DNA from: Brevundimonas sp. PAMC22021
GTDB lineage: Bacteria; Pseudomonadota; Alphaproteobacteria; Caulobacterales; Caulobacteraceae
Direction: 5' to 3'
DNA: 64,000 nt
Assembly: GCF_019443405.1 (NCBI RefSeq)
Contig: NZ_CP080376.1
Coordinates: forward strand, 1 to 64,000
Part shown: positions 1 to 64,000 of the stretch, piece after piece
Layout: every line of letters begins with the position of its first letter
Position numbering within the stretch: position 1 is the first letter of the stretch
Position numbers and translations under genes: made by a program
The notes under the pieces: generated by a model
What the model was told of the DNA's origin: nothing
Databases searched by the model: none
The model's input: only the letters and a program-made list of their open reading frames with translations

Positions 1-2511
1 TCGCGGCAATGGGCGGTTTCGATCAGCGGCTTCGCTATGGAGCATTTCTGAGCAACGACCATAGCCGTCGCGCATGGCTTCACAGTCTGCAGCCGTGATC
101 ACGGTCAGCTTCACGAGGTTCTTGGTGTCCACCTTGTTCGACAGCCGGCGGATGACGCTGGATACGGCCTGTTCGACCGCGATTTCCCAGCTATCCCGAA
201 GGGTGCCCAGAATGGACTTCAGCGTCTTCCGCCACTCGTCCTCGTTCCCTTCGTCGTGATGACGTCGCTCGTTCGCGAGCTGACTGGAAAGCGATGCGAC
301 GATCTGTTCGACCTTCCGGGCTTTGAACGGTGGGTTCGGGTGAGTGAAGCCCGCTTTGTCCCGTCCTCTGGCGACCGAATTCACCGTCATACCGTTGAAA
401 CTGGCGTCGCGGGCTGCCTGCTCCAACTCGAATAGGAAAGCCAAATCGTGGGTAAAGACCACAACTTGGCGGTTCGCGGCTTCGGCGACTAGGCGCTGTG
501 CGACAGCCTCCCGGTGGATGTGGTCGAGTGAGGAGACCGGATCGTCGAAAACGATTCCGGATTTGCTTTCGGTGGTCGAGAGTTCAGCCAAAAAAGCTGC
601 CAGCGCTGTGCACCGGTGTTCGCCCTCGCTTAGCACTTGTGCCACTTTCGCATCGGGCTTCCGGATCAAAGCGACCTTGAAACGGGGCATGCCTTCCCGG
701 CTGTTCTGCTGGCGCAGCTCCAACGCAAGGTCGGTGATCTTGAAACTCCCTACTTCGATGGTGAACTGAGCGCGGAGCGCATCTGTCACCAAGGCGCCAG
801 CAACCTCTGTGCTCTTGGTGGTGATGCGGGCAGTGGAGGTTTGCTTCTGAGCCGTCTCCAATGCGGCGATCTGTTTTCTTCGTTCGATTTCGGCGAGCAC
901 ATCAGCCTTTACGCCAGCCAGCCACTGTCGGTCGGCTAACTCCGCCTTCTCGCTGAGCAAAGCCAATCTTTCCGCCGACCCAGCGTCTGCCAGAAGCCCC
1001 GCAACCCGCCCGTCCAACACGGCCAAGCAGTCGGTGATGCCCTGTCGGTTATAGGTGTTCGAAGCCGCCGTGACGGCTGCCCCATGTTGCAGGTGCCCAA
1101 GTATCTGCCGATGTCGCCAAGCCGCCTGAACGGTCGCCTTCTTCACCTCGGAGGCCAATCCAGCTTGCTTCAATTCATCCCGGATCGTGGCCGTTATGTT
1201 CCTGATCTCACGGATCGACAGGCCAGCGCCTTGGAACTTCTCCATCGCAGCAGTCAGACGTTGGCGGGCTTGCTCTGCCCGGAGCTGGCTATTGTCTCGA
1301 ACGAACTCATCGAACCGCTTTAAGCGGTGGCTGGCGGCGTGAGAGAGGTCTTGCTGACACAGCACGCAGACGCCGTTCTCCGTTACAGGGAAGATGCGTT
1401 CAGGGTAAGCATCCTGCTCCGAAAAGGCGCGCGCGCTGTCCCACAACAAATGCCAGGCCTCAGTCCCGATCTGGGGAATTGGCTCATCGCGGAAGAGTGC
1501 CGCTGACGCCGCATTTGCCGCTTGCCGCGCCGTTTCCGCATCGCGAACCAGCTGGTCAATGCGTGCCACCTCTTGGTCCGTCACACTGGCGAACAAGCGG
1601 TCGAGTTGTTGGATATGTCCTTCGACTTTGGTCTTCAGTGCACCGAGTTGGCGCGCCACGCGCTGGGGGTCATCGGCCAAGTCGGCGGTGAGCTGTGCGT
1701 GACGGTCCCGCTCCTCCTGGGATAAGGTCGAGAGGGTTTCGATCCGGTCGGGGGCAGTGGTCCCGGACAGTGCAGCGACCAGCTTACCGACGGTCGTCTC
1801 TGGAGAACAGGTCGGGTTCGTCAGCCCGACAGGCGTCTGCTCCTTAAGCCGGGTGACATCAGCCACCAGTTTGTCTTTGACTGGCTTACAGAGCCCCGCC
1901 AGCTGAGCGAGCATTTTGAGGGGCATCGGAGTGTAAGCGACGTCGTTGGTATCATCGACGTGGACATTGGCGGTGCGGGAATCGAACACGCTGACGTCAG
2001 ACAAAGCTGCGTCGGCAGGGGTACCTAGCTGCCAAGCACAGGAGCGGTTTTGACCGCCGATAGCGTACTCGATGGTGGCGCTTGGGATGCCTGGGTTCTG
2101 TTCGTAGATGTCGGGGATGACTTCCTCGACCTTCTCAACGTTTCGTGCGCGGCATGCCTTTTTCAGGATGCGCGCGTAGCCAGATTTTCCGGAGCCATTG
2201 TCGCCGTAGACGACCGTCAGGCCATCCTTACGGATCGAAAGCCGCTGCCCGGTCGCCAGCGCGCTGACATGACTAACGGCACTGATGCCCCGGAGATAGA
2301 CGTCTCCCTGATCCTGTTTCACATCGCGAAAGTGTCCGGCCTCTAAAGGGACGCCGGGTTGCACGCCCTTACAGATCGCGGCGAGTTCGTCGATTTCGAC
2401 GGGCTCGATACTCTGTTGTGTGGCCAGCCGCCGGAGCGCATCGCGCTGCCATGCGGGCGAGTCAGTCGACCACGCCAGTATCCCTGCAAGTGCTTCTGCT
2501 TCGGTCGCCAT
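1..2511 (-). CDS. AAA family ATPase, AAA_13 (RloC/PrrC-like), 3' end cut by window edge
   Basis: The reading frame stays open to the window edge (837 codons seen). ABC-type ATPase motifs lie in order: Walker A GDNGSGKS (residues 103-110), a CVLC pair (about 377-381) in a coiled-coil insert as in zinc-hook proteins, signature LSEGE (about 624), Walker B IVFDDPVSSLD (about 650) and H-loop FTHD (about 683). This layout matches AAA_13 proteins, the family of the anticodon nucleases PrrC and RloC. Near the end RCSEMLH fits the Rx4-6H pattern of HEPN RNases, but the missing C-terminus prevents a firm effector call. The likely role is phage or plasmid defence. An in-frame ATG 18 nt upstream (2529), right after a TAG, is an alternative start. 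It is the last gene of a minus-strand defence-like island. Confidence 0.85.
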   Translation of the reverse strand, partial: MATEAEALAGILAWSTDSPAWQRDALRRLATQQSIEPVEIDELAAICKGVQPGVPLEAGHFRDVKQDQGDVYLRGISAVSHVSALATGQRLSIRKDGLTVVYGDNGSGKSGYARILKKACRARNVEKVEEVIPDIYEQNPGIPSATIEYAIGGQNRSCAWQLGTPADAALSDVSVFDSRTANVHVDDTNDVAYTPMPLKMLAQLAGLCKPVKDKLVADVTRLKEQTPVGLTNPTCSPETTVGKLVAALSGTTAPDRIETLSTLSQEERDRHAQLTADLADDPQRVARQLGALKTKVEGHIQQLDRLFASVTDQEVARIDQLVRDAETARQAANAASAALFRDEPIPQIGTEAWHLLWDSARAFSEQDAYPERIFPVTENGVCVLCQQDLSHAASHRLKRFDEFVRDNSQLRAEQARQRLTAAMEKFQGAGLSIREIRNITATIRDELKQAGLASEVKKATVQAAWRHRQILGHLQHGAAVTAASNTYNRQGITDCLAVLDGRVAGLLADAGSAERLALLSEKAELADRQWLAGVKADVLAEIERRKQIAALETAQKQTSTARITTKSTEVAGALVTDALRAQFTIEVGSFKITDLALELRQQNSREGMPRFKVALIRKPDAKVAQVLSEGEHRCTALAAFLAELSTTESKSGIVFDDPVSSLDHIHREAVAQRLVAEAANRQVVVFTHDLAFLFELEQAARDASFNGMTVNSVARGRDKAGFTHPNPPFKARKVEQIVASLSSQLANERRHHDEGNEDEWRKTLKSILGTLRDSWEIAVEQAVSSVIRRLSNKVDTKNLVKLTVITAADCEAMRDGYGRCSEMLHSEAADRNRPLPR

Positions 2512-2627
2512 ATCGCTTCGCCGCCCCATCTACTCTCAGCCGTTGAACCGGCTGATTGACTTGTCCGTCCATGCTGACGCGCAGGTGCGATGCAGAACGA
2601 TCAACTAGGGATAGCAGCGATACTTGC

Positions 2628-2993
2628 CTAACGTCTCGGCAATTTCCGACGGGGTGGCCATGCGCGATCGGCGATCTGTTCAAGCTCGGCGAGGCCTGAA
2701 AGGAAGGCGGCCGTCTGACCCACGTCCATCCAGTTCAAATCCCCCGCAGTGTTGACCGGATTACTCACCCTGCCTTGGATTGGATGCCGGGTCCTGATGG
2801 CTTCAGCGATCATCCTCAGCGCAAGATCGTCGCCATCGCCGGCGTCGACGGTTGCTCGAAGGTTGCGGATTCCCAGCAGGATGACAGGCCCACCCAGCCC
2901 GCGGCCGTTGATAAAGGAATCGGGACGTTATCCGCCAAATGCGTCCTCTCGCGCATCGGCAGGGTGCCCGCTCGATTGCAGACCTTTCCAATG
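2628..2993 (-). pseudogene. Degenerate unrecognised coding remnant
   Basis: One minus frame is open from 2927 to a stop at 2628 and reads like coding sequence (it includes FINGRGLGGPVILLGIRN and NPVNTAGDLNWMDVGQTAAF). It has no good start. A TAA at 2928-2930 separates it from a further open stretch up to 2993. I do not recognise the family. It is either a decayed gene between the two defence genes or a small unknown gene starting at the internal ATG at 2813. Confidence 0.3.
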
Positions 2994-3252
2994 TCAGCGA
3001 AGAGTCAGGTGCAGCTATTGCTCACCGCCGATGCGAATGTCGCCAGCTGACTCATAGCGGAACTTGAGAAGGTCTTTTCTCAGCACAACGCGCCGCTGGG
3101 CGAGCTTATTGGAAGATCGACTAATGCTTTCAGCCGCTGCCATCGTATTCTCGGCCCGGAATGCCATTGTCTTGGGGGCAGGGCGGTGCCGCGCGCCGGC
3201 GCTTTCGGCACCGCTGCGACAAGGGCTCCAGTTGAAGCCGCTCAACGCGCGG
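2994..3252. other. Intergenic stretch without a supported gene
   Basis: A short minus frame (stop at 3015) includes MAAAESISRSSNKLAQRR and could be another remnant, but it has no convincing ribosome binding site or recognisable domain. No RNA gene or repeat was seen here. Confidence 0.3.
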
Positions 3253-4533
3253 TTACACGACAGCGCTGACCCTTCCGGCTTGGCTGATGAGCACGTCGAG
3301 CAGCGCGATCAGCTTCGAAGTGTCATAGGCGTCTCCGAGCCGAAGGACGTCTTCCGTCTGATCGTAGAAATGACGCTGGTAGGATTCCTTGAATTCCAAC
3401 GCGCCGTGCCAGGCCTCGATGTCCTTCTTGTAGTTGCTCCAGAGAACCTGCGCTGGCGGGTAGGTGGCTAGCTTTAGATCAAGGTAGCATTCGATCGCGG
3501 CCGCGCGCCCGTTGATATCGGAAAGACTGACCCCTTCGGGCCCGCGCGCCGGGAAGTTCCGAAAGGCCTCCAGATCGGGCAGCAGCATTGAACGCATATT
3601 GGCCGGTAGGTTGAGCGCTTCGAGCTTTCTGTAGGCATCGACGCCCTCGGCGTCGTTGTCGAAGACGAAAAGGACTTTGTTCTGGATGTCGGTCCGCAGG
3701 AGGCCTTCCGCGAATTTCACGAGGTTGCCCGTGCCCCAGAAATGGTGGCGCTCGTCGACATCGACGAAATTGAAGAAGTCCATGACGTCCGGGCGCAGGA
3801 TGGCAAGCGCTCTTTTGAGGATACGCGCGTCGGAGGCACCCTCCGTAGCGATCAGAACTTTCTGCTTTCGTCTGGCACCGGGCTGGAAGGCGTCTCGCTG
3901 CTCCCAGCCCGATGTCACCAGAGGGCCAAATTCCCAGGCCACTTCCGCGTCCGAGTTTTCGCCACTGAGTCCAAAGACCAGCAACATCGACTCGGCGCTC
4001 AAGAAGGCAATTCGCGCGCCGAAGTAGCTGACCTCCGACCAAAAGCTGTCGCTGTTTTCGTGCCAGGGAAGGCGGGCGAAATCCGGGTCATCCTTGAGGC
4101 ATCCCATCGCCGCCTCGTCGTTGTCGAAAGTGGCGCCGCCTTTCAGACTCTTTAGCGGGTAGCGGTTGGCTAAGGTGCAGTATTCCTCGAATGAGAGGAG
4201 CGGGGGCTTGGGTCCCAAAGACTCGTCATAGGAGGCCATCTCGCGCGCATCGGCGATCACAGCGTCGTACTCGGCGCGAGCGCCCTCGATCGTGGAGCCC
4301 AAGAGGGCGAGCCTCGGCAGGACGCGCGACAGCGGGCGCGCAAAGACCGCCTCATGCTCGGCGAGCTCGCCCTCTAGCTCAGGGTGTTGCTGGTAATAGT
4401 CGTAGTTGATGCCATCCAGCTTACGCCGCGCTAGGTCATCCTCTTGGAACAAGAACCCGAAATCCAAGCCCATGTGGTTCGTGGAATAGGAGAGGCTGAC
4501 CCCCGCAATGGTTAGCTCGATCGACGTTCCCAT
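3253..4533 (-). CDS. HEPN/Toprim-associated domain protein (predicted conflict-system nuclease)
   Basis: A 426-residue protein. The N-terminus (IELTIAGVSLSYSTNHMG, then a GFLFQEDD segment) resembles the HEPN/Toprim N-terminal domain. A Toprim fold follows: a conserved glutamate in VLIATEGASDARIL (about residue 228) and the acidic pair in VLFVFDNDAEG (about 290), which would coordinate metal in a nucleic-acid-cleaving or transferring site. Such proteins are known mainly from predicted biological conflict systems. The ATG at 4533 was preferred over the GTG two codons upstream. It lies 125 bp downstream of the ABC-3C-like effector on the same strand, so it may be part of that operon or an independent system. 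The N-terminal assignment is by remembered family resemblance; the Toprim motifs are directly visible. Confidence 0.72.
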   Translation of the reverse strand: MGTSIELTIAGVSLSYSTNHMGLDFGFLFQEDDLARRKLDGINYDYYQQHPELEGELAEHEAVFARPLSRVLPRLALLGSTIEGARAEYDAVIADAREMASYDESLGPKPPLLSFEEYCTLANRYPLKSLKGGATFDNDEAAMGCLKDDPDFARLPWHENSDSFWSEVSYFGARIAFLSAESMLLVFGLSGENSDAEVAWEFGPLVTSGWEQRDAFQPGARRKQKVLIATEGASDARILKRALAILRPDVMDFFNFVDVDERHHFWGTGNLVKFAEGLLRTDIQNKVLFVFDNDAEGVDAYRKLEALNLPANMRSMLLPDLEAFRNFPARGPEGVSLSDINGRAAAIECYLDLKLATYPPAQVLWSNYKKDIEAWHGALEFKESYQRHFYDQTEDVLRLGDAYDTSKLIALLDVLISQAGRVSAVV

Positions 4534-4658
4534 GTTCACGCTCAGCGAAAGTTTCCGGTCTGAATTCTACTGGAGCACACAACCGACTGCCGCGCGGGCG
4601 CAATGGTGTCGCGTAGGCTCGCCTCTCGCTCACGGCGCATCGCGAGCGCTGTTTCAGT

Positions 4659-6523
4659 TCAGGATCCGCCACCGGGAACGGCGTGATCCGAAGGCGTGCG
4701 CCGATTGCCCGGGACGCGAAGGATCAAGGCTGTGCGCACGTCGCCTCCATGGCCAGAGCGATCGCGAACCTCGAAGCACTGATCAAAATGCGGGATGCCC
4801 GAAGGCCTGTCACTGAGGTCCAATATCGCCAGCACCCCAAGCCGGACGTCGGTCTGCTGGTAGGCCGTGGTTTGCCGGAGCAAGGGCTGAAGGGTAGGCT
4901 CCACCCATTGGCCCAACAGGCGCTTGACCTCGATGACGAACCGGAACGGGCCTTGAGGGATCCAAATGTCCACCCGTCCCGCGCTGACCTGCTTGCGTTC
5001 AGCCTCCGGATATTCGCTCGTTGTTAGAAACTCCCAAAGATCGTGTTGGAGCTCGACCTCGCCCGGCGGACTGCCCTCCACAACCCTGCGCAGGTAGGGA
5101 AACCGGGCGCCGTCGCCATCGATGCGCAACTTGACGAAGCGCACCAAGCTCAGCAGCAGGCGATCGAATTTCGCCTGCACAATCCCCTCATAGTTGCGCT
5201 TGCCGACCAGCTGCGCTTTCAGCGAGCGGTAGACACGATCCTCAACGAGACCAAGCTCGTGCTTGATCCAATAGCCGTCGATCGCTTCCTGGACGAACCT
5301 GAGACTGGATGCGCTTACATTGGTCGAGAGGGTGTGGAGAACGGCGTTCGACCCGAGACCGCTCTCCTCGGTTTTCCCGGCGGAGCGCCCTCGATCTGGG
5401 CTCGTATGTTGGCGCGTAGCTGCGTGGCGTCACTGACGTCCATCGCTTCACCGCCCCGGTGGACGATCCACTGATCCAGGTGCGCGAGGAGGCCACGCTC
5501 GCGGACGAAAGCGGCCTCCACAGCAGGCTGGATGAGCCTGGCTGTACTGCCGAAGTCGTTCCGGATAGACCGGTTATGCAAGTAGGCGCGTAGGACGTTG
5601 TCCATCGTTCTCGCCGCGTCGAACCAGCTTGGCTGGACTAAGTCCGTGGCCAAGGCCTGGAGGTCGTCGACGACCGGCACCCAATCAAGGTCGGCCGCCG
5701 GGCTGGGCAGCAGCCACTCGTATCCAGGCGCGGTACGATCCCAAAGCGCCCGGACGACGGCCTCTTGCTTCAGTTCATCAACCAGCGAGACCGTCGGCGC
5801 GCGTCCCTCGGCAAGAGGGCCAAGCGCCTGGGCGACGATGAGATAGATCCTAGAGTCCCGCCTCGACTCGTCGGCCGCTACGGCAGTACGCAGCAAGCGC
5901 TCAGCCTCTACAAGGCATTCCCCGATCCTCTCGGGTCCGTTCTGATCCAGAGCTTCGGCTAGCGCGATGATCCCACGCTCGGTCTTGGCCTGCACCGCCA
6001 GCGGTGATCGGTCAATCTGCCGATCGAGGATGCTCAGCGCCTCAGGCTCTCGAAACGTCTCATACGCGGCGGCAGCCAGCCTCGACACCATCGGTTCGGC
6101 GTGAACGTCGTCCACATCTTCCAGCACCGTCAGGGCGGCGAGCGCCATGTGCTTCCAACGGGCATCGACAAGCGCTAGGCGCAGCAGCCAGGCTGCGGCG
6201 TCTACCCGCAGGATGTCGTGTGTCGCGCTATCGCGCGCCCGCGCGTCCAGGGCGGCGACATAGGGCCGAAGGTCGCCGATCGGCTGCTCGACCAACCGCG
6301 TCAGGACCCGGGTGTGACCCGCCCGATCCCGATTGACCCTCAGGCCGGTCACGATGAACGCCTCGGCCGCCTTGCGATCGTCGAGGCTGTCCCAGGCGTC
6401 CAGCAGCAACACGGCCACGTCCGCGAAGAAGGCCGAAGCGCCTGGCTCGACTTCGGCGTGGATCACGCCTTCACCGCCAACGTCGGCCAAGCCCAAAGGC
6501 GCGCCGACCTCGAGAAGCGCCAT
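4659..6523 (-). CDS. ABC-3C-like effector: helical-repeat protein with C-terminal PD-(D/E)XK nuclease, split by a -1 frameshift
   Basis: Two overlapping frames make one protein of about 621 residues. The first frame starts at 6523, eight bases after a GGAGG, and is rich in Ala/Leu helices resembling TPR-like repeats. It would end at a stop at 5315-5317. The second frame is open across 5400-4659. It contains GEVELQHDLWEFL, GRVDIWI (Asp about 515), FVIEVKR (E-x-K about 528) and a Gln-rich helix RQTTAYQQ, the usual signature of restriction-endonuclease-fold enzymes. The frames meet at G GGA AAA (5378-5372), where a -1 slip joins them in correct order. Upstream genes are the Rad50-like ATPase and middle component, so this is probably the DNA-cleaving effector of that cassette. 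Either the gene is a fresh frameshift mutant or expression uses programmed slippage. Confidence 0.65.
5372..5378 (-). promoter_or_regulatory. Candidate -1 ribosomal frameshift heptamer (G GGA AAA)
   Basis: In the zero frame of the effector gene the codons read CCG GGA AAA CCG, so the bases form X XXY YYZ with X=G, Y=A and Z=A. A -1 slip here moves from the helical-repeat frame into the PD-(D/E)XK frame. The phage lambda G/T site GGGAAAG is a close known analogue. A one-base sequence error or mutation in this run gives the same picture. Confidence 0.4.
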
Positions 6524-6596
6524 CAGTTTGACCTCCAGGGAGGTCACCAGAGGTTCAGCCTGGATTGAAGGGCCGCAGACGTTTGGTCGATCTGGC

Positions 6597-8549
6597 CTAC
6601 CACAGCTTTTCACCTGGTCCAGCGACCAGCACCCGGCTGGGGCTCAGGTCGCCAAAGACGCTGGCCTTGTCGCTCAGGGCCACGAACATCTGCAGTCCTG
6701 GCGTCTCCTTGGCGAGGGCTTTGAGCTCTTCGAGCATGTCGGCCAGATTGCTGTCCGCAACTTCTTCGCGCTTGGGGGAGTCGATCAGCAGAAGGCCGGG
6801 ATGTCGGCCGGTTTGGTGCTCGGCGGCGCTTCGGACGAGGGCGACCACCGTGGCGATACGCAGCCGCAATTGCTCGCCGGGGCTGAGGCCGCCGAAGGTC
6901 GCGTCGGCCCCGCCCTTGCGAAGCGCGACATTGGCGTTGCGCTTGATGCTGACCGACTCCACGTCGGTCATCCCTAGCCGCTGGACGATGCGCGTCACTT
7001 CGGCGTTCGCGCGCGCTAGGACAGCGGCTGCGGTTGCGGCGATCCGTTGCTCGGCTTCTTCCTTTGCACCGGTCAGAACCGCAAGCTCGTCAGTATCCGA
7101 CAGGTCCGCGTTCAGCACAGCGCGCGCGACCTCCAGCATTCCTTCCAGGCGCTCGCGTCGGAATTCGAGGTTTCGCAAATCCGCTGCGGTGCCACGAACC
7201 GACAGCGCCTGAAGGACTTTGCCCGCTTCCAGAAACTGAGCCCGAAGCGTGTGCTGTGTCGCCGCCAGCTTCGTGGCAAATCGCTTGGCATCGGCCTCGA
7301 GCGCTTTGACGTCGGCGACCCGTTGCTTGGCCAAGCGCACCTCGGCGTCCACCGCGTTGGCGTCAGGCTCGGGCGCTACCTCTTTGCACACCGAGCAGGA
7401 ACGATCGCGGCTCTCCTGCTCAACCCGGCTCTTGGGGATCGATGCCGCGCAACGCGGGCAGCATTTGGGAGACAGGCGGCCAAAGAACGCGGCGGCCGCA
7501 TTCTCTTCCTCCAGGGCAAGCAGCGCGCGTTCGGCGTTGATACGCCAGCCCTGTGCTTCCTGGGCCGCGTCGTTGGCCGCGTTCGCTTCATCGCGCCCCG
7601 CCCGAACCCGGACGGCGAGATCGTCATAGATTCTTTGAGCCTCCAGCAATTGGGCGATCGCGGCGTCGCGTAACCCTTCGTCGGCGATCTCCTGCTGGAC
7701 CTTCTGGAGCTCGTCCTCGACTTCGGTGAGCGACTTGCCGCCCAGGACGGAGAGCTTGCGCTTGCGCTGCTGGGCGTCGGAGGTCAGCACGTTTAGCCGA
7801 GCCCGCGCTTGGAAGAGCGTTCTGGCCCAAGGCAGGCCAATGAAGACCTGCAGCAAGCGCTGCGTCAGGTCAGTGCCTCCAACGTGCTCACCAATAATGG
7901 CGTCGCTGTCGGCGTCCGCCAGGAAGGCGCCGGTATAGGCCGCCCAGCCGTCCTCGTAGGGGATGGTCCGTCCGTCTCGCAGCTGACGGGAGGTCGGGAT
8001 CGGCTCCAGCCCTAGCGCTTCGAGCATGACCTCCTGCATCACGCGCTTGAATTGTTCCTCATCGTCGAACCCGTGCGCCTGCTGCTCCTCGCCGGCACCG
8101 ACGCACACCTGACCACGAACACCGGCTTCATCGCACGCGAACACGACCCGAATCGTTCGGCGATCAGCTAGGAAGGAGACGTCGACATTGCGGATCCATG
8201 CCTTGGAGGTATCGGCCAGCTTCTTTGGTGTCCCCCGAAGGGCCCACAAAACCACCTGGATGAGAGTGGTCTTGCCGGCGAAGTTGTCAGCCGACACGAT
8301 CCCGTAGAGGCCGCCGTCATCGACGTCCCACTCGAACTTGAAATCCTTTGTCGCGCCCTGGATCGATTTAGTGCCGTCGAAGGCGATGGCCTTCACCCGC
8401 AGATGTCGAGCCGGCGGCGGAGAGGGCGTCGCCACGACGCCGTGTCGGGTGAGGATCGCGGTGACCTCGCCCACATCAACCTTTGATCGCCGCGCCACGG
8501 CGTCGACAAAGGCGAGCGGTTCAGTTGGGGCCGGGGCGGGAGCGTTCAT
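6597..8549 (-). CDS. Rad50/SMC-like ATPase of an ABC-3C/Lamassu-like cassette
   Basis: A 650-residue protein. An atypical P-loop SADNFAGKTT (residues 86-95, lacking the first canonical glycine), a coiled-coil middle with two cysteine pairs CPRC (about 362) and CSVC (about 385), then signature LSPGEQ (about 553) and a Walker-B-like LLLIDSPKRE (about 588). This is the layout of SMC/Rad50-type ATPases such as LmuB of Lamassu and the ATPases of ABC three-component systems. These are thought to sense invading DNA or its replication intermediates and unleash a nuclease. The start codon overlaps the stop of the middle-component gene by one base (TAATG), showing translational coupling. The effector gene starts 73 bp downstream. 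Walker B ends in Ser-Pro where many family members have Glu, so ATP hydrolysis may be slow. Confidence 0.8.
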   Translation of the reverse strand: MNAPAPAPTEPLAFVDAVARRSKVDVGEVTAILTRHGVVATPSPPPARHLRVKAIAFDGTKSIQGATKDFKFEWDVDDGGLYGIVSADNFAGKTTLIQVVLWALRGTPKKLADTSKAWIRNVDVSFLADRRTIRVVFACDEAGVRGQVCVGAGEEQQAHGFDDEEQFKRVMQEVMLEALGLEPIPTSRQLRDGRTIPYEDGWAAYTGAFLADADSDAIIGEHVGGTDLTQRLLQVFIGLPWARTLFQARARLNVLTSDAQQRKRKLSVLGGKSLTEVEDELQKVQQEIADEGLRDAAIAQLLEAQRIYDDLAVRVRAGRDEANAANDAAQEAQGWRINAERALLALEEENAAAAFFGRLSPKCCPRCAASIPKSRVEQESRDRSCSVCKEVAPEPDANAVDAEVRLAKQRVADVKALEADAKRFATKLAATQHTLRAQFLEAGKVLQALSVRGTAADLRNLEFRRERLEGMLEVARAVLNADLSDTDELAVLTGAKEEAEQRIAATAAAVLARANAEVTRIVQRLGMTDVESVSIKRNANVALRKGGADATFGGLSPGEQLRLRIATVVALVRSAAEHQTGRHPGLLLIDSPKREEVADSNLADMLEELKALAKETPGLQMFVALSDKASVFGDLSPSRVLVAGPGEKLW

Positions 8550-9235
8550 TACTTAGACTGCATTTCGGCCAAGCGAGCGGTCACTTGGTCCTTGATCGGC
8601 TGGATGACGCGCCCGTGACGAGCGCTGTGATATTGGGCGATTTCGTACTGACGCTTCTTCAGCGTCGACCCGAGGCGATCGCCAGCAACCTTCGCCACGA
8701 GGCTGGCGCGGTCCGCGTACCACTTCAAAGGCGCGACGGCGGAAAGCTGGAGGGCCTTGGCCGCGCCTTCCTCTGTCAGGAAGAAGCTGCTCTGGGCGAT
8801 GGCGGAACCATCAGCCTTGTACTTCCGCTTCAGAATGGCCAGCCCGTGCAGGCTAAGCGTGGCCATCGCGTCGTCGAGCGCTTCATAAGCGCCAAACAGG
8901 TAGCGCAGCATGCTCATGCGCCGGAGATCAGGTTCATCGCCAGACATGACCTCGACAGCGGCCTTGAGCAACGACCCATCAGCTTTACGCCCAGCCTCGT
9001 ACTGATCGAGAAGCTCGTGGGCGAGATAGTCCGGATTGCGCAGCCAGAAATCGATGGCCTGAATGCGCATCTCGGCATCGATGACTTTGACGCAGCCATC
9101 GGGCGCGCCACGCGACGCAGGTTTACCCGCGCGATCCAGGATGAAGAGTAATCGCACCGCATCGCGTCGGTGCGCGATCTGCTGATCGCCGGCGGCGCCT
9201 TGCGAAAAGGCCTGCTCCGAGATGGCAGCCCCCAA
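8549..9235 (-). CDS. ABC-3C middle component-like protein (LmuC-like)
   Basis: A 228-residue protein, all soluble, with an N-terminal RRDAVRLLFILDRAGKP segment followed by VIDAEMRIQAIDFWLRNPDYL. This resembles the start of ABC three-component middle components: an Arg-Leu-Leu helix, then a lysine/acidic linker and a helix ending in N/YP. In such systems the small middle component bridges the SMC-like ATPase and the nuclease effector. TTG at 9235 is favoured because a GGGGGG run lies five to ten bases upstream; another TTG in frame at 9289 has no such site. It couples to the ATPase by a one-base overlap. The assignment rests on position and weak motif resemblance; no catalytic residues are expected. 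Confidence 0.55.
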   Translation of the reverse strand: MGAAISEQAFSQGAAGDQQIAHRRDAVRLLFILDRAGKPASRGAPDGCVKVIDAEMRIQAIDFWLRNPDYLAHELLDQYEAGRKADGSLLKAAVEVMSGDEPDLRRMSMLRYLFGAYEALDDAMATLSLHGLAILKRKYKADGSAIAQSSFFLTEEGAAKALQLSAVAPLKWYADRASLVAKVAGDRLGSTLKKRQYEIAQYHSARHGRVIQPIKDQVTARLAEMQSK

Positions 9236-9443
9236 ATTGTCACCCCCCCAGACTGCACGGGCTGTCCCTTCCCGTCGCGGCTGCCTCAACGCTAAGCTGA
9301 TCTACCTGCGACGACAAGTTAGCGCGGCACAGAGTTCAATCTACGCGGGTGCCTCTCAGCGCTGTGTCCGAGCCGCAGCAAGCTGCCACTCCCTGATCGG
9401 CCTTGGGGCTAGCTCTGCAGCCCGAACAAACGCCGCGGCAGCA

Positions 9444-10484
9444 CTAGACCTTTCGCGCACCGTGCTTGTCTAATGCGGCTTCGGCGAGGGTGCGCAGGAT
9501 CGTCTTCCATTTCGGAACGGTGGCGTCCTCCCCGATAACCGAGCTCGACTGTAGAGCATACCCGTAGCTGAACTTGCCGTGCACGATGGAGTTGCGGAAA
9601 GCGTAGAGCGCCTCGGCGAAGGTGTTGGGAGCCGCGTTGCCCACCAGTCCGTCGGCCTGGGCTGAGGCGATCATCTTGCTGTCCGTCAACGAAGTGATCA
9701 ACTTGAAGATCGGTCCCTTCTCGTCCTTACTGACGAGTTCGAGCACGCGCTTCGAAAAGTCTGCATCGCTCACATTTCCGTCGTGGCGCAGCTTTCTCAT
9801 CTCGGCAGCGTGTCCGAGAAATGAGAAGTGCTCGAGCACGCGGTAGTAGGACACGCAGGCGGCGGCATCATCGGCCTGTGAGAGCCCGTTATAGTAGAAC
9901 CGCATGGGGTCGAGGTTGGTGACGATAGGGGGTGCCACCTCGAGTTCAGGCTCAGGCGCCTCGTCGTCGAACTCGTCCCAGAAGAGCATGCTTTCGTCGA
10001 TCGGGAAGAACGCCGCCAGGCTTCCGAACTTCCGCTCGAAGGCCGCGCAGGCCGAGATAAACACCTGCTCCAGTTCCTCAGGGCCGACCGCGTAGATCCG
10101 CAGGCTGGTGATCTCCTCCCAAGTCCCGAACCACTTGCTGCGGTGGTGACCCTCGAAGGCAAGGGCTGCTAGCGGGGTGGCCTGGCCGAAGGTGCACTCG
10201 ATGCTACCGAACTTGAAGCCACCGCGCGCGTCGGTCCCAAGAGCCATGATGAAATCGTGGTAGCCGCCCAGGCTGAAGCCATGGAAGCCGTGAGCTTTGA
10301 AGTTGGGGTTCACAGCCTCAAGTTCGTCGAGCGTCATGCTTTCGGGCGCGCTGGGCAGCATGAGCTTGGCCCCGATCAAAGGCCAACTCGCCGAGCGGCC
10401 CACGGCCTCGTCCTGCCATATCAGGTGGGCGTCGTAGTAGTCAGAGGCTCCCGGTTCGAACTCGAAGGGAATGAGGGGATCCAA
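9444..10484 (-). CDS. HEPN-domain protein, predicted RNase of the defence island
   Basis: A 346-residue protein with an N-terminal beta-rich region of unknown type and a C-terminal helical domain that carries RNSIVH (about residue 297), a clear Rx4H HEPN motif. It is preceded by YYRVLEHFSFLG and followed by a helix with WKTILRTLAEAAL. HEPN domains with this motif are metal-independent RNases in toxins, abortive-infection proteins and CRISPR ancillary factors. TTG at 10484 is chosen because GGGAG sits seven bases upstream; another TTG at 10511 lacks one. It lies 208 bp upstream of the three-gene cassette on the same strand, so it may be a separate one-gene system like ApeA or an added effector. 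Confidence 0.6.
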   Translation of the reverse strand: MDPLIPFEFEPGASDYYDAHLIWQDEAVGRSASWPLIGAKLMLPSAPESMTLDELEAVNPNFKAHGFHGFSLGGYHDFIMALGTDARGGFKFGSIECTFGQATPLAALAFEGHHRSKWFGTWEEITSLRIYAVGPEELEQVFISACAAFERKFGSLAAFFPIDESMLFWDEFDDEAPEPELEVAPPIVTNLDPMRFYYNGLSQADDAAACVSYYRVLEHFSFLGHAAEMRKLRHDGNVSDADFSKRVLELVSKDEKGPIFKLITSLTDSKMIASAQADGLVGNAAPNTFAEALYAFRNSIVHGKFSYGYALQSSSVIGEDATVPKWKTILRTLAEAALDKHGARKV

Positions 10485-10689
10485 GACGCTCTCCCGGCGG
10501 ATGCAGCCCAAAGCCGGGCACTTCAGAATAGGCGGTTTTAGACCGGCTCAACACCACATCTGGCGCGGCACGGAGTCTGATCGGCGACGGCGGTCGAACT
10601 TCCGCTTCCGGCACCGATCCCAATGTCTGCAACTGGCGCATCGGAGAAGTTGCTGAGCGGGGTTCGGCTCCGGACCTTTTGAGCTGAAG

Positions 10690-10998
10690 TCAGCTTCCTT
10701 CGGGCACATAGATCATGCCGCCGTCGGGCATCTTGTAAGCACTGCCAGCCTTAACGCCTTGGCCCTCGCCGATCTGCCCGTTCGACTGATAGCGGGTGAG
10801 CTCTTCTCCATCCTTCACCGTAATGCGCATGTCGGCTCGGCCGGGGTTCTCAACCACGACGACGTCACGGCTCGTGAAAGGGTTCAACGGGTTCTGCACC
10901 AGCACCACCAGCAGCACGGCGATGATCACGACAAAGACGTCGATCAGATTGACGACCGAAGCGATGGGATCATCGTCATCCTCTTCCAGGAATCGCAT
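10690..10998 (-). CDS. DUF2149 family membrane protein (HmuV-like)
   Basis: A 102-residue protein with one transmembrane helix near the N-terminus (NLIDVFVVIIAVLLVVLVQN) and a short soluble domain. The acidic start EEDDDDPIASVVNLIDVFVV is typical of DUF2149 proteins, which sit after a MotA/TolQ/ExbB gene in clusters with a CobN-like chelatase. ExbD has a similar single-helix topology, so this pair may replace ExbB-ExbD to energise the neighbouring receptor (inference). The ATG overlaps the stop of the upstream gene by four bases. Confidence 0.8.
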   Translation of the reverse strand: MRFLEEDDDDPIASVVNLIDVFVVIIAVLLVVLVQNPLNPFTSRDVVVVENPGRADMRITVKDGEELTRYQSNGQIGEGQGVKAGSAYKMPDGGMIYVPEGS

Positions 10999-11474
10999 CA
11001 GCCGGCTTCCTGCGCGCGTTCTATGGCGCGCAGGTCCTGCAGCAGCCAGCGACGACGGACGGTGAGCAGATAATGGGCAATGCTGGCGGCGATCAGGGCC
11101 AGCGTCACCCCTGAAAAAGCCACCACCATGTTCTCGCCCACACCCGACGCGTCGCCGCGTCCCAGGGAGAGGAGGGCAGGCCCCATCGGGATCATGGTGG
11201 CGACTAGCCCCAGCATGGGCGCGCTTCGCGAAACGATGCGCAGCCCCTCCAGCTTCTTCAGGATCCAGAGCTCAAGGTCGTCGCTGGGCGCATTGGTGCG
11301 CTGCTGATGAACCGCGAGCGGCGAGCGCCAGCCTTTCCGTTGGCGCTGGGCTGCTTCCACGACAAAGGCGCCTAGCGAGAAGAGGGCGAAGGCCAGCGCC
11401 GCCAGGATCAGGATCAGCGCTGGGATGAGAAAGAGGCTGGCGACCTGATAAAGGCCGGCTTCAAGCGCGGGCAT
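10998..11474 (-). CDS. MotA/TolQ/ExbB proton channel family protein (HmuU-like)
   Basis: A 158-residue integral membrane protein. An N-terminal hydrophobic helix (ASLFLIPALILILAALAF) is followed by a cytoplasmic segment and two further helices around APMLGLVATMIPMGPALLSL and FSGVTLALIAASIAHYLL, the arrangement of ExbB/TolQ. The Pro-Met-Gly-Pro segment matches the conserved channel region of the family. The ATG at 11474 lies inside the end of the CobN-like gene (14-base overlap) and the stop overlaps the DUF2149 start, so all are translated as a unit. It probably uses the proton gradient to power the TonB-dependent receptor of this operon. Confidence 0.85.
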   Translation of the reverse strand: MPALEAGLYQVASLFLIPALILILAALAFALFSLGAFVVEAAQRQRKGWRSPLAVHQQRTNAPSDDLELWILKKLEGLRIVSRSAPMLGLVATMIPMGPALLSLGRGDASGVGENMVVAFSGVTLALIAASIAHYLLTVRRRWLLQDLRAIERAQEAG

Positions 11475-14400
11475 GGGCGGACTTTCTACGGGTGGGAAGA
11501 AGGCGGCTGGCTCCGCCGGCGAGCAAGCACGCCAGGAGCAGGGCGATGCCGATCCCGGTTGATGATGAAGGTGCGGGCGGCGCGGGCGGCGACAGCTTCT
11601 CGAGCAGGCGTCCCCGGACCATCGGCGGGGCTGGCTGCGAGGAGGGCGGCTGCGGCGCGGCGGCCTGGGACGGCGGCACTGATTGCCCCGAGGTCGGAGG
11701 TGAGGCGAGGCCAAAGCCGCTGCTCAAGGCTGCCGGAGCCGTCGATGTCGTGGGCATCCTGGACGACAGATCCGAGAGGCCCTGCTGGATCTCGCGGCGG
11801 GTGGTCTCGTTGGCCGCCCAGAGGCCATGATCGATTGCGCGTTGCAATGTCTGAAGCAGCTGGCGCTCGGCAGCCGGATTGTTGGACTGGAACCACTGGC
11901 GCATGTTCATGCCCCGCGCATCCCGCACATAGGTGTCGTGCATCGCCTGCCACTGGTCGGCGCGGACCATGGAGGCGTTGGCCGTCTGCCACCCCAGCAG
12001 GTTCTGCGCCGCCTCGACAATCGACAGCGCGCCGGCATAGCCCTCGGCCTGCATGGCCGCGATCCACTGACGGTTGGTGTAGCGGGTGCGCATCTCGGCG
12101 GCGAGGAAATCGCGCGCGGCCACCGCTTTGGGCGAGCCCGCCCGCGCGTCGGTGATGTAAAGCGATGGCGGCTGACCGTTCACCTTCCCCGCCGCCAGCG
12201 ACAGACCGCCCAGGTATTCGAAAGGATGGTCGGTCGAGAGCACGCCGTGCAGGTTGCTGGAGCGGGACATCACCGCCGCCTCCACGCCTTCGAGTTGCGA
12301 CGAGAAGACGTCGGCGGCTTCGGCCTTCGTTCCCCAGCGGCCTGCGCCATAGACATAGCCGACCTGATCAATGAACTGGTCCGCGGCCTGAGCCGCCTGT
12401 CCATCGCCGTCCTGCGCGACCGCGTCGGGGACCCCGCTGCCATAGTCGCCGGGCGCATTGCTGAAGATGCGCGCGCGGCCGAGCGCCGTGGCCTCTTCGG
12501 CGGACAGGCCCTGCGCCTGAAGACGTTCGGCGGCGCGTCTGCTGTTGCTAGCGATGGCGTTGTTCGGCTCGTCCAGCGCCGACAAACGCTCGATCGCATC
12601 GGCGAGCAGCCTCATGAAGCCGTCGAACTGGTCGCGGTAGACGCCCGTGGCGTGAACCACGACATCGATGCGAGGACGCCCCAAGGCCTCGGCGGGGATG
12701 ATCTCCAGGTTGGTCACGCGTCCGCCGGCGTCCCAGGTCGGACGGAGGCCGAGGGCCTGAAGCACCTGTGCTTCAGGAAGGCCAAGGGTGCGCAAGGTTT
12801 CGGAGGACCAGAGGGTTACCGCGAGCTTGGCCAGGGGGCTGCCGTCATGTTCGGTCGCGTAGGCCTGTCGCAGGCTGTCCAGCGCTTCGCCGCCTGCTGC
12901 ATAGGCGGCCTCGCTGGGGAACTTGTCTGGTGAGAAGGCGTAAAGGTTGCGCCCGCCCACGGCGTCGGGATTGCGGACGGGATCGCCGCCCTCGCCGGGC
13001 AAGACGAACCGGCCGGACAGGGCCGCGAGCATCGCCTCTGTCTCGCCAGGCTGTGCGAGCCGCTGATCAAGCGCCTGCGCCCGCTCGACCTGGCGGCGCA
13101 GCTCTGGATCAGTAATTTCGGTCAAGGGCGCGCCGTCGCGCAGGTGACGGTGAAGCAGGCGATAGGCCGGACCCGCCTGGATGTCGGCGACATCGCCCGC
13201 GAAGACTTCCGCCGGCTCGAGCTCCATGGCGGAGTAGAAGGGGTCGCCCAGCTGCTGCATCACCGTCATCAGCCGGTGCTCGGCCTCGGCCGGGCGGCCC
13301 AGGCTGTGCAGCCCGAGCGGCATGGCGGCGCCGGCGATGGCGTGCAGGTGGTCGTGCAGGCCGAGAAAGAATGACGGGAAGTCCGCTTCTGCCGTCGCGC
13401 GGGTCCAGCCTATGTCGGCGTCCAGATGATCCCGCGCGGCCTGGTCGAGAATGCGGGCCTGCGTCGCCTGCCGCACCGGGCCTTCGTCTAGTTGCTGATA
13501 CTCGTGGATCAGGGCGTGGATGTCGCGAAGTTCGTCCTGCAGTCCTGCGGGAGCAAAGGCCGGCGTCTGGTGGCTGACTGTGACGGCGCGTCCCCGCCGT
13601 TTAGCCTGCATGGCTTCGCCGATGTTGTCCTGGATGTACGGATAGACGACAGGGAGGTCTCCCAGCGCCAGAAAAGGATCGTCATCCATGCCGAGGCCGC
13701 GGTCCTTGCCCGGCAGGAACTCCTGCGTGCCGTGCGTGCCCAGGTGGATCAGGACGTCGACGCGGCCCGCCTCGCGCGCCCAGAGGTAGGCGGCCAGGTA
13801 CAGGTGGTCGGGGGGCACGGCGGTGTCGTGATAGGCCTCGCCTACGCGCGCGGCGCGCGGCGGCTGAGGCATGACGGTCAGGTTCCCGACCTTCATCGCC
13901 GGAATGACGAAGACCGCCTTGCCGTCGACCTGACGCACCGACCAGTGGCTGGCAGGATCATCCCAGCGAGCCAGGATGTCGTCGCGTCTGGTGCTTGGCG
14001 TCCCGGCCAGCCAGCGGCGATAGGTCTCCAACGGCAGGGTGACGGCGAGATCCTTCTCCAGAAGGCTGTCCAGGGTCTCGTGGCGGTAGAAGGCGCCCAG
14101 CATGGCCTGGCCCGCTGTGATGAACCGGGCCTCCGCCGTCGTGGGCACGGCATAGCCGGCGCCCGCCAGATCGGCGGTCAGCGCCTCCAGGCTGCGCGGC
14201 ACGTTGAGGTTGGAAGCCGAGATGTTCGTATCGCCGCCTGGATGGTTCCAGAACATCAGAGCCAGGCGCTTTTCGGCGTTTGATTTCTGACGGAGCCTGA
14301 TCAGCCGCGCGGCCTTGGCGGCGACGGCGTCCACCTGGTCGGAGATGGGCAGCATTTCGCCGTCCGACACGGCCGAGATGACCATCGGATCGATCATGCC

Positions 14401-15357
14401 CCAGCTCTCCGGCGGGGACAGCAGGGCGGCGGCCGTGCGGGAGGGCAGGCCTGTGTCGGCTGCACGCCAGGCCGCCTCATCGCCGTCACGGTAGGAAAAG
14501 GTCATCAGCGCGGGGATGTCGAGCCGGGCGAGCTGGGCCGCGATCGTCTGCCCCGCGACCAGGTGTTGCGTGTTGATCAGGGCCTTCGCATCGATGGCCG
14601 CCGCCGCGTCGTAGAGGCCGGTTTCGCTGCGGCCGTCGAACCAGAGGGCGACGCCGTCGACGCCGCGTCGGTCGAGGGCGGCGATCAGGGCGTCGATCAC
14701 GGCCGTGTCGCCGTCCGCTACGTTGGAGCGGGCGATGATCAGGCCGATGCGGGGGCGGCGCGCTCGGGCGTCTAGCCATTCCGTGAAGGCTTGCGGCGCG
14801 TCGCCTCTAGCCTCCGGATGGTAGTAGCCCGCATCCCCGAGCGGAACAGGCGCGGGCGCCGCAGCTGCGTCGCCGCCGGAGCGCCAGAGGTTCAGGTGCT
14901 GAAATAGGGCGCTGAAGTTCGCGCGCCCGCCCGCCGCGTAATAGCCGGCGATGCGGCGAGCGGCGCTGGCGTCCAGTCCGCCAGAGGCAGGCACGCCGCC
15001 GCCGACGCGGACCCACGGCACGCCCGCTGTCGCCAAGGCGTCGGCGACACGTCCCTCGACCGCCGCGACGTCGCTGGGGCGAGGGGTGTCCAGGATGATG
15101 AGATGCGTCGCCGTCCAGTCTGGTGCTTCCGGAAGGGAAGCGAGGGTGTCGCCGCGCACCTCCACGCCCTGCTTGGAGGCGATCTCTGCGATGCGTTTGA
15201 ACTTGGAAGGCAGGACGAAATCGCTGCCGATCACCTGAACGCGGAGCGGCCGTTCCGTCTGCGCGAAGGCCCCGCCGGCGAACGCCAGCAGGGCCAGAAC
15301 AAGCAGGAGGAAAAGGAGCCTGGGCAAGGGCTCAGAAGTTCGCGGTAAAGCCGACAT
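11461..15357 (-). CDS. CobN/magnesium-chelatase H family protein with signal peptide and C-terminal anchor (HmuS-like)
   Basis: About 1298 residues, the usual size of CobN. The start at 15357 gives a signal sequence (RLLFLLLVLALLAFAGGAFA, cleavage after AFA). The C-terminus has a hydrophobic helix and basic tail (GIALLLACLLAGG, then RRK), so the chelatase body should be periplasmic and membrane-anchored. Cytoplasmic cobalamin-pathway CobN has neither. CobN hallmarks are present, such as LIHLGTHGTQEFLPGK and the VVYPYIQDNIGEAMQAKRRG segment. Bacteroidetes HmuS, a relative in an equivalent operon, is reported to act on haem; here metal insertion into or removal from an imported tetrapyrrole is an inference. 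The start overlaps the receptor gene by 26 bases. No cobS/cobT neighbours are present, against a role in B12 synthesis. Confidence 0.85.
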   Translation of the reverse strand: MSALPRTSEPLPRLLFLLLVLALLAFAGGAFAQTERPLRVQVIGSDFVLPSKFKRIAEIASKQGVEVRGDTLASLPEAPDWTATHLIILDTPRPSDVAAVEGRVADALATAGVPWVRVGGGVPASGGLDASAARRIAGYYAAGGRANFSALFQHLNLWRSGGDAAAAPAPVPLGDAGYYHPEARGDAPQAFTEWLDARARRPRIGLIIARSNVADGDTAVIDALIAALDRRGVDGVALWFDGRSETGLYDAAAAIDAKALINTQHLVAGQTIAAQLARLDIPALMTFSYRDGDEAAWRAADTGLPSRTAAALLSPPESWGMIDPMVISAVSDGEMLPISDQVDAVAAKAARLIRLRQKSNAEKRLALMFWNHPGGDTNISASNLNVPRSLEALTADLAGAGYAVPTTAEARFITAGQAMLGAFYRHETLDSLLEKDLAVTLPLETYRRWLAGTPSTRRDDILARWDDPASHWSVRQVDGKAVFVIPAMKVGNLTVMPQPPRAARVGEAYHDTAVPPDHLYLAAYLWAREAGRVDVLIHLGTHGTQEFLPGKDRGLGMDDDPFLALGDLPVVYPYIQDNIGEAMQAKRRGRAVTVSHQTPAFAPAGLQDELRDIHALIHEYQQLDEGPVRQATQARILDQAARDHLDADIGWTRATAEADFPSFFLGLHDHLHAIAGAAMPLGLHSLGRPAEAEHRLMTVMQQLGDPFYSAMELEPAEVFAGDVADIQAGPAYRLLHRHLRDGAPLTEITDPELRRQVERAQALDQRLAQPGETEAMLAALSGRFVLPGEGGDPVRNPDAVGGRNLYAFSPDKFPSEAAYAAGGEALDSLRQAYATEHDGSPLAKLAVTLWSSETLRTLGLPEAQVLQALGLRPTWDAGGRVTNLEIIPAEALGRPRIDVVVHATGVYRDQFDGFMRLLADAIERLSALDEPNNAIASNSRRAAERLQAQGLSAEEATALGRARIFSNAPGDYGSGVPDAVAQDGDGQAAQAADQFIDQVGYVYGAGRWGTKAEAADVFSSQLEGVEAAVMSRSSNLHGVLSTDHPFEYLGGLSLAAGKVNGQPPSLYITDARAGSPKAVAARDFLAAEMRTRYTNRQWIAAMQAEGYAGALSIVEAAQNLLGWQTANASMVRADQWQAMHDTYVRDARGMNMRQWFQSNNPAAERQLLQTLQRAIDHGLWAANETTRREIQQGLSDLSSRMPTTSTAPAALSSGFGLASPPTSGQSVPPSQAAAPQPPSSQPAPPMVRGRLLEKLSPPAPPAPSSSTGIGIALLLACLLAGGASRLLPTRRKSAHARA

Positions 15358-17284
15358 AGAAGAAGCGGCCCGGCTCGGCGAAGGAGAAGTAGGTCGACTC
15401 GTCAGCCAGCTGCACATCGCCCAGGTTCTGCACGCCCGCCTTCAGCCACAGCTCGGGCGACAAGCGGTAGCCGCCTTCCAGGGACACGAGGGTGTAATCG
15501 GGGACAGGATACTGCACCGAGTTGGACAGCATCCACTGCTCGCCGACGTACTCGCCGCGCCCCTGGACGAACACTGCGTCATTCGGCTCCCACCGCAGGG
15601 TCGCGTGGCCGCTGTGCTCGGGGCGTTCGCTTAGCGGCGTGCCGGTCTCGCGGTTCTCGCTGTCGAGATAGGTGTAGTCGGCCTTCAGCGTAAAGGCCGA
15701 TCCGAGCGGCGCTTCGGCGGCCAGTTCAACGCCTTGGATGCGGGCCTCGGCGATGTTCTGGTACAGCCGCACCTCGCGACCACGCACGCCGCAGAAGGCG
15801 GTGCAGCGGGTCTCGATCAAATCCTCGATGTCATTGTCGAACACGCCGGCGCGGGCCATCCAGCCGTTACGTCGATACTCGGCGGAAACTTCGTACGAGG
15901 TCCCGATCTCCGGCTGCAGGTCCGGGTTGCCGTAGACGGTGAACCGCCCCGCCGCCGCTACCGTAACGAACTCGGGAGACAACTGCTTCAGGCTGGGCGA
16001 CTTGAAGCCGCGGCCGCCTCCAGCCTTGAGGATCAGGTTCTCGGTTGGCGTCCAGACGGCATAGAGGCGCGGGCTGGTCTGCCATCCGTATTCGTCGTGA
16101 TGGTCGAAGCGGGCGCCGCCGGTCAGCGAGAGCGTCGAAGATAGCGTCCATTCGTCCTGGATGAACAGGGCGTAGCGTTCGCCCTCCAGTTGGCCCGACA
16201 GGGACGCCGCGGCGTCCTCCAGCTGCTCGTTTCGCCATTCGCCGCCCAGGCTGACGCGATGAGCCGAGGCAAGGTCAAAGGTTGCGCGCCCGTCCACGAT
16301 GTCTTCGCCAAGACCGACCGGGCGCGTGGCGGTTTGTCCGCCCGTGGCGAAGTTCTCTCGGCCCAGTTCTGACCGGTAGGCGCGGATTGCCGTTTCGCCC
16401 CAGCTCCACTGACCCGTATGCGACAGGGCGTACTGGCGCCGATCCACGGCGTCAGACGTCCGGTAGTAGGTCGGACGCGCGCCCGTGGATAGGGCGTTCC
16501 GATAGCGATCATCCCGTCCACCAAGAACGGTCAGGTCAATCCGTTGCGCAGCGTCAGGCGTCCAGCTCAGAGTGGCCGATCCGGTCAGGGTGCTGCGGTC
16601 CTCGAGGTCGGAAAGGCGCGAATCCCCGTCTGTCGGCGTCTCGTTCCTGCCCTTGGTTTCCGCATAGAGGCTGAGGCCGAGCGTGTTTTGAACCAGGGGG
16701 CCGCCGGCATAGGCGCCAATCTGGTAGGTCTCGCCGCCGCGTCCGTCCTCTCGCAAGCCGCCCATGGTGGTCAGGCTGCCGCGCCATTCGTCGGTGGCGC
16801 CCCGGGTGATCACATTGACGACGCCGCCCAGCGCCTCGGAGCCGTACAGCGAAGACATAGGCCCGCGCACCACCTCCACCCGCTCGATCGCTGCCGCCGG
16901 GGTCCAGCCGAGGTCGAAATCGGCGTGCTGGATCGCGTTCGCCGCCGCATTCACCCGGCGCCCGTCCAGCAGGAACAATGTATGTTCGCTAGGCATCCCG
17001 CGGATCGACACGCCGCGCCGCGTCAGGCCTGCGCCGTTGACCGTAACGCCCGGCACATCCCTCAGAACGTCAGTCAGATCCTGGATTGGACGACGTTCGA
17101 TCTCGTCGCGACCCACCACCGTTACGCTTGCGGGCGCATCCGAAACCGTGCGCTGAGTGGCCGTGGCCGTGACCACGATTTCTTCCAGCTGCTGCGGCTC
17201 GGATGGCTCTGCCGAAGCAGAAGCCGCCGTAGCCATGCCGGCCAGAAGAGCGGCAAGCGGAACCACGCGCGAATGAGAATGCAT
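15332..17284 (-). CDS. TonB-dependent outer-membrane receptor, first gene of the CobN-like operon
   Basis: A 650-residue precursor: signal peptide ending near SASA, a TonB box (EEIVVTAT, about residues 34-41), a plug domain (SVTVVGRDEIERRPIQDLTD through VEVVRGPMSSLYGSEALGGV) and a 22-strand barrel ending in Phe. An extracellular loop carries a cysteine pair (ETRCTAFCGVRG, about residue 495). The family imports siderophores, cobalamin, haem and metals. Linkage to a periplasmic CobN-like protein suggests a tetrapyrrole or metal-chelate substrate. Upstream, 17316-17331 holds an AT-rich motif unusual in this GC-rich DNA. Confidence 0.9.
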   Translation of the reverse strand: MHSHSRVVPLAALLAGMATAASASAEPSEPQQLEEIVVTATATQRTVSDAPASVTVVGRDEIERRPIQDLTDVLRDVPGVTVNGAGLTRRGVSIRGMPSEHTLFLLDGRRVNAAANAIQHADFDLGWTPAAAIERVEVVRGPMSSLYGSEALGGVVNVITRGATDEWRGSLTTMGGLREDGRGGETYQIGAYAGGPLVQNTLGLSLYAETKGRNETPTDGDSRLSDLEDRSTLTGSATLSWTPDAAQRIDLTVLGGRDDRYRNALSTGARPTYYRTSDAVDRRQYALSHTGQWSWGETAIRAYRSELGRENFATGGQTATRPVGLGEDIVDGRATFDLASAHRVSLGGEWRNEQLEDAAASLSGQLEGERYALFIQDEWTLSSTLSLTGGARFDHHDEYGWQTSPRLYAVWTPTENLILKAGGGRGFKSPSLKQLSPEFVTVAAAGRFTVYGNPDLQPEIGTSYEVSAEYRRNGWMARAGVFDNDIEDLIETRCTAFCGVRGREVRLYQNIAEARIQGVELAAEAPLGSAFTLKADYTYLDSENRETGTPLSERPEHSGHATLRWEPNDAVFVQGRGEYVGEQWMLSNSVQYPVPDYTLVSLEGGYRLSPELWLKAGVQNLGDVQLADESTYFSFAEPGRFFYVGFTANF

Positions 17285-17315
17285 AAGAACGACGACCCCG
17301 AAAAGAAGGCGTCGC

Positions 17316-17331
17316 TATGTTATCTTATATC
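17316..17331. promoter_or_regulatory. AT-rich candidate operator/promoter of the receptor operon
   Basis: The stretch TATGTTATCTTATATC stands out by base composition and lies about 35 bases upstream of the receptor start. It shares GTTAT with the motif in front of the ZnuD-like gene, which hints at a common metal regulator (Fur or Zur type). No clean palindrome is present, so this is tentative. Confidence 0.3.
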
Positions 17332-17488
17332 GCCCTGGTCAAGGGTTAGCCCTGATGATTTGCCGCTCGTGTTGAAAAGCGGGTGGAACGTTCGTGGCGG
17401 GAGAGGGTCAGGCTCTTGGTGCATGGCTCTCGATGCATCGACAGCGCCTCCAGGCGCCATCTTGGCGCGCAGCCTTCATCTGGCTTGC

Positions 17489-17938
17489 TCAGCTTGATGC
17501 GATCGGATGCGAGAGGTCTTCTCGCGATGCTGCGACATCTCTCGACAGCGAGCCAATGGTCACTTCGCCGAACCTTTCCAGCAGCCGACGCTCCGCTTCG
17601 GCCATAGCCTCCTCTATCGAGGCGTTGACGGCCCGCTCCACCGGGCACTGGGGATTGTCGTCAGCCAGACCGATGGCGAACACCTTGGGGCTGCCGAGGG
17701 CCTGGTGGATGTCGCGCAGCGTCAACTCGTCAAGGGATCGGGCCAACGTCCATCCTCCGCCGTGACCCTTGACTGAGGTCAGATAGCCTGCGGCCTTGAG
17801 GCTGCCCATGGTTCTGCGCACCACCACAGGGTTGGTGTCCAGCATTCGGCTGATGGTGTCGGATGTCACGGGCTCAGCGAGATGATCCATGTGGATCAGC
17901 ACGTGCAGCATACGGGACAGGCGAGTGTCTGTGGGCAT
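17489..17938 (-). CDS. Rrf2 family transcriptional regulator
   Basis: A 149-residue protein with an N-terminal winged helix (SRMLHVLIHMDH, then VVVRRTMGSLKAAGYLTSVKGHGGGWTLAR) typical of Rrf2. Only one cysteine (NPQCPVERAV) occupies the usual cluster region, so it is unlikely to bind an Fe-S cluster as IscR does; it resembles the redox- or ligand-sensing YwnA-like branch. It is divergent from a thioredoxin-reductase-like gene, with two inverted repeats in the 95 bp between, the expected layout for a repressor of that gene and itself. Confidence 0.9.
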   Translation of the reverse strand: MPTDTRLSRMLHVLIHMDHLAEPVTSDTISRMLDTNPVVVRRTMGSLKAAGYLTSVKGHGGGWTLARSLDELTLRDIHQALGSPKVFAIGLADDNPQCPVERAVNASIEEAMAEAERRLLERFGEVTIGSLSRDVAASREDLSHPIASS

Positions 17939-17962
17939 TCGTCATCATAGCTCAAGCAAGTG

Positions 17963-17983
17963 ACGCAACAAAGCGTGTTGCGT
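17963..17983. promoter_or_regulatory. Inverted repeat, likely Rrf2 operator
   Basis: Perfect 8-base arms ACGCAACA and TGTTGCGT with spacer AAGCG, between the divergent starts. A smaller related palindrome (CAACAAGTTG, 18011-18020) lies just before the flavoprotein gene. Shared CAACA/TGTTG half sites suggest two binding sites for the regulator at 17489-17938. Confidence 0.6.
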
Positions 17984-18033
17984 GATCGTCAATGCTCGCC
18001 TAGGGTAACTCAACAAGTTGCGAGAGGGTGGGT

Positions 18034-18957
18034 ATGGACAGGTATGACGTCGTAGTTGTGGGCGGGAGCTTCGCTGGGCTGTCGGCTGCGATGCAGTTGG
18101 CCCGTGCACGCCGTCGATTGTTGCTCGTGGACGCCGGCAGCCCTCGCAACCGCTTCGCTAAGACATCGCACGGCTTCCTTGGTCAGGACGGCGTTCAGCC
18201 GGCGGAGATCATGCGTCAGGGACTCACCCAGCTTTCGAGGTACCCGTCGGTCGACTTCGTCCATGCTCACGCATCGGACGTCTCCGGGGATGACGCCGGC
18301 ATAGCCTTGAGGTTGTCGGACGGAGCAGAGGTGGGCGCGCGTAAGCTGATCCTCGCCACCGGAGTCGTCGACGAACTGCCGCTCGAGACGATGATGCCCC
18401 GCTGGGGTGTCAGCGTTCTGCACTGCCCCTACTGCCATGGCTATGAGGTGCGTGACCGCCGCATGGCCGTGATCGCCAATGCACCGGGTACAGCCCATCA
18501 GGCAGTGATCCTGCCGGACTGGGGACCCACAACCTACTTCTCGCAGGGCATGTTTGAGCCGTCCAAAGAGGAGGCGGCTCTGCTGACGACTCGAGGCGTG
18601 GAGATCGAACGCACGCCCGTGGTCGAGCTTCTGGGGGAGGGCACAGCCATCCGGGCGCTTCGGCTGGCGGATGGACGCGAGGTGCCCGCCGAAGTGGTGT
18701 TCACCGCACCGAAGACCCGCGTGTCCAGCAGCTTGGCGGAGCAACTCGGATGCGCCTTCACCGAGGGACCGACCGGCTCGTACATCCAGGTTGATCAGCT
18801 GCAGCAGACCAGCGTGGCCGGCGTCTTTGCAGCCGGAGACGCCGCGAGCGCGATGTACAATGCGACCCTGGCCTCCGCAGCCGGGGTGATGGCGGGCGTC
18901 GCCGCTCATCGCGCCCTGGTCATGGAGGAAGCGACAGGCTCGCGAGATCGGCCATGA
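18034..18957 (+). CDS. NAD(P)/FAD-dependent oxidoreductase, thioredoxin-reductase-like
   Basis: A 307-residue flavoprotein. The N-terminal FAD-binding Rossmann motif is VVVGGSFAGLSAAMQL, and a redox pair CPYC (C131-C134) lies in HCPYCHGYEV, as in thioredoxin reductase and its AhpF-like relatives. The C-terminal FAD motif is GVFAAGDAA. Members next to Rrf2 genes are thought to be induced by thiol or electrophile stress, but the substrate is unknown. The ATG at 18034 is preferred because AGAGG lies seven bases upstream; a GTG two codons earlier is possible. The stop overlaps the methyltransferase start by four bases. Confidence 0.88.
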   Translation: MDRYDVVVVGGSFAGLSAAMQLARARRRLLLVDAGSPRNRFAKTSHGFLGQDGVQPAEIMRQGLTQLSRYPSVDFVHAHASDVSGDDAGIALRLSDGAEVGARKLILATGVVDELPLETMMPRWGVSVLHCPYCHGYEVRDRRMAVIANAPGTAHQAVILPDWGPTTYFSQGMFEPSKEEAALLTTRGVEIERTPVVELLGEGTAIRALRLADGREVPAEVVFTAPKTRVSSSLAEQLGCAFTEGPTGSYIQVDQLQQTSVAGVFAAGDAASAMYNATLASAAGVMAGVAAHRALVMEEATGSRDRP

Positions 18958-19631
18958 GCGGCTTCGACGATCCACAAGCCGTCGCGCTGTATGCTGACGG
19001 GCCGCCTAGGCTGGTGCCTGGCTTTCACGACCTGCAGCGCATGACGCGCCTGCTGTTGGCTGAGGCAGCGCCGGTCGACGGCCGTATTCTAGTCGTCGGG
19101 GCTGGCGGCGGTCTGGAGATGAAGGCCTTTGCCGATGCCCAGCCACAGTGGCGCTATGTTGGAGTGGATCCTTCCGCCGAAATGCTGAAGCTGGCGGAAC
19201 GTACGCTCGGTCGGTACGCGGACCGAGCGGTTCTACACGAGGGCTATGTCTCTTCCGCGCCAGCAGGTCCGTTTGACGGCGCCTGCTGCCTGCTGACCAT
19301 GCACTTCGTCCCCGCGGAAAACCGCCTTGCGACCCTCCGGGACATCCAACGCCGGCTGAAACCTGGTGCGCCCCTGGTGATCGCGCACCACAGCATCCCT
19401 AACGGCCCGGAACGCATGACCTGGCTCGAACGGTTCGCGGCGTATGCTGCCGATAACGGAGCTCCGATGGACAAGGCGCGGGCGCTGGCGCTAGGCGAGG
19501 CCCTCCCGATCCTGTCGCCCGACGTGGAAGTTGATCTGCTTCGATCCGCGGGCTTCAGCGATCCGCAGCTGTTCTACGCGGCGTTCACCTTCCGTGGCTG
19601 GGTTGGCTACGCCAAAAACGGTGACCTCTGA
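18954..19631 (+). CDS. Class I SAM-dependent methyltransferase
   Basis: A 225-residue protein with the SAM-binding motif ILVVGAGGGLEMKAFA, acidic ribose-binding end of strand two (YVGVDPSAEMLKLAERTL) and motif around FDGACCLLTMHFV. The acceptor is unknown. It is coupled to the flavoprotein gene by an ATGA overlap, and this pair recurs beside Rrf2 genes in proteobacteria, suggesting joint detoxification of a reactive compound (inference). Confidence 0.85.
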   Translation: MSGFDDPQAVALYADGPPRLVPGFHDLQRMTRLLLAEAAPVDGRILVVGAGGGLEMKAFADAQPQWRYVGVDPSAEMLKLAERTLGRYADRAVLHEGYVSSAPAGPFDGACCLLTMHFVPAENRLATLRDIQRRLKPGAPLVIAHHSIPNGPERMTWLERFAAYAADNGAPMDKARALALGEALPILSPDVEVDLLRSAGFSDPQLFYAAFTFRGWVGYAKNGDL

Positions 19632-19822
19632 AGGTGCTGAGAAATAGCCAAGGCTGCTCATCGTTTGGCGCAGGCTTTCACGGGCCGTCAGATCTGCGGT
19701 GGCGGTAAGTGCCTGTAAGCGACGCTGTTGGCCTCAGCGACTCTCAGGAAGCCCAGTCTTATTGCCGTTGAACTAAGCGGACGCGGTAACAGCTCGGGGC
19801 GGAAGTGGCGAAAGGGTGGGCG

Positions 19823-21073
19823 CTAGCCGCCAAAGGCTGGAACCTGGTCGAAGTCAGCCTTGGTGAAAGGACGATCCCTGAACAGGTAGCCGTAGAAGAA
19901 GGTCCTGAGCCGTGCGTGGAAGGCGCGAATGCGGTCCTGATAGGTGAGCTGGGCTTGCAAGTCGGTGTCGGCCAGCCGGGTGAGCACGGCCTGAACCCCC
20001 ACGGACGGCAGCACCCAGCCGAGGCTGCGCGCGGCTGCGTCGCGGCGCTCCAAGCCCGAGCGGTAGGCGGCGACCTGATCGGCCACGCTGGCGTCTCCGT
20101 TCTGGTGAAAGGCGAGGTACCATTTGTAGTGGAAGACGTGGGTGACCGGTGCGGAGTCCGACCACTCGGGATGGTCGGCGTAGAAGCGCCGCATCGTCTC
20201 CTCGCGCGGAATGTCCCAGGCGCGATTCACCGTCTCGCGCTGGGCCAGCGTGATCTCGGCGCCCTGGTTCACCGGAACGGCGCGATTGATGGCGACATTA
20301 GCCAGGGTCGGTAGAACCAGCACGTGCACCAGCCAGACGGCGGCCAGGGTGGCGGCGTTGGCGACCGAGCTCCACCGCAGCCGACCGACCACTAGGGTGA
20401 CCGCCGTCCAGAACAGCAGATAGGCGGCGATCAGGCCCAGCACTGCAAGACCGCCCAGAACGGTCGCGCCCGACAGCATTGCGCCGAGCACGAAGGGCGC
20501 AGCCAGAGCCAGCCACAACAGCGAAAGCCTGAGCGCCACCCGCCGCAGCCATAAACGGCGGCCACCCAGCGGAAGGGCGTCCAGCGTACGCAGCCGGCCC
20601 GCCTCACGCTCTGACGAGGTCAGGTCGTGGAACAGGGCGATCACGAAAAGCGGGGCCAGGAAGACCAGCACAAAGGCGAAGTCGAAACGGCCGGGCAGCG
20701 CCAGCTCTGGATTATAGACGTCACCGTCGTAGAGCTGCGCCTCCAGGCCCAGCGCCCGGACACGCAGGATGTAGGGCGACACGTCGCGCATGCCGATGGC
20801 GGCGAAGGCCAGGGAGGAGGGCGCGTCCCAGGTCGGGAAGAAGCTGTAATAGGCGGCGCTGCCCGCGTCTTCGGACTCGGATACCCAATCGGCGATGGCG
20901 CCGATGTCCTGCGCCTGTGCCGCGGGGATGGCTGCAATCGCGGCCTTCTGCCGCGAAATCTCGACCATGCCCGACACCACGGCGGCCAGGGTCAGGGCCG
21001 CCAGTAGAGCTAGCGCGATCACCGACAGGCGCGAACGCGTCAGCAGTCGGACTTCGTGGCTCCACAGGGACAT
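19823..21073 (-). CDS. ABC transporter permease, DUF3526 family (second permease of the zinc-linked operon)
   Basis: A 416-residue membrane protein: one N-terminal helix, a large periplasmic region to about residue 130, a helical bundle in the middle (FVLVFLAPLFVIALF onward) and a second large periplasmic loop (HPEWSDSAPVTHVFHYKWY). This is the layout of ABC-2-like DUF3526 permeases. The histidines in the second loop could bind metal. The ATG at 21073 overlaps the stop of the preceding permease gene by four bases. Confidence 0.8.
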   Translation of the reverse strand: MSLWSHEVRLLTRSRLSVIALALLAALTLAAVVSGMVEISRQKAAIAAIPAAQAQDIGAIADWVSESEDAGSAAYYSFFPTWDAPSSLAFAAIGMRDVSPYILRVRALGLEAQLYDGDVYNPELALPGRFDFAFVLVFLAPLFVIALFHDLTSSEREAGRLRTLDALPLGGRRLWLRRVALRLSLLWLALAAPFVLGAMLSGATVLGGLAVLGLIAAYLLFWTAVTLVVGRLRWSSVANAATLAAVWLVHVLVLPTLANVAINRAVPVNQGAEITLAQRETVNRAWDIPREETMRRFYADHPEWSDSAPVTHVFHYKWYLAFHQNGDASVADQVAAYRSGLERRDAAARSLGWVLPSVGVQAVLTRLADTDLQAQLTYQDRIRAFHARLRTFFYGYLFRDRPFTKADFDQVPAFGG

Positions 21074-22509
21074 CAGCGGCCTCCCAGGCGGCGCGTGGCG
21101 GCGGCGAGCAGCAGGCTGGCCAGCGCAAGCCACGCCAGAACAATTAGAAGGCCGGGCGTGGCGGCGGCGGCCAGCTCGGACCCGCTGGGGCCCCGGTAGG
21201 CGAAGTCCGGCACCGTCCGCCATGTGTCCGATCCAATGCGCTTTCGTCCATCCGCCCCGGCGTCGGTCGCGATGTCGTCGGCATAGGTGACGGCCTCCGC
21301 CTGCAGCTGATTCAGCCGCTGCACCAGGGCGAAGCGGTAGGCCTCCGCCTGCTCTAGGAACCGGCGGTGGCCATTGAAGTCAGTACCAGCGGCGGCCATC
21401 GACAAGTCACGCAAAGCAATGGCGGGGCTGAGGACACCGGCGACTTGGACCAGGGCGTTCTGGCGCGCCTGGGCGCCGTTGCTGGCGTCGGCGTAGCGGT
21501 CGAACAGGGCCGAAGTCATCCGCTCGCCCTCCAGCGCCAGAAGGCCCTTGTAGTTGATCGGCAGGTCCTCGACGCGGCTGACGCCATAGCGGTCCAGCAC
21601 CGATCGCTTGAAGGCGTTGAAGTAGGGGTCGTCCGGATTGTGGCTGTCGCCGGTTTGGCGCAGGTCGCGGGCGATGGCGACGTCGGTCTGGAAGCGGTTC
21701 TGCAAAGGCACGGCGGCGTTAGCGATGTCGGGCGCGACGCGGGGAATCAGCACCACCACGACAGCCCAGACTGCGAGCAGCGACAGGAGCGAGTCGCGGC
21801 TGCGCCGGGTCCAGGCCGAGACCAGGGTGATGATCACCGCCCACAGCGCCAGATAAGCCGCGTAGCCAAGCGCAATCACGCCCATAGGCAGGGCCGGCGC
21901 ACCCGGCTGGCCGGCGATCAGAACAAAGCCGATCATGGCGGGCAGACCCACCAAGAGCGCCACCACCCCTAGCGCCAGCAGCTTGCCCAAGACAATCTGC
22001 CGCCGGCTGGCGCCCTGAAGCAGTAGCAGTCGCAAGGTGCCGCGCTCGGTTTCGCGAGCCAGAAGCCCATAGCCAAGGAAGATCAGAAGCAGCGGCGCCA
22101 CGGCCTGAAGCACGAACGCGGGCGTAAGCTGGCCGAAGCGGACAAGCATCGAGCTTTGCCGCACGTCACCGAAGTTCGCCGTATTCTGGCGATGGCCTTC
22201 CAGGAACATGCTGTTGCCGGTGAAGGCGTCGACGCCCGGATCGAAGGCCGCCAGCGGCCCGAGCGGCCGATAGATAAAGGCGCCGTAGTGCACCACTCGG
22301 TGCGGGTGCCGGTTCGGCTGGGCATCGAACGCCTGTTCAGCCTGGGCCTGATGGCGGGCGCGCAACTCGGCGATGCCGCGCTGATGCGCCCATGAGCTCA
22401 CAACAGCGGCCAGGGTGAGCAGGATCAGCAGGACGAAGGCGATCACGGCTACACGATCCCGGGCCATCAGCCGCAGTTCGTCCGCAGCGATCAGTCGGAT
22501 CACGCTCAT
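21073..22509 (-). CDS. ABC transporter permease, DUF3526 family (first permease)
   Basis: A 478-residue membrane protein with an N-terminal helix (VAVIAFVLLILLTLAAVVSS), a long periplasmic loop rich in His (RHPHRVVHYGAF), a multi-helix core from about residue 140 to 270, and another periplasmic loop before a last helix (GLLIVLAWLALASLLLA). It is paralogous to the next gene and should form a heterodimeric ABC channel with it and the upstream ATPase. In Caulobacter a comparable three-gene set is reported under Zur control, so a role in zinc acquisition is likely but not proven. Confidence 0.8.
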   Translation of the reverse strand: MSVIRLIAADELRLMARDRVAVIAFVLLILLTLAAVVSSWAHQRGIAELRARHQAQAEQAFDAQPNRHPHRVVHYGAFIYRPLGPLAAFDPGVDAFTGNSMFLEGHRQNTANFGDVRQSSMLVRFGQLTPAFVLQAVAPLLLIFLGYGLLARETERGTLRLLLLQGASRRQIVLGKLLALGVVALLVGLPAMIGFVLIAGQPGAPALPMGVIALGYAAYLALWAVIITLVSAWTRRSRDSLLSLLAVWAVVVVLIPRVAPDIANAAVPLQNRFQTDVAIARDLRQTGDSHNPDDPYFNAFKRSVLDRYGVSRVEDLPINYKGLLALEGERMTSALFDRYADASNGAQARQNALVQVAGVLSPAIALRDLSMAAAGTDFNGHRRFLEQAEAYRFALVQRLNQLQAEAVTYADDIATDAGADGRKRIGSDTWRTVPDFAYRGPSGSELAAAATPGLLIVLAWLALASLLLAAATRRLGGR

Positions 22510-23240
22510 GCCGCCACTTCCCCAGGATGAGCGGCGAAGCGCTGGTGCAGCGATCGGACGTCGAACCGGTCAGGCCCGGAAGCGTCTTCGGAATGCGTGA
22601 TCCGGCCGCCCTCCAAAAAGGCGATGCGATCCGCGATGTCGGCGGCGCTCAGCAGATCATGCGTCACCATTAGAATGGCCGCGCCCCGATCGCGAACGGC
22701 GCTGGTCAGCCGGTTGAAGTCGGCGGTGGCGCTGGGGTCCAGACCCGACGTCGGCTCATCCAGCAGCAGCACGGGGGTCTGGCGCAGCAGGGCGACGGCG
22801 ATGGCCACCTTCTGACGCATGCCCTTGGAGAACCCGCCCAGCCGCTGAGTCCAGGCGCGCTCCTGAAGGCCGGCAGCGCTGAAGGCGTCGCGCACTGTGG
22901 CGGCGTCGCGCCGTTCGCCCGACAGCGCCAGCAGATACTCGGCGTTCTCCAGCGCGGAGAGATGTTCGTACAGCGCGACGTTCTCCGGAAGATAGGCGAG
23001 CTTACGCCGGGCCGCGTCGGGATCAGCGGCCGGATCGACGCCGTCGATCCGAACCAGGCCACCCTGCGGCTTCACGAACCCTAGCAATGTCGAGAGCGTC
23101 GTCGACTTGCCCGCACCGTTGCCGCCTAGCAGCGCCGTGATGCTTCCGGCCGGAACATCCAAGCTCAAGCCGTTCAGGACACAGTGCGATCCGTAGGCAA
23201 GGCGAAGGTCCTCGATGTGGATGGGGCTGGTGCGGGTCAT
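22506..23240 (-). CDS. ABC transporter ATP-binding protein
   Basis: A 244-residue ATPase with Walker A GGNGAGKST, Q-loop region YLPENVALYEHLSALEN, signature LGGFSKGMRQKVAIA, Walker B VLLLDEPTSGLDP and H-loop MVTHD. The YLPEN segment and size are like the NosF/CcmA group that partners ABC-2 permeases. ATG at 23240 has GGAG eight bases upstream and is preferred over an in-frame GTG at 23261. It lies 27 bp after the receptor stop and overlaps the first permease gene by four bases, so receptor and transporter form one operon. Confidence 0.9.
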   Translation of the reverse strand: MTRTSPIHIEDLRLAYGSHCVLNGLSLDVPAGSITALLGGNGAGKSTTLSTLLGFVKPQGGLVRIDGVDPAADPDAARRKLAYLPENVALYEHLSALENAEYLLALSGERRDAATVRDAFSAAGLQERAWTQRLGGFSKGMRQKVAIAVALLRQTPVLLLDEPTSGLDPSATADFNRLTSAVRDRGAAILMVTHDLLSAADIADRIAFLEGGRITHSEDASGPDRFDVRSLHQRFAAHPGEVAA

Positions 23241-23267
23241 GTCGTGGGCTCCGTGATCCACCTCAAA

Positions 23268-25529
23268 TCAAAAGGCATGCCGAACACCGAACACGATGTT
23301 GCGTCCCCGTAGCGGTGACTGCTCCTTGACGAACGAGGTGTGGCTGAACGCCAGGTCGTTGGTCAGGTTGGACCCGCGAGCGTAGATCTGCACCGATCGT
23401 CCGCGCCCCAGGTCCATGCTGTAGGCGATGGTCGCGTTCAGCATGTCGTAGCCGGGCGTGCGCGTTTCGTACGAGGCGAAACGGTCCTGTTCAAAGGTGC
23501 GATAGTATTCGACATCCCATGAAACCGGTCCCGACGCCCAGTCGTAGCGCGCGCCCAGACGCCCTGGTGAGATCCGCGGCAGTTCGTCGTTCTCGCTCTT
23601 GAGATCGGCGTCCACGTAGTCGCCGAAGATCGTGACCCGGCCTTCAGGCGAGGACTGGTAGCTGACCTGACCGTCGATGCCTGCGAAACGGACGTCCGCA
23701 GCAGTGTAGATCAGGAAGTTGTGCGGTACGCCGGTCTCCGTCTCGGTCTCGATCAGACGAGCGAACACGTAGTCGTCCACATCCTGATGGAAGAGGCCGA
23801 TCTCGAACTCGAGCGGCCCGCCCGCTTTGCGGAACGTCAAGTTGATCGCGCGCGTGGTTTCCAAGACGTCCTCGGCAGCGATGCCTTCCTCGTCGAGGAT
23901 GGGATTGCCGACAGCCAAGCCCAACTCGTAGCTGTTCGTCGCAAGGTTGTTGCCGCGGGAGTAGAGCTCGCGGACGTTCGGGGCGCGTTCGGAGTGGTTG
24001 AGCGACAGTGCTGCCGAGTAGCCTTGGCCGACAGTCCACGTGGCGGCTGCCGATGCGGAGAACGGATCATGTTCCGCCCCTGGGTTCCTCGTTCTGAAGC
24101 TATCGACTTCATCCGCTTCGATGATCTGGCGCCAATCTGGCCCGTACCACTCTGCGAAGAGATCCCGTAGCTCCTGGGACATGGTCTCACGGAACGTTGG
24201 GACCGTCACCTCGATCTCGCGCCAGTCCTTCCGAACGGCAAGGTCGATCTCGACGGGGCCGAACGCCCTGCGCTCGTGCAGGAAGACGCCTGCATTCCTG
24301 GTGACGTAATCAGGCATTCCGTCCAGGCCATAGGCGCCTTCTGGGAAGGGGACGTGCAGGTCGTCGACATTGATCCCGCTGAAGGTGGCGTCGGTGTACT
24401 GGACGCCCAGCGTTCCAACAAAGCCCAGGACGGAAGCGTGGGTCAGCTCCAGACGGCCGTCCCACACCCGGTTCTTGTACTCGGTGAACACGAGGTCGCC
24501 GTCGACCTCGTCATGGAGATAGTCGGTGTAGGAGAGCCGCAGCTTGGCTTGCGACAAGCCAGGCGCCAGGTCGTTGAGGTCCGCCCTCAAGTCGGTGCGG
24601 TCGCTGCGCAGCTTGATATAGGCTGTGTGGCTGTCGGGAGAGCCGAACGGATCATCGAAGCCGCCGTGGGCCTCGCAATGCAGGTCGAGGCCGTGGGTAT
24701 GACACACCCCGTTGAGGTGGCTGTGGCCGGGCAGTCCATACTCGCTGTCCATGCGAGTATAGGCCGCGCCGACATACCCTTTGTTCGTGATCCAAGATCC
24801 GCCGACGCTGTAGCTTGAGCCGCTGGCGAAAGAGTCCCTCAGTTCGTCCGAGCCGTAGGCGCTGTGAACATGATAGTCGTTGCTGTCTCGACGGGAGCCT
24901 TCCACATGGAGGGCGAAGGCGCCTATGCCCGCCGTCACGCGGCCTACAATGGTCTTCTCTTCATCGCCGAGACCGTAGCGAGCTTCGGTAGCCCCGGTCA
25001 GCCCGCCCTGCGGCAGGCCTTTGGGAACCTTGCTGTCGATCAGATTGACGGCCCCGTAAACGGCATTGCCGCCGTAGATCGTAGCCGCCGGACCCCGCAG
25101 GACCTGGATCTCGTCCAGCAGCAGCGGATCGGTCGCGACCGCATGGTCCGGCGACACCGAAGAAGCGTCGAACACCTCGGCTCCGTCCGAAAGGATGGCG
25201 ATCCGAGGCAGGGTTTGACCGCGGATCACTGGACGCGAAGCTCCTCCGCCGAAGCTGTCCATGTGAACGCCAGGCAGCCCAGCTAACGTTTCACCCAAAG
25301 TGCTCTGACGGCGATGCACCAGCTCCTCACCGGCCAGCACTTGCACCGGCAGCGCCACAGGGAGGACCTGCTCGCTCACGCGGCCGGTCACGACCACATC
25401 GCTGACGGTGCTCACACGATCCTGTACGACAGGCGAGGTCAGCTCTTCTGCATGGCTGGGGGTGGAACACAGCGCGAGCCCCGCGGCAGCCGCGACTAGG
25501 CTGTGCGCGCTGAGGGTTTGGATGGACAT
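23268..25529 (-). CDS. znuD: ZnuD-like TonB-dependent zinc receptor
   Basis: A 753-residue receptor with signal peptide (ending near SHAEE), plug domain (VQVLAGEELVHRRQSTLGET, VEV-like IQVLRGPAATIYGGNAVYGAV) and barrel ending in HAF. Between about residues 263 and 296 an extracellular loop reads LPGHSHLNGVCHTHGLDLHC and continues with EAHGG: a His/Cys-rich segment placed like the zinc-capturing loop of neisserial and Acinetobacter ZnuD. This makes zinc import across the outer membrane the likely role. Genes for an ABC ATPase and two permeases follow in the same operon. An AT-rich motif sits about 40 bp upstream of the start, consistent with Zur-type control. Confidence 0.85.
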   Translation of the reverse strand: MSIQTLSAHSLVAAAAGLALCSTPSHAEELTSPVVQDRVSTVSDVVVTGRVSEQVLPVALPVQVLAGEELVHRRQSTLGETLAGLPGVHMDSFGGGASRPVIRGQTLPRIAILSDGAEVFDASSVSPDHAVATDPLLLDEIQVLRGPAATIYGGNAVYGAVNLIDSKVPKGLPQGGLTGATEARYGLGDEEKTIVGRVTAGIGAFALHVEGSRRDSNDYHVHSAYGSDELRDSFASGSSYSVGGSWITNKGYVGAAYTRMDSEYGLPGHSHLNGVCHTHGLDLHCEAHGGFDDPFGSPDSHTAYIKLRSDRTDLRADLNDLAPGLSQAKLRLSYTDYLHDEVDGDLVFTEYKNRVWDGRLELTHASVLGFVGTLGVQYTDATFSGINVDDLHVPFPEGAYGLDGMPDYVTRNAGVFLHERRAFGPVEIDLAVRKDWREIEVTVPTFRETMSQELRDLFAEWYGPDWRQIIEADEVDSFRTRNPGAEHDPFSASAAATWTVGQGYSAALSLNHSERAPNVRELYSRGNNLATNSYELGLAVGNPILDEEGIAAEDVLETTRAINLTFRKAGGPLEFEIGLFHQDVDDYVFARLIETETETGVPHNFLIYTAADVRFAGIDGQVSYQSSPEGRVTIFGDYVDADLKSENDELPRISPGRLGARYDWASGPVSWDVEYYRTFEQDRFASYETRTPGYDMLNATIAYSMDLGRGRSVQIYARGSNLTNDLAFSHTSFVKEQSPLRGRNIVFGVRHAF

Positions 25530-25563
25530 CTGCTCTCCCCATGAATGGAGAGGCGATTAGAGT

Positions 25564-25580
25564 ACGTTATACCGTATCGT
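25564..25580. promoter_or_regulatory. Candidate Zur-type operator upstream of the ZnuD-like gene
   Basis: ACGTTATACCGTATCGT is an imperfect dyad (outer ACG/CGT, inner TTATA/TAT) in the leader of the zinc receptor gene. It shares a GTTATA half with alphaproteobacterial Zur sites as I recall them. Only one half is a good match. Confidence 0.35.
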
Positions 25581-25870
25581 CAATGATGCCTTCATCCCGG
25601 GTCCGCCGAGTTGTCGCTGCAGCGCCAAGGCCGCTTGGGTTCACCAAAAGTGTCTTCTAGTTAGGCCAGGGGGTTCAGCGGACCTGCTCAACGTCACCTT
25701 AGGGGGGGTGAGCAGATTCATTGTCCGCCGCTGGGCGTCCAATCCGTCTGAAACCGCACAGACGCCTCAGAAATCCCGTTAACCCTTATGCGCCCCGCGA
25801 GTTGAACGGGATCCATCCTGCCGCGTATGTGACGGCGGCTCGAACAGGTAAGCGCACGGAGGCTCAACGA

Positions 25871-26893
25871 GTGGGCGATATCGATCTGAGCAATGCCGAA
25901 CTGGCGAGGATTGTTGTTGAGAATGTCCGAAGTCATGGCGTTCTGGCCATGCTCCACGACGGGACGATCACGGCGTGGAGCCTCGGCGCGGCGACTATCG
26001 TCGGGAAAGATCGCGAGAGCGTCCTCGGGACCAACTTCTCGCAGCTCTTCGTCGAGGCTGACCCCGCCGCCGGTGTTCCTCAAGCAGAGCTGAAGACTGT
26101 CATCGAGCAGGGTCGGGCTGAGGATAGCCGCTGGCATCTGAAGGCCGATGGTAGCCGGTTCTGGGCAAATGGTACAACGGTGTGCGTTTCCGGTCGCAAC
26201 CTGTTGATCAAGATTTTCAGGGATGAAACGGGCGCGCAGAAAGCCGAAGAACAGCGGCTGCTGCTGCTGAACGATTTAAACCACAGGGTCAAGAACACAC
26301 TTGCTACTGTGCAGTCTGTTGCGGAACAGACCCTCCGGCTCGCAGGAATCGAGGCTGACGTTCGACGGGATCTGACCCATCGGATTATTGCACTTTCGCG
26401 CACCCATGATGTGCTCGTGGACAGCAACTAGGCGGGTGCGGAGCTCCGCCCCTTGCTCGCTGAGGTTTTCGCTCCCTACCCACAGGCGTCCGAACGCGTC
26501 GACATGGACGGGCCCCTTGTACCCCTTCATCCGTCCCAGGCGGTTGCAATCTCGATGGCATGTCACGAGCTTGCGACCAACGCTGTGAAATACGGTGCTC
26601 TGCAGGGCCAGAACGGCCGTGTGTCGGTAACTTGGAATCTGGCTCACAATGGGAAGGGAGAGCGGTTCCTGACCCTGCTTTGGCGAGAAGCTGGCGGTCC
26701 CCCGGTGCACCCGCCGAAGCGAGAAGGCTTTGGCTCCAAGATGATCCGGCGCACATTCCTTAGCGAAAGTGGCGGCCGCGCCGAGGTCAGCTACGCGCCG
26801 GATGGCGCTCAATGCGTTCTGGTGCTGCAACTAAAAGACACTGACGAGACGGCCGTCAATGTGGTCGACGCCCGCGAGACAGCCAAGAGCTAA
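25871..26893 (+). pseudogene. PAS-HWE family sensor histidine kinase interrupted by an in-frame TAG
   Basis: Reading 25871-26893 in one frame gives a PAS domain (LDG-like MLHDGTITAWSLGAATIVGKD), a phospho-acceptor region LNDLNHRVKNTLATVQSVAEQ (His about residue 136) and an HWE-type ATPase domain (CHELATNAVKYGAL, GFGSKMI). The codon at 26429-26431 (residue 187, after VLVDSN) is TAG; HWE kinases normally have Trp here in a [N/S]WxGA[D/E]L stretch, so a TGG-to-TAG change is likely. GTG at 25871 has GGAGG nine bases upstream. The downstream frame is otherwise intact, so the mutation is recent or suppressed. HWE kinases often signal light or general stress. Confidence 0.85.
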
Positions 26894-27041
26894 CGACCAT
26901 CCAAGGTAGAAAGCCTTGATCTTGTATTTGCAGTTCGAATGGCCCCGGATTTCCGCTGAGGCTCAATTCGCGCCGTTAGCACCGGGCCCAAACTGCACCT
27001 TCGGCTCACGCGCGGAATGTCGCGTTCGGGGCGCTGTCCAC

Positions 27042-27060
27042 ATGGCCGCTCCTGGCGCTT
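27042..27060 (+). repeat. Interspersed palindromic element, degenerate copy
   Basis: The core CCGCTCCTGGCGCTT matches the CCTGGCGC-loop version of the short intergenic palindrome family of this window. It lies between the HWE kinase and the DUF4287 gene. Confidence 0.4.
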
Positions 27061-27107
27061 CTTTGACGTGAGGCCGTAGTCGGCACCGCCCCCGTCGCCG
27101 ACTGCTG

Positions 27108-27320
27108 CTACTTCAGTCCGTCGCTCGCCAAAGTGTGCGCCACCACGGCGTTGGCGTGGCCGTGACCTAAGCCATGCTCATTTTTGAGCAACGTGACTAG
27201 CTCCATGTGCCTGGCAGGGTAACCAGCCCGAACAATTTGCTGCCAGTAAGAGATGGGCTGGCCATACTTCTTCTCGATAGAGGGGAAGTACGAGGCCGGT
27301 CCCTTCAAGGCGTCGTTCAC
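27108..27320 (-). CDS. DUF4287 domain small protein
   Basis: A 70-residue protein containing YFPSIEKKYGQPISYWQQIV and HMELVTLLKNEHGLGHGHAN, the two halves of the DUF4287 domain (a short helical domain ending in a G-x-G-H-A-N/M motif). Function is unknown. GTG at 27320 was chosen for the GGGGAG seven bases upstream and because longer versions add only unrelated sequence. A decayed second copy lies at 58768-58945. Confidence 0.75.
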   Translation of the reverse strand: MNDALKGPASYFPSIEKKYGQPISYWQQIVRAGYPARHMELVTLLKNEHGLGHGHANAVVAHTLASDGLK

Positions 27321-27539
27321 CCAAAATCTCCCCGATGGTTCGCTTGTCGGTGCAACGGCAAGCCTAGCACGAACGTCCGTTCGCCGCGCCAGCACCGATG
27401 TCCGCTGCTGGCGCGAAACGGTCGTGTCGTCCGATGGCAGAGGTGCGACGACATCAATAAGCAGACCGCCGTGGATACGGTCTTTCATCTCTTTGCGCAG
27501 AGCCGGAGGCCTGTGACGAATGAGGGTCGACAGGCACTG

Positions 27540-28316
27540 TCAGCTCGTCGTCTCAAGGATGGCCTGCACGGCTTCCCGGGGTTGGTCCCAATGAGGGAAG
27601 TGGCCGCTTCTGTCGAACCAGCGCAGCTCAGCATTCGGGAAAGCGGCTTGGGCGCGCCCGGCCTGGCGCGGGAAGAGAAGCCGATCCTTCCGGCCCCAAC
27701 CGATCATCACTCTGCCAGGTGTGTGCACAGCCCCTTCCTGCAGAGGGCCGGTAGCTAGTTCATGCACCATCTCGTCGAAAACAGTCGTGGCGGCGAAGGT
27801 TCGCATCTCTGTGAGCACGGTGTCCGGCGCGAGCGCCCAAGGTCTAGCGGACAACTGCGCCAGTAGCAGCGTTCGGGTCGCAGCATGGCGAGACAGGAAT
27901 GGCATCACCGGCTGGAGACCGCGGACCAGCCGGATGGACGCCGCGATTGTGCTCTGGAAGAACTTCGTCTCCCAGCCTCGCCAGAAGCCGCCCGGATCAA
28001 GCGCGACACAGTGGCGACCTACGCCGCGTCGGGAGAGTTCCAACACAAGACGGGCGCCCACGGAGCTTCCGACCAGGTCAATCGCGCCCAGATGCTCTGC
28101 TTCGATGAACTGGGTTAGAGCGTCCGCATAGGCGGAGATGGTCTGGCGTCCCGGAACCGGCGGCGACCGGCCATGACCGGGCATGTCGATCACGATCAAC
28201 TCCCGCGAGCGGCTTAGCGGCTCTAAAATCGTATCCCATGACCGCACGCTTCCACCGAGGCCATGAATCAGCAGCAGGGGCGGACCCTGGCCTATTCGCT
28301 CTTGGTGAAGCGTCAT
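27540..28316 (-). CDS. Alpha/beta hydrolase
   Basis: A 258-residue hydrolase of the ordinary alpha/beta fold: oxyanion-hole motif LLIHGLGGSVRSW, nucleophile elbow GSSVGARL (Ser about residue 94), acid region MIGWGRKDRLLF and catalytic His in RSGHFPHWDQP. The substrate cannot be told. ATG at 28316 follows no strong ribosome binding site. It is divergent from the integrase gene, 238 bp away, and not obviously in an operon. Confidence 0.85.
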   Translation of the reverse strand: MTLHQERIGQGPPLLLIHGLGGSVRSWDTILEPLSRSRELIVIDMPGHGRSPPVPGRQTISAYADALTQFIEAEHLGAIDLVGSSVGARLVLELSRRGVGRHCVALDPGGFWRGWETKFFQSTIAASIRLVRGLQPVMPFLSRHAATRTLLLAQLSARPWALAPDTVLTEMRTFAATTVFDEMVHELATGPLQEGAVHTPGRVMIGWGRKDRLLFPRQAGRAQAAFPNAELRWFDRSGHFPHWDQPREAVQAILETTS

Positions 28317-28472
28317 GGCGATGGCGAAGTCTGTCGAGGGAGGGTCGGCATGACGTTTCCTCGGGTTGAAGCCGCGAGCGGTGTCATCAGTTGCACCTAG
28401 AATCACCTCAGTGAGTACGCTCTCACAGCGGGGGCTCGCGCTCGGTCGATGTCTGATGCCGCAGAACCTGCC

Positions 28473-28496
28473 AAGGTCTGCTCCTGGCGCGCAGCA
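28473..28496 (+). repeat. Interspersed palindromic element, degenerate copy
   Basis: CTGCT and AGCAG arms surround CCTGGCGCGC, giving a small hairpin 60 bp upstream of the recombinase gene. Confidence 0.4.
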
Positions 28497-28554
28497 GCCG
28501 AGTTCGAGGCATGATGGGCGGGGCAGGGAGGCGCATCTTCGTTGGAGGTTGGCC

Positions 28555-29181
28555 ATGCGCCAGTCTGACCTGTTCATACAACCTAAGCGGCCTTGGAACG
28601 CCGGACGTTTGATCGGCCCGAAAGCGCCGCTCAAGCCCAAGCACATTTGGGCTATTCGGCAACAACTGAAGGTCGCAAGACGCGTTCGCGACCTCGCGAT
28701 GTTCAACTGCGCTCTCGATTCTAAGCTGCGAGCTTGTGACCTCGTGCGCTTGCGGGTCAGCGACGTGGCTCCAGGCGGCGTGCTCCGCCAGCGATCGATC
28801 GTAATCCAGCAGAAGACTGGCAGGCCTGTGCCGTTCGAGATAACCGAGCCCGCGCGTGACGCCATTGCCTCTTGGCTGCAGATCCGCGGCCGCCGAGACG
28901 ATGACTGGCTGTTCCCAAGCCGCAGCCGGCCTGGTCAGCACATCGGGACAAGGCAGTATGCTCGGCTGGTCGACCGATGGATCTGCATGATCGAGCTCAA
29001 GCCGCAGGGTTACGGCACGCATAGCCTCAGGCGGACGAAGGTCTCCCTATTGTACAAGAAGACCGGCAATCTGCGGGCGTGTCAGCTGCTGCTAGGCCAC
29101 CGGAAGCTGGAGAGCACCGTGCGGTACCTCGGCATCGAGGTGGACGACGCCCTAGAGATGTCGGAGCAGATCGATCTTTGA
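28555..29181 (+). CDS. Small tyrosine recombinase/integrase
   Basis: A 208-residue protein consisting mostly of the catalytic domain. Active-site residues are visible: Arg in SKLRACDLVRL (about 58), a Lys in QQKTGRP (about 86), HSLRR (about 156), LLGHR (about 182) and the nucleophile Tyr in STVRYLGIE (about 191). The usual N-terminal core-binding domain is reduced to about 45 residues, as in a group of short stand-alone integrases common in Caulobacterales and sphingomonads. ATG at 28555 has GGAGG six bases upstream. No tRNA or att site is seen beside it, so it may be a relic or act in trans. Confidence 0.85.
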   Translation: MRQSDLFIQPKRPWNAGRLIGPKAPLKPKHIWAIRQQLKVARRVRDLAMFNCALDSKLRACDLVRLRVSDVAPGGVLRQRSIVIQQKTGRPVPFEITEPARDAIASWLQIRGRRDDDWLFPSRSRPGQHIGTRQYARLVDRWICMIELKPQGYGTHSLRRTKVSLLYKKTGNLRACQLLLGHRKLESTVRYLGIEVDDALEMSEQIDL

Positions 29182-29301
29182 CGTGGGGCCGGGCTCTGAA
29201 GCGGACCCGGCCAACGTCGCCTAAGGGTCGAGAGGCGAAGTAGGCACTCCAAGCGAACATCTTGCTCACGCGCTGAATGTCGCGATTGCGGCTTGGTCTG
29301 C

Positions 29302-29322
29302 ATGACCGCTCATGGCGCAGTC
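29302..29322 (+). repeat. Interspersed palindromic element, degenerate copy
   Basis: ATGACCGCTCATGGCGCAG resembles the CCTGGCGC-loop element. It lies between the recombinase and the convergent receptor gene. Confidence 0.35.
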
Positions 29323-29358
29323 CGGCTCCTTCCTGGACTGCCATCTCGCCTAAGGGGG

Positions 29359-31440
29359 TCAGAATCTGCCGCGGACCTCCAAGTTGAAGATCGGTCCGAT
29401 CGTACGATCACGGATCTCGACATAGGAGATCGGATCGAGGCGACGCCCCGCGTAGGCAGTGCGAGTGAAGTAGCTTTCGCCCGAGAAGATGTTGGCGGCG
29501 GAGACCCGCACGGTCAGGCCCATGACGTCCTTATGCTCCACAAAGAGGCTGCCAAAGATCGGGATTTCCCATTGTCGCGACAGTTCGGTCAGACGATAGG
29601 TCTGGGCGTTCTTCTGGTGACTCAGGCCGAAACCCCAGGCCAAGTCCGTGCTCGGCACGTCATGGCGAAGGTCGATGCTGAACTGACGCTTCAGGCTTCC
29701 GCTAATCTCGCGGTCCTCCAGGGTCAGTGGATCCTCCACCCGTGACCTTTGCAGGATCAATCGGGTGTTCACCCGCACGCCGCGCCAGCCCATGGGGTCC
29801 AGATTGGCGGTCGCGCGCCACTCCACGCCGTAGCGCAACGCTTCGTCCAGATTGCCGATCGATTCCCCAGTCGCCCCGATCGGCACGATGTCCACGATGT
29901 CCTCGATCATCGCCCCGTAAAGCCGAAGGGTGGAACTCCCCCACCGCCCGGCGTTTCGCACCCACTCGCCTTCCAGTTCCCAGCTCTGCGGCGGCACCAG
30001 GTTGGGATTGCCTGAGTAGCTGGTCTCGCTGTTCAGGTCGGCGGAAGCCAGGAAATCGCCGAAGTTCAGCTGTCCGACACGCCGCTGAAGGCGCACGGTG
30101 ACGCGGTCGTTGGGCGACGCCTGCCACACCGCGTTCGCCTGACCCTTCGGCCGGAAGAAGTCGCGCTCCAGCCCGCTTGCGCCAACCTGCACCAATCTTG
30201 AATATTCCGCCCCCGCGCTGACCTGGAACGACAAGGTCGGAGACAGGGGCCGGCCGTAGGTTCCCATGGCCTGGTACCGGCTCTCCTCCACCCGCGCGGC
30301 TCCGTTGGCGAAGGCCAGTTCCTCCTCGCTTCCGTCCGGCTGCAGGCTGAACAGACGGGTTGTGCTGTCCAAGCTGTTGAACGCCGCCTCGACAGAGACT
30401 TCCGCATCCGCCTCACCGGGCTTCCAGCCGTATTCGGCCCGGACGATCCGTTCACCCTCCTCGCTCGACTGCGTCAGCCGGTCGCCCGTGCGCGGCCGGC
30501 CATCGGCCCAGTCGATCATGACCTTGCTCTGGTAGTCGTAGGTTTCATACCGCTCGAGCCCGATCAGCTTCAGCCGACCGACGCCCCAACCGAACGCCCA
30601 GTCTGCGCCGATCTCCCGGTCGTAACCGTCCTGTTCGTCTCGAACGGCGCGCTCGCGGTTCGGCAGGTTCGAGGCGACGCGCGCTCCATCTTCTTCGAAG
30701 CGGTAGTCCAGGCCGCGGACCGCGGCGTTAAGATTGCCCACCGCGTCGCCCGGGCCGTCGATGACGAAGCGCCCACTGAGCCGAGGCTGATGAACCTTGC
30801 CGGTCCAGTAGTCGAGCCGCGTCTCCGTCAGGCTTCCGAACCGGTCGTAGATCAGGGTGTCGCCACCCGCGCCGCTGTGGCTGACTTGGTTCTCCAGCGC
30901 CACCGTGTATTCAACCGGCCCCCGTTCGCCGCTCACTGAGACATCGAAACGGGTCAGGATGGGATCGGTGAAGCGCGCGCGGGCTTCCGGGCGCCATGAC
31001 CATTGACCGCTCAGGGACGCGGCGCGCGTCACGACGTTGGCGACCTGGCCGCTGAGGCCGGGAATGCCCAGGCCCGAGCCGTCCCGGATTTCAATCCGCA
31101 CCACATTGCCGGCCGGGATGCGTCGCAGCTGGGCCACGACATCGTCCGACTTGTTGGAGATGCGCTGGCCGTTCAGCAGGACGTTTCCCGTCGCTTCGCC
31201 CAGCCCCCTCTCAACGGACGCTTGCCGAATGGCGAAGCCGGGAACCTGAACCAGCATGTCGTAGGCCGTGCCCGGAGCGAAGCGGGCGAAATCCGCCGCT
31301 ACAAGAACGCGCTCGCCGGCCGCAGCGGGCGCATCCTGGGACAGGGCCGGGGTTGCGGTGGCGACGATCAGGGCGATCGCGCCGGCGGCGGCGAGCAGGC
31401 GCGTGCGTGCGCGAGCCGCTGGCAGGGGTCCAGCGTACAT
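29359..31440 (-). CDS. TonB-dependent receptor plug/barrel protein
   Basis: A 693-residue outer-membrane protein. The signal peptide (ALIVATATPALS) is followed by a plug domain (YDMLVQVPGFAIR, VLLNGQRISNKSDDVVAQLRRIP, VVRIEIRDGSG) and a barrel ending in VRGRF. A classical TonB box is not evident. Its plug has the NGQR/SNKSD sequence of a sub-family whose substrate is unknown. Same-strand upstream neighbour is the IHGVTPEYV repeat protein, 35 bp away, so it may be the last gene of the BlaI-M56 group. Confidence 0.82.
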   Translation of the reverse strand: MYAGPLPAARARTRLLAAAGAIALIVATATPALSQDAPAAAGERVLVAADFARFAPGTAYDMLVQVPGFAIRQASVERGLGEATGNVLLNGQRISNKSDDVVAQLRRIPAGNVVRIEIRDGSGLGIPGLSGQVANVVTRAASLSGQWSWRPEARARFTDPILTRFDVSVSGERGPVEYTVALENQVSHSGAGGDTLIYDRFGSLTETRLDYWTGKVHQPRLSGRFVIDGPGDAVGNLNAAVRGLDYRFEEDGARVASNLPNRERAVRDEQDGYDREIGADWAFGWGVGRLKLIGLERYETYDYQSKVMIDWADGRPRTGDRLTQSSEEGERIVRAEYGWKPGEADAEVSVEAAFNSLDSTTRLFSLQPDGSEEELAFANGAARVEESRYQAMGTYGRPLSPTLSFQVSAGAEYSRLVQVGASGLERDFFRPKGQANAVWQASPNDRVTVRLQRRVGQLNFGDFLASADLNSETSYSGNPNLVPPQSWELEGEWVRNAGRWGSSTLRLYGAMIEDIVDIVPIGATGESIGNLDEALRYGVEWRATANLDPMGWRGVRVNTRLILQRSRVEDPLTLEDREISGSLKRQFSIDLRHDVPSTDLAWGFGLSHQKNAQTYRLTELSRQWEIPIFGSLFVEHKDVMGLTVRVSAANIFSGESYFTRTAYAGRRLDPISYVEIRDRTIGPIFNLEVRGRF

Positions 31441-31475
31441 GGGCTTTCCTCAGGTTTGTGGGTTGCTTTCTTGAC

Positions 31476-32549
31476 TTAGTCGGCGTCGGCCACGGTGCGT
31501 CTGGGCGCCCCATGGCGCTCCATGCGCCTCGCATAATCGGGCGTCACGCCGTGGATGCGCAGCGAGACCAGCTGGTCCGCCGAGAGCTCTGCGTATCCTA
31601 CGCCGGCCATCTCGTGGATGAAGCCGGGCGTGACGTCGTGGATGGCGAAGGCGAGCTGCTGTTCAGCGGTCAGGTCACCATAGCCAGCTTCGGCGAGGGC
31701 GCGCACTCCCTCCGCGGTGACGCCGTGGATCTTCAGTGCGACCATCTCTTTCGGCGAGCCGCCGAGGTTCAGGCCGGACATGGCGCGCACATATTCCGGC
31801 CCCACCCCATGGATCGACAGCGCCATGAGGTCCTCGGCGGGTAGACCACGGAACGCCGCTCCCAGCGCCTCCATGTCCGCCACATACTCAGGCGTCACGC
31901 CGTGGATGCGGAAGGCGACCAAAGCGTCCAGCGCGCCGAGCCGGTAGCCAGAGCGCGCCACGTCGCGCACATAAACGGCGTCCACACCGTGAATGGCCGC
32001 CGCAACCACCTGGTCGAGGTCGGGGCGCGCATAACCTTCGCCCTCCAGGGCGTCGAGCAGAACGGGATCAAAGTCGGTCAAGGCGAGATGGAACAGCTGG
32101 CCCGTCCCGGGCCGGGCGCCCAGCCGCGCCTCCAGCGTCGCGGCGAAGGCCTCGTCGGGGTCGAAGTTGCAATGCCCCGCCGCCATTCCTGCGGAGGCGA
32201 CGCCAGAACAGGCCAGGTCGCCGGCGGCGGCGTACAGCGTAAAGGCGACCGGGCCCTCCGTCATGGTCAGAGCCTCGCGGCTGACGCCATGCAGGTCGGA
32301 CCAGTCCCGCGGGCCGCTCATGGTCCCGCGTCGTTCCTGGGCGTCCCCATCAAACGTCAGACCAAGCTGGGCTGCGCCATCCGCGCGCGCCTCCAGAGAG
32401 AACCGGATCAGGCTCAGCTCCGGGCCGCCGATCCGCGGAGCGCGAAAGCCCAGGTGCGGGGTTGGGGATCGGAGCGGTTGCGCGTCCTGCTGCTGGGTCG
32501 CGCTGACCCCCACGGCGGACAGAACGGCGATCAAGGCGGTGCGGATCAT
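31476..32549 (-). CDS. Secreted protein with six IHGVTPEYV-type repeats
   Basis: A 357-residue protein with a signal peptide (MIRTALIAVLSAVGVSA) and an N-terminal domain of about 160 residues with a cysteine pair. From about residue 180 there are six repeats of 31-35 residues, each with I-H-G/D-V-x-x-x-Y/F-V/I followed by a helix and L-S-A-D-Q-L. The same repeat forms the C-terminus of the adjacent M56 peptidase, so the two probably bind each other or the same ligand in the periplasm (inference). No enzymatic motif was recognised. Confidence 0.75.
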   Translation of the reverse strand: MIRTALIAVLSAVGVSATQQQDAQPLRSPTPHLGFRAPRIGGPELSLIRFSLEARADGAAQLGLTFDGDAQERRGTMSGPRDWSDLHGVSREALTMTEGPVAFTLYAAAGDLACSGVASAGMAAGHCNFDPDEAFAATLEARLGARPGTGQLFHLALTDFDPVLLDALEGEGYARPDLDQVVAAAIHGVDAVYVRDVARSGYRLGALDALVAFRIHGVTPEYVADMEALGAAFRGLPAEDLMALSIHGVGPEYVRAMSGLNLGGSPKEMVALKIHGVTAEGVRALAEAGYGDLTAEQQLAFAIHDVTPGFIHEMAGVGYAELSADQLVSLRIHGVTPDYARRMERHGAPRRTVADAD

Positions 32550-32632
32550 GGCGTCTTCCTCTTGTTTCCGGGCGCGCGAGGTCGATCGCTCCCGTGGGGG
32601 GCGGTTCGGCGCGCAGGCTTCAGGCGTTCAGT

Positions 32633-34339
32633 TCAGCGGCTGGATGGCGGGGGAGGCGGCAGCACCGGCGGCGTTGGGGGCGTGCCCGCGGACGGCTGGA
32701 GGATTCCAGGCGAACTTCGCGGAGGACGAGGGCGCTCACCCATCAGGGCGGAGCGGCGCAAGGCGTCCGCGTCCGTGATCCCCTCCGCCTCCATCTGGCG
32801 GACGTAGCGTGCGTCGACTCCAGCAATCCTCAGGCCCACCACCTCGTCGATCGAGAGGTCAGTCAACCCGGCGGAGGCCAGATCGCGCACCCAGGCGCCG
32901 TCGACGCCATGCACCGCCATGGACGTCGCCTGGCTATAGGACAGGCGTTCGTAACCCGCGATCCGCATGCCCCGCACCCACTCCGGAGTGACGTCGTGGA
33001 TGGCCAGGGTGGTCAACTGGCCGGCCGACAGGCCGCGCACCCAAGGCAGCTCCCGCGCCAACGCTTCGATCCACTCCGGGGTCACGCCGTGCAGGCGCAT
33101 CGAGGCCAGCGCCTCCGGCGACAGCCGGGCCGCGCTCGCCGTGGCCTGTGCCTGCGGCGCCGCCTGCAATGAAGGCTTAATTTCCGGGGCGACGCCCTGC
33201 GCAGCTGCGTCTGCCTGCACATCCGCGTCGAGGACCTTTTCTCCGGCCGGGCTCGGTTGGTGTTGCGGACCGACCGTAGGCGAAGCGGGATTGGGCGCCG
33301 CCATCACGATCGATCGTGGCGATCCGGCAGCCCCAGGCGCGAGTGTCCGCATCTGCATAGGCGTGAATGCCGCAAGCGGTAGCGCCAAGGCGACGGCGGC
33401 CAGCAGGCCTGCGGCGACCTGGACAGGTCGCGCTGGGTCGCGTCGAGCGCCCCGGTCCAGTACGCGGCTCAGGCGACGCTTCAGTGATCCCCTGCCGGGC
33501 GCCACGCCGTGAGCGGCCAAGGCTTCGCCCCGTTCCCCGCGGGCGAAATCGACCAACATGCCGGCATAGTCCGGACCATCCACATCCCCACGCAGGACCA
33601 CGTCGTCGGCAGCCTCCTCCCGCAACTCATGCGCCTGCCGAGCCAGAATCCAGACGAGCGGATTAAACCAGAAGACGGCTGCTGCAATGCGGGCGATCAG
33701 CAGGTTCACCCAGTCCATCCGAACCACGTGCGCAAGCTCGTGGGCCAGGATCGCCTCAGCCCGATCGGGCGTGCGCAGGGCGCCGGCGCTTAGCACAATG
33801 GTGGGACGCAACAGGCCCCAACTGACCGGCGAACCGAGCTGCTCGCTGCGCAGCAGGGCCGTTCCCTGCTTCACGCCCATACGATGTTGAGCCAGAGCCA
33901 GAGCTTCCAGCCAGTCGCGATCGGTGAGCACCGCGGCCTCGCGCTGTAAACGGAACAGGCGAACAAGGCCCACGCCCAGTCCGCTGACCAGGAAGGCGGC
34001 GCCGGCGAACCACGCGAGAAGCAGCAGGCGGCCAGCGTCAACGACCGGCGCCACGGTCGTCGCCGTCTGCACGATCCCCACGGACGCCGGCTCCCCGACG
34101 ATGATCGATGGCGCTGCAGCAAAGGCGTCCCGGGTCCAAACGCCCGCGACCTCGACCTGTGGGCCGAACAGAACCAGTAGCGGCATGGCGGCGGCCACCA
34201 GCAGGCCAAGATGCGCGATCAGCGCGCGTTGCGACGCCGGCAGCCGCTTCGACGCCGCTACCAGACCCAGCGCAATGACCGTCGCGGCGGCGCCCTTCAC
34301 GGCGACCTCAATCAGGAGTTCCGGCGAGACAGCGATCAT
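32633..34339 (-). CDS. M56 family metallopeptidase (BlaR1-like antirepressor) with C-terminal IHGV repeats
   Basis: A 568-residue membrane protein. N-terminal helices precede a zinc-peptidase motif HELAH (about residue 202, in AILAHELAHVVRMDW) with the helix FWFNPLVWIL typical of BlaR1/MecR1, and a further acidic E in ELREEAADD. After another helix near residue 310, a linker leads to four repeats (LHGVTPEWI, IHDVTPEWV, VHGVDGAWV, IAGVDARYV) and a Pro-rich tail. BlaR1 relatives sense a periplasmic signal and trigger cleavage of BlaI. Here the repeat region replaces the penicillin-binding sensor, so the signal is probably not a beta-lactam. It overlaps blaI by four bases. Confidence 0.88.
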   Translation of the reverse strand: MIAVSPELLIEVAVKGAAATVIALGLVAASKRLPASQRALIAHLGLLVAAAMPLLVLFGPQVEVAGVWTRDAFAAAPSIIVGEPASVGIVQTATTVAPVVDAGRLLLLAWFAGAAFLVSGLGVGLVRLFRLQREAAVLTDRDWLEALALAQHRMGVKQGTALLRSEQLGSPVSWGLLRPTIVLSAGALRTPDRAEAILAHELAHVVRMDWVNLLIARIAAAVFWFNPLVWILARQAHELREEAADDVVLRGDVDGPDYAGMLVDFARGERGEALAAHGVAPGRGSLKRRLSRVLDRGARRDPARPVQVAAGLLAAVALALPLAAFTPMQMRTLAPGAAGSPRSIVMAAPNPASPTVGPQHQPSPAGEKVLDADVQADAAAQGVAPEIKPSLQAAPQAQATASAARLSPEALASMRLHGVTPEWIEALARELPWVRGLSAGQLTTLAIHDVTPEWVRGMRIAGYERLSYSQATSMAVHGVDGAWVRDLASAGLTDLSIDEVVGLRIAGVDARYVRQMEAEGITDADALRRSALMGERPRPPRSSPGILQPSAGTPPTPPVLPPPPPSSR

Positions 34340-34713
34340 GACCGGCCCTCTTTCCGGGCTTCGGCGATCAGTCGTTCAAGCTCGTCCAGTTCCTCATCAG
34401 GTAGCGGGCCGCTCATGCCCAGCAGGGCGCTGGCGGCGCCCGCCGCGGAACCGTTGAAGAAGGTCCCGACCAGCTGGATCAGCGCCGACCTCGTCGCCTC
34501 GGCCTGCGGCACTTGCGGCGCATAGACGATGCCGCGCGGCGTATCGCGCCGCGCAACCAGCCGCTTGGCCTCCAACCTGGCGAGCATGGCGCGCACAGCT
34601 GACGCGGTCAGGACGTCAGGCAGGGCTTCGCGCACCTCCGCCACGGTCGCCTCGCCGCGCCTGTACAGCACATCAACGATCTGTCGTTCCCGTGGGGCCA
34701 GCGTCTGCAGCAT
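34336..34713 (-). CDS. BlaI/MecI/CopY family repressor
   Basis: A 125-residue winged-helix protein: LAPRERQIVDVLYRRGEATVAEVREAL, then LTASAVRAMLARLEAKRLVARR and a C-terminal dimerisation region. Such repressors are inactivated by cleavage through an M56 partner, which is the next gene. ATG at 34713 follows a GAGGAG. Two BlaI-type operators lie just upstream, so the gene represses its own operon. Confidence 0.92.
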   Translation of the reverse strand: MLQTLAPRERQIVDVLYRRGEATVAEVREALPDVLTASAVRAMLARLEAKRLVARRDTPRGIVYAPQVPQAEATRSALIQLVGTFFNGSAAGAASALLGMSGPLPDEELDELERLIAEARKEGRS

Positions 34714-34728
34714 GCTCGTTCTCCTCAA

Positions 34729-34760
34729 GCTACATTTGCAGCCTGCGCTACAAATGCAGC
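34729..34760. promoter_or_regulatory. Two BlaI-type operators
   Basis: GCTACATTTGCAGC (34729-34742) and GCTACAAATGCAGC (34747-34760) are two near-palindromic sites spaced 18 bp apart, with the TACA...TGTA-like core known for BlaI/MecI boxes. They sit 16 bp upstream of the blaI-like start. Confidence 0.75.
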
Positions 34761-34905
34761 GCCCGTCAACCGAACGCCGGATGAAGCTTTCGCAATGTTC
34801 GGAAGATTGACGCAGCATCAATGCTCAAGCCAACGCAGCGGAGCCCGCACACCGGCCGGACAGGGTTTGCTCGCCACCAGAGCCGTTGTTCCGTTGGGTC
34901 GCGAC

Positions 34906-36429
34906 TCAGCTCCCCGCTCCGACAGGCCGCAAGCGAACAAAGCTGGGCAGCATGAAAACGGCGCTTCCATCCATGCCCTGCGCCACCAGCTGGCCCACCA
35001 GCCCGCCGTCTTGCGGCACGACCTTCAGCGCCAGTGCATGCGAGGCCCGCGCAGCCTCCGGGATGTTGCTGGAGCTCTCAAGGCGGCCGGTGAGGGCCCC
35101 GTCCTCAAAGGCGGCCTGAGCCAGGCGCGTTTCCGCCCGATCCCCCATTTGCACGGTGACCTCGCCGCTCTCCTGAAAGCTCAGGGTAATCGGCTGCTCG
35201 CCGGCGTAGTTCGTTACAGCGCCAACCCATCGGCCGCGGAAGGGGATGGGCTGGGGAGCGGGCGAGGCGGGCTCGGAGGCCAGCTCCACCAGCTCCGGCG
35301 CAACGACCTCGCGGATCGCCTGCCCGATCTTGCCGAGCGGCGCGGAAGCGTTCGCGAGAAGCACGAAGGCGAGCTTCTGCTCAGGGAAGAAGGCCATGAC
35401 GCTGCTGACGCCAGGCTGGCCCCCGGAATGCCAGATCTGGGGGTGACCGTTACTCGTTGATACAATCCAGTTCGCGCCAATGTCCCTGCGCGGCGCGCCC
35501 GGGGGCGTCGGCATCGGATAGGCGCTCGCCGGGCGCTGCATCTCCAGCCGTGTCGCCGAGCTAAGGATCGGCTTCTGATCGGGCAGGGGCGTGCCCATGT
35601 GGAAGGCGAGGAAGCGCGCCATGTCGTGGGCGCTGGCCCATACGTCGCCGGAGCCGGGATGATCCGTCCTGTAGAACCGCATGGGGTTGCGGTCATTGTC
35701 GTAGCGAACGGCCGCGTCGACGTCCCCGGGCAGGCCCACCGCGCTGTGGCTCATGCCGAGTGGGTCAAACACTTCGCGCCGCAGATATTCGCCAAAGGAC
35801 AGGCTGGAGGTCTGAGCGATTGCGGCGTCCAGGATCTTCATGCCGATGTTGGAGTATTCAAAGCGGGTATTCGGTGGAAAGACGACCATCCCGAACTTGG
35901 AGAGGGTTGCCTCTGACCCGGCCGGCTCCGAACCATCGAGATAGAAGTTGCCGTATTGGGGCAGCCCGGCCGAGTGGGACATGATGCGGCGGGCCGTCAC
36001 CTGGTCGGCGTCAAACCCATTGTGGGCGAGCCTGGCGCCGCCGAGGTAGCGCTCGATCGGAGCGTCGATGTTGAGCCGACCGGCTTCGTGAAGCTGCATG
36101 ACCGCGGTGGCTGTGATCGGCTTGGTCATGGAAGCGAGCGAGTAGGGCGTGTGGGCGGTGGCGGGGACCTGTCGCTCTCGATCGCCGTAGCCGAAGGCTT
36201 CCTCCCACACGATCTCCCCATTCTGAACGACAGCCACGGCGATCGAAGGCACGTTGGCCTCTTGCATCGTCTGTTGGATGACCCTGCGCACCTGCTCAAA
36301 CGGGGTCTGAGATCGATATCCAGCCTCTGTCGAGCCTGCGGCCTGCGCGAAAGAGGCCGTGGGCGCGCCAACGGCGACGCCGAGAGCCGCTAGGCTCACA
36401 ACGGCGAAACAGAAGGTTCTCAGCTGCAT
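34906..36429 (-). CDS. Serine hydrolase of the beta-lactamase class C / esterase family
   Basis: A 507-residue secreted protein. The signal peptide ends near SFAQA. The beta-lactamase fold carries SxxK as SMTK (about residue 100), the Tyr-x-Asn motif YSN (about 193) and HSGG (about 338) in place of KTG. A C-terminal lipocalin-like domain follows from about residue 395 (GRWVGAVTNYAGEQ). This is the pattern of peptidase/esterase relatives that rarely degrade beta-lactams. It stands upstream of the BlaI group on the same strand, separated by the operators, so control by BlaI is uncertain. Confidence 0.88.
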   Translation of the reverse strand: MQLRTFCFAVVSLAALGVAVGAPTASFAQAAGSTEAGYRSQTPFEQVRRVIQQTMQEANVPSIAVAVVQNGEIVWEEAFGYGDRERQVPATAHTPYSLASMTKPITATAVMQLHEAGRLNIDAPIERYLGGARLAHNGFDADQVTARRIMSHSAGLPQYGNFYLDGSEPAGSEATLSKFGMVVFPPNTRFEYSNIGMKILDAAIAQTSSLSFGEYLRREVFDPLGMSHSAVGLPGDVDAAVRYDNDRNPMRFYRTDHPGSGDVWASAHDMARFLAFHMGTPLPDQKPILSSATRLEMQRPASAYPMPTPPGAPRRDIGANWIVSTSNGHPQIWHSGGQPGVSSVMAFFPEQKLAFVLLANASAPLGKIGQAIREVVAPELVELASEPASPAPQPIPFRGRWVGAVTNYAGEQPITLSFQESGEVTVQMGDRAETRLAQAAFEDGALTGRLESSSNIPEAARASHALALKVVPQDGGLVGQLVAQGMDGSAVFMLPSFVRLRPVGAGS

Positions 36430-36562
36430 CAGAGTTTCCGTGTCCAGAACATCAGGTTCTGCCGTAGGTCGGCGAGACCTACGGTTAGCCCTCGCGGCTG
36501 ACGGCGACCTGTCGTGCAGGTTCGAAGCGCGACAGCCAGCGGACAGCTTGGGCGCGGGCTAT

Positions 36563-37903
36563 TCAGCCGGTGCGGGCGCCCGGCTCTGGAAATTGCAGGC
36601 TGAAGATCGTCCTTGCGCCATCACGACGCCAGGACACCTCTCCTCCCAATCCCCGCATGACCTCGCGCGTCAGATGAAGGCCGAGCCCCGATCCGCCGGT
36701 CGCGCCGTCGCCCTGGGCAAACGCCTCGAACAGGCGCGGCTGCAGGAGTTCGGGCACGCCCGGCCCTTCATCGATCACCTGAAGCTGCCCGTCGCTTAGG
36801 ACGACGGTGATCAGACCGTTGTCGCCGCCGTGCTGAACGGCGTTGCTGATCAGGTTGGTGATAGCCCGAATGACCGCTTCGGGATCGCCGGAGACGATAA
36901 CAGGGTTCTGCGGCGCTTCGAGCGCCAGCTCGTAGCCGGCGCTGATGGCCATGGGCGCCAGGGATGAGACGACCTCCTTCGCCAGCGCGGTCAGGTTGAG
37001 CGCGGCCCGGGGTCTATTTGGAACCGAGAACCGCTCCAGATCCAGCATCTGCTCGGCGAGGCGGGAGACCCGCAGGACGGCTGTTCGGAGAGCTTCACGT
37101 TCATGGTCCGGACCGGACAGAGTGTCGATGCGGAGAGACAAGACGGCCAGCGGCGTTCGCAGTTCATGCGCCACGTTGGAGATCAGCCGCCTTCCCCGGC
37201 CAAGTTCGACCTCAAGACGCTCAAGCGCGCCGTTGAAGGCGCGAGCGAGCGGCAGAAGCTCGGGCGGCGCCCGGCTCTCGTCCAGTCGGCGGCCGACATC
37301 GTCGGGTTGGATGGAGGCCGCCTCATCAACGATCGGACGAACAGCGCGCGACAACAGGGGGATCGCCCCCAGCAGCGCGATCGCGCTGAGCACGCCGAGG
37401 CCGAGAATGACCGCGACAAGAGGCGCCAGCGAAAAACTGCGGAGGGCGTCGGCTGAGGTGACGGTCTCCGGATCCACCCCGCCAACGGCCAAGAGGATCG
37501 AACGGCCATCGATGTCGCGCCGCTCTATCGCAACCTCAGGCAGGAGTGCGCCGAAGGATGCGCCGCTGCCCTCTGTGGGATCCGTCGGCAAGCCAAACAG
37601 TCGCCGGATCGGCGGCGGCGGGTCGCCCAGCACGAGGAAGCGCTGCCCGTCACCGCCGACCAGCCATAGCGCAGGATTTCGCGCGGCAAGCGATGCGAAG
37701 GCCCCCTCGGCCGGAATGACCCATCTGCCGCCCTCGAACGTGAGCTCTTCACGGGCGAACTCGAGCGCCAGGTTTGCCCCCGCCAGACGCGTGGTCCGCC
37801 CCTCCGAAACGCTGATACCGGTCGCGATCGCGATTGTGAGGACAAGGACGGCGAGCAGAGCGGCGACTGCACGCAAGGCCAGTGATCGTGGCCACTTCAT
37901 CAT
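36563..37903 (-). CDS. Sensor histidine kinase of an OmpR-type two-component system
   Basis: A 446-residue membrane kinase: N-terminal helix (AVAALLAVLVLTIAIATGIS), periplasmic domain to about residue 165, second helix (LAPLVAVILGLGVLSAIALL), HAMP linker, HisKA (ISNVAHELRTPLAVLSLRID, His about 243) and ATPase domain (N box AITNLISNAVQHGG, GGSGLGLHLTREVMRGLGG). It overlaps the response regulator by four bases. The stimulus is unknown. Confidence 0.9.
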   Translation of the reverse strand: MMKWPRSLALRAVAALLAVLVLTIAIATGISVSEGRTTRLAGANLALEFAREELTFEGGRWVIPAEGAFASLAARNPALWLVGGDGQRFLVLGDPPPPIRRLFGLPTDPTEGSGASFGALLPEVAIERRDIDGRSILLAVGGVDPETVTSADALRSFSLAPLVAVILGLGVLSAIALLGAIPLLSRAVRPIVDEAASIQPDDVGRRLDESRAPPELLPLARAFNGALERLEVELGRGRRLISNVAHELRTPLAVLSLRIDTLSGPDHEREALRTAVLRVSRLAEQMLDLERFSVPNRPRAALNLTALAKEVVSSLAPMAISAGYELALEAPQNPVIVSGDPEAVIRAITNLISNAVQHGGDNGLITVVLSDGQLQVIDEGPGVPELLQPRLFEAFAQGDGATGGSGLGLHLTREVMRGLGGEVSWRRDGARTIFSLQFPEPGARTG

Positions 37904-38583
37904 GCGCGTAGCATGTAGCCCACGCCCCGTATGGTCCGCAGGTCAACTCCAGCGCCCTCCACCTCGAGCCTTCGACGTAGACGGGAGATCTGGGTCTCGA
38001 GCGCGTTGCCCGAGACCTCGTCGTCCCAGCCGTAGACCTCGGCCTCCAAGTGGTCCCTTTGCACGACTCGGCCGGCCTTGCAGATCAGGACGGCCAGCAG
38101 GGCCAACTCCCGCCGCGGCAGGGGCAGTGGTCTGCCTGACACGCGCACATCGCGGCTTATCGTGTCGAAGGTGAGATGGCCGGCTTTGACAGTCGTTTGG
38201 TCCCCGCGATCGACGGGCCGGCGGCATGCGGCGCGTACGCGGGCATGCAGCTCGGCCACAGAGAAGGGCTTGACCAGGTAGTCGTCTGCGCCGGCATCCA
38301 AGCCTTCGATCCGGTCAGCCACGTCATCGCGAGCGGTCACAAAGATGATGGAGGGGCGAGGCGTTCGGGACCGGGCGGCCGCCACCAGGGCTATGCCGTC
38401 GCCGTCGGGCAGACCGCGATCCAGAAGGATGAGCCGGTAGGAACGCTGAAGAACAGCCTCGAAAGCATCTGCAAGCGAGGTCACATGATCCACCGGCCAC
38501 CGGTCCTGCTCAAGCGCGAAGACCAGCGCTCGCCCAAGTGCGGGATCGTCTTCAACCAACAAGAGGCGCGCGCCGTCGTTCAC
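37900..38583 (-). CDS. OmpR/PhoB family response regulator
   Basis: A 227-residue regulator. The receiver domain has LLLVEDDPALGRA, phospho-acceptor in LILLDRGLPDGDG, Thr in VTARD and Lys in DYLVKPF. The C-terminal winged helix has LPRRELALLAVLICKAG and ISRLRRRLE...IRGVGYML. GTG at 38583 fits the receiver start; upstream in-frame ATG codons would add a Cys-rich stretch that does not look native. It pairs with the kinase that follows. Confidence 0.88.
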   Translation of the reverse strand: MNDGARLLLVEDDPALGRALVFALEQDRWPVDHVTSLADAFEAVLQRSYRLILLDRGLPDGDGIALVAAARSRTPRPSIIFVTARDDVADRIEGLDAGADDYLVKPFSVAELHARVRAACRRPVDRGDQTTVKAGHLTFDTISRDVRVSGRPLPLPRRELALLAVLICKAGRVVQRDHLEAEVYGWDDEVSGNALETQISRLRRRLEVEGAGVDLRTIRGVGYMLRA

Positions 38584-38927
38584 ACATCCAGCGTATCGCA
38601 CTTTCCTGTCGCGAAGCTGGCTACATTGCTGACACGGACGAGTGTCCATGTTCCAGACCAAACGGCAATGACTACTCCTGGCGCAAAGCCCGTGATGACA
38701 TCCTGCCGAGCGCGCCGTCGTGAGTTGAGACAGGTCCGGCTGGCATCAGGCGCGCCGGCGGAAAAGCCGTTTCGCTGGAAGCCTTACCGCGCCTTCATTA
38801 ACCGCCGACGTGTCGCCGCCCTTCAACAGGCGCAGTCCGGATGTCCGCCACATCGCCTCGCACATTCGGGAGGCGCTCGTCGTACTTCTGGGCAAGAGCC
38901 TCGCCATATGCGACGCGCATCCTGGTC
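38584..38927. other. Intergenic region between divergent regulator and Hsp70 genes
   Basis: Contains the degenerate palindromic element at 38667-38696. No supported gene, tRNA or operator was seen. Promoters for both flanking genes must lie here. Confidence 0.4.
38667..38696 (+). repeat. Interspersed palindromic element, CCTGGCGC-loop type
   Basis: AATGACTACTCCTGGCGCAA followed by AGCCCGTGAT keeps the AATG start, CTCCTGGCGCAAAGC core and a degenerate right arm. Confidence 0.45.
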
Positions 38928-40289
38928 ATGACCTCCTCATCCTCCGCGACCACGATCGGCATCGACTTCGGCACCACGAACACCGTGATCGCCGTGACCG
39001 GACCAGACGGCGAAGTCGAGGTGCTGCGCCTCGCCGCGCCCGAAGGGGAGCTCGCCGCCTTCCGCTCCGCTCTGAGTTTCCAGCTCCATCCAGGTGAGGA
39101 CGGCCGGACACCCGAGCGTGTGGTGCAAGCCGGTCCATGGGCTATCGAGGCCTATGCCGAGGATCCGCTGGAGACCCGCTTCATCCAGTCCTTCAAGACC
39201 TTCGCCGCCAGCGCCGCCTTTACGGAAACGGTGATCGACAACAGGCGCTACAAGTTCGAGGATCTGCTCTCGGCCTTCCTCCTCAGGCTCCGCCATCATG
39301 CCGGGGCAGCGATGGACGCTCTGCCGCCGCGCGTCATTGTTGGCCGTCCGGTAACCTTCGCCGGCGGTTCCCCTGATCCTGACCTGGCGCTTAGCCGTTA
39401 TGAGGCCGCCTTCCGCCGGCTGGGCTTCAACGACATCCGCTATGCCTATGAGCCGGTTGGCGCGGCCTTCTTCTTCGCTCGAACCCTGAAGACAGCCGCG
39501 ACGGTGTTGGTGGCCGACTTCGGCGGGGGCACGAGCGACTTCTCCGTGGTTCGGTTCGAGCCGTCTTCCGAAGGATTGAAATCGACGCCGCTGGCCCGTT
39601 CCGGGGTCGGCGTGGCGGGAGACGCGTTCGACTACCGGATCATCGACCAGGTGGTCTCGCCGCAGTTGGGCAAGGGCGGCGACCATCGCAGCTTCGACAG
39701 GGTCCTGCCCATACCTCAACGCTACTACGCCGCCTTCGCCCGGTGGGATCAACTCGCCCTGCTGCGGAATTCCCGCGACATGCGCGACATCCGGGCGCTC
39801 GCCCGGAGTGCGCTGGAGCCGGACAAGATCGAGCGGCTGATCGAGGTTCTCGACGACAATCATGGCCATGCCCTCTACCAGGCGGTCTCCCGACTGAAGT
39901 TCGATCTGTCGCGCGACGAGGTTGCGAGCTTCTCCTTTGTCGCGGGCTCGGTCCGTATCGAGCGGTCGGTCAAGCGGTCCGAATTCGAGGCCTGGATCGC
40001 TCCGGAGCTCGCCGCCATCCAGACCGCCGTGGACGAGGCGATCCGACGGTCAGGCTTGGAGCCCAGCCAGATCGACCGCGTTTTCCTGACGGGCGGCACC
40101 TCCTTTGTCCCCGCGGTCCGCGAGATCTTTCATCGGCGTTTCGATCCTGCCCGGGTCGAGACCGGAGGCGAGTTCGAGTCCATAGCCTCGGGACTGGCTC
40201 TGATTGGTCGCGAAGCGGATATAGACCTGTGGAGCAAGCGCTCCTCGTCTGGCGAGGCGGCCCAAGCCGCGGCTACTGCGGGCCGTTGA
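38928..40289 (+). CDS. Hsp70 family protein (YegD/DnaK-like ATPase, no substrate domain)
   Basis: A 453-residue protein with an actin-fold ATPase: phosphate-1 motif IGIDFGTTNTVIAV at residue 9, phosphate-2 motif ADFGGGTSDFSVVRF near 196, and adenosine motif FLTGGTSFVPAVREIF near 390. It stops soon after the nucleotide-binding domain, like the YegD group, so it lacks the peptide-binding domain of DnaK. ATG at 38928 gives MTSSSSATTIGIDFG. The last about 160 codons are duplicated at 59041-59520. The gene runs towards a lipoprotein gene on the other strand. Confidence 0.9.
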   Translation: MTSSSSATTIGIDFGTTNTVIAVTGPDGEVEVLRLAAPEGELAAFRSALSFQLHPGEDGRTPERVVQAGPWAIEAYAEDPLETRFIQSFKTFAASAAFTETVIDNRRYKFEDLLSAFLLRLRHHAGAAMDALPPRVIVGRPVTFAGGSPDPDLALSRYEAAFRRLGFNDIRYAYEPVGAAFFFARTLKTAATVLVADFGGGTSDFSVVRFEPSSEGLKSTPLARSGVGVAGDAFDYRIIDQVVSPQLGKGGDHRSFDRVLPIPQRYYAAFARWDQLALLRNSRDMRDIRALARSALEPDKIERLIEVLDDNHGHALYQAVSRLKFDLSRDEVASFSFVAGSVRIERSVKRSEFEAWIAPELAAIQTAVDEAIRRSGLEPSQIDRVFLTGGTSFVPAVREIFHRRFDPARVETGGEFESIASGLALIGREADIDLWSKRSSSGEAAQAAATAGR

Positions 40290-40834
40290 TGGGGGCGGTC
40301 AGGGCAGGGTGTCGCAACCGAGGAGCGCGCCGCCTCCAGGGCCAAGGTCTCGACTCCACGTCTGGCGCGTGTGGACCTTTCGAAGCGACCTTCCTCGTCC
40401 GTCTGGTCGGCAGTTCTTCAGCACGCGGCAAAGCTCGCGACCGGGTCAGCCGTCCTCGGTCGCGCCATCCGCCACACCCACGCACCGCTGCACCGCCGCG
40501 CCGTTCGCGCCTACCTGCGTTCGTGGGGCGATAGAGCTGACCGTCCGCCCGTCGTCGGCGTAGGTCGCCAGGAACTGACACCCGGTCGCGAGATCGGTCA
40601 GCACGAACACGCCGGGCTGGTCGGTCGGCGTCCGCGCCAGCTGGGCGCCAGCGATGGAGCGAAGCGCACCAGCGGGATCCTGGACCGCCTGCTGGATCTG
40701 GGCGCCATGTTGGTTCGCCAGCTCGACCGTCCGCCTCGTGCTGGCCACCGTCTCCTCCACCTCCCGAAGGGCGGAGGTGTCGATCGGGTCGCATGCGCCG
40801 AGCAGCAGGGCGGAGGCGGCGAGGGCGAGCATCA
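39810..40834 (+). repeat. Long direct repeat, left copy (about 1.02 kb)
   Basis: Nearly identical to 59041-60056 in the same orientation. I see three base differences plus a 9-base segment present here and absent in the other copy. It covers the 3' third of the Hsp70 gene and almost all of a lipoprotein gene. Weak similarity extends back to about 39793 (GGGCGCT and CCCGGAG shared). The two copies bracket about 18.2 kb. Confidence 0.92.
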
Positions 40835-40835
40835 T
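40446..40835 (-). CDS. Putative lipoprotein, left copy (5' end altered by the repeat junction)
   Basis: A 129-residue protein with lipobox LLLGAC close to the N-terminus, then a helix (LREVEETVASTRRTVELANQ) and a small domain with Cys in LATGCQFLATYADDGRTV and VQRCVGVAD. The right copy starts MKSVMLAL with a basic residue; here the repeat ends just before, and the start becomes MMLAL with no basic residue, so export may be poor. It also has three extra residues (NGA) against the other copy. Function unknown. Confidence 0.6.
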   Translation of the reverse strand: MMLALAASALLLGACDPIDTSALREVEETVASTRRTVELANQHGAQIQQAVQDPAGALRSIAGAQLARTPTDQPGVFVLTDLATGCQFLATYADDGRTVSSIAPRTQVGANGAAVQRCVGVADGATEDG

Positions 40836-40836
40836 C

Positions 40837-41357
40837 TGAGCCCCGAGCTAGCGATCGAGGTCAAAGAAGTCTTCTTCCTCCGTTACCTCGCCGTAGACGC
40901 GACATTGGCGGACGATGTACTCGAAAGAGCCTCACCGGAAGCCAACGAGTGGGTGGGCTTTCGGGCTCTCAACCGCGTACAGCGCGGGAAGTACGCTCAC
41001 TGCCTTCAGGCACATGGGGTGATGGACGGGCGAGATTATGCCGCTTGCCCAGATACGCTCTACCTAGGCCTGTTCGACAAGCGCGCCGCTGCTCTGAAAA
41101 GCAGCAAGGGCCTCTCAAAGAGCGCCAGTCTGCGGGACAATCTCTCAGCGGATGAGCTGGCTTTCGTGGCCTCGGGTGAGACCTTGGCGCGCGAACGCAT
41201 CGACGAGGAAGGTGCAGATGGTGGCGAGGCCTGCCGTATCGCAACGCGGCGATCCGTTCGTAATCTACGACGTGGCATGGAGATGGATCGCAATGATCGG
41301 AGGGGCCGGACGCCTCCTCCGGCAAATGAGAACCTAAAGCCGGACACCGCCGCTTGA
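40837..41357 (+). pseudogene. 5'-truncated phage-type (BRO/DinD-like) protein remnant
   Basis: Directly after the repeat an open frame encodes VKEVFFLRYLAVDATLADDV, then LFDKRAAALKSSKGLSKSAS, RDNLSADELAFVASGETLAR and a stop at 41357. The spacing of LF-x-K-x-A, S-L-R-D and E-L-x-x-V-x-x-x-E-x-L-A resembles the C-terminal part of BRO/DinD-type phage-related proteins. No start codon or binding site precedes it, and the frame only continues upstream as antisense of the lipoprotein gene, so its N-terminus was probably lost when the repeat junction formed. Family assignment is weak. Confidence 0.4.
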
Positions 41358-41409
41358 AGTTCCAGCCCCGGTCTCACGGCCGGGGCCCACCCTCACTATC
41401 TAAGGGAAG

Positions 41410-41706
41410 CTATAGGTTCATCCCCACCGCCACCGCCACGGCGATCACCGCCGCGATGACGACCACCAGCCCGACAATCACTGCGGCGCCGGCTTTGAAC
41501 TGCGCCTTCTGGGACGCTCGGTTGCGTGCCTCGTCCAGGTACCAGAGCCCCGGCTGAGCCTCAACAATTGCCTTGCGCTTTGACAGCTCCCTCACGGCGT
41601 AGCTGGCCAGCCTCTTGGACAGCGGCGCCCCAGCCTCCCTGAGGTGCTTCTTCACCTCCTCCTGCTGCTGCATGAGGAGGATGATCGTGGTGGTGGCGGC
41701 GCTCAT
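41410..41706 (-). CDS. Small membrane-anchored protein of unknown function
   Basis: A 98-residue protein with a soluble helical N-terminal part (MQQQEEVKKHLREAGAPLSK) and a strongly hydrophobic C-terminal helix (AAVIVGLVVVIAAVIAVAVA), giving a tail-anchored topology. No known family. It is in a run of small minus-strand genes at 41.4-43.7 kb that are probably accessory. Confidence 0.5.
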   Translation of the reverse strand: MSAATTTIILLMQQQEEVKKHLREAGAPLSKRLASYAVRELSKRKAIVEAQPGLWYLDEARNRASQKAQFKAGAAVIVGLVVVIAAVIAVAVAVGMNL

Positions 41707-41790
41707 TCGCCGGGCCTTCTGAGGGTCTCTCGTCTGGACGTGAGCCAGGCAGCAGTCAGCGACTTTCCTGATGCCGGAAGCTATCCAGTC

Positions 41791-42639
41791 TTAGGATATC
41801 GGGTCCACTGCCGATTGGAGAGGAGCTGAACGCAACGGGCTGCGAGATCCCGGCGGACTGCTTGGCCTGTACATGCAATCGGCATCGAAACCATGGTGGA
41901 GTCCGAGGAATCGGCTGTTGTACGGTGTGCCTTCAACATCTGGGTCGCCCTCTGCGAAGAGACGGCCTGACGTCTCTGTCCGGTGCCTGACTGTGGGATC
42001 CACACCATCGTACTCCATGGACGCCCAGAAGATCAGGCTACTTTCGCCCGCGTTTACGCGACGAAACTCCTCCACGGGAATGTTGAAGTGGGTGTTGCTG
42101 AAGACTTCATACTCCGGCCCGATCTGTCCGCCGACTACGGTCCAGTTCGCCCGCTCAGGGAAGTCGAAGGTGGACCAATCGAAATCCTGCGGCTTGGCCG
42201 CCCAGCCGATGAATGTTCTAAAGTTCTTAGCTGGCGTCTTTCCCACGTTACGCCAAGTCAAACGTAGTGTGACATTGTCAATCCTGCCGTCGACGACCCA
42301 GCGTGTGAAATGCACATGGGTGTTCTCCACGTATGGCCGCAGTTCTAGAGCTGACGTCTCTCGCGCGTGATTGACCGCCTCCAAGGCCGCATCGGCAGCG
42401 ACTCTCGCCGCGTCTGTGGCCTGGGCCGCGATCCGAAGGTTGAGGAAGAGGAGGACGTTCCCGAGCAGCGCACCGAGAACGCCCAGTACCGCCCATCGCC
42501 CTGACTGTTCAGAAGCGAGCACGTCTCGAAGCTGGAGATTGTCATCGGCTACAGCGGGCTGCAGCAGCACCCAGGCCGCTGCACCAAGCAGACCGACACC
42601 GGCGATGATTGCTGACCATATCCCGACCCGTATCCACAT
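41791..42639 (-). CDS. Inner-membrane protein with two N-terminal helices, unknown function
   Basis: A 282-residue protein. Two hydrophobic helices (SAIIAGVGLLGAAAWVLL; VLGVLGALLGNVLLFLNLRI) are followed by a coiled stretch (AARVAADAALEAVNHARETS) and a beta-rich domain with VTLRLTWRNVGKTPA. This layout is common in uncharacterised phage and genomic-island proteins. Which side of the membrane the domain faces cannot be decided. Confidence 0.6.
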   Translation of the reverse strand: MWIRVGIWSAIIAGVGLLGAAAWVLLQPAVADDNLQLRDVLASEQSGRWAVLGVLGALLGNVLLFLNLRIAAQATDAARVAADAALEAVNHARETSALELRPYVENTHVHFTRWVVDGRIDNVTLRLTWRNVGKTPAKNFRTFIGWAAKPQDFDWSTFDFPERANWTVVGGQIGPEYEVFSNTHFNIPVEEFRRVNAGESSLIFWASMEYDGVDPTVRHRTETSGRLFAEGDPDVEGTPYNSRFLGLHHGFDADCMYRPSSPPGSRSPLRSAPLQSAVDPIS

Positions 42640-42677
42640 GAGTTTCCCCCTAAGCCAGTCGCGCGTAGTTCATGCGT

Positions 42678-42902
42678 TCAATCGAGAGTGCGGCGGCTGA
42701 ATAGCGACCGTAGCTGCGTTAGACGGAAGCGCCACAGCTCCGCACGTGCGCTCCTCGCCATCCGCCGGGCTGATTGAGTTCGCCGCGCATATTCCCACAG
42801 CAGCCCGTCAGGCATGCCCTCACGCTTCATCCTGCGAAGGCGCCGTCGCTTCTGTCGAGCCATGGCGCTGAACGTCTCAAAGACGGTCTTCTGCGGCGAC
42901 AT
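42678..42902 (-). CDS. Small Arg-rich hypothetical protein
   Basis: A 74-residue frame with many Arg/Lys (ARQKRRRLRRMKREG). The ATG follows GAGAGGG. No family recognised, and the composition could be chance. Confidence 0.3.
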   Translation of the reverse strand: MSPQKTVFETFSAMARQKRRRLRRMKREGMPDGLLWEYARRTQSARRMARSARAELWRFRLTQLRSLFSRRTLD

Positions 42903-42935
42903 GACCCTTCCCTCTCCGTGTAGACAGCTACAATG

Positions 42936-43480
42936 CTACCGGCTCAAAGGCCTTGGTTCAGATTCGGTCCAGCACGGCTCCAACGCCCGTTCCAGCCGCT
43001 CAGCCCACTGGGCAAGAGGCGTTCCGAGGTTGCTCTCGACCTCCACGCCATAGACGGTGCTGCGGGTCCATACCGGTCTCTGCGCCCAGAGCTTGAAGCG
43101 CGCTCCATCGAGTACGACGTCTTCCGAATTGTCGATGGATCGCCCGTAGTGCGGCACGTCGCTCATGGGTACCGGCAGGTCTTCGAGTTCGTGGAGGATG
43201 CTCACAGCGCCTGGGCAGGATGCAGTGGACACCCATGAGATCGTGTTGCTTCGGCCGCCAGCTGCAGTGGTCCGCCTGACGGTCATCTGACGGAGCGGGC
43301 CGGTGTACAAGCCCAAGGTTTCGGAGCGCATCCTTGAAGGCCGCCAGACTTCCAGAACGGCGAACGGCAACCTGCCCTCGACGTCGTCCAATGCGGTGAT
43401 TTAGGGTCGAAATCGTCGGAAGGCCCATACAAGCCCGACGACGCCAGCAGGATCGCTGTCGCTGCCGCCGCACCGATCAT
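42936..43480 (-). pseudogene. Secreted hypothetical protein with a frameshift
   Basis: ATG at 43480 follows a strong GGGGGAGG site and starts a signal peptide (MIGAAAATAILLASSGLYG). After DDFDP the frame runs into unlikely sequence, while a second frame picks up with ITALDDVEGRLPFAVLEVWR and continues to a stop at 42936 (about 170 residues in all). One indel near 43400-43410 would join them. The downstream part has two cysteines and no recognised family. Confidence 0.5.
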
Positions 43481-43536
43481 GTCGCCTCCCCCTTGTAGAT
43501 AGCTAGACGAGTCTCTTCGGGCAGGTAGCTGCCTGA

Positions 43537-43650
43537 TCAGAACAGCGCCGCAACCCAGCCTGCGAGACCTACAAGCCCGGCAAGGCCCCACACCCGTAAC
43601 GCACGCTCGCCCTTATGGCGGCGAAGGCGGCGGGCAATGGCAGTCGGCAT
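43537..43650 (-). CDS. 37-residue membrane peptide
   Basis: [20 protein letters not shown] followed by [17 protein letters not shown]: a basic N-terminus and one hydrophobic helix. AGGAGG lies five bases upstream of the ATG, a stronger ribosome binding site than most genes here. The next gene, with a similarly strong site, starts 57 bp downstream. It could be a small regulator, a toxin-like peptide or a phage remnant. Confidence 0.5.
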
Positions 43651-43701
43651 AACGCCCTCCTGAACAGCCCCCCGGCCGAGCGCATGACGCCCCCGGCGTG
43701 G

Positions 43702-43881
43702 TTACCGGTAGGTTAAACGCGAGCGTTGTTCTGTCAACCGACCTTCGCGGCTGTACCGCTGCCGCCGTAGGCCTTCCCGCAGGCGCGCGGTGTAGGCGTC
43801 GCAAAGTCGCTCTGAGAGCGCGTCGATCCACTTGCGCATCAGCGCCAAGCGCCCGGCCTGCTGAGCCGGTTCCGCCGTCAT
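43702..43881 (-). CDS. Small basic hypothetical protein
   Basis: A 59-residue frame from an ATG at 43881 ([20 protein letters not shown], then basic sequence). No clear ribosome binding site. The alternative frame over the same bases continues the SulP remnant. Low support. Confidence 0.25.
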
Positions 43882-44014
43882 CCACAACATCCACAATCTC
43901 GGAAGTGGTCTGGTCAAAGTGCTTGAGGTTCGGCTCCGTCTCCCTGGAGCTTACCGCCGCCAAGCGGCTAGAGCAGATGCGCGCGCTCGGCTGACATGTC
44001 CCGCAGGTGTTCCG

Positions 44015-44257
44015 CCGGACCATCAGCAACGCCGTCGCCCCGCTGGCGGCCGAGATCATCGCGGGGCGGCCGCCGACAAAGGCTATGGTCATCGCAATGA
44101 TGAAGCTGGCGTAGAGGCCGACCGCTGGATCGACCCCGGCGATGTTGGAATAGGCGATGGCCTCCGGGATCAAGACCAAGGCGACGACGGTGGCGGCCAG
44201 CAGGTCACGGCGTGGGTTAGCGAGCCACTGCTGGCGCGCGGAAGCGATGAGGGACAC
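44015..44257 (-). pseudogene. Truncated SulP-type anion permease (N-terminal fragment)
   Basis: The frame reads [53 protein letters not shown] and [12 protein letters not shown], the first about 80 residues of SulP transporters. Similarity then stops abruptly near 44015, where a full gene would need about 400 more residues. It is therefore a remnant of a deletion or rearrangement. Confidence 0.75.
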
Positions 44258-44407
44258 GGGATCCAGTCTGTCGGTTGGAACGGCTCGCGCGCGGCGGTGC
44301 CTCGTTCCTGTTTCCCGAGGGATCGGCGCCCAGGGTAGCCACCCGTTGCCGGGTCCTGATGACAAATGTGCAGATGCAGCAAACTGGCCGCTGGGGCGAC
44401 CTCTGGC

Positions 44408-44437
44408 AATGTCCGCTATGGGTGGAAAGCGGACATT
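44408..44437. repeat. Perfect interspersed palindrome, GGGTGG-loop type
   Basis: Perfect 10-base arms AATGTCCGCT and AGCGGACATT around the loop ATGGGTGGAA. It lies 12 bp downstream of the serine hydrolase stop and could also act as a transcription terminator hairpin, though no T run follows. Decayed relatives occur near 46086-46118 and 48288-48320. Confidence 0.75.
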
Positions 44438-44448
44438 AGCTTTGGGGT

Positions 44449-45915
44449 TTACTTGATGTTCGTGGTTCCGATTGACGCAAGCGCGGTTCTCGCGCTCTGG
44501 CTGTCGGGGTCCAGTCGAAGCGCTGCTTCATAACTGTGCTTGGCGTCCTGCTGTCGTCCGACGGCGAGATAGGCTTCGCCAAGGCTGTCATGAACGTTCG
44601 ACGACTGCGGATGGGATGTGGCATTCCATTCGAAGACTAGGACTGCAGGATCCCTGAACCCTTTCCTCAGCAAGCTGTAGCCTAAACTGTTCAGCGCACT
44701 CTCACTGAGATCGTAGGCATCGGGGCCGGCGGCGACCGATATTTCATAGGCCGCCTGCATGCCAGTCAGGTCATTGCGTGCCGCGAGAGGCGTAATCAGG
44801 TCAGCCAAAAGACGCTTTGGGACAATCGTTTGCTCGCCATGGACGACCGAGAATAGGGCTCGCGCGAGCTCGAGTGAGGTGATGCCCTGCCAAAAGTTGC
44901 TCATGACAACGACGACGGTCCCATCATCGGCACGAACAAAGATTGTCTGGTAACCCGGGATGCTGCCGGTGTGGGTTTGCACGCTCATCTTCGCGCCGCC
45001 TGAGGCGGACCATTCTTCAATGCCCCAGCCCAGTCCGTAGCCGTTGCCGCGATCGGTGAACATTTGCGACCTAAGGGTTTGGGGCAGCAACTGGTCTCCG
45101 TTGAGTGCGCGGCTGAAGGCGAGCAAATCGTCCGCGTTAGAGTAGGCCGCCGCGGCGGCGTAGCTTACTGTAGGATCAACGATTATCGGGCGGATCATTC
45201 CGCCTGCGTCTGATCGCGTGTAGCCATTGACGAGCCGAGGCACCACGGTCGATCCGTCGAAGACGCCGCTGTGCGTCATGCCCGCTGGGATCAGCACCCG
45301 CTGCGTCAGCGCTTCAGTGTACGGCTGCCGCGTGACCTTCTCGACGATTAACCCGAGAAGGTAGAAGCCGTTGTTGTTGTAGCGCCACTTCCCTAGAGGG
45401 TCGATGATCTCGGGAGGAATCCAGGTCTTGGCGAAGACATCCGGCGTGAAACTCTGTCGCGCAGACACGCGCCAGAAGGGATCATTGTAGTTGGCTGGCA
45501 AATCTTTGATGCCGGACGTGTGTGAAAGTAGCTGCTGGACGGTTACGGATGCCGCGGGCGTCCCAGCGTAGAGGTCCGGCAGATATTCGCCCAGAGTTCC
45601 GTCCAGACTGAGCAGGCCGTCCTTCACGAGCGACAGGACCAGGACGGCAGTCAGAGGCTTGGTCAGAGATCCTACCCGGAAGACGTCCTGTCGCTGGAGC
45701 GGGGTATCAAGCTCCAGTGACGACTCGCCATAGGCTTCGTTCAGGACCACTCCCTGTGCATTCGCGACGAGGACGACGCCGTTGAAGCTTCGGTTACGCG
45801 CAAAGGCGGCTGTCGTGTCATGGAGTCGTGCTTCGACGTGAATGGAATCGACCGCCCAAGCACAGGCGGGAGCCACAGCTAAAGCGAGTGAGAGGAGGAT
45901 AGTCGGGATGCGCAT
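44449..45915 (-). CDS. Serine hydrolase (beta-lactamase/peptidase S12-like) with TPR tail
   Basis: A 488-residue secreted protein: signal peptide to about residue 21 ([11 protein letters not shown]), active-site SLTK (about 83), YNN (about 180) and HTG (about 321), then from about residue 400 a TPR-like section ([32 protein letters not shown]). SxxK-YxN-HxG enzymes act as D-aminopeptidases, esterases or class C relatives; TPR tails are common in the esterase-like group. Monocistronic, with a palindrome right after the stop. Confidence 0.88.
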
Positions 45916-46085
45916 GGTCTATTCTGAGCCACCCGGCTCAGCTTCGAGCAAGTTAACAATCTGACAGCTGGATGGGTGGCGCCCTTACGTCCTTGAGACT
46001 GCGCCATATGACCAGCGCCTGCGTCGCCGCTAAGGGACCTGTGCCGGGTGGATCTCAGGGGAATGTCTGCAACGGGTCGTGAGGC

Positions 46086-46118
46086 GAACTGCGGCTAAGG
46101 GTGGGAACCCGACGTCAG
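46086..46118 (+). repeat. Decayed relative of the GGGTGG-loop palindrome
   Basis: CGGCTAAGGGTGGGAACCCG sits in the same order as the perfect element at 44408-44437, but the arms no longer pair fully. Confidence 0.4.
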
Positions 46119-46161
46119 CGTGGCGCTGCGCTCAAGCGAGGCTACCCTCACCGAAGCCGTA

Positions 46162-48183
46162 CTAGGACGTCGCCACGAGGCTCAATAGGCTGGTGGCGAG
46201 TTCTGAGTTCCGGAAAGGCTTCGTGAGCCGCGGCAGGTCTGCAGCCAGACCTTCGGCCTCGGCATAGCCGGATATGATCAACACTCGCAGGGCAGGTCTG
46301 AGGCGGCGCGCCTCCTGTGCAAGGTCCGTACCGTTCATGCCTGGCATCAGGTGGTCGGTGATCAATACGTCAGGAGCCATGCCGGTCGACATCAAGTGCA
46401 GCGCCTGCTCAGCCGAAGCCGCTTCTACCACCTCGAATCCGAGGTCAATCAACATGTCCGCGGTGCTCATGCGCACCAGATCTTCATCGTCCACTAGGAG
46501 CGCCGTGCCGCGCGCGACCCGATCTACCGGCGCCGTTGCGGCGGGCTCCTCATTGTGGAGGACGACAGCATCACTGATGGGTAGGAAGAGCTCGACCCTA
46601 GCGCCGTCTCCGGGTGCGCTCTCGATTAGCATTCCGCCACCGAGCTGAGCTGCGAGGCCGTGCACCATTGAGAGACCCAGGCCGGTGCCCTTGCCGATGC
46701 CCTTGGTCGAGAAGAAGGGCTCAATGGCCCGCTGGAGAGTCGCCTCGTCCATGCCAGCGCCGGTGTCTATGACGGAAACGCGGACGTACCGACCCGGCGG
46801 CAGATTGGTCCTGTGTCCACGGCGAATGGTCTCGCATCGCGCCGAAACAGTAAGAACGCCCCCTTCCGGCATGGCGTCGCGCGCATTCACAGCCAGGTTC
46901 AAGAGCGCCATCTCGAGCTGGTTGCGGTCGGCCTTGGCTGGCGGCAGGTCCGCACCGACGTCAAGCCGGATTTGAATGCTTGGCCCAAGGGTTGATCCAA
47001 TCAGACCAGCCATTCCGTCGATCAGAGCTGCGACATCGACGGCGGTCGGCTGCAAGGGCTGGCGGCGAGCAAACGCAAGCAGTCGCTGGACCAACGTCTT
47101 TGCTCGCTCGGCCGATTGCAGCGCGCCATCGATCAAGCGCCGCTCGCGTTCGCTGCCGACCTCGCGACGCACGAGCATATCCAGCGAGCCAATAATTGGC
47201 GTGAGTAGGTTGTTGAAGTCATGCGCGACCCCGCCCGTGAGGCTGCCCATCGCCTCCATCTTTTGGCTTTGGCGGAGCGCTTCCTGAGCCTCGGCGAGCT
47301 GCGCCTGTTCCCGCAGCCGCTGCGTTACGTCTGTCACGAATTGGTAGGTACCCGTCAAATCCCCACTCGCGTTCCTCAAGGGACGGAACTTCACTTCGTA
47401 GTACGGGCGGGTGCGGCCAAGATCGCCATAGTCTTCAATAAACGTGACCTCCTCGCCTGCCAGTCCACGACCCCAGCCCGCGCGCACCTGCGCCTGATGT
47501 TCGGGCTGGTTAGCGAGCAGCTCCAACATGTTGTCGCCGACCTTAGGCCGCACGCCGTAGATCCGCTCGAACTCGTCGGCGTTAGCCTTGTTGAGAGCGA
47601 GGATGGCGTAATCGAGAGACGCCGCCATGATCATCACGTCGGTCGTTTCGACGAGGCTCATCAGCAGCTCGCGCTCGTCTGACAGTCGGTGTTCGGCAGC
47701 CGTCCTATCTGTGGTGTCGAGCGCAGTGAGGAAGATGCCCTCGACTTGACCAGTCTCGCCCCGGATCGGCGCGAAGCTATAGTACCAGAAGCTCTCTACG
47801 AGACCGGAGCCGCGCTCCATCATGAGGCGCTCGTTTTCGGCGACCACGCCTTCGCCAGTATCAAGCACCTGCTGTGCCGACGCCGTAAGCGCCTGCCACA
47901 TCGTCGGCCAGATCTCAGCCATTGTTCGCCCTAGAGCCCACGGGTGACGCGCGTCGAGGAAGGGCCGGTAGGCGTCGTTGTAAAGGAGCCGGAACTGCGG
48001 ACCCCAGTAAATCGCGGTAACCGCTTTGGAGTTGAGGCACGTCGACAGCGCGGAACGCAGGGCCTGCGGCCACGTCTCAGGCCGACCAAGTGGAGAGCCC
48101 GACCAGTCGTGGGCGCGCAACAGGGAGCCCACTTCGCCGCCACCAGTCAGGAAATCTAAGGCCCTTGGGTTAGCACTGGACAC
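46162..48183 (-). CDS. Hybrid sensor histidine kinase (PAS-PAS-HisKA-HATPase-REC)
   Basis: A 673-residue soluble kinase with no membrane helix. PAS-like domains at about 30-160 (IYWGPQFRLLYNDAYRPFL) and 170-290 (YAILALNKANADEFERIYG), HisKA with GGVAHDFNNLLTPIIGSLDM (His about 325), ATPase domain (LLNLAVNARDAMPEGG; GKGTGLGLSMVHGLAAQLGG) and a C-terminal receiver (LLVDDEDLVR; phospho-Asp in VLITDHLMPGMNG). The closely similar gene upstream has the same second half. Cytoplasmic hybrid kinases of this type usually pass phosphate to a separate regulator, which is not found here. Confidence 0.9.
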   Translation of the reverse strand: MSSANPRALDFLTGGGEVGSLLRAHDWSGSPLGRPETWPQALRSALSTCLNSKAVTAIYWGPQFRLLYNDAYRPFLDARHPWALGRTMAEIWPTMWQALTASAQQVLDTGEGVVAENERLMMERGSGLVESFWYYSFAPIRGETGQVEGIFLTALDTTDRTAAEHRLSDERELLMSLVETTDVMIMAASLDYAILALNKANADEFERIYGVRPKVGDNMLELLANQPEHQAQVRAGWGRGLAGEEVTFIEDYGDLGRTRPYYEVKFRPLRNASGDLTGTYQFVTDVTQRLREQAQLAEAQEALRQSQKMEAMGSLTGGVAHDFNNLLTPIIGSLDMLVRREVGSERERRLIDGALQSAERAKTLVQRLLAFARRQPLQPTAVDVAALIDGMAGLIGSTLGPSIQIRLDVGADLPPAKADRNQLEMALLNLAVNARDAMPEGGVLTVSARCETIRRGHRTNLPPGRYVRVSVIDTGAGMDEATLQRAIEPFFSTKGIGKGTGLGLSMVHGLAAQLGGGMLIESAPGDGARVELFLPISDAVVLHNEEPAATAPVDRVARGTALLVDDEDLVRMSTADMLIDLGFEVVEAASAEQALHLMSTGMAPDVLITDHLMPGMNGTDLAQEARRLRPALRVLIISGYAEAEGLAADLPRLTKPFRNSELATSLLSLVATS

Positions 48184-48287
48184 GAATGTTCCTTCGAGGG
48201 CGCTTCCCCATCAACGGCGATGGTACGCTCTGTTGTAGATCATAGCGTGTGTTGTGCAACGCAGCCGCCGATGGTCTCTCGCAGACG

Positions 48288-48320
48288 TCGGCTAAGGGTC
48301 GGGAACCGTCTTATGCTAGC
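48288..48320 (+). repeat. Decayed relative of the GGGTGG-loop palindrome
   Basis: CGTCGGCTAAGGGTCGGGAA followed by a CCGTC right arm resembles the perfect element at 44408-44437 with lost pairing. Confidence 0.35.
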
Positions 48321-48377
48321 GTCCGGAAAGCTGACTTTCGAGCAGCACGCTGACTGTTGTGTTTCCGGCACTCAGTG

Positions 48378-48406
48378 AATGACCGATCCTGGCGCGAAGC
48401 TGACCT
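48378..48406 (+). repeat. Interspersed palindromic element, CCTGGCGC-loop type
   Basis: AATGACCGATCCTGGCGCGA followed by AGCTGACCT, directly after the stop of the large hybrid kinase gene. It could serve as its terminator. Confidence 0.45.
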
Positions 48407-51019
48407 CTAGTCGCTAGCGCTTCCCGATGTCTCTCGGACTCGTTTGAGGGCCTCGGTGGCGACGCTCAGGCCGCTCGGAATCAAGGTCAGCGCGGCAATT
48501 GCCTGCGCGAGTTCTATTTGCCGAAAGGGCTTCAAGAGGCGCGGCAGGTCGGGCGCAATGCCGTCCACTTCAGCGTAGCCGGATATTATCAAGGCTTGGA
48601 GCGGGCGGGTCGCCACGACTTGGCGCACGAGATCCGCGCCGCTCAGGCCCGGCATCAGGTGGTCCGTGACGAGCAGGTCGGGCATGAGACCACCTTCCAA
48701 CAGACGCCACGCTTCCTCGGCGTTGTGGGCCTCGACCACAGCATAGCCAAGGTCCGCAAGCATGTCGGCTGTAGAGCTGCGCACGAGGTCCTCGTCGTCA
48801 ACCACGAGCGCCGTGCCTGATCGCGCCGGCCCTTGGAAGGGCTCGGCCGATTCAAGCGCATCAGCGACAGTCTCCGTTGTGGGCAGCCACAGCTCGACCT
48901 TCGTGCCGAGCCCGGGAGTGCTCAATACGACAAGCGCCCCGCCGAGCTGCGCCGCCAGGCCATGCACCATGGAGAGGCCCAGCCCAGTGCCCTTGCCGAT
49001 CCCCTTGGTGCTGAAGAACGGCTCAACAGCACGCTTCAGCGTTTCATCATCCATGCCTACGCCCGTGTCGGCGACGGAGAGACGCACGTAGCGGCCCGGA
49101 GCCAGCGGACCGGGTTGCTCCTCGCCTATCCGTTCCGCAGCCGCCGAGATTGTGAGGCGCCCGCCATCCGGCATGGCGTCGCGCGCGTTCACGGCCAGGT
49201 TCAGGATCGCCATCTCGACCTGGTTGGCGTCAGCGAAGGCACGCGGCAGGTCGGCGTCCAGGTCGAACTCCAGCTGAATGGTGGGACCTGACGTGCTGGC
49301 GACGAGATCTTCCATGCCGGCCAAGAGCGCCGCGACATCCACGGCCTGGGCCTGCAGCGGTTGGCGACGCGCGAAAGCCAGAAGGCGTTGCACCAGGGTT
49401 TTAGCGCGATCAGCGGACTGGAGGGCCCCTTCGATCAGCCGCTGCTCGCGATCGCCGCCGACGCCCTTCCGCTGCAGCATGTCCAGCGATCCGACAATCG
49501 GCGTGAGCAGGTTGTTGAAGTCGTGAGCCACGCCGCCGGTTAGCTGACCCATCGCCTCCATCTTCTGCGAATGGCGCAGCGCCTCTTGCGATTCCGCCAG
49601 CAGCCGCTCCGCTTCGACATGCGCGGTGACCTCGATCGCGTGGTGAAATCCGCCGACGATTACCCCATCTGCATCACGCACGGGGCCGTGCGTGAGGTCC
49701 CAATGCAGCTTTGTGCGCGCGGGATCGCCGAACTGAACGCGCGTTGTGAAGGTCTCACCCGCGAGCGCTCGCTGCATCAGTTCCGTGATCTGCGGTTGCT
49801 CTTCCGGAATGAAGTAATCCGGAAAGCGCTGACCGATGTAAGACGGCGCGCCCTGCGTCTCGAAGAACTTCTGCGCATGGGGCGGGTTGAAGGCAGTGAT
49901 CCGCAGGTCGTGATCGAAAGCCACGATGGGCCCAGGGTTCGACTGCACGATGTTCTGGTGCAGGAGCAGTTCGGACGTCGCCTCGGCCACCCGCTTTTCG
50001 AGGGTGTCTTTCAGCTCCCGCAGTGTTCGCTCAGCTCGCGCCCTCTCGATCGCGGCCTTCAGGCGTTCTCCAACGGCTTGGGCGAGTGTTTCCTCCGCGG
50101 GTGTCCAATCACGCGGCGTGCAGCTCTGCACGGCCAACAGGCCCACCCACTGCTCCTCCTGGAACAGAACGACGTCGATGAATGCGCAGACCTCGCGCGC
50201 CTGCAGGCCTGTCCGGGCGCCCCCGCTAAGCCGCTCGTCAGACTGGACGTCGCGGACCACGACCGGCGCACCCGCGCGGTAGGCCCGGAGCAGGTCTGGC
50301 CCGAAGGACTCCAGGGAGTGTACGCCCACGATGGAAGCCACGCCATCGGCGTGATCCTGCTCCACGGTCATCCAGCCTGCCGTTGAGATGGTCGCGTAGA
50401 AGACGCGGCTCGCTCCCAATTCTGAACCCAGGGCCTTGGCGGCGAGCATCAATAGGGCGGACGGGTCGTCGAGCGCACGCAGCTCGTCCGATAGCGCATA
50501 CAGGAACGCGGCGTGGCGCTCGGCCTCCACGCGCTGGGTCGTCTCGCCCAGAATGCATATGACGCCTGCCGGATTGCCGGCCTCATCGAGAACGGGCGAA
50601 TAATCCAGGTCCAACCAGACCTGCTCAGGCCGGCCGTGCCGGAGCAGCGTGAGTTCTTGGTCGCGGTAGTGGAGCGCGCCGCCAGCCAGGCCGACTGCCA
50701 TGACGTTGTCGTTGAAGTCTGCAATCTCGGGCCAACCCTGTCGCACCTCGCTGCCGAGTAGGTCCGGATGGCGTCCACCAGCGAAATGAGAGTAGGCGTC
50801 GTTGTAGAGCATCACTCCCTTCTCGCTCCAAAGCATGACGATCGGTACGGGGGAACGGAGCAGGAGAGCAGTCGCCGTCTTCAGACACTGCGGCCAGTGA
50901 GCGATCGGTCCGAGCGCGGTTGCGGACCAATCTCTGGATGCGATCAGATCCCCGCAATCCGTACTTGCGCCGAGGAAGGCGGCCGAGACAGGAGCAAGTG
51001 CTGCGGCCGTGCCAGTCAT
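48407..51019 (-). CDS. Hybrid sensor histidine kinase (PAS-GAF-PAS-HisKA-HATPase-REC)
   Basis: An 870-residue soluble kinase. A PAS-like domain (about 30-155, MLWSEKGVMLYNDAYSHFAG), GAF domain (about 175-330, including VCAFIDVVLFQEEQWVGLLA), a PAS domain (about 355-475, VAFDHDLRITAFNPPHAQ), HisKA (GGVAHDFNNLLTPIVGSLDM, His about 510), ATPase domain (LNLAVNARDAMPDGG; GKGTGLGLSMVHGLAAQLGG) and receiver (LVVDDEDLVR; VTDHLMPGLSG). From HisKA on it is highly similar to the next gene, so the pair arose by duplication with sensor-domain exchange. Confidence 0.9.
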   Translation of the reverse strand: MTGTAAALAPVSAAFLGASTDCGDLIASRDWSATALGPIAHWPQCLKTATALLLRSPVPIVMLWSEKGVMLYNDAYSHFAGGRHPDLLGSEVRQGWPEIADFNDNVMAVGLAGGALHYRDQELTLLRHGRPEQVWLDLDYSPVLDEAGNPAGVICILGETTQRVEAERHAAFLYALSDELRALDDPSALLMLAAKALGSELGASRVFYATISTAGWMTVEQDHADGVASIVGVHSLESFGPDLLRAYRAGAPVVVRDVQSDERLSGGARTGLQAREVCAFIDVVLFQEEQWVGLLAVQSCTPRDWTPAEETLAQAVGERLKAAIERARAERTLRELKDTLEKRVAEATSELLLHQNIVQSNPGPIVAFDHDLRITAFNPPHAQKFFETQGAPSYIGQRFPDYFIPEEQPQITELMQRALAGETFTTRVQFGDPARTKLHWDLTHGPVRDADGVIVGGFHHAIEVTAHVEAERLLAESQEALRHSQKMEAMGQLTGGVAHDFNNLLTPIVGSLDMLQRKGVGGDREQRLIEGALQSADRAKTLVQRLLAFARRQPLQAQAVDVAALLAGMEDLVASTSGPTIQLEFDLDADLPRAFADANQVEMAILNLAVNARDAMPDGGRLTISAAAERIGEEQPGPLAPGRYVRLSVADTGVGMDDETLKRAVEPFFSTKGIGKGTGLGLSMVHGLAAQLGGALVVLSTPGLGTKVELWLPTTETVADALESAEPFQGPARSGTALVVDDEDLVRSSTADMLADLGYAVVEAHNAEEAWRLLEGGLMPDLLVTDHLMPGLSGADLVRQVVATRPLQALIISGYAEVDGIAPDLPRLLKPFRQIELAQAIAALTLIPSGLSVATEALKRVRETSGSASD

Positions 51020-51656
51020 CTAATCTCGGACTCGCTTTGGATGGGATTGCGGCGACGAGCCGTGCCAGTGGAAAAGTTGGCTACCCTACCGGATCATGCT
51101 CAGAACCGGAACCATGTACTGACTGAGTGAAATACCTTTCGGGGGGTGATCGGTTGTTGCCGCTGTCTCGGGGAGCGTTAGGGGCGCAGTTGCGTCGTGA
51201 GGTAAGGCCGCGCCAGCAGGCGAGGAACGCCAACTCAGAAGGCGAGGCAAGGACCTGACAAACGCGACAGGCAGGCACACTGACCGTTTGCCTGACCATC
51301 CACAAACGGGTCCGAGCTGCACCGAGTTCGATGCGCCGAATATCCGTTTACCGGCAAACAACCAGTGTTCGCTGTTGACGCGTAGGCGACGCAAACTCGA
51401 TTGCTGTCAGCGCCGTTCCACCACCTCCATCCGCATTGAAAGTGTAGTCGGAAAGCGGGAATTCGTCGCGAACAACCGCGCCACCTCCACTGCCGCTGAG
51501 GTGAGTGTCCATTCACGCTTCGCGAACGGTGGTCACGGTTACTGGCGAACCAAACAAGGGCGGCAACGCAGTCGATGTGGCGAGACGAAGAAGCGGCCGA
51601 CATCGTCAGGTGATCGGAGCCTGACCGTCGGGCTTCTCCCTCCCGAGGACGCCAAG
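51020..51656. other. 637-bp stretch without a supported gene
   Basis: Both strands have only short frames with unlikely composition. The bases are less GC-rich than the flanks in places, suggesting decayed or foreign DNA. The promoter for the gene at 51657 should lie near its right end. No tRNA or repeat recognised. Confidence 0.4.
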
Positions 51657-52082
51657 ATGATCCGCATCGCTTCCATCGCCGCCGCACTAACCCTGGTCAC
51701 CATGCCCGTTCTGGCTCAAGAGGCCGCCGCCTCGCACCTGAAGATCACGTTTGAGACAGGGGCGTCGACTGGGTCGGTTATGATCGCCCTGTTCGACAAC
51801 GAGAATGCGTTCAGCAACGGTGCGCCGGTCGCCAACGCCAAGCTCGACGTGGCAGCGGGCGAGAGCGACGCGGCGTTCGAGGGTCTGCCGACCGGTCGCT
51901 ACGCTTTCAAGGCTTTCCACGATGTCAACGGCAATGGGCGGATGGACACCAATCCGTTTGGCATGCCCGTCGAACCCTTCGCCTTCTCGAACAACGCGGT
52001 GGGCAACATGGGGCCGGCCAGCTGGGAGCGCGCCAGCTTCGATCTGGCGGGCGACACCGTCCAGACCGTCCGCATTCACTGA
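51657..52082 (+). CDS. DUF2141 family secreted protein
   Basis: A 141-residue protein with a signal peptide (IASIAAALTLVTMPVLAQE) and a beta-sandwich DUF2141 domain: VMIALFDNENAF, then FEGLPTGRYAFKAFHDVNGNGRMDTN and GMPVEPFAFSNNA. The D-V-N-G-N-G-x-x-D stretch resembles a calcium loop. DUF2141 genes often accompany carotenoid or isoprenoid-related genes; here a carotenoid oxygenase follows 25 bp later. ATG at 51657 has GAGGA eight bases upstream. Confidence 0.88.
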   Translation: MIRIASIAAALTLVTMPVLAQEAAASHLKITFETGASTGSVMIALFDNENAFSNGAPVANAKLDVAAGESDAAFEGLPTGRYAFKAFHDVNGNGRMDTNPFGMPVEPFAFSNNAVGNMGPASWERASFDLAGDTVQTVRIH

Positions 52083-52107
52083 TGTCACATCGCAGAAGAA
52101 ACGCCGT

Positions 52108-53589
52108 ATGCTTGCTTCACGCCGCAGTTTCCTAACCAGCGCCGCCGCTTTGTCGGCTGCCGTGATTACCCCTGAGACCGTGCGCGCCATGGCGGCGATG
52201 CAGGTCGCGGACCGCCACGGTCTCGCCGACTGGGCCCCGGCGACGGCCGATCTCGAGGCGGATGTCACGCGCCAAGCGATGCGTCGTGTCCATGGCCGCG
52301 CACCGGCGGCGCTGGAGGGCGTGCTGTTCCGCAACGGACCAGGCAAGTTTCGACGGCCGGGCGGAAGCGCGACGCACTGGTTCGATGGCGACGGCCTGAT
52401 GCGGGCCTTCCGCTTGAGGGACGGGCAGGCGACGATCGAGGCTCGTTTCGCGGACACGGCCAAACGACGTCACGAGAGCGAGTTGGGCGCAGTGGTGACG
52501 CCTGGGTTCGGCACGGTGGGAGACAGCCGGGCGGAAATCGCCTCGCCGGACGATGCGAACGCGGCCAACACCGCGGTCCTGCCGCTGGGGGAAACGGTCT
52601 GGGCCTTGTGGGAAGGCGGTTCGCCCCTGGCGATGGGCGCGGGGGACCTGAGCACACGAAACATCGTCACACTGCGGGACGATCTAAAAGGCATGCCGTT
52701 TCAGGCCCACCCCCGCTTTGATCCGGACGGCACGATCTGGAACATCGGTCTGGCCGGAGACCGTATGGTGGTGTGGCGACTGAACGCCAACGGCGGATTG
52801 CGCTCGGCCGAGGTCATACGCCTGCCGCGCGCCAGCTACATGCACGACTTCACGGCGTCGTCGCGACATCTGGTGATCGTGCTGCAGCCCTGGGTGTTCG
52901 AGCGCGACACGATGCCGTTCATGAACCGCTTCGCCTGGAAGCCCGAGATGGGCACGCAGGTGATGGCGATCGACAAGGCGGACCTGAGCCGGACGCGGAT
53001 CTACGACCTGCCGGCCTTCAGCTACTTCCATCTGGGCGACGCCTGGGAAGATGCGGATGGAACGATCCGGTTCGATGTCGCGGCGGGCAAGGACGTGCGG
53101 TTCGCCTTGGACGGGGCTCGCGTTCTTGTTCAGCAGCATGGGACGGTTCCGGCAGAGCCGGCGGCGTTGTCCTTGGTGACCCTGCACGCGGACGGACGGG
53201 CGGAGATGGTGTCCTCAGGTGTGACGGCGGAGTTTCCGAAGGCCAACCCGCGCGTCGCCGGTCTAACGCGCCGCTTCACCTCCCATGTGGCGGGTGAGAC
53301 CGGCGGGCGGCCGTTGCCCACCGGTTTGGCGGTTCAGGACTGGAAGACCGGTCGCTCCGACGGCTTCTCGTTCGGCGAGAGCCAGATCATGGAAGAGGCC
53401 GTCTGGGTCCCGAAGCCCGGCCGATCGGGAGAACTGGACGCCTGGCTGGTCGCGCCGTCGATTAATCTGGCGGAGGGCGCGACCGAACTGCACGTGTTCG
53501 AGGCCGGGAGGGTTGCGGATGGACCTGTGGTCAGCTGGCGGGCCGACATCGCTCTTCCGGCGGGTTTCCATGGGGCTTGGGCGGTGTAA
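52108..53589 (+). CDS. Carotenoid oxygenase family protein (carotenoid cleavage dioxygenase-like)
   Basis: A 493-residue protein that starts with a Tat-type signal (SRRSFLTSAAALSAAV), so it is probably exported folded. The four iron-binding histidines of the family are visible, in QAHPRFD (about 198), YMHDFTAS (about 246), YFHLGDA (about 311) and at the very end GFHGAWAV (about 489). The N-terminal RNGPGKF and HWFDGDGLMRAF motifs are typical. These enzymes use Fe(II) and O2 to cleave a double bond in carotenoids or stilbenoids; the substrate is not predictable. It is in an operon with the DUF2141 gene. Confidence 0.92.
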   Translation: MLASRRSFLTSAAALSAAVITPETVRAMAAMQVADRHGLADWAPATADLEADVTRQAMRRVHGRAPAALEGVLFRNGPGKFRRPGGSATHWFDGDGLMRAFRLRDGQATIEARFADTAKRRHESELGAVVTPGFGTVGDSRAEIASPDDANAANTAVLPLGETVWALWEGGSPLAMGAGDLSTRNIVTLRDDLKGMPFQAHPRFDPDGTIWNIGLAGDRMVVWRLNANGGLRSAEVIRLPRASYMHDFTASSRHLVIVLQPWVFERDTMPFMNRFAWKPEMGTQVMAIDKADLSRTRIYDLPAFSYFHLGDAWEDADGTIRFDVAAGKDVRFALDGARVLVQQHGTVPAEPAALSLVTLHADGRAEMVSSGVTAEFPKANPRVAGLTRRFTSHVAGETGGRPLPTGLAVQDWKTGRSDGFSFGESQIMEEAVWVPKPGRSGELDAWLVAPSINLAEGATELHVFEAGRVADGPVVSWRADIALPAGFHGAWAV

Positions 53590-53592
53590 TCC

Positions 53593-54369
53593 TCAGTACC
53601 AGCCAGCGTCCCTGAGCGCGCGCGCGTACCTGCGGCTGACCGGAGCCTCAACGCCGCCCGCAAGGGTCAGGGTTGCGCGGCCGTCACCGCGTTTGACATC
53701 GCGGACGGCGCCGCGGGCGACCCACCAGCCGCGATGGGTCTGGGCGCCTTCGAGACCCTCGAGCTCGGCCAGGGCGTCAGACAGGCGCATCAGAATGAGG
53801 TCGGATCCGCGATCTGTGTGGATGCGTAGATAATGATCTTCGCTCTCGACGGCGTGGATGGCGGCGCCTTTCAGCTTAGGGGGCAGACGATCGGGGAACC
53901 GAGCATTGGAGGCGCCGGCTGGGGCGGCGTGGGTCTGGACCGGCTGCCGCTGAAGGAAGACGTTGAGGACGCTCACGACGGCTGTCACCACCAGAACTGG
54001 TGAAATGAAATGCACTAGGCGAGCGATCGCCGGATGCCTGCCCTGCTCGAACCAGAAGACGGTGTAGGCCCAAACAACCACAGTCAGGGGCAAGCCGATG
54101 GCGAGGGTCAGGGCGAATGCGGCGAGCCAAGGCTGACGGTCAAGATCAATCCAGCGCTCCAGCTGCCGCGAGCAGACGTGACCCCAGACCGCACCGGCGA
54201 GCATCAGCGGCAGCCAGTAGATCAGACGCTGACCAAACCCTGCACCCGTCATGCCGAAAGCACCAGTGAAGGCGAGCATCCCGCCGGCCGACAGTGCGAT
54301 CGCGGCTCCCTTGAGCAGGCTGCGGTCGATCGAGAAGGAGAGATGCTGCGAGGTTGATGGGTCAGTCAT
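53593..54369 (-). CDS. LytTR-family transcriptional regulator with membrane domain
   Basis: A 258-residue protein. Four hydrophobic helices (AIALSAGGMLAFTGAFGM; LIYWLPLMLAGAVWG; AAFALTLAIGLPLTVVVWAY; LVVTAVVSVLNVFL) are followed by a linker and a C-terminal LytTR DNA-binding domain (IHAVESEDHYLRIHTDRGSD, HRGWWVARGAV, APVSRRYARALRDAGWY). Membrane-bound LytTR proteins of this kind sense an unknown signal directly. It is convergent with the carotenoid oxygenase gene, and a paralogue lies at 57846-58613. Confidence 0.9.
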   Translation of the reverse strand: MTDPSTSQHLSFSIDRSLLKGAAIALSAGGMLAFTGAFGMTGAGFGQRLIYWLPLMLAGAVWGHVCSRQLERWIDLDRQPWLAAFALTLAIGLPLTVVVWAYTVFWFEQGRHPAIARLVHFISPVLVVTAVVSVLNVFLQRQPVQTHAAPAGASNARFPDRLPPKLKGAAIHAVESEDHYLRIHTDRGSDLILMRLSDALAELEGLEGAQTHRGWWVARGAVRDVKRGDGRATLTLAGGVEAPVSRRYARALRDAGWY

Positions 54370-54981
54370 GAGCGCCTATCGCGGACGTGGTCGGCCATCC
54401 TTGCGCGAGCTGCAACGGCAAGGATCACACCGCTAGCTAGGCCGCGATCCGCGTGTAGCGCAACTGGCGTCCCGCTGTAGCGATCTCAGACAGTCTCCAT
54501 GAGCTCAGCCCGGCGGCTGCTCCCGGGCTCGATCAGATACGCCCTCCGCAATGTACGATCCGGCAGAGCACGAGGACCTGCTCCTTGGCGTCGCCATGAC
54601 ACCGGACGAATGCTCGCTTCTCGCTAGGAGGCCAGTTTCCGCTCCTGGGGCGTAGCAGCGGTCTGACTGCGATTGCTGGGCTCTCAGCAGGGAGCCAAAT
54701 CAATCAGGGGCGTCGAGCAAGCCGGCGCCTAGTAGAAGGGTGATGACGCACGCGCGCGCGCCGAGCGGTTTAATTCCCGGGGCGTCTTGCCGGCTTCCTC
54801 ATCCCTTCCTGCCGTCGAGCATCTCATCGGCGCCGGCTGCAGGGGCGCCAAGCGGCGCGTCCTTCATAGCGTCACGGCCGCGAGCCACCGCGAAACGTGC
54901 TTCAACGCGTGAGGCGGGATTACGAGGAATTCACTGGTGGGAGAACTCTGATCGATTAGGTGCGGTCTGAAGGAGATTGCG
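54370..54981. other. 612-bp stretch without a supported gene
   Basis: Holds a palindromic element near 54634-54667 (CCGCTCCTGGGGCGTAGC). Short frames here have no binding sites or domains. The promoter for the lipoprotein gene at 54982 should be at the right end, where GGAG precedes its ATG. Confidence 0.4.
54634..54667 (+). repeat. Interspersed palindromic element, degenerate copy
   Basis: TTTCCGCTCCTGGGGCGTAG with AGCGGTCTGA following keeps a CCGCT/AGCGG arm pair around CCTGGGGCGTAGC. Confidence 0.4.
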
Positions 54982-55515
54982 ATGCGCGCCCTGTCGACTG
55001 CCCTGATCACGATGACCGCCACGCTCGTCGCCGCCGCTTGCGCCCCCGTTGTGGCCGGTGGACCGCCAATGGCGGTCCTGCCCGGCTTGCAAGAGACGGC
55101 CCAAGTCAGAAACATCTACATGTCGAGCGACTGGCTACGTGCTGAAGACGACTTCGAAGACACTTTCGTCGACGAGGTGGGCGATGAGTTGCAGCGCTGC
55201 ATGTGGGGAACTGCGCCCGTTGATGTTCGCATCCATCTTGATCATCTTGACCGTGACGGTCGCCTGGCCAGGCTTCTCAACGGCGGCGGCGAACATCGAC
55301 TGTCCGGCACCGTCGAGTTCGTCGATCCAAATCGCAACAACGCTGTTGTTGGGCGATTTCCGGTCTCAACCGTTGTTCGCGACAGCGGCGGCCTGGCCGG
55401 GTTGGTCGCGGACCGGCAGATGATGGTGTCCGAAGCGTTTGGTCGCGCCACCTGTGAGGAAGGGTTTGGTCGCAACCCGCGCGGGCCGCGCGTCACGAAC
55501 GCGACCGCCGGTTAG
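54982..55515 (+). CDS. Hypothetical lipoprotein
   Basis: A 177-residue protein with signal peptide and lipobox (TLVAAACAPV, Cys about residue 19). The mature part is a mixed alpha/beta domain with Cys in LQRCMWG and ATCEEGF, and a segment RLSGTVEFVDPNRNNAVVGR resembling the DUF4410-type lipoproteins. Homology is not certain. GGAG lies eight bases before the ATG. Monocistronic. Confidence 0.7.
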   Translation: MRALSTALITMTATLVAAACAPVVAGGPPMAVLPGLQETAQVRNIYMSSDWLRAEDDFEDTFVDEVGDELQRCMWGTAPVDVRIHLDHLDRDGRLARLLNGGGEHRLSGTVEFVDPNRNNAVVGRFPVSTVVRDSGGLAGLVADRQMMVSEAFGRATCEEGFGRNPRGPRVTNATAG

Positions 55516-55610
55516 AGCGTCCTCCAAAGCTCCGACGCCTAGGCCTGCCATCGCGCTTTAGTTGCGTGGGGAATCTAGGCCGCAATGTGAACCGGTCGGC
55601 GGTTCACCAG

Positions 55611-55631
55611 TGTCTGATCCTGGCGCAGAGC
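55611..55631 (+). repeat. Interspersed palindromic element, degenerate copy
   Basis: TGTCTGATCCTGGCGCAGAG immediately precedes the 3' end of the HAD hydrolase gene. Confidence 0.4.
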
Positions 55632-55633
55632 CC

Positions 55634-56260
55634 CTAAGCGAGAAGAAGGTCGCCGACTTCGGCGGGCGTTGTAGCGACAGAATCCGGCAGGGCGCCAGAC
55701 AGGGTTTCCGCGGCGCCGTAGCCCCAGGACACAGCCACCGATGCAATCCCGGCCCTGTGCGCCGCATCGATGTCCCTGACTTCATCGCCGACGGCGCACG
55801 CTCGGGCCGGCTCGATTTCCAGTTTCCTGAGAAGTGAAGTGAAGCGGTGGCCTTTGCCGAAAAGGGAGGCGCCGCAGCTGAATGCTGACACGAGCGATGC
55901 GCTCGCTCCTAAAACCGCTCGAACGTTGGGCTCACCGTTTGAGCTGACGATGGCTATGCGAGTGCCCCGATCTTGCAATCGCTGCAGCATCGGGCGCACG
56001 CCGTCGAAGAGCTGGATCTGGTCTGCGTCCGAAGCCATGCGGTTGCGCAGACCCGCCGCGATCCCGGGCAGGCGGAGTGGCGACACGCCCAGAGCCTTTA
56101 CGACCTCTCGAGTCGGAAGTTTGCGAAGCCGCTCAATCTCGGCGGCGTCTGGAGCGCGAAACCTGTGTCGCCGAGCGAGTTCAGGAAGCTGATCGGCGAA
56201 CCAGGCTGCGCTGTCAGCGAGAACTCCATCGAAGTCGAAAAGCGCGATTCGGTAGGCCAT
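55634..56260 (-). CDS. HAD-superfamily hydrolase, phosphoglycolate-phosphatase-like
   Basis: A 208-residue protein with HAD motif I LFDFDGVLADS (nucleophile Asp about residue 8), a helical cap (about 18-85), motif II VSSNGE, motif III Lys in GKGHRF and motif IV VGDEVRDIDAA. The acidic pair in motif IV binds magnesium. It probably dephosphorylates a small metabolite; the substrate is unknown. Stand-alone gene. Confidence 0.88.
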   Translation of the reverse strand: MAYRIALFDFDGVLADSAAWFADQLPELARRHRFRAPDAAEIERLRKLPTREVVKALGVSPLRLPGIAAGLRNRMASDADQIQLFDGVRPMLQRLQDRGTRIAIVSSNGEPNVRAVLGASASLVSAFSCGASLFGKGHRFTSLLRKLEIEPARACAVGDEVRDIDAAHRAGIASVAVSWGYGAAETLSGALPDSVATTPAEVGDLLLA

Positions 56261-56329
56261 CGAAGACGCTTACCGTGAATGTCGGAAGCTTGTCTGTGGC
56301 GAGGTGTCCGGTTCTGACGCTCTACGGTC

Positions 56330-56730
56330 TCAGCGGCGGAGGTGCAGAAGAGGATACGCTCGATCTTGGCCGTTGAGGTCGGACCGCCCGACAACCTGGA
56401 AACCCATCAGTGTGTAAAATCGGAGAGCCTGAAAATTCGCTTCGTTCACGTCTGTCGTGCTTACTTGGTGTTCGCTAATCGCGCTTTGAAGCAACGCATT
56501 CCCGACGCCTTTCCCGTGGTCGTCAGGGTCTATGAAAAGCGCTTCCAGATGAGCACCGCCCCTTGACATGAACCCACGGGTCGGTCCGCAGTCGTCAGGA
56601 AGTCGTGGGTGGCTTCCATCGCGCAACTCCAGATTTCGACGAGGCAATTGACCTCATCCGAACGGTTTGGCGAATGCTTGGGTTCATGAGGCCCGAACAG
56701 CGCAGCGGCTGCTTTCGGCACAGGCTCCAA
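56330..56730 (-). pseudogene. GNAT acetyltransferase with internal deletion and frameshift
   Basis: The 3' part encodes ALFIDPDDHGKGVGNALLQS and VNEANFQALRFYTLMGFQVV followed by YPLLHL, the acetyl-CoA-binding half of a YjaB-like GNAT enzyme. In another frame the 5' part encodes CLVEIWSCAMEATHDFLTTA, the usual N-terminal helix. The about 50-60 residues normally between these halves are missing and the frames differ, so the gene is inactive. Confidence 0.7.
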
Positions 56731-56754
56731 GGTCCGTCCCTGGCGCTTCCCTGA
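56729..56754 (+). repeat. Interspersed palindromic element, degenerate copy
   Basis: AAGGTCCGTCCCTGGCGCTT is a decayed member of the CCTGGCGC group, next to the hydrolase gene end. Confidence 0.35.
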
Positions 56755-56765
56755 CTCCTCCAGCG

Positions 56766-57695
56766 TCAGACAGCGTCGCGGAAGAACCGCACCACCTCTT
56801 GATTGAACTCCAGGTGAAACGCGGTCCGATCGAAGCTGGGATGGGATTCACAAAGAACTGGGATCGCCACCCTAAGCGCCTCGGAGCAGGGCGGCAGGAA
56901 GTCAAAATGTCCGGCGCCGGCGACCCGATGATATTCCGCCGCTCGGCCTAGGCGGTCGCGGATCGGTTCGACGTTGAAGGGCGCCGGCAGCACCATGTCG
57001 CCGTCGGCCTGCCACAGCTGCACCGGAATAGTCACTCTGGCGAGGCTCTCGTCAGTGAAGGCAAGGCCAAGGCCCGGCGCGGCAATGACGGCCGCCCTGA
57101 TGCGAGGATCATGACCGACGGCCTTCCAGGTCGTCGGATCGATGGGCGATCGCCTGATCAGCTGACAGGCGAAAACTTCCGGCTCCTGTTCGCAGTGGCG
57201 ACGGACCAAGGCGAGATCGCTGACGCCACCGACAAGCGCGGTGACCGTGAAGCCGCCCGCCGAATACCCGAATGCGCCGATGCGTGCTGAATCGACGCCC
57301 ATGGGTCCCGACCAATGTTTGGTCATGTGGTCGATCAGCAGGCTGATGTGGCCCGCCCGATCCGTCAGCTGGGTCTGACGGCTGTCATCGCGCCAATTAT
57401 CGCCGGGGTGGGTCAGGGCGGCGACCACAAAGCCGGCCGCCGCCAGCGCCTTTGCGGTGTCGTGGTGTCCTTGGGAATGGCCGCCGTTGCCGTGAGAGAT
57501 CACGATCAGCGGCCTCGGTCCCGCGAACTCTGTGCCGTCCGGCAGCCAGACGGCGACTTCGATCTCTCCGCCTGCCGGTTCGGCGAAACGGAAGATCTGG
57601 TCCGCCTCCTGCGCAAGGACGGTGTCGGGCGAACCTGAGGCAGCGGCTAGGGTCAGGGCGGCGATTGGAGCGATAAAGGCGCGAAGAAGAGACAT
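56766..57695 (-). CDS. Secreted alpha/beta hydrolase (dienelactone-hydrolase/PAF-acetylhydrolase-like)
   Basis: A 309-residue protein. The signal peptide ends near VLAQE. The fold shows LIVISHGNGGHSQGH (oxyanion region), nucleophile elbow GYSAGGFT (Ser about residue 152), Asp in LWQADGDMVLP and catalytic His in GAGHFDFLPPC. It matches the periplasmic predicted dienelactone hydrolase group; the substrate is unknown. ATG at 57695 is chosen because it starts the signal peptide. It is divergent from the LytTR gene 150 bp away. Confidence 0.85.
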   Translation of the reverse strand: MSLLRAFIAPIAALTLAAASGSPDTVLAQEADQIFRFAEPAGGEIEVAVWLPDGTEFAGPRPLIVISHGNGGHSQGHHDTAKALAAAGFVVAALTHPGDNWRDDSRQTQLTDRAGHISLLIDHMTKHWSGPMGVDSARIGAFGYSAGGFTVTALVGGVSDLALVRRHCEQEPEVFACQLIRRSPIDPTTWKAVGHDPRIRAAVIAAPGLGLAFTDESLARVTIPVQLWQADGDMVLPAPFNVEPIRDRLGRAAEYHRVAGAGHFDFLPPCSEALRVAIPVLCESHPSFDRTAFHLEFNQEVVRFFRDAV

Positions 57696-57845
57696 GGGCG
57701 TAGACCAGTGATCGGGGATACGGCCCAATCCGCGATCAACGGGGCTTCCGCCAGGGCGCCTTCGTGACTGGGCGAACGGGTTCGCAGCCCGGCCACTGGT
57801 TAGGGCGACCGCTGGAGCTGTATCGTCAGGTCAAAAGGGGATTCG

Positions 57846-58613
57846 ATGACCGACGCGTCAGCCAAGGCAAGACAATGGGCGATCGAACTGGCAGCCTGTC
57901 TGGCGACCGGCGCCCTGCTCGGCGCGATCGGCCCGTTCGGCAGTTTCCTCAATGACGTCCTTATCATCAGGGTCGCCTACTGGGTGATCGTCTTCCTGTC
58001 CTGCGGCCTGGCTGTGGGCCTGACGATCCGGATCGTGACGCCGCGCGCCCGAAAGGCCGGCGTTCCGATCTGGGCTTGGGCGCCGGCCGTGGTTCTGGCG
58101 ATCGCCTTGCCCTTAGCCGCGTTCACCCGCCTGGTCGCGGTGGCCTTCTGGGCGGGGATCGGCGATCGTGTGAGCGTGGCGGACTGGTATGGTCAGACAC
58201 TGCTGATGTGCCTGGTCTACTTGACGCTGCACGCTGTCGTCGCTCGCAGCACCGAGCGGCCTGAGCCACGACTCGACAAATCAGGGTCCGGTGATCCGCG
58301 CATCCTGCGACATCTGCCCCTGCGCCTCGGCAGCGACCTTCTGTGTCTGTCGATGGAGGATCATTACGTCCGCCTGCACACGGGCGGGGGCTCGGTGCTG
58401 GTGCTGATGTCGCTGAGCCAGGCCCTTGCCGAACTGGGCGACATCGATGGCCTTCAGGTGCATCGATCATGGTGGGTCGCGCGTGACGCCGTGACCGGAG
58501 TGATCAAGGATGGGCGCAACCTTCGCCTTCGACTCAGAGGCGGTTTGGAAGCGCCGGTGTCTCGAGCGAGTGTGGCCCGCCTGCGCCAAGCGGGCTGGAT
58601 CGAAACCAGATAG
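57846..58613 (+). CDS. LytTR-family transcriptional regulator with membrane domain
   Basis: A 255-residue paralogue of the protein at 53593-54369: four hydrophobic helices (WAIELAACLATGALLGAIG; WVIVFLSCGLAVGLTIRIV; AWAPAVVLAIALPLAAF; LLMCLVYLTLHAVV) then a LytTR domain (CLSMEDHYVRLHTGGGSVLV, HRSWWVARDAV, EAPVSRASVARLRQAGW). It probably regulates the divergent hydrolase gene (inference from layout). Confidence 0.9.
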   Translation: MTDASAKARQWAIELAACLATGALLGAIGPFGSFLNDVLIIRVAYWVIVFLSCGLAVGLTIRIVTPRARKAGVPIWAWAPAVVLAIALPLAAFTRLVAVAFWAGIGDRVSVADWYGQTLLMCLVYLTLHAVVARSTERPEPRLDKSGSGDPRILRHLPLRLGSDLLCLSMEDHYVRLHTGGGSVLVLMSLSQALAELGDIDGLQVHRSWWVARDAVTGVIKDGRNLRLRLRGGLEAPVSRASVARLRQAGWIETR

Positions 58614-58709
58614 CGCGACGCGGTGTGTAGTCCGACCTGAACTCAGAGTAGGCGGTGTCTCTCTACGCGGGAGAAAACGATCTAGCGTCCACTCCTTGGA
58701 GGGTGTGGC

Positions 58710-58736
58710 AATGACCTCTCTGGCGCTTATGCGTCC
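58710..58736 (+). repeat. Interspersed palindromic element, degenerate copy
   Basis: AATGACCTCTCTGGCGCTTA precedes the decayed DUF4287 copy in the same relative place as the element at 27042-27060, so the two loci probably share a common ancestor including this flank. Confidence 0.4.
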
Positions 58737-58767
58737 TTCCTCACCAGAGCCGACGGCTGCTACTTCA

Positions 58768-58945
58768 GGCCGTCACTCGCCGTAGTGTGCGCCACCAAGG
58801 CGCTAGCGGTGACCATGGCCTAGGTCTTGGTCGTTCTTGAGAAGTGTCACTAGTTCCATGTGCTTGGCATTGTATTCGGCGCGGATGATCTATTGCCAAT
58901 GAGAGATCGGTCGGCCGTACTTCTTCTCAATCGTCGCCAGGTGCT
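58768..58945 (-). pseudogene. Decayed DUF4287 gene copy
   Basis: Reads IEKKYGRPISHWQ, a TAG stop, then IIRAEYNAKHMELVTLLKND and GHGH, followed by another stop: clearly the DUF4287 domain of 27108-27320 with at least two nonsense codons. The 5' end is missing; instead the sequence runs into the right long repeat at 59041. Confidence 0.8.
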
Positions 58946-59040
58946 GCAGCGAGGCTAGCACGAAAGACCAGTCTGCGACCCTGGGCAGATGTCCGCTCAG
59001 GGCGAAGAGCCGCATCGTACAGTGGGCGCTTTCCCGGAGC

Positions 59041-59520
59041 GCGCTGGAGCCGGACAAGATCGAGCGGCTGATCGAGGTTCTCGACGACAATCATGGCCAT
59101 GCCCTCTACCAGGCGGTCTCCCGACTGAAGTTCGATCTGTCGCGCGACGAGGTTGCGAGCTTCTCCTTTGTCGCGGGCTCGGTCCGTATCGAGCGGTCGG
59201 TCAAGCGGTCCGAATTCGAGGCCTGGATCGCTCCGGAGCTCGCCGCCATCCAGACCGCCGTGGACGAGGCGATCCGACGGTCAGGCTTGGAGCCCAGCCA
59301 GATCGACCGCGTTTTCCTGACGGGCGGCACCTCCTTTGTCCCCGCGGTCCGCGAGATCTTTCATCGGCGTTTCGATCCTGCCCGGGTCGAGACCGGAGGC
59401 GAGTTCGAGTCCATAGCCTCGGGACTGGCTCTGATTGGTCGCGAAGCGGATATAGACCTGTGGAGCAAGCGCTCCTCGTCTGGCGAGGCGGCCCAAGCCG
59501 CGGCTACTGCGGGCCGTTGA
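59041..59520 (+). pseudogene. Hsp70-family gene fragment (3' third) in the right long repeat
   Basis: The last about 160 codons of the Hsp70 gene at 38928-40289, identical at protein level from ALEPDKIERL to the stop, including FLTGGTSFVPAVREIF. The ATPase phosphate-binding motifs are absent and the sequence before 59041 is unrelated, so it cannot be a functional chaperone. Confidence 0.9.
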
Positions 59521-60056
59521 TGGGGGCGGTCAGGGCAGGGTGTCGCAACCGAGGAGCGCGCCGCCTCCAGGGCCAAGGTCTCGACTCCACGTCTGGCGCG
59601 TGTGGACCTTTCGAAGCGACCTTCCTCGTCCGTCTGGTCGGCAGTTCTTCAGCACGCGGCAAAGCTCGCGACCGGGTCAGCCGTCCTCGGTCGCGCCATC
59701 CGCCACACCCACGCACCGCTGCACCGCCGCGCCTACCTGCGTTCGTGGGGCGATAGAGCTGACCGTCCGCCCGTCGTCGGCGTAGGTCGCCAGGAACTGA
59801 CACCCGGTCGCGAGATCGGTCAGCACGAACACGCCGGGCTGGTCGGTCGGCGTCCGCGCCAGCTGGGCGCCAGCGATGGAGCGAAGCGCACCAGCGGGAT
59901 CCTGGACCGCCTGCTGGATCTGGGCGCCATGTTGGTTCGCCAGCTCGACCGTCCGCCTCGTGCTAGCCACCGTCTCCTCCACCTCCCGAAGGGCGGAGGT
60001 GTCGATCGGGTCGCACGCGCCCAGCAGCAGGGCGGAGGCGGCGAGGGCGAGCATCA
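59041..60056 (+). repeat. Long direct repeat, right copy (about 1.02 kb)
   Basis: Matches 39810-40834 in the same orientation, with three base changes and a 9-base deletion between short GCGCC repeats near 59730. It ends inside the first codons of the lipoprotein gene, which continues naturally here, whereas in the left copy it is joined to foreign sequence. Confidence 0.92.
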
Positions 60057-60066
60057 CTGACTTCAT
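59677..60066 (-). CDS. Putative lipoprotein, right copy (native 5' end)
   Basis: A 129-residue lipoprotein that begins MKSVMLALAASALLLGAC: basic start, hydrophobic core and lipobox, a better signal than in the left copy. Three residues shorter in the middle (VGAAVQ against VGANGAAVQ). Helix LREVEETVASTRRTVELANQ may form a coiled coil. Function unknown. It is on the same strand as the exporter genes upstream, 116 bp after the HEAAH protein gene. Confidence 0.75.
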   Translation of the reverse strand: MKSVMLALAASALLLGACDPIDTSALREVEETVASTRRTVELANQHGAQIQQAVQDPAGALRSIAGAQLARTPTDQPGVFVLTDLATGCQFLATYADDGRTVSSIAPRTQVGAAVQRCVGVADGATEDG

Positions 60067-60182
60067 GACCGTGAGATGGGCGAGCATCGCGTGGGCGATA
60101 AGTGGGACACGCGGTCGCGCCCACGCACGGTTCACTAGTGCGGATGGATGCGCGCTCTCACGCTGGCCTGTCGCCGCCGGCC

Positions 60183-60755
60183 TTAGTGCCCGATCACCAT
60201 GTCTGCGCCTACGATCGCGCTCACCGCCAGGCTGGAGACCAGGTAGGCCATGGCGTTGAACCGCCACGACAGACGCAGGCGCCTGGAGGCCCAGATCGTG
60301 CAGGCGACGAGGGCGAGGGCCAAGAGAATCGGCAGGGTCCAAAAGCCGATCCCTAGCCAGGCGCTCACGCGCGCCTCATCGTTCGGCAGGATGAAGCTGA
60401 GACCCTGCGCCACCACGCGCATAAAGGCGGCCGCATACAGCACGGCATAGGCGTTCACACTCCGCTTTGCTCGAACAAAGGCCAGGGCGATGAGCGCCTG
60501 CAGCACGGTCACCGCGGGACCCGCAGTCGAGATCAGAGCGTGATCTTGCGGCGGTGTCGCCGCCGAGGGGACGGAGCCGTTCAGGCCGTAGGACATCTGA
60601 TGGCCGAGCAGGGTGCCCATGGCCCAGTGCGCCGCCTCATGAACCACGAAGGTGGCGAGCAGCACCGTCGCCAGAAGGACGGCGTATCGCGCGGTGAACC
60701 TGGGCCTCGGACCGGATGGCGCAACGTCGGCAGAGAGCGTGGATTGGTGGATCAT
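60183..60755 (-). CDS. Membrane protein with HEAAH zinc-protease-like motif (M50-type)
   Basis: A 190-residue protein of about five helices. After the first helix (AVLLATVLLATFVV) comes HEAAHWAMGTLLGH (His about residue 38), an HExxH motif within the membrane as in site-2-type proteases and in the PRD/M50-like immunity proteins. A second conserved region STAGPAVTVLQALIALAF follows, where M50 members have a NPDG-like motif, which is not clear here. It may process a peptide, or just resemble the fold. ATGA overlap with the 56-residue gene shows coupling to the ABC exporter. Confidence 0.7.
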   Translation of the reverse strand: MIHQSTLSADVAPSGPRPRFTARYAVLLATVLLATFVVHEAAHWAMGTLLGHQMSYGLNGSVPSAATPPQDHALISTAGPAVTVLQALIALAFVRAKRSVNAYAVLYAAAFMRVVAQGLSFILPNDEARVSAWLGIGFWTLPILLALALVACTIWASRRLRLSWRFNAMAYLVSSLAVSAIVGADMVIGH

Positions 60756-60922
60756 CGGCCAGTCTCCGACGCAAGGCGCCCTGTCAGAACGGCCCCAACG
60801 GCGACGCCGACACAGATCCACAGGCCGAGATCGTCGGCCAGGATGCCGATGAGGATGCCGGCCGCCAGGCATATCGGGGCGGGCGCAAGCGGTCTGAGAC
60901 CGGTACGGAAGGGTTGCGGCAT
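60752..60922 (-). CDS. 56-residue membrane peptide in the exporter operon
   Basis: Two short hydrophobic helices (PICLAAGILIGILADDLGLW; ICVGVAVGAVLTG) with a basic start. GAGGAGG lies seven bases upstream of the ATG, the strongest site in the operon. Its stop overlaps the next ATG by four bases. It is placed between the permease and the HEAAH protein. A holin-like, immunity or secreted-peptide role is possible; none is shown. Confidence 0.65.
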   Translation of the reverse strand: MPQPFRTGLRPLAPAPICLAAGILIGILADDLGLWICVGVAVGAVLTGRLASETGR

Positions 60923-60965
60923 CTTCTGTCCTCCTCTGGTTCGGAAATAAGAGAGTCGAAAGCGA

Positions 60966-61691
60966 TCAGGCCGGCTCTCGTCCAGCCAGATGGATGATGG
61001 CGGCGACGAAGACGCACAGGCCGAGGCCAGCGCCCAGCACAAGGGCCGTCTGAACACGCCAGGCGTCCGTCGCCAGCATGTTGATGGGCATCTGCCAGGG
61101 AAAGAAGACGCCTTGTTTCGCGGCGGTGGCGACGACCGCAAAGAAGGTCCCGCCGATGCCGAGCGCCAGGGCGGGAACGAAGCTGCTCCAGCGCATGGCT
61201 GTCCAGAACTGGATCGCGGTGAGCAGCAACGCTGCGGCCGCAACCTTGCCCGTCGTGATCAGGTTTTCGGCCAGGTCCAGCGTACCGGTTGGGGCGAGCT
61301 CAGGCTTCACCGCCGTCGCGAGATGGATCGCCCCTATCGTCAGCACCAGGTTGGCCAGGCTCATGCCGGCGATCAGGACGAGGACGCAAATTGCCTTGGC
61401 GGCGTAGATCCTCCACCGGGCGATTGGCAGGGCTCGCAGCTGATCCCAGGCGCGCGGTCCGTGCTCCATGTGCGCGACCAGGGCGGTGAGCGCCGTCACG
61501 CTCATCGGCAACATGAAGAAGGCCCAGATGGCGGCCGCGCCTTGCAGCCACATCGCCCAGGGCTGGGCCTCTTCGAAACGCAGCATGTTGAAGAAGGCGA
61601 AGACGGCCACCAGCGTGGGCGCCGCCGCCGCCAGGAGCAGCACCAGCGACCGGTTGAGCTTGCGGGCCTCTACGATCAGAATTCGGATCAT
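60966..61691 (-). CDS. ABC-2 type permease (bacitracin/lantibiotic-immunity-like)
   Basis: A 241-residue protein with six hydrophobic helices starting VEARKLNRSLVLLLAAAAPT, the form of EpiE/MutG-like immunity permeases. It follows the ATPase with a four-base overlap and should form the export channel. Confidence 0.85.
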   Translation of the reverse strand: MIRILIVEARKLNRSLVLLLAAAAPTLVAVFAFFNMLRFEEAQPWAMWLQGAAAIWAFFMLPMSVTALTALVAHMEHGPRAWDQLRALPIARWRIYAAKAICVLVLIAGMSLANLVLTIGAIHLATAVKPELAPTGTLDLAENLITTGKVAAAALLLTAIQFWTAMRWSSFVPALALGIGGTFFAVVATAAKQGVFFPWQMPINMLATDAWRVQTALVLGAGLGLCVFVAAIIHLAGREPA

Positions 61692-62641
61692 CGGGCGGCC
61701 TCATTCTGCGGGGGCATGGCCGTCTCGTTTGATCTGGATACGCACTCATAGATGCCCTCGAGCGAGGGAGGTCTGGCGCCCAGGGAGAAGACGCCGACGC
61801 CGGCCTCGACCAGGGCGACGTTGAGGGCCGCGCAGGCGGCGTCGTGATCGTGCCCGGGGCGCAGGCGAACAGTTAGGGCCGCATCACGCATCGACACCGA
61901 GAGGTCACGATCCCGCAGCACCCCGGCGGCGCGTTGCGGATCATCGATGCGGAGCTCCAGTTCCGGCGCCTGCTCGGCCTTTAGTCGTGTGAGCGCGTCT
62001 TCAAGCACCAGCCGGCCCTGGCTCAGAATCCCGACGTGGGTGGCGACCTGTTCGATCTCGCTGAGAAGGTGGCTGGATACGAGAACGGTGGCTCCGGCGG
62101 CGTCGGGCAGGCCTCGCAGGAGCCGACGCATGTCGGCGATGCCTTCAGGGTCGAGGCCGTTGGTCGGCTCGTCGAGGATCAGAACGGCGGGCGCCCCCAG
62201 AAGCGCCCGCGCCAGTCCGATCCTCTGGCGCATGCCGAGCGAGTAATCCGAGACGCGACGGTTAGCGTCGCGGCGCATCTCGACGACATCGAGGACCCGG
62301 TCGATCTCGCTCCTAGCGAACCCTCGCAGGGTGCAGGTCAGCGACAGGTTCTCGCGTCCGGTCAGATTGGCGTAGAAGCCGTGCGCCTCCAGCAACGACC
62401 CTACCTTGCGGGCGGCTGCGATCCGGTCGGCTCCGACATCCACGCCGCCGATGACGGCGGCGCCGGAGGTGGGCTTCAGCAGGCCCAGCAGCATCCGGAT
62501 CGTGGTCGTCTTGCCCGCGCCGTTGCGGCCCAGAAACCCGTAGATGGACCCCCGGGGCGCAGACAGCGACACGGCGTCAACCACCGATCGATCGCCGAAC
62601 CGTCTTGTCAACCGCAGTGTCTCGATCGCCAGATCCGCCAT
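61688..62641 (-). CDS. ABC transporter ATP-binding protein (exporter)
   Basis: A 317-residue ATPase: Walker A GRNGAGKTT, Q-loop LEAHGFYANLTGRENL, signature YSLGMRQRIGLARAL, Walker B VLILDEPTNGLDP and H-loop VSSHLLSEI, plus an about 90-residue C-terminal domain. ATG at 62641 follows GAGGGG; an ATG at 62656 is possible. Its promoter region carries the two inverted repeats, with the regulatory pair on the other side. Confidence 0.9.
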   Translation of the reverse strand: MADLAIETLRLTRRFGDRSVVDAVSLSAPRGSIYGFLGRNGAGKTTTIRMLLGLLKPTSGAAVIGGVDVGADRIAAARKVGSLLEAHGFYANLTGRENLSLTCTLRGFARSEIDRVLDVVEMRRDANRRVSDYSLGMRQRIGLARALLGAPAVLILDEPTNGLDPEGIADMRRLLRGLPDAAGATVLVSSHLLSEIEQVATHVGILSQGRLVLEDALTRLKAEQAPELELRIDDPQRAAGVLRDRDLSVSMRDAALTVRLRPGHDHDAACAALNVALVEAGVGVFSLGARPPSLEGIYECVSRSNETAMPPQNEAAR

Positions 62642-62658
62642 GCCGCCCCTCGCCATCT

Positions 62659-62712
62659 CTTTAAGTCCAAGCTAAAGTTGCGAAGCTCGCGACTTTAAGT
62701 CAAGATTAAAGT
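62659..62712. promoter_or_regulatory. Two inverted repeats between divergent operons
   Basis: Site 1 (62659-62677) CTTTAAGTCCAAGCTAAAG and site 2 (62692-62712) with arms ACTTTAA and TTAAAGT around GTCAAGA repeat with a 34-bp period. They are AT-rich, lie between the ABC ATPase start and the DUF2975 start, and are a likely operator for the small HTH protein at 63232-63474. Confidence 0.65.
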
Positions 62713-62734
62713 TTGGACAGCTTCAGGAGCCGCC

Positions 62735-63232
62735 ATGACACCTTCGGACCTTTCCCGCTTCCGGCGTATGTGCGGCCGCTTTCGATGGCTGGCCGTCTTG
62801 ATGACCGTGACGGTCGGGCTGGTGGTTGTGGCGACGACGATCGTAGTCCCGCTCGTCAGCGGGATCGGCCGATCGCCGGATGACGACAGAAGGGTCTGGG
62901 GTGGGGTCGTTCACGCGATTTCGCCGCTCTTCTACCTCTACGGCGTCTGGTCCATCGGTCAGGCCATGGGTAATCTGTCCCAAGGCCAACTGTTCGCGCC
63001 AACGGTGGCTAACGCCCTCAGGCGCGTCGGACTGTCATTGGGGCTAGGCGGCGTGTTCAGCGTCTTTGTCGCCACGAACTTGCTCCGGATCATAGAACAG
63101 TCACGCGGCGGCTATCTGCATTTTGATGTGGCAGGGATGACGCTCGGCATGATCGGCGGCGCGCTGTTCCTCTTCGGGCGTGTGCTGGACCAGGCGGGCG
63201 CCGTGCAGGCCGAACTGGACGAGATGATCTGA
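62735..63232 (+). CDS. DUF2975 family membrane protein
   Basis: A 165-residue protein with four helices (LAVLMTVTVGLVVVATTIVV; ISPLFYLYGVWSIGQAMG; VGLSLGLGGVFSVFVATNLL; GMTLGMIGGALFLFG). DUF2975 proteins almost always precede a small XRE regulator, as here (one-base TGATG overlap), and may act as its membrane anchor or antagonist. AGGAG lies before the ATG. Confidence 0.9.
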   Translation: MTPSDLSRFRRMCGRFRWLAVLMTVTVGLVVVATTIVVPLVSGIGRSPDDDRRVWGGVVHAISPLFYLYGVWSIGQAMGNLSQGQLFAPTVANALRRVGLSLGLGGVFSVFVATNLLRIIEQSRGGYLHFDVAGMTLGMIGGALFLFGRVLDQAGAVQAELDEMI

Positions 63233-63474
63233 TGCCGGTGCAGGTCACGCTGGATGCGTTAATCGTCGCAAAGGGGCTCAAGGCGCGCGATCTGGCGCAG
63301 CAGGTCGGACTGAGCGAGACGCAGCTGTCTCTGTTCCGGTCCGGCAAGGTCAAGGGCATCCGCTTCCGCACGCTTGCTCGCCTTTGCGCGGCCCTGGATT
63401 GCAAACCCGGAGACCTGCTCGACTACCTGTACGCCACGGCCGACCTGGCGGTCGATCCGGACGAGGAAGGGTAG
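63232..63474 (+). CDS. Small XRE-type HTH regulator (HTH_26)
   Basis: An 80-residue protein: VTLDALIVAKGLKARDLAQQVGLSETQLSLFRSGKVKGIRFRTLARLCAALDCKPGDLLDYL, shown here only for its key parts: helix-turn-helix ARDLAQQVGLSETQLSLFR and the CALDC-like end common to HTH_26 proteins. It is the usual partner of DUF2975 and probably binds the repeats at 62659-62712. Confidence 0.92.
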   Translation: MPVQVTLDALIVAKGLKARDLAQQVGLSETQLSLFRSGKVKGIRFRTLARLCAALDCKPGDLLDYLYATADLAVDPDEEG

Positions 63475-63482
63475 GGGCCAGA

Positions 63483-63671
63483 CTATGCGCCGACTTGCAC
63501 GCTGTGCTCGGCGCCTGACCACTTGCCGGCCAAGCCAGGCGCCTCCTCCAGCTGGCGCACCTCGTCGAACCGGCCGCGCTCTTCGCGATAGCGCACGATC
63601 TCGAAGCCGTGTTCCGAGAGTGCTTCAACCCCGTCGAGTTCGGAGGCGGTCGCTGAGTTGAGGTCGAGCAA
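63483..63671 (-). CDS. Small helix-hairpin-helix (ComEA-like) protein
   Basis: A 62-residue protein: LDLNSATASELDGVEALSEH and IVRYREERGRFDEVRQLEEA followed by PGL form the double helix-hairpin-helix seen in ComEA and DUF655-like DNA-binding domains (the N-x-A-x-x-x-E-L start is diagnostic). It starts with TTG after AAGGA and a preceding in-frame stop blocks longer versions. No signal peptide, so unlike ComEA it is cytoplasmic. It converges on the HTH gene, 8 bp from its stop. Confidence 0.7.
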   Translation of the reverse strand: MLDLNSATASELDGVEALSEHGFEIVRYREERGRFDEVRQLEEAPGLAGKWSGAEHSVQVGA

Positions 63672-64000
63672 GGCAAGGTCCTTTTGACGTCACTAGGGTG
63701 GGGGCAAGCCTCGACGTTCTGCAAACGGTCAGATCTTATCGTGGTTCAAGGCCAAAGGCCATCGGCGAAGACGCTCGGAAGCTGGAGGGGCTTTGTCCGA
63801 TCGGCTGTCTCCAGCCCTGTTGTTCTGCGCAGCTTATTGGAAGGTGCGGGCGCCTCAACGCCGAGAACAACGGCTGTCGTGATCTGACGGCTGAAGTGGT
63901 TGAGGCCGAAGCCCGCGACGCCGTGTTCACCAGTCCGTTGCCCGGATTGCTCGTCGCTCCGTCCGCGCCGCTGTACGACCGGGATGCCCGGTCCGGCCGG
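63672..64000. other. Right-edge stretch without a supported gene
   Basis: Only short frames with no binding site or recognisable motif on either strand. A gene may begin beyond the edge. Confidence 0.35.

Follow-up and report, generated by a model that had tools for sequence, protein, structure and literature searches.

How did an 18.2-kb block of genes come to lie between two nearly identical copies of a chaperone-lipoprotein sequence in Brevundimonas sp. PAMC22021? The initial annotation of the 64,000-nucleotide stretch analysed here (the window) had read this arrangement as the footprint of a circle integrated by a single crossover. Comparison of the window with itself (BLASTN) pairs 39793-40839 with 59024-60060 on the plus strand at 98.5% identity. 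The cores of the repeat, which we call R, occupy 39810-40834 (1025 bp) and 59041-60056 (1016 bp) and differ by three substitutions and one 9-bp gap, consistent with the near-identity and shared orientation noted initially. Both copies are direct repeats on the same 2.9-Mb contig. Searching the entire genome with the left core recovered the two copies of R and one 30-bp match among the 40 of 209 first-look candidates scored. Megablast across 0.94 Mb of the genome, with overlaps of fetched stretches excluded, found no second pair of at least 500 bp and at least 90% identity; the next-best pair spans 475 bp at 95.8%. The features at the two copies are as follows.

38928..40289, plus strand: complete gene for an Hsp70-type chaperone (nearest NCBIfam model PRK11678, score below cut-off)
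39792..39809, plus strand: the 18 nt left of the left R core, matching the left flank of the right copy (59023-59040) at 14 of 18 positions
39810..40834, plus strand: left copy of R, with the 3' part of Hsp70, an intergenic stretch and most of the lipoprotein gene
40446..40835, minus strand: left lipoprotein copy, with one Met in place of codons 1-4 and the lipobox retained
59041..60056, plus strand: right copy of R, with a 9-bp in-frame deletion and substitutions at 59965, 60016 and 60022
59041..59520, plus strand: 3' fragment of Hsp70 without the 5' part, within the right copy
59677..60066, minus strand: native lipoprotein gene at the right copy, its start as in the relative P0001
60966..62656, minus strand: two-gene exporter in the right flank, clustering with 62735-63232 (DUF2975-like)

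The truncations are complementary: a complete Hsp70 gene finishes in the left copy, which cuts the lipoprotein start, and the right copy combines an Hsp70 fragment with the native start, as first described. The lipoproteins begin MMLALAAS... on the left and MKSVMLALAAS... on the right, and that of the closest relative, the metagenomic P0001, reads MLAHLTIMKSVMLALAAS..., in agreement with the right copy. At the left start, initially called disturbed, the lipoprotein gene is fused to a phage-type gene; through this fusion codons 1-3 are lost, codon 4 becomes the start and the signal peptide loses its only lysine. At this left joint, lipoprotein codon 4/5 meets KilA-N codon 112 end to end with an overlap of about 1 nt. 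Because the truncations are complementary and P0001 agrees with the right copy, sequence comparison supports Hsp70-lipoprotein-exporter as the local ancestral order in this lineage before the event, as the initial annotation had supposed.

We sought the same order in relatives by searching 64 Hsp70 loci (L084-L147) with the window's ORFs. None of the 35 loci numbered L084-L118 had a neighbour in common with the window, save paralogs at 35% or less. Hardly any neighbour at the Brevundimonas reference loci L085 and L086 was seen again at other Hsp70 loci, and several neighbours at Caulobacter locus L097 recur there, one of them in 19 loci. In G034 the Hsp70, lipoprotein and exporter genes lie on three separate contigs; the exporter and its DUF2975-like companion stand together in all 19 relative loci read.

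The edges and differences of R bear on its history. The 14/18 match at the left edges was equalled by 6 of 200000 random pairs. The left edge of the right copy is without the Asp-Ile-Arg of the Brevundimonas and Caulobacter rows and the Glu-Ile-Arg of the Phenylobacterium rows; since these residues of relatives are missing, we rejected a diverged Hsp70 allele, and the edge more likely represents a joint. All three substitutions are synonymous and fall within the last 92 bp of R, a clustering with P = 0.0007 for that end and 0.0014 for either end by a test chosen after seeing the data. Given this clustering, gene conversion may mask the age of the event.

Between the repeats, the segment (S) carries the two hybrid kinases, two LytTR proteins and carotenoid oxygenase already listed in the initial annotation, together with several remnants:

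40836..41357, plus strand: phage-type KilA-N stump, lacking codons 1-111 and fused to R at its edge
43613..44365, minus strand: N-terminal stump of a SulP sulfate transporter (in ORF), with a sul1 RNA leader at 44309-44359
44449..45915, minus strand: serine beta-lactamase-fold hydrolase with TPR; DNA 44409-46058 is 90% identical to G091
46162..48183, minus strand: hybrid histidine kinase
48407..51019, minus strand: hybrid histidine kinase; DNA 48488-50722 is 80% identical to G091
51288..52079, plus strand: ORF with a DUF2141 domain (residues 160-258), upstream of the oxygenase
51805..53589, plus strand: ORF for an RPE65-family carotenoid oxygenase, with the RPE65 domain starting at residue 160
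53593..54369, minus strand: LytTR regulator, convergent with the oxygenase
56330..56647, minus strand: GNAT acetyltransferase fragment
56766..57728, minus strand: alpha/beta hydrolase, divergently paired with the second LytTR gene
57846..58613, plus strand: second LytTR regulator
58749..58931, minus strand: probable DUF4287 remnant (Pfam score below cut-off), 77% like 27097-27278

The block includes two regulator/enzyme pairs known from other genomes of the genus, a beta-lactamase-fold gene and a phage-gene stump. The oxygenase-LytTR pair occurs in 28 of 28 loci (L056-L083) that were picked as best DNA matches. A carotenoid oxygenase is present in 114 of 131 genus genomes, and the sole copy in this genome lies in S. 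For this reason, S is chromosomal DNA of the genus type in at least some of its length and no simple foreign plasmid, and the prediction that sister strains would lack the whole block is doubtful. One gene is 90% identical to G091 in DNA, which suggests that part of S was transferred; the beta-lactamase-fold gene was probably acquired in this way. Our literature search found no title on this locus.

Searches for a mobile origin gave little. Among the segment ORFs scanned, a subset of all possible ones, there were no replication, transfer, integrase, relaxase or transposase genes. With 39700-60200 as megablast query, 13 of 72,556 plasmid records gave matches, none covering more than 1% of the query. 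The 50,697 phage records gave no match at all, and we rejected the whole block as plasmid or phage on this basis; a distant search with 59045-60100 gave one weak plasmid match (294 bp, 67.7%). No prophage structural or lysogeny genes were found in the block, where only the KilA-N stump matches L236 (10,504 of 40,178 contig bases compared). PHROG matches link the beta-lactamase-fold gene to a 'minor tail protein with lysin activity' and the kinases to families of unknown function; we take these to reflect shared enzyme and kinase domains. As for a composite transposon, flanking insertion sequences with transposase were not found, and R consists of Hsp70 and lipoprotein sequence.

Neither composition nor phylogeny identified S as foreign. 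Its G+C content is 63.3%, against a mean of 67.8% in 60 background windows of 6 kb, and we dropped the compositional argument, S being partly atypical as are other stretches of the window, among them 1-6000 and 24001-30000. The oxygenase groups with G036 and G090, and sucCD places the genome with G036 (and G120). We likewise dropped the phylogenetic argument: sucA had suggested discordance with the oxygenase, but sucCD did not. Mean identities over reciprocal best ORFs were 73% for G114 (n = 41), 75% for G063 (n = 48), 74% for G036 (n = 26) and 65% for G137 (n = 36). These values are rough: standard errors range from 1.4 to 2.3, and shadow ORFs were left in.

We tentatively propose, with a confidence a little short of an even chance, that a fragment already bearing R closed into a circle and that a RecA-mediated single crossover with the chromosome, anchored in about 1 kb of homology, would have added the 18.2-kb block at the Hsp70-lipoprotein locus in an A-R-S-R-B arrangement. 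The R copies may afterwards have exchanged sequence, gene conversion keeping the core nearly identical, and a 19.2-kb circle could in principle excise again. This proposal builds on what is directly observed: the two 1-kb direct repeats, the complementary truncations, a phage-type stump at the left joint and the presence in the block of the only copy of a widespread gene. The native lipoprotein context of the right copy, the end-to-end left joint and the 14/18 homeology at the right joint also favour it. Apart from itself, S has 13 own-genome matches among the 40 of 181 candidates scored, all shorter than 300 bp and at 89% or less (the best 89% over 65 bp); the lack of any match above 89% is what a single arrival of S would predict. 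As a last step, a single crossover by a circular (ligated) fragment is the simplest, and the passages of PMC3240628 on this point describe circularised linear DNA integrating by single crossover in E. coli. The geometry is that of Campbell-type integration, with complementary truncations and direct copies flanking the insert, and to this extent the original reading stands as possible. However, A-R-S-R-B is not diagnostic, as duplication followed by deletion yields the same footprint, and vector or plasmid functions, including replication and transfer genes, were not found in the ORFs scanned. The proposal must also assume a circle with exactly this lineage's Hsp70-lipoprotein piece and two illegitimate joints before the crossover. 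Were the block foreign, an earlier native copy of its widespread gene must have been lost; the shared placement of oxygenase and sucCD with G036 does not appear to support such an origin.

Chromosomal duplication and loss, a real possibility that we hold at clearly less than an even chance, would have made the second R by tandem duplication of a larger region or by a template switch during replication, with deletions then leaving S between R remnants. It would account for the genome's only oxygenase, widespread in the genus, lying in S, for the SulP stump being unmatched in the rest of the genome's DNA (among the 40 of 181 candidates scored), for a gene order that differs from that of relatives and for the absence of mobile-element machinery from the ORFs scanned, and the right-joint homeology suits it as well. 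Short direct repeats, truncated joint genes and a sole gene copy also recall the tandem duplication with loss described for mitochondrial gene order. Yet it needs at least three events, and the same scored candidates held no relic of a second S. An old duplication whose core was repeatedly homogenised by gene conversion, recording no recent single-step insertion, is unlikely; the clustered synonymous substitutions and the diverged left-edge match would fit, but the copies are set apart by one indel and just three substitutions, the core itself contains the 9-bp deletion and the edge match may be joint microhomology. It could also have acted later, on top of any of the other histories.

An assembly duplication or misjoin is very improbable, as an indel and three substitutions distinguish the copies, all four flanks are distinct and both copies sit in one 2.9-Mb contig of 99.94% completeness. 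An integrase-driven island, or an integrated plasmid, that used R for attachment would explain direct repeats at each end and the somewhat low G+C, but R is 1 kb of largely coding DNA and takes in part of each of two protein genes. The ORFs scanned included no gene for an integrase, a relaxase or replication, G+C is likewise below the mean in the flanks (left 65.4%, right 65.5%) and the window's only tRNA is at 29866-29951; we regard this origin as extremely improbable. Homology-facilitated illegitimate recombination resembles this locus in joining one homologous and one illegitimate end, but the parts of PMC3240628 describing it present it generally as insertion plus deletion of recipient DNA, with no anchor duplication, and we rejected it. 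It is quite improbable that the locus is a low-G+C accretion zone re-inserting the lineage's own distant genes as circularised fragments, with RecA switching the 19.2-kb circle in and out through the R pair; if so, a circle switched in and out of cells would bear two hybrid kinases and two LytTR genes.

Whichever history applies, the mechanism is ordinary, and the locus offers a natural, clear case of a repeat-flanked rearrangement in which mobile-element machinery was not found among the ORFs scanned. It also cautions against taking the near-identity of flanking repeats as proof that an insertion is recent or foreign. Should the repeats recombine at a measurable rate, subpopulations could lose or amplify the only copy of this genus-wide oxygenase together with its LytTR partner.

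The window, bases 1-64000 of one 2,915,592-base contig, contains a segment of about 18.2 kb between two copies of a repeat of about 1 kb. The initial annotation described this arrangement correctly and well, and both the repeat copies and their complementary truncations are borne out. The repeat takes in the 3' portion of an Hsp70-type gene and then an intergenic stretch, and continues through a convergent lipoprotein gene as far as its first codons. The positions are as follows:

39810-40834, direct orientation: left repeat copy
59041-60056, direct orientation: right repeat copy
38928-40289: complete Hsp70 gene, finished by the left repeat copy
59677-60066: apparently native lipoprotein gene, in the right repeat copy

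The left copy cuts the lipoprotein gene, which retains its lipobox and loses the sole lysine of its signal peptide, and the right copy holds a headless Hsp70 fragment. The nearest Hsp70 relatives are records of Brevundimonas and Caulobacter. In a metagenomic relative, P0001, the lipoprotein start is MLAHLTIMKSVMLA, in agreement with the upstream reading of the right copy, and 12 of 12 aligned relatives retain 2 or 3 residues at the site of the right copy's 3-residue deletion; from these alignments, the right context looks native and its deletion derived.

Three substitutions, at 59965, 60016, and 60022 in right-copy coordinates, and one 9-bp deletion separate the two copies. The substitutions are synonymous in the lipoprotein gene when the alignment is read by eye; the deletion affects the right copy and is located inside the repeat core. 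All three substitutions lie in the final 92 bp (P = 0.0007 for that end and 0.0014 for either end, in a test picked after the data were seen and resting on small numbers). Repeated exchange between the copies would give such edge-clustered substitutions together with the imperfect match beyond the left edge described below, so the identity of the copies need not date the event. A whole-genome search returned no third copy, only a 30-bp match, among the best 40 of 209 candidates, and megablast across 0.94 Mb of the genome, with overlapping stretches excluded, returned no other pair of at least 500 bp and at least 90% identity. Elsewhere in the genome, a long array of diverged repeats, with an offset of ~315 bp between successive matches, occupies 98098-102152 (14098-18152 of locus L186). 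A possible defence gene at window positions 3253-4539, where the G+C content is low, encodes a protein with a HEPN/Toprim N-terminal domain.

Beyond the exact left edge of the repeat, the copies agree at 14 of 18 bases, a score that 6 of 200000 random pairs attained; this may reflect old homology or microhomology at a joint. Just after the left copy comes an open reading frame that represents the 3' portion of a KilA-N/DdrC-like gene, without codons 1-111; the remainder begins at the repeat edge, with ~1 shared base. KilA-N-type matches occur in 12 of 131 genus genomes, including this one, and are otherwise strong only in G022 (59%). An IMG/VR viral contig carries an intact 283-residue version (80%), with no further match to the window in the 10,504 of 40,178 contig bases compared.

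Eleven apparently intact open reading frames account for 12,537 of the segment's 18,184 bases. They include two hybrid kinases, a HAD hydrolase, a TPR-containing hydrolase of the beta-lactamase fold, and small unknowns, along with two enzyme genes that each have a LytTR partner, convergent for the RPE65-family oxygenase and divergent for the alpha/beta hydrolase. The kinases are adjacent paralogs (46196-47302 versus 48507-49604; 68% DNA identity over 1.1 kb). No NCBIfam cut-off was reached among the best 25 of 55 families listed for the beta-lactamase-fold gene, and we therefore refrain from labelling it a resistance gene. Among the stumps are a SulP transporter with a sul1 RNA leader, a GNAT fragment, and a probable DUF4287 remnant. 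The leader (44309-44359) precedes the SulP N-terminal stump and is thus a regulatory RNA without its gene. Pfam and PHROG scans, covering a subset of the segment frames, found no integrase, transposase, relaxase, or replication protein.

Of 131 genus genomes, 114 have the oxygenase, counting this one (E up to 1e-80; 96/110 among the good ones), and its one copy here lies inside the segment. Apart from itself, the segment has 13 matches in its own genome, none reaching 300 bp or exceeding 89% identity, among the best 40 of 181 candidates. Positions 44409-46058 (1.65 kb, the beta-lactamase-fold region) share 90% DNA identity with G091, whose oxygenase reaches only 66% protein identity and whose well-conserved sucA reaches 90%; the disparity between region and oxygenase makes transfer likely, and the match speaks against a purely native block. 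Single-gene trees conflict: the oxygenase groups with G036 and G090 (99), sucCD with G036 and G120 (90), and sucA next to a clade of seven other genomes (94); none of these genes proves the segment foreign. In those seven genomes no LytTR gene (at least 60% coverage) was found next to the oxygenase, with only ~2 kb examined in six.

We searched relatives' loci against this genome. The genes that neighbour the oxygenase pair in G012 map here to 2572-2577 kb on one side and to 2811-2814 and 1373-1375 kb on the other, and those in G036 to 2458-2462 kb; neighbours in G036 and G090 differ from those in G068, G012, and G108. The location of the pair is thus not constant across the genus, which makes 'displaced' a relative term. 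For the hydrolase pair, the neighbours in G122 map here mostly to 1888-1900 kb, where the position of the pair itself is taken by other genes. At 1895171-1897509 (L225) these are chemotaxis-receptor-like and MarR-like genes, named by eye; the hydrolase-LytTR pair fills this place in G122, G027, and G021. Exporter neighbours in G083 lie here mostly at 741-749 and 782-786 kb, and the three-gene exporter cluster of the right flank stays together in all 19 relative loci read, these being best matches.

A circle carrying the repeat would, by single crossover, produce the observed geometry in one final step, as the initial annotation proposed. In E. coli, integration of this kind has been reported for linear DNA closed into a circle by ligation (PMC3240628). 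The circle must have been prebuilt from repeat and segment through two illegitimate joints, and we favour this origin only tentatively, at somewhat under an even chance. Duplication followed by deletions dispenses with incoming DNA, but no relic of a second segment was found, and we rate this course slightly less likely than the circle. Gene conversion may overlay either origin. Single-crossover integration of a circle stays plausible but unproven, and the foreign circle that it implied is weakened. Overall, we regard the arrangement as a rearrangement of an ordinary kind.
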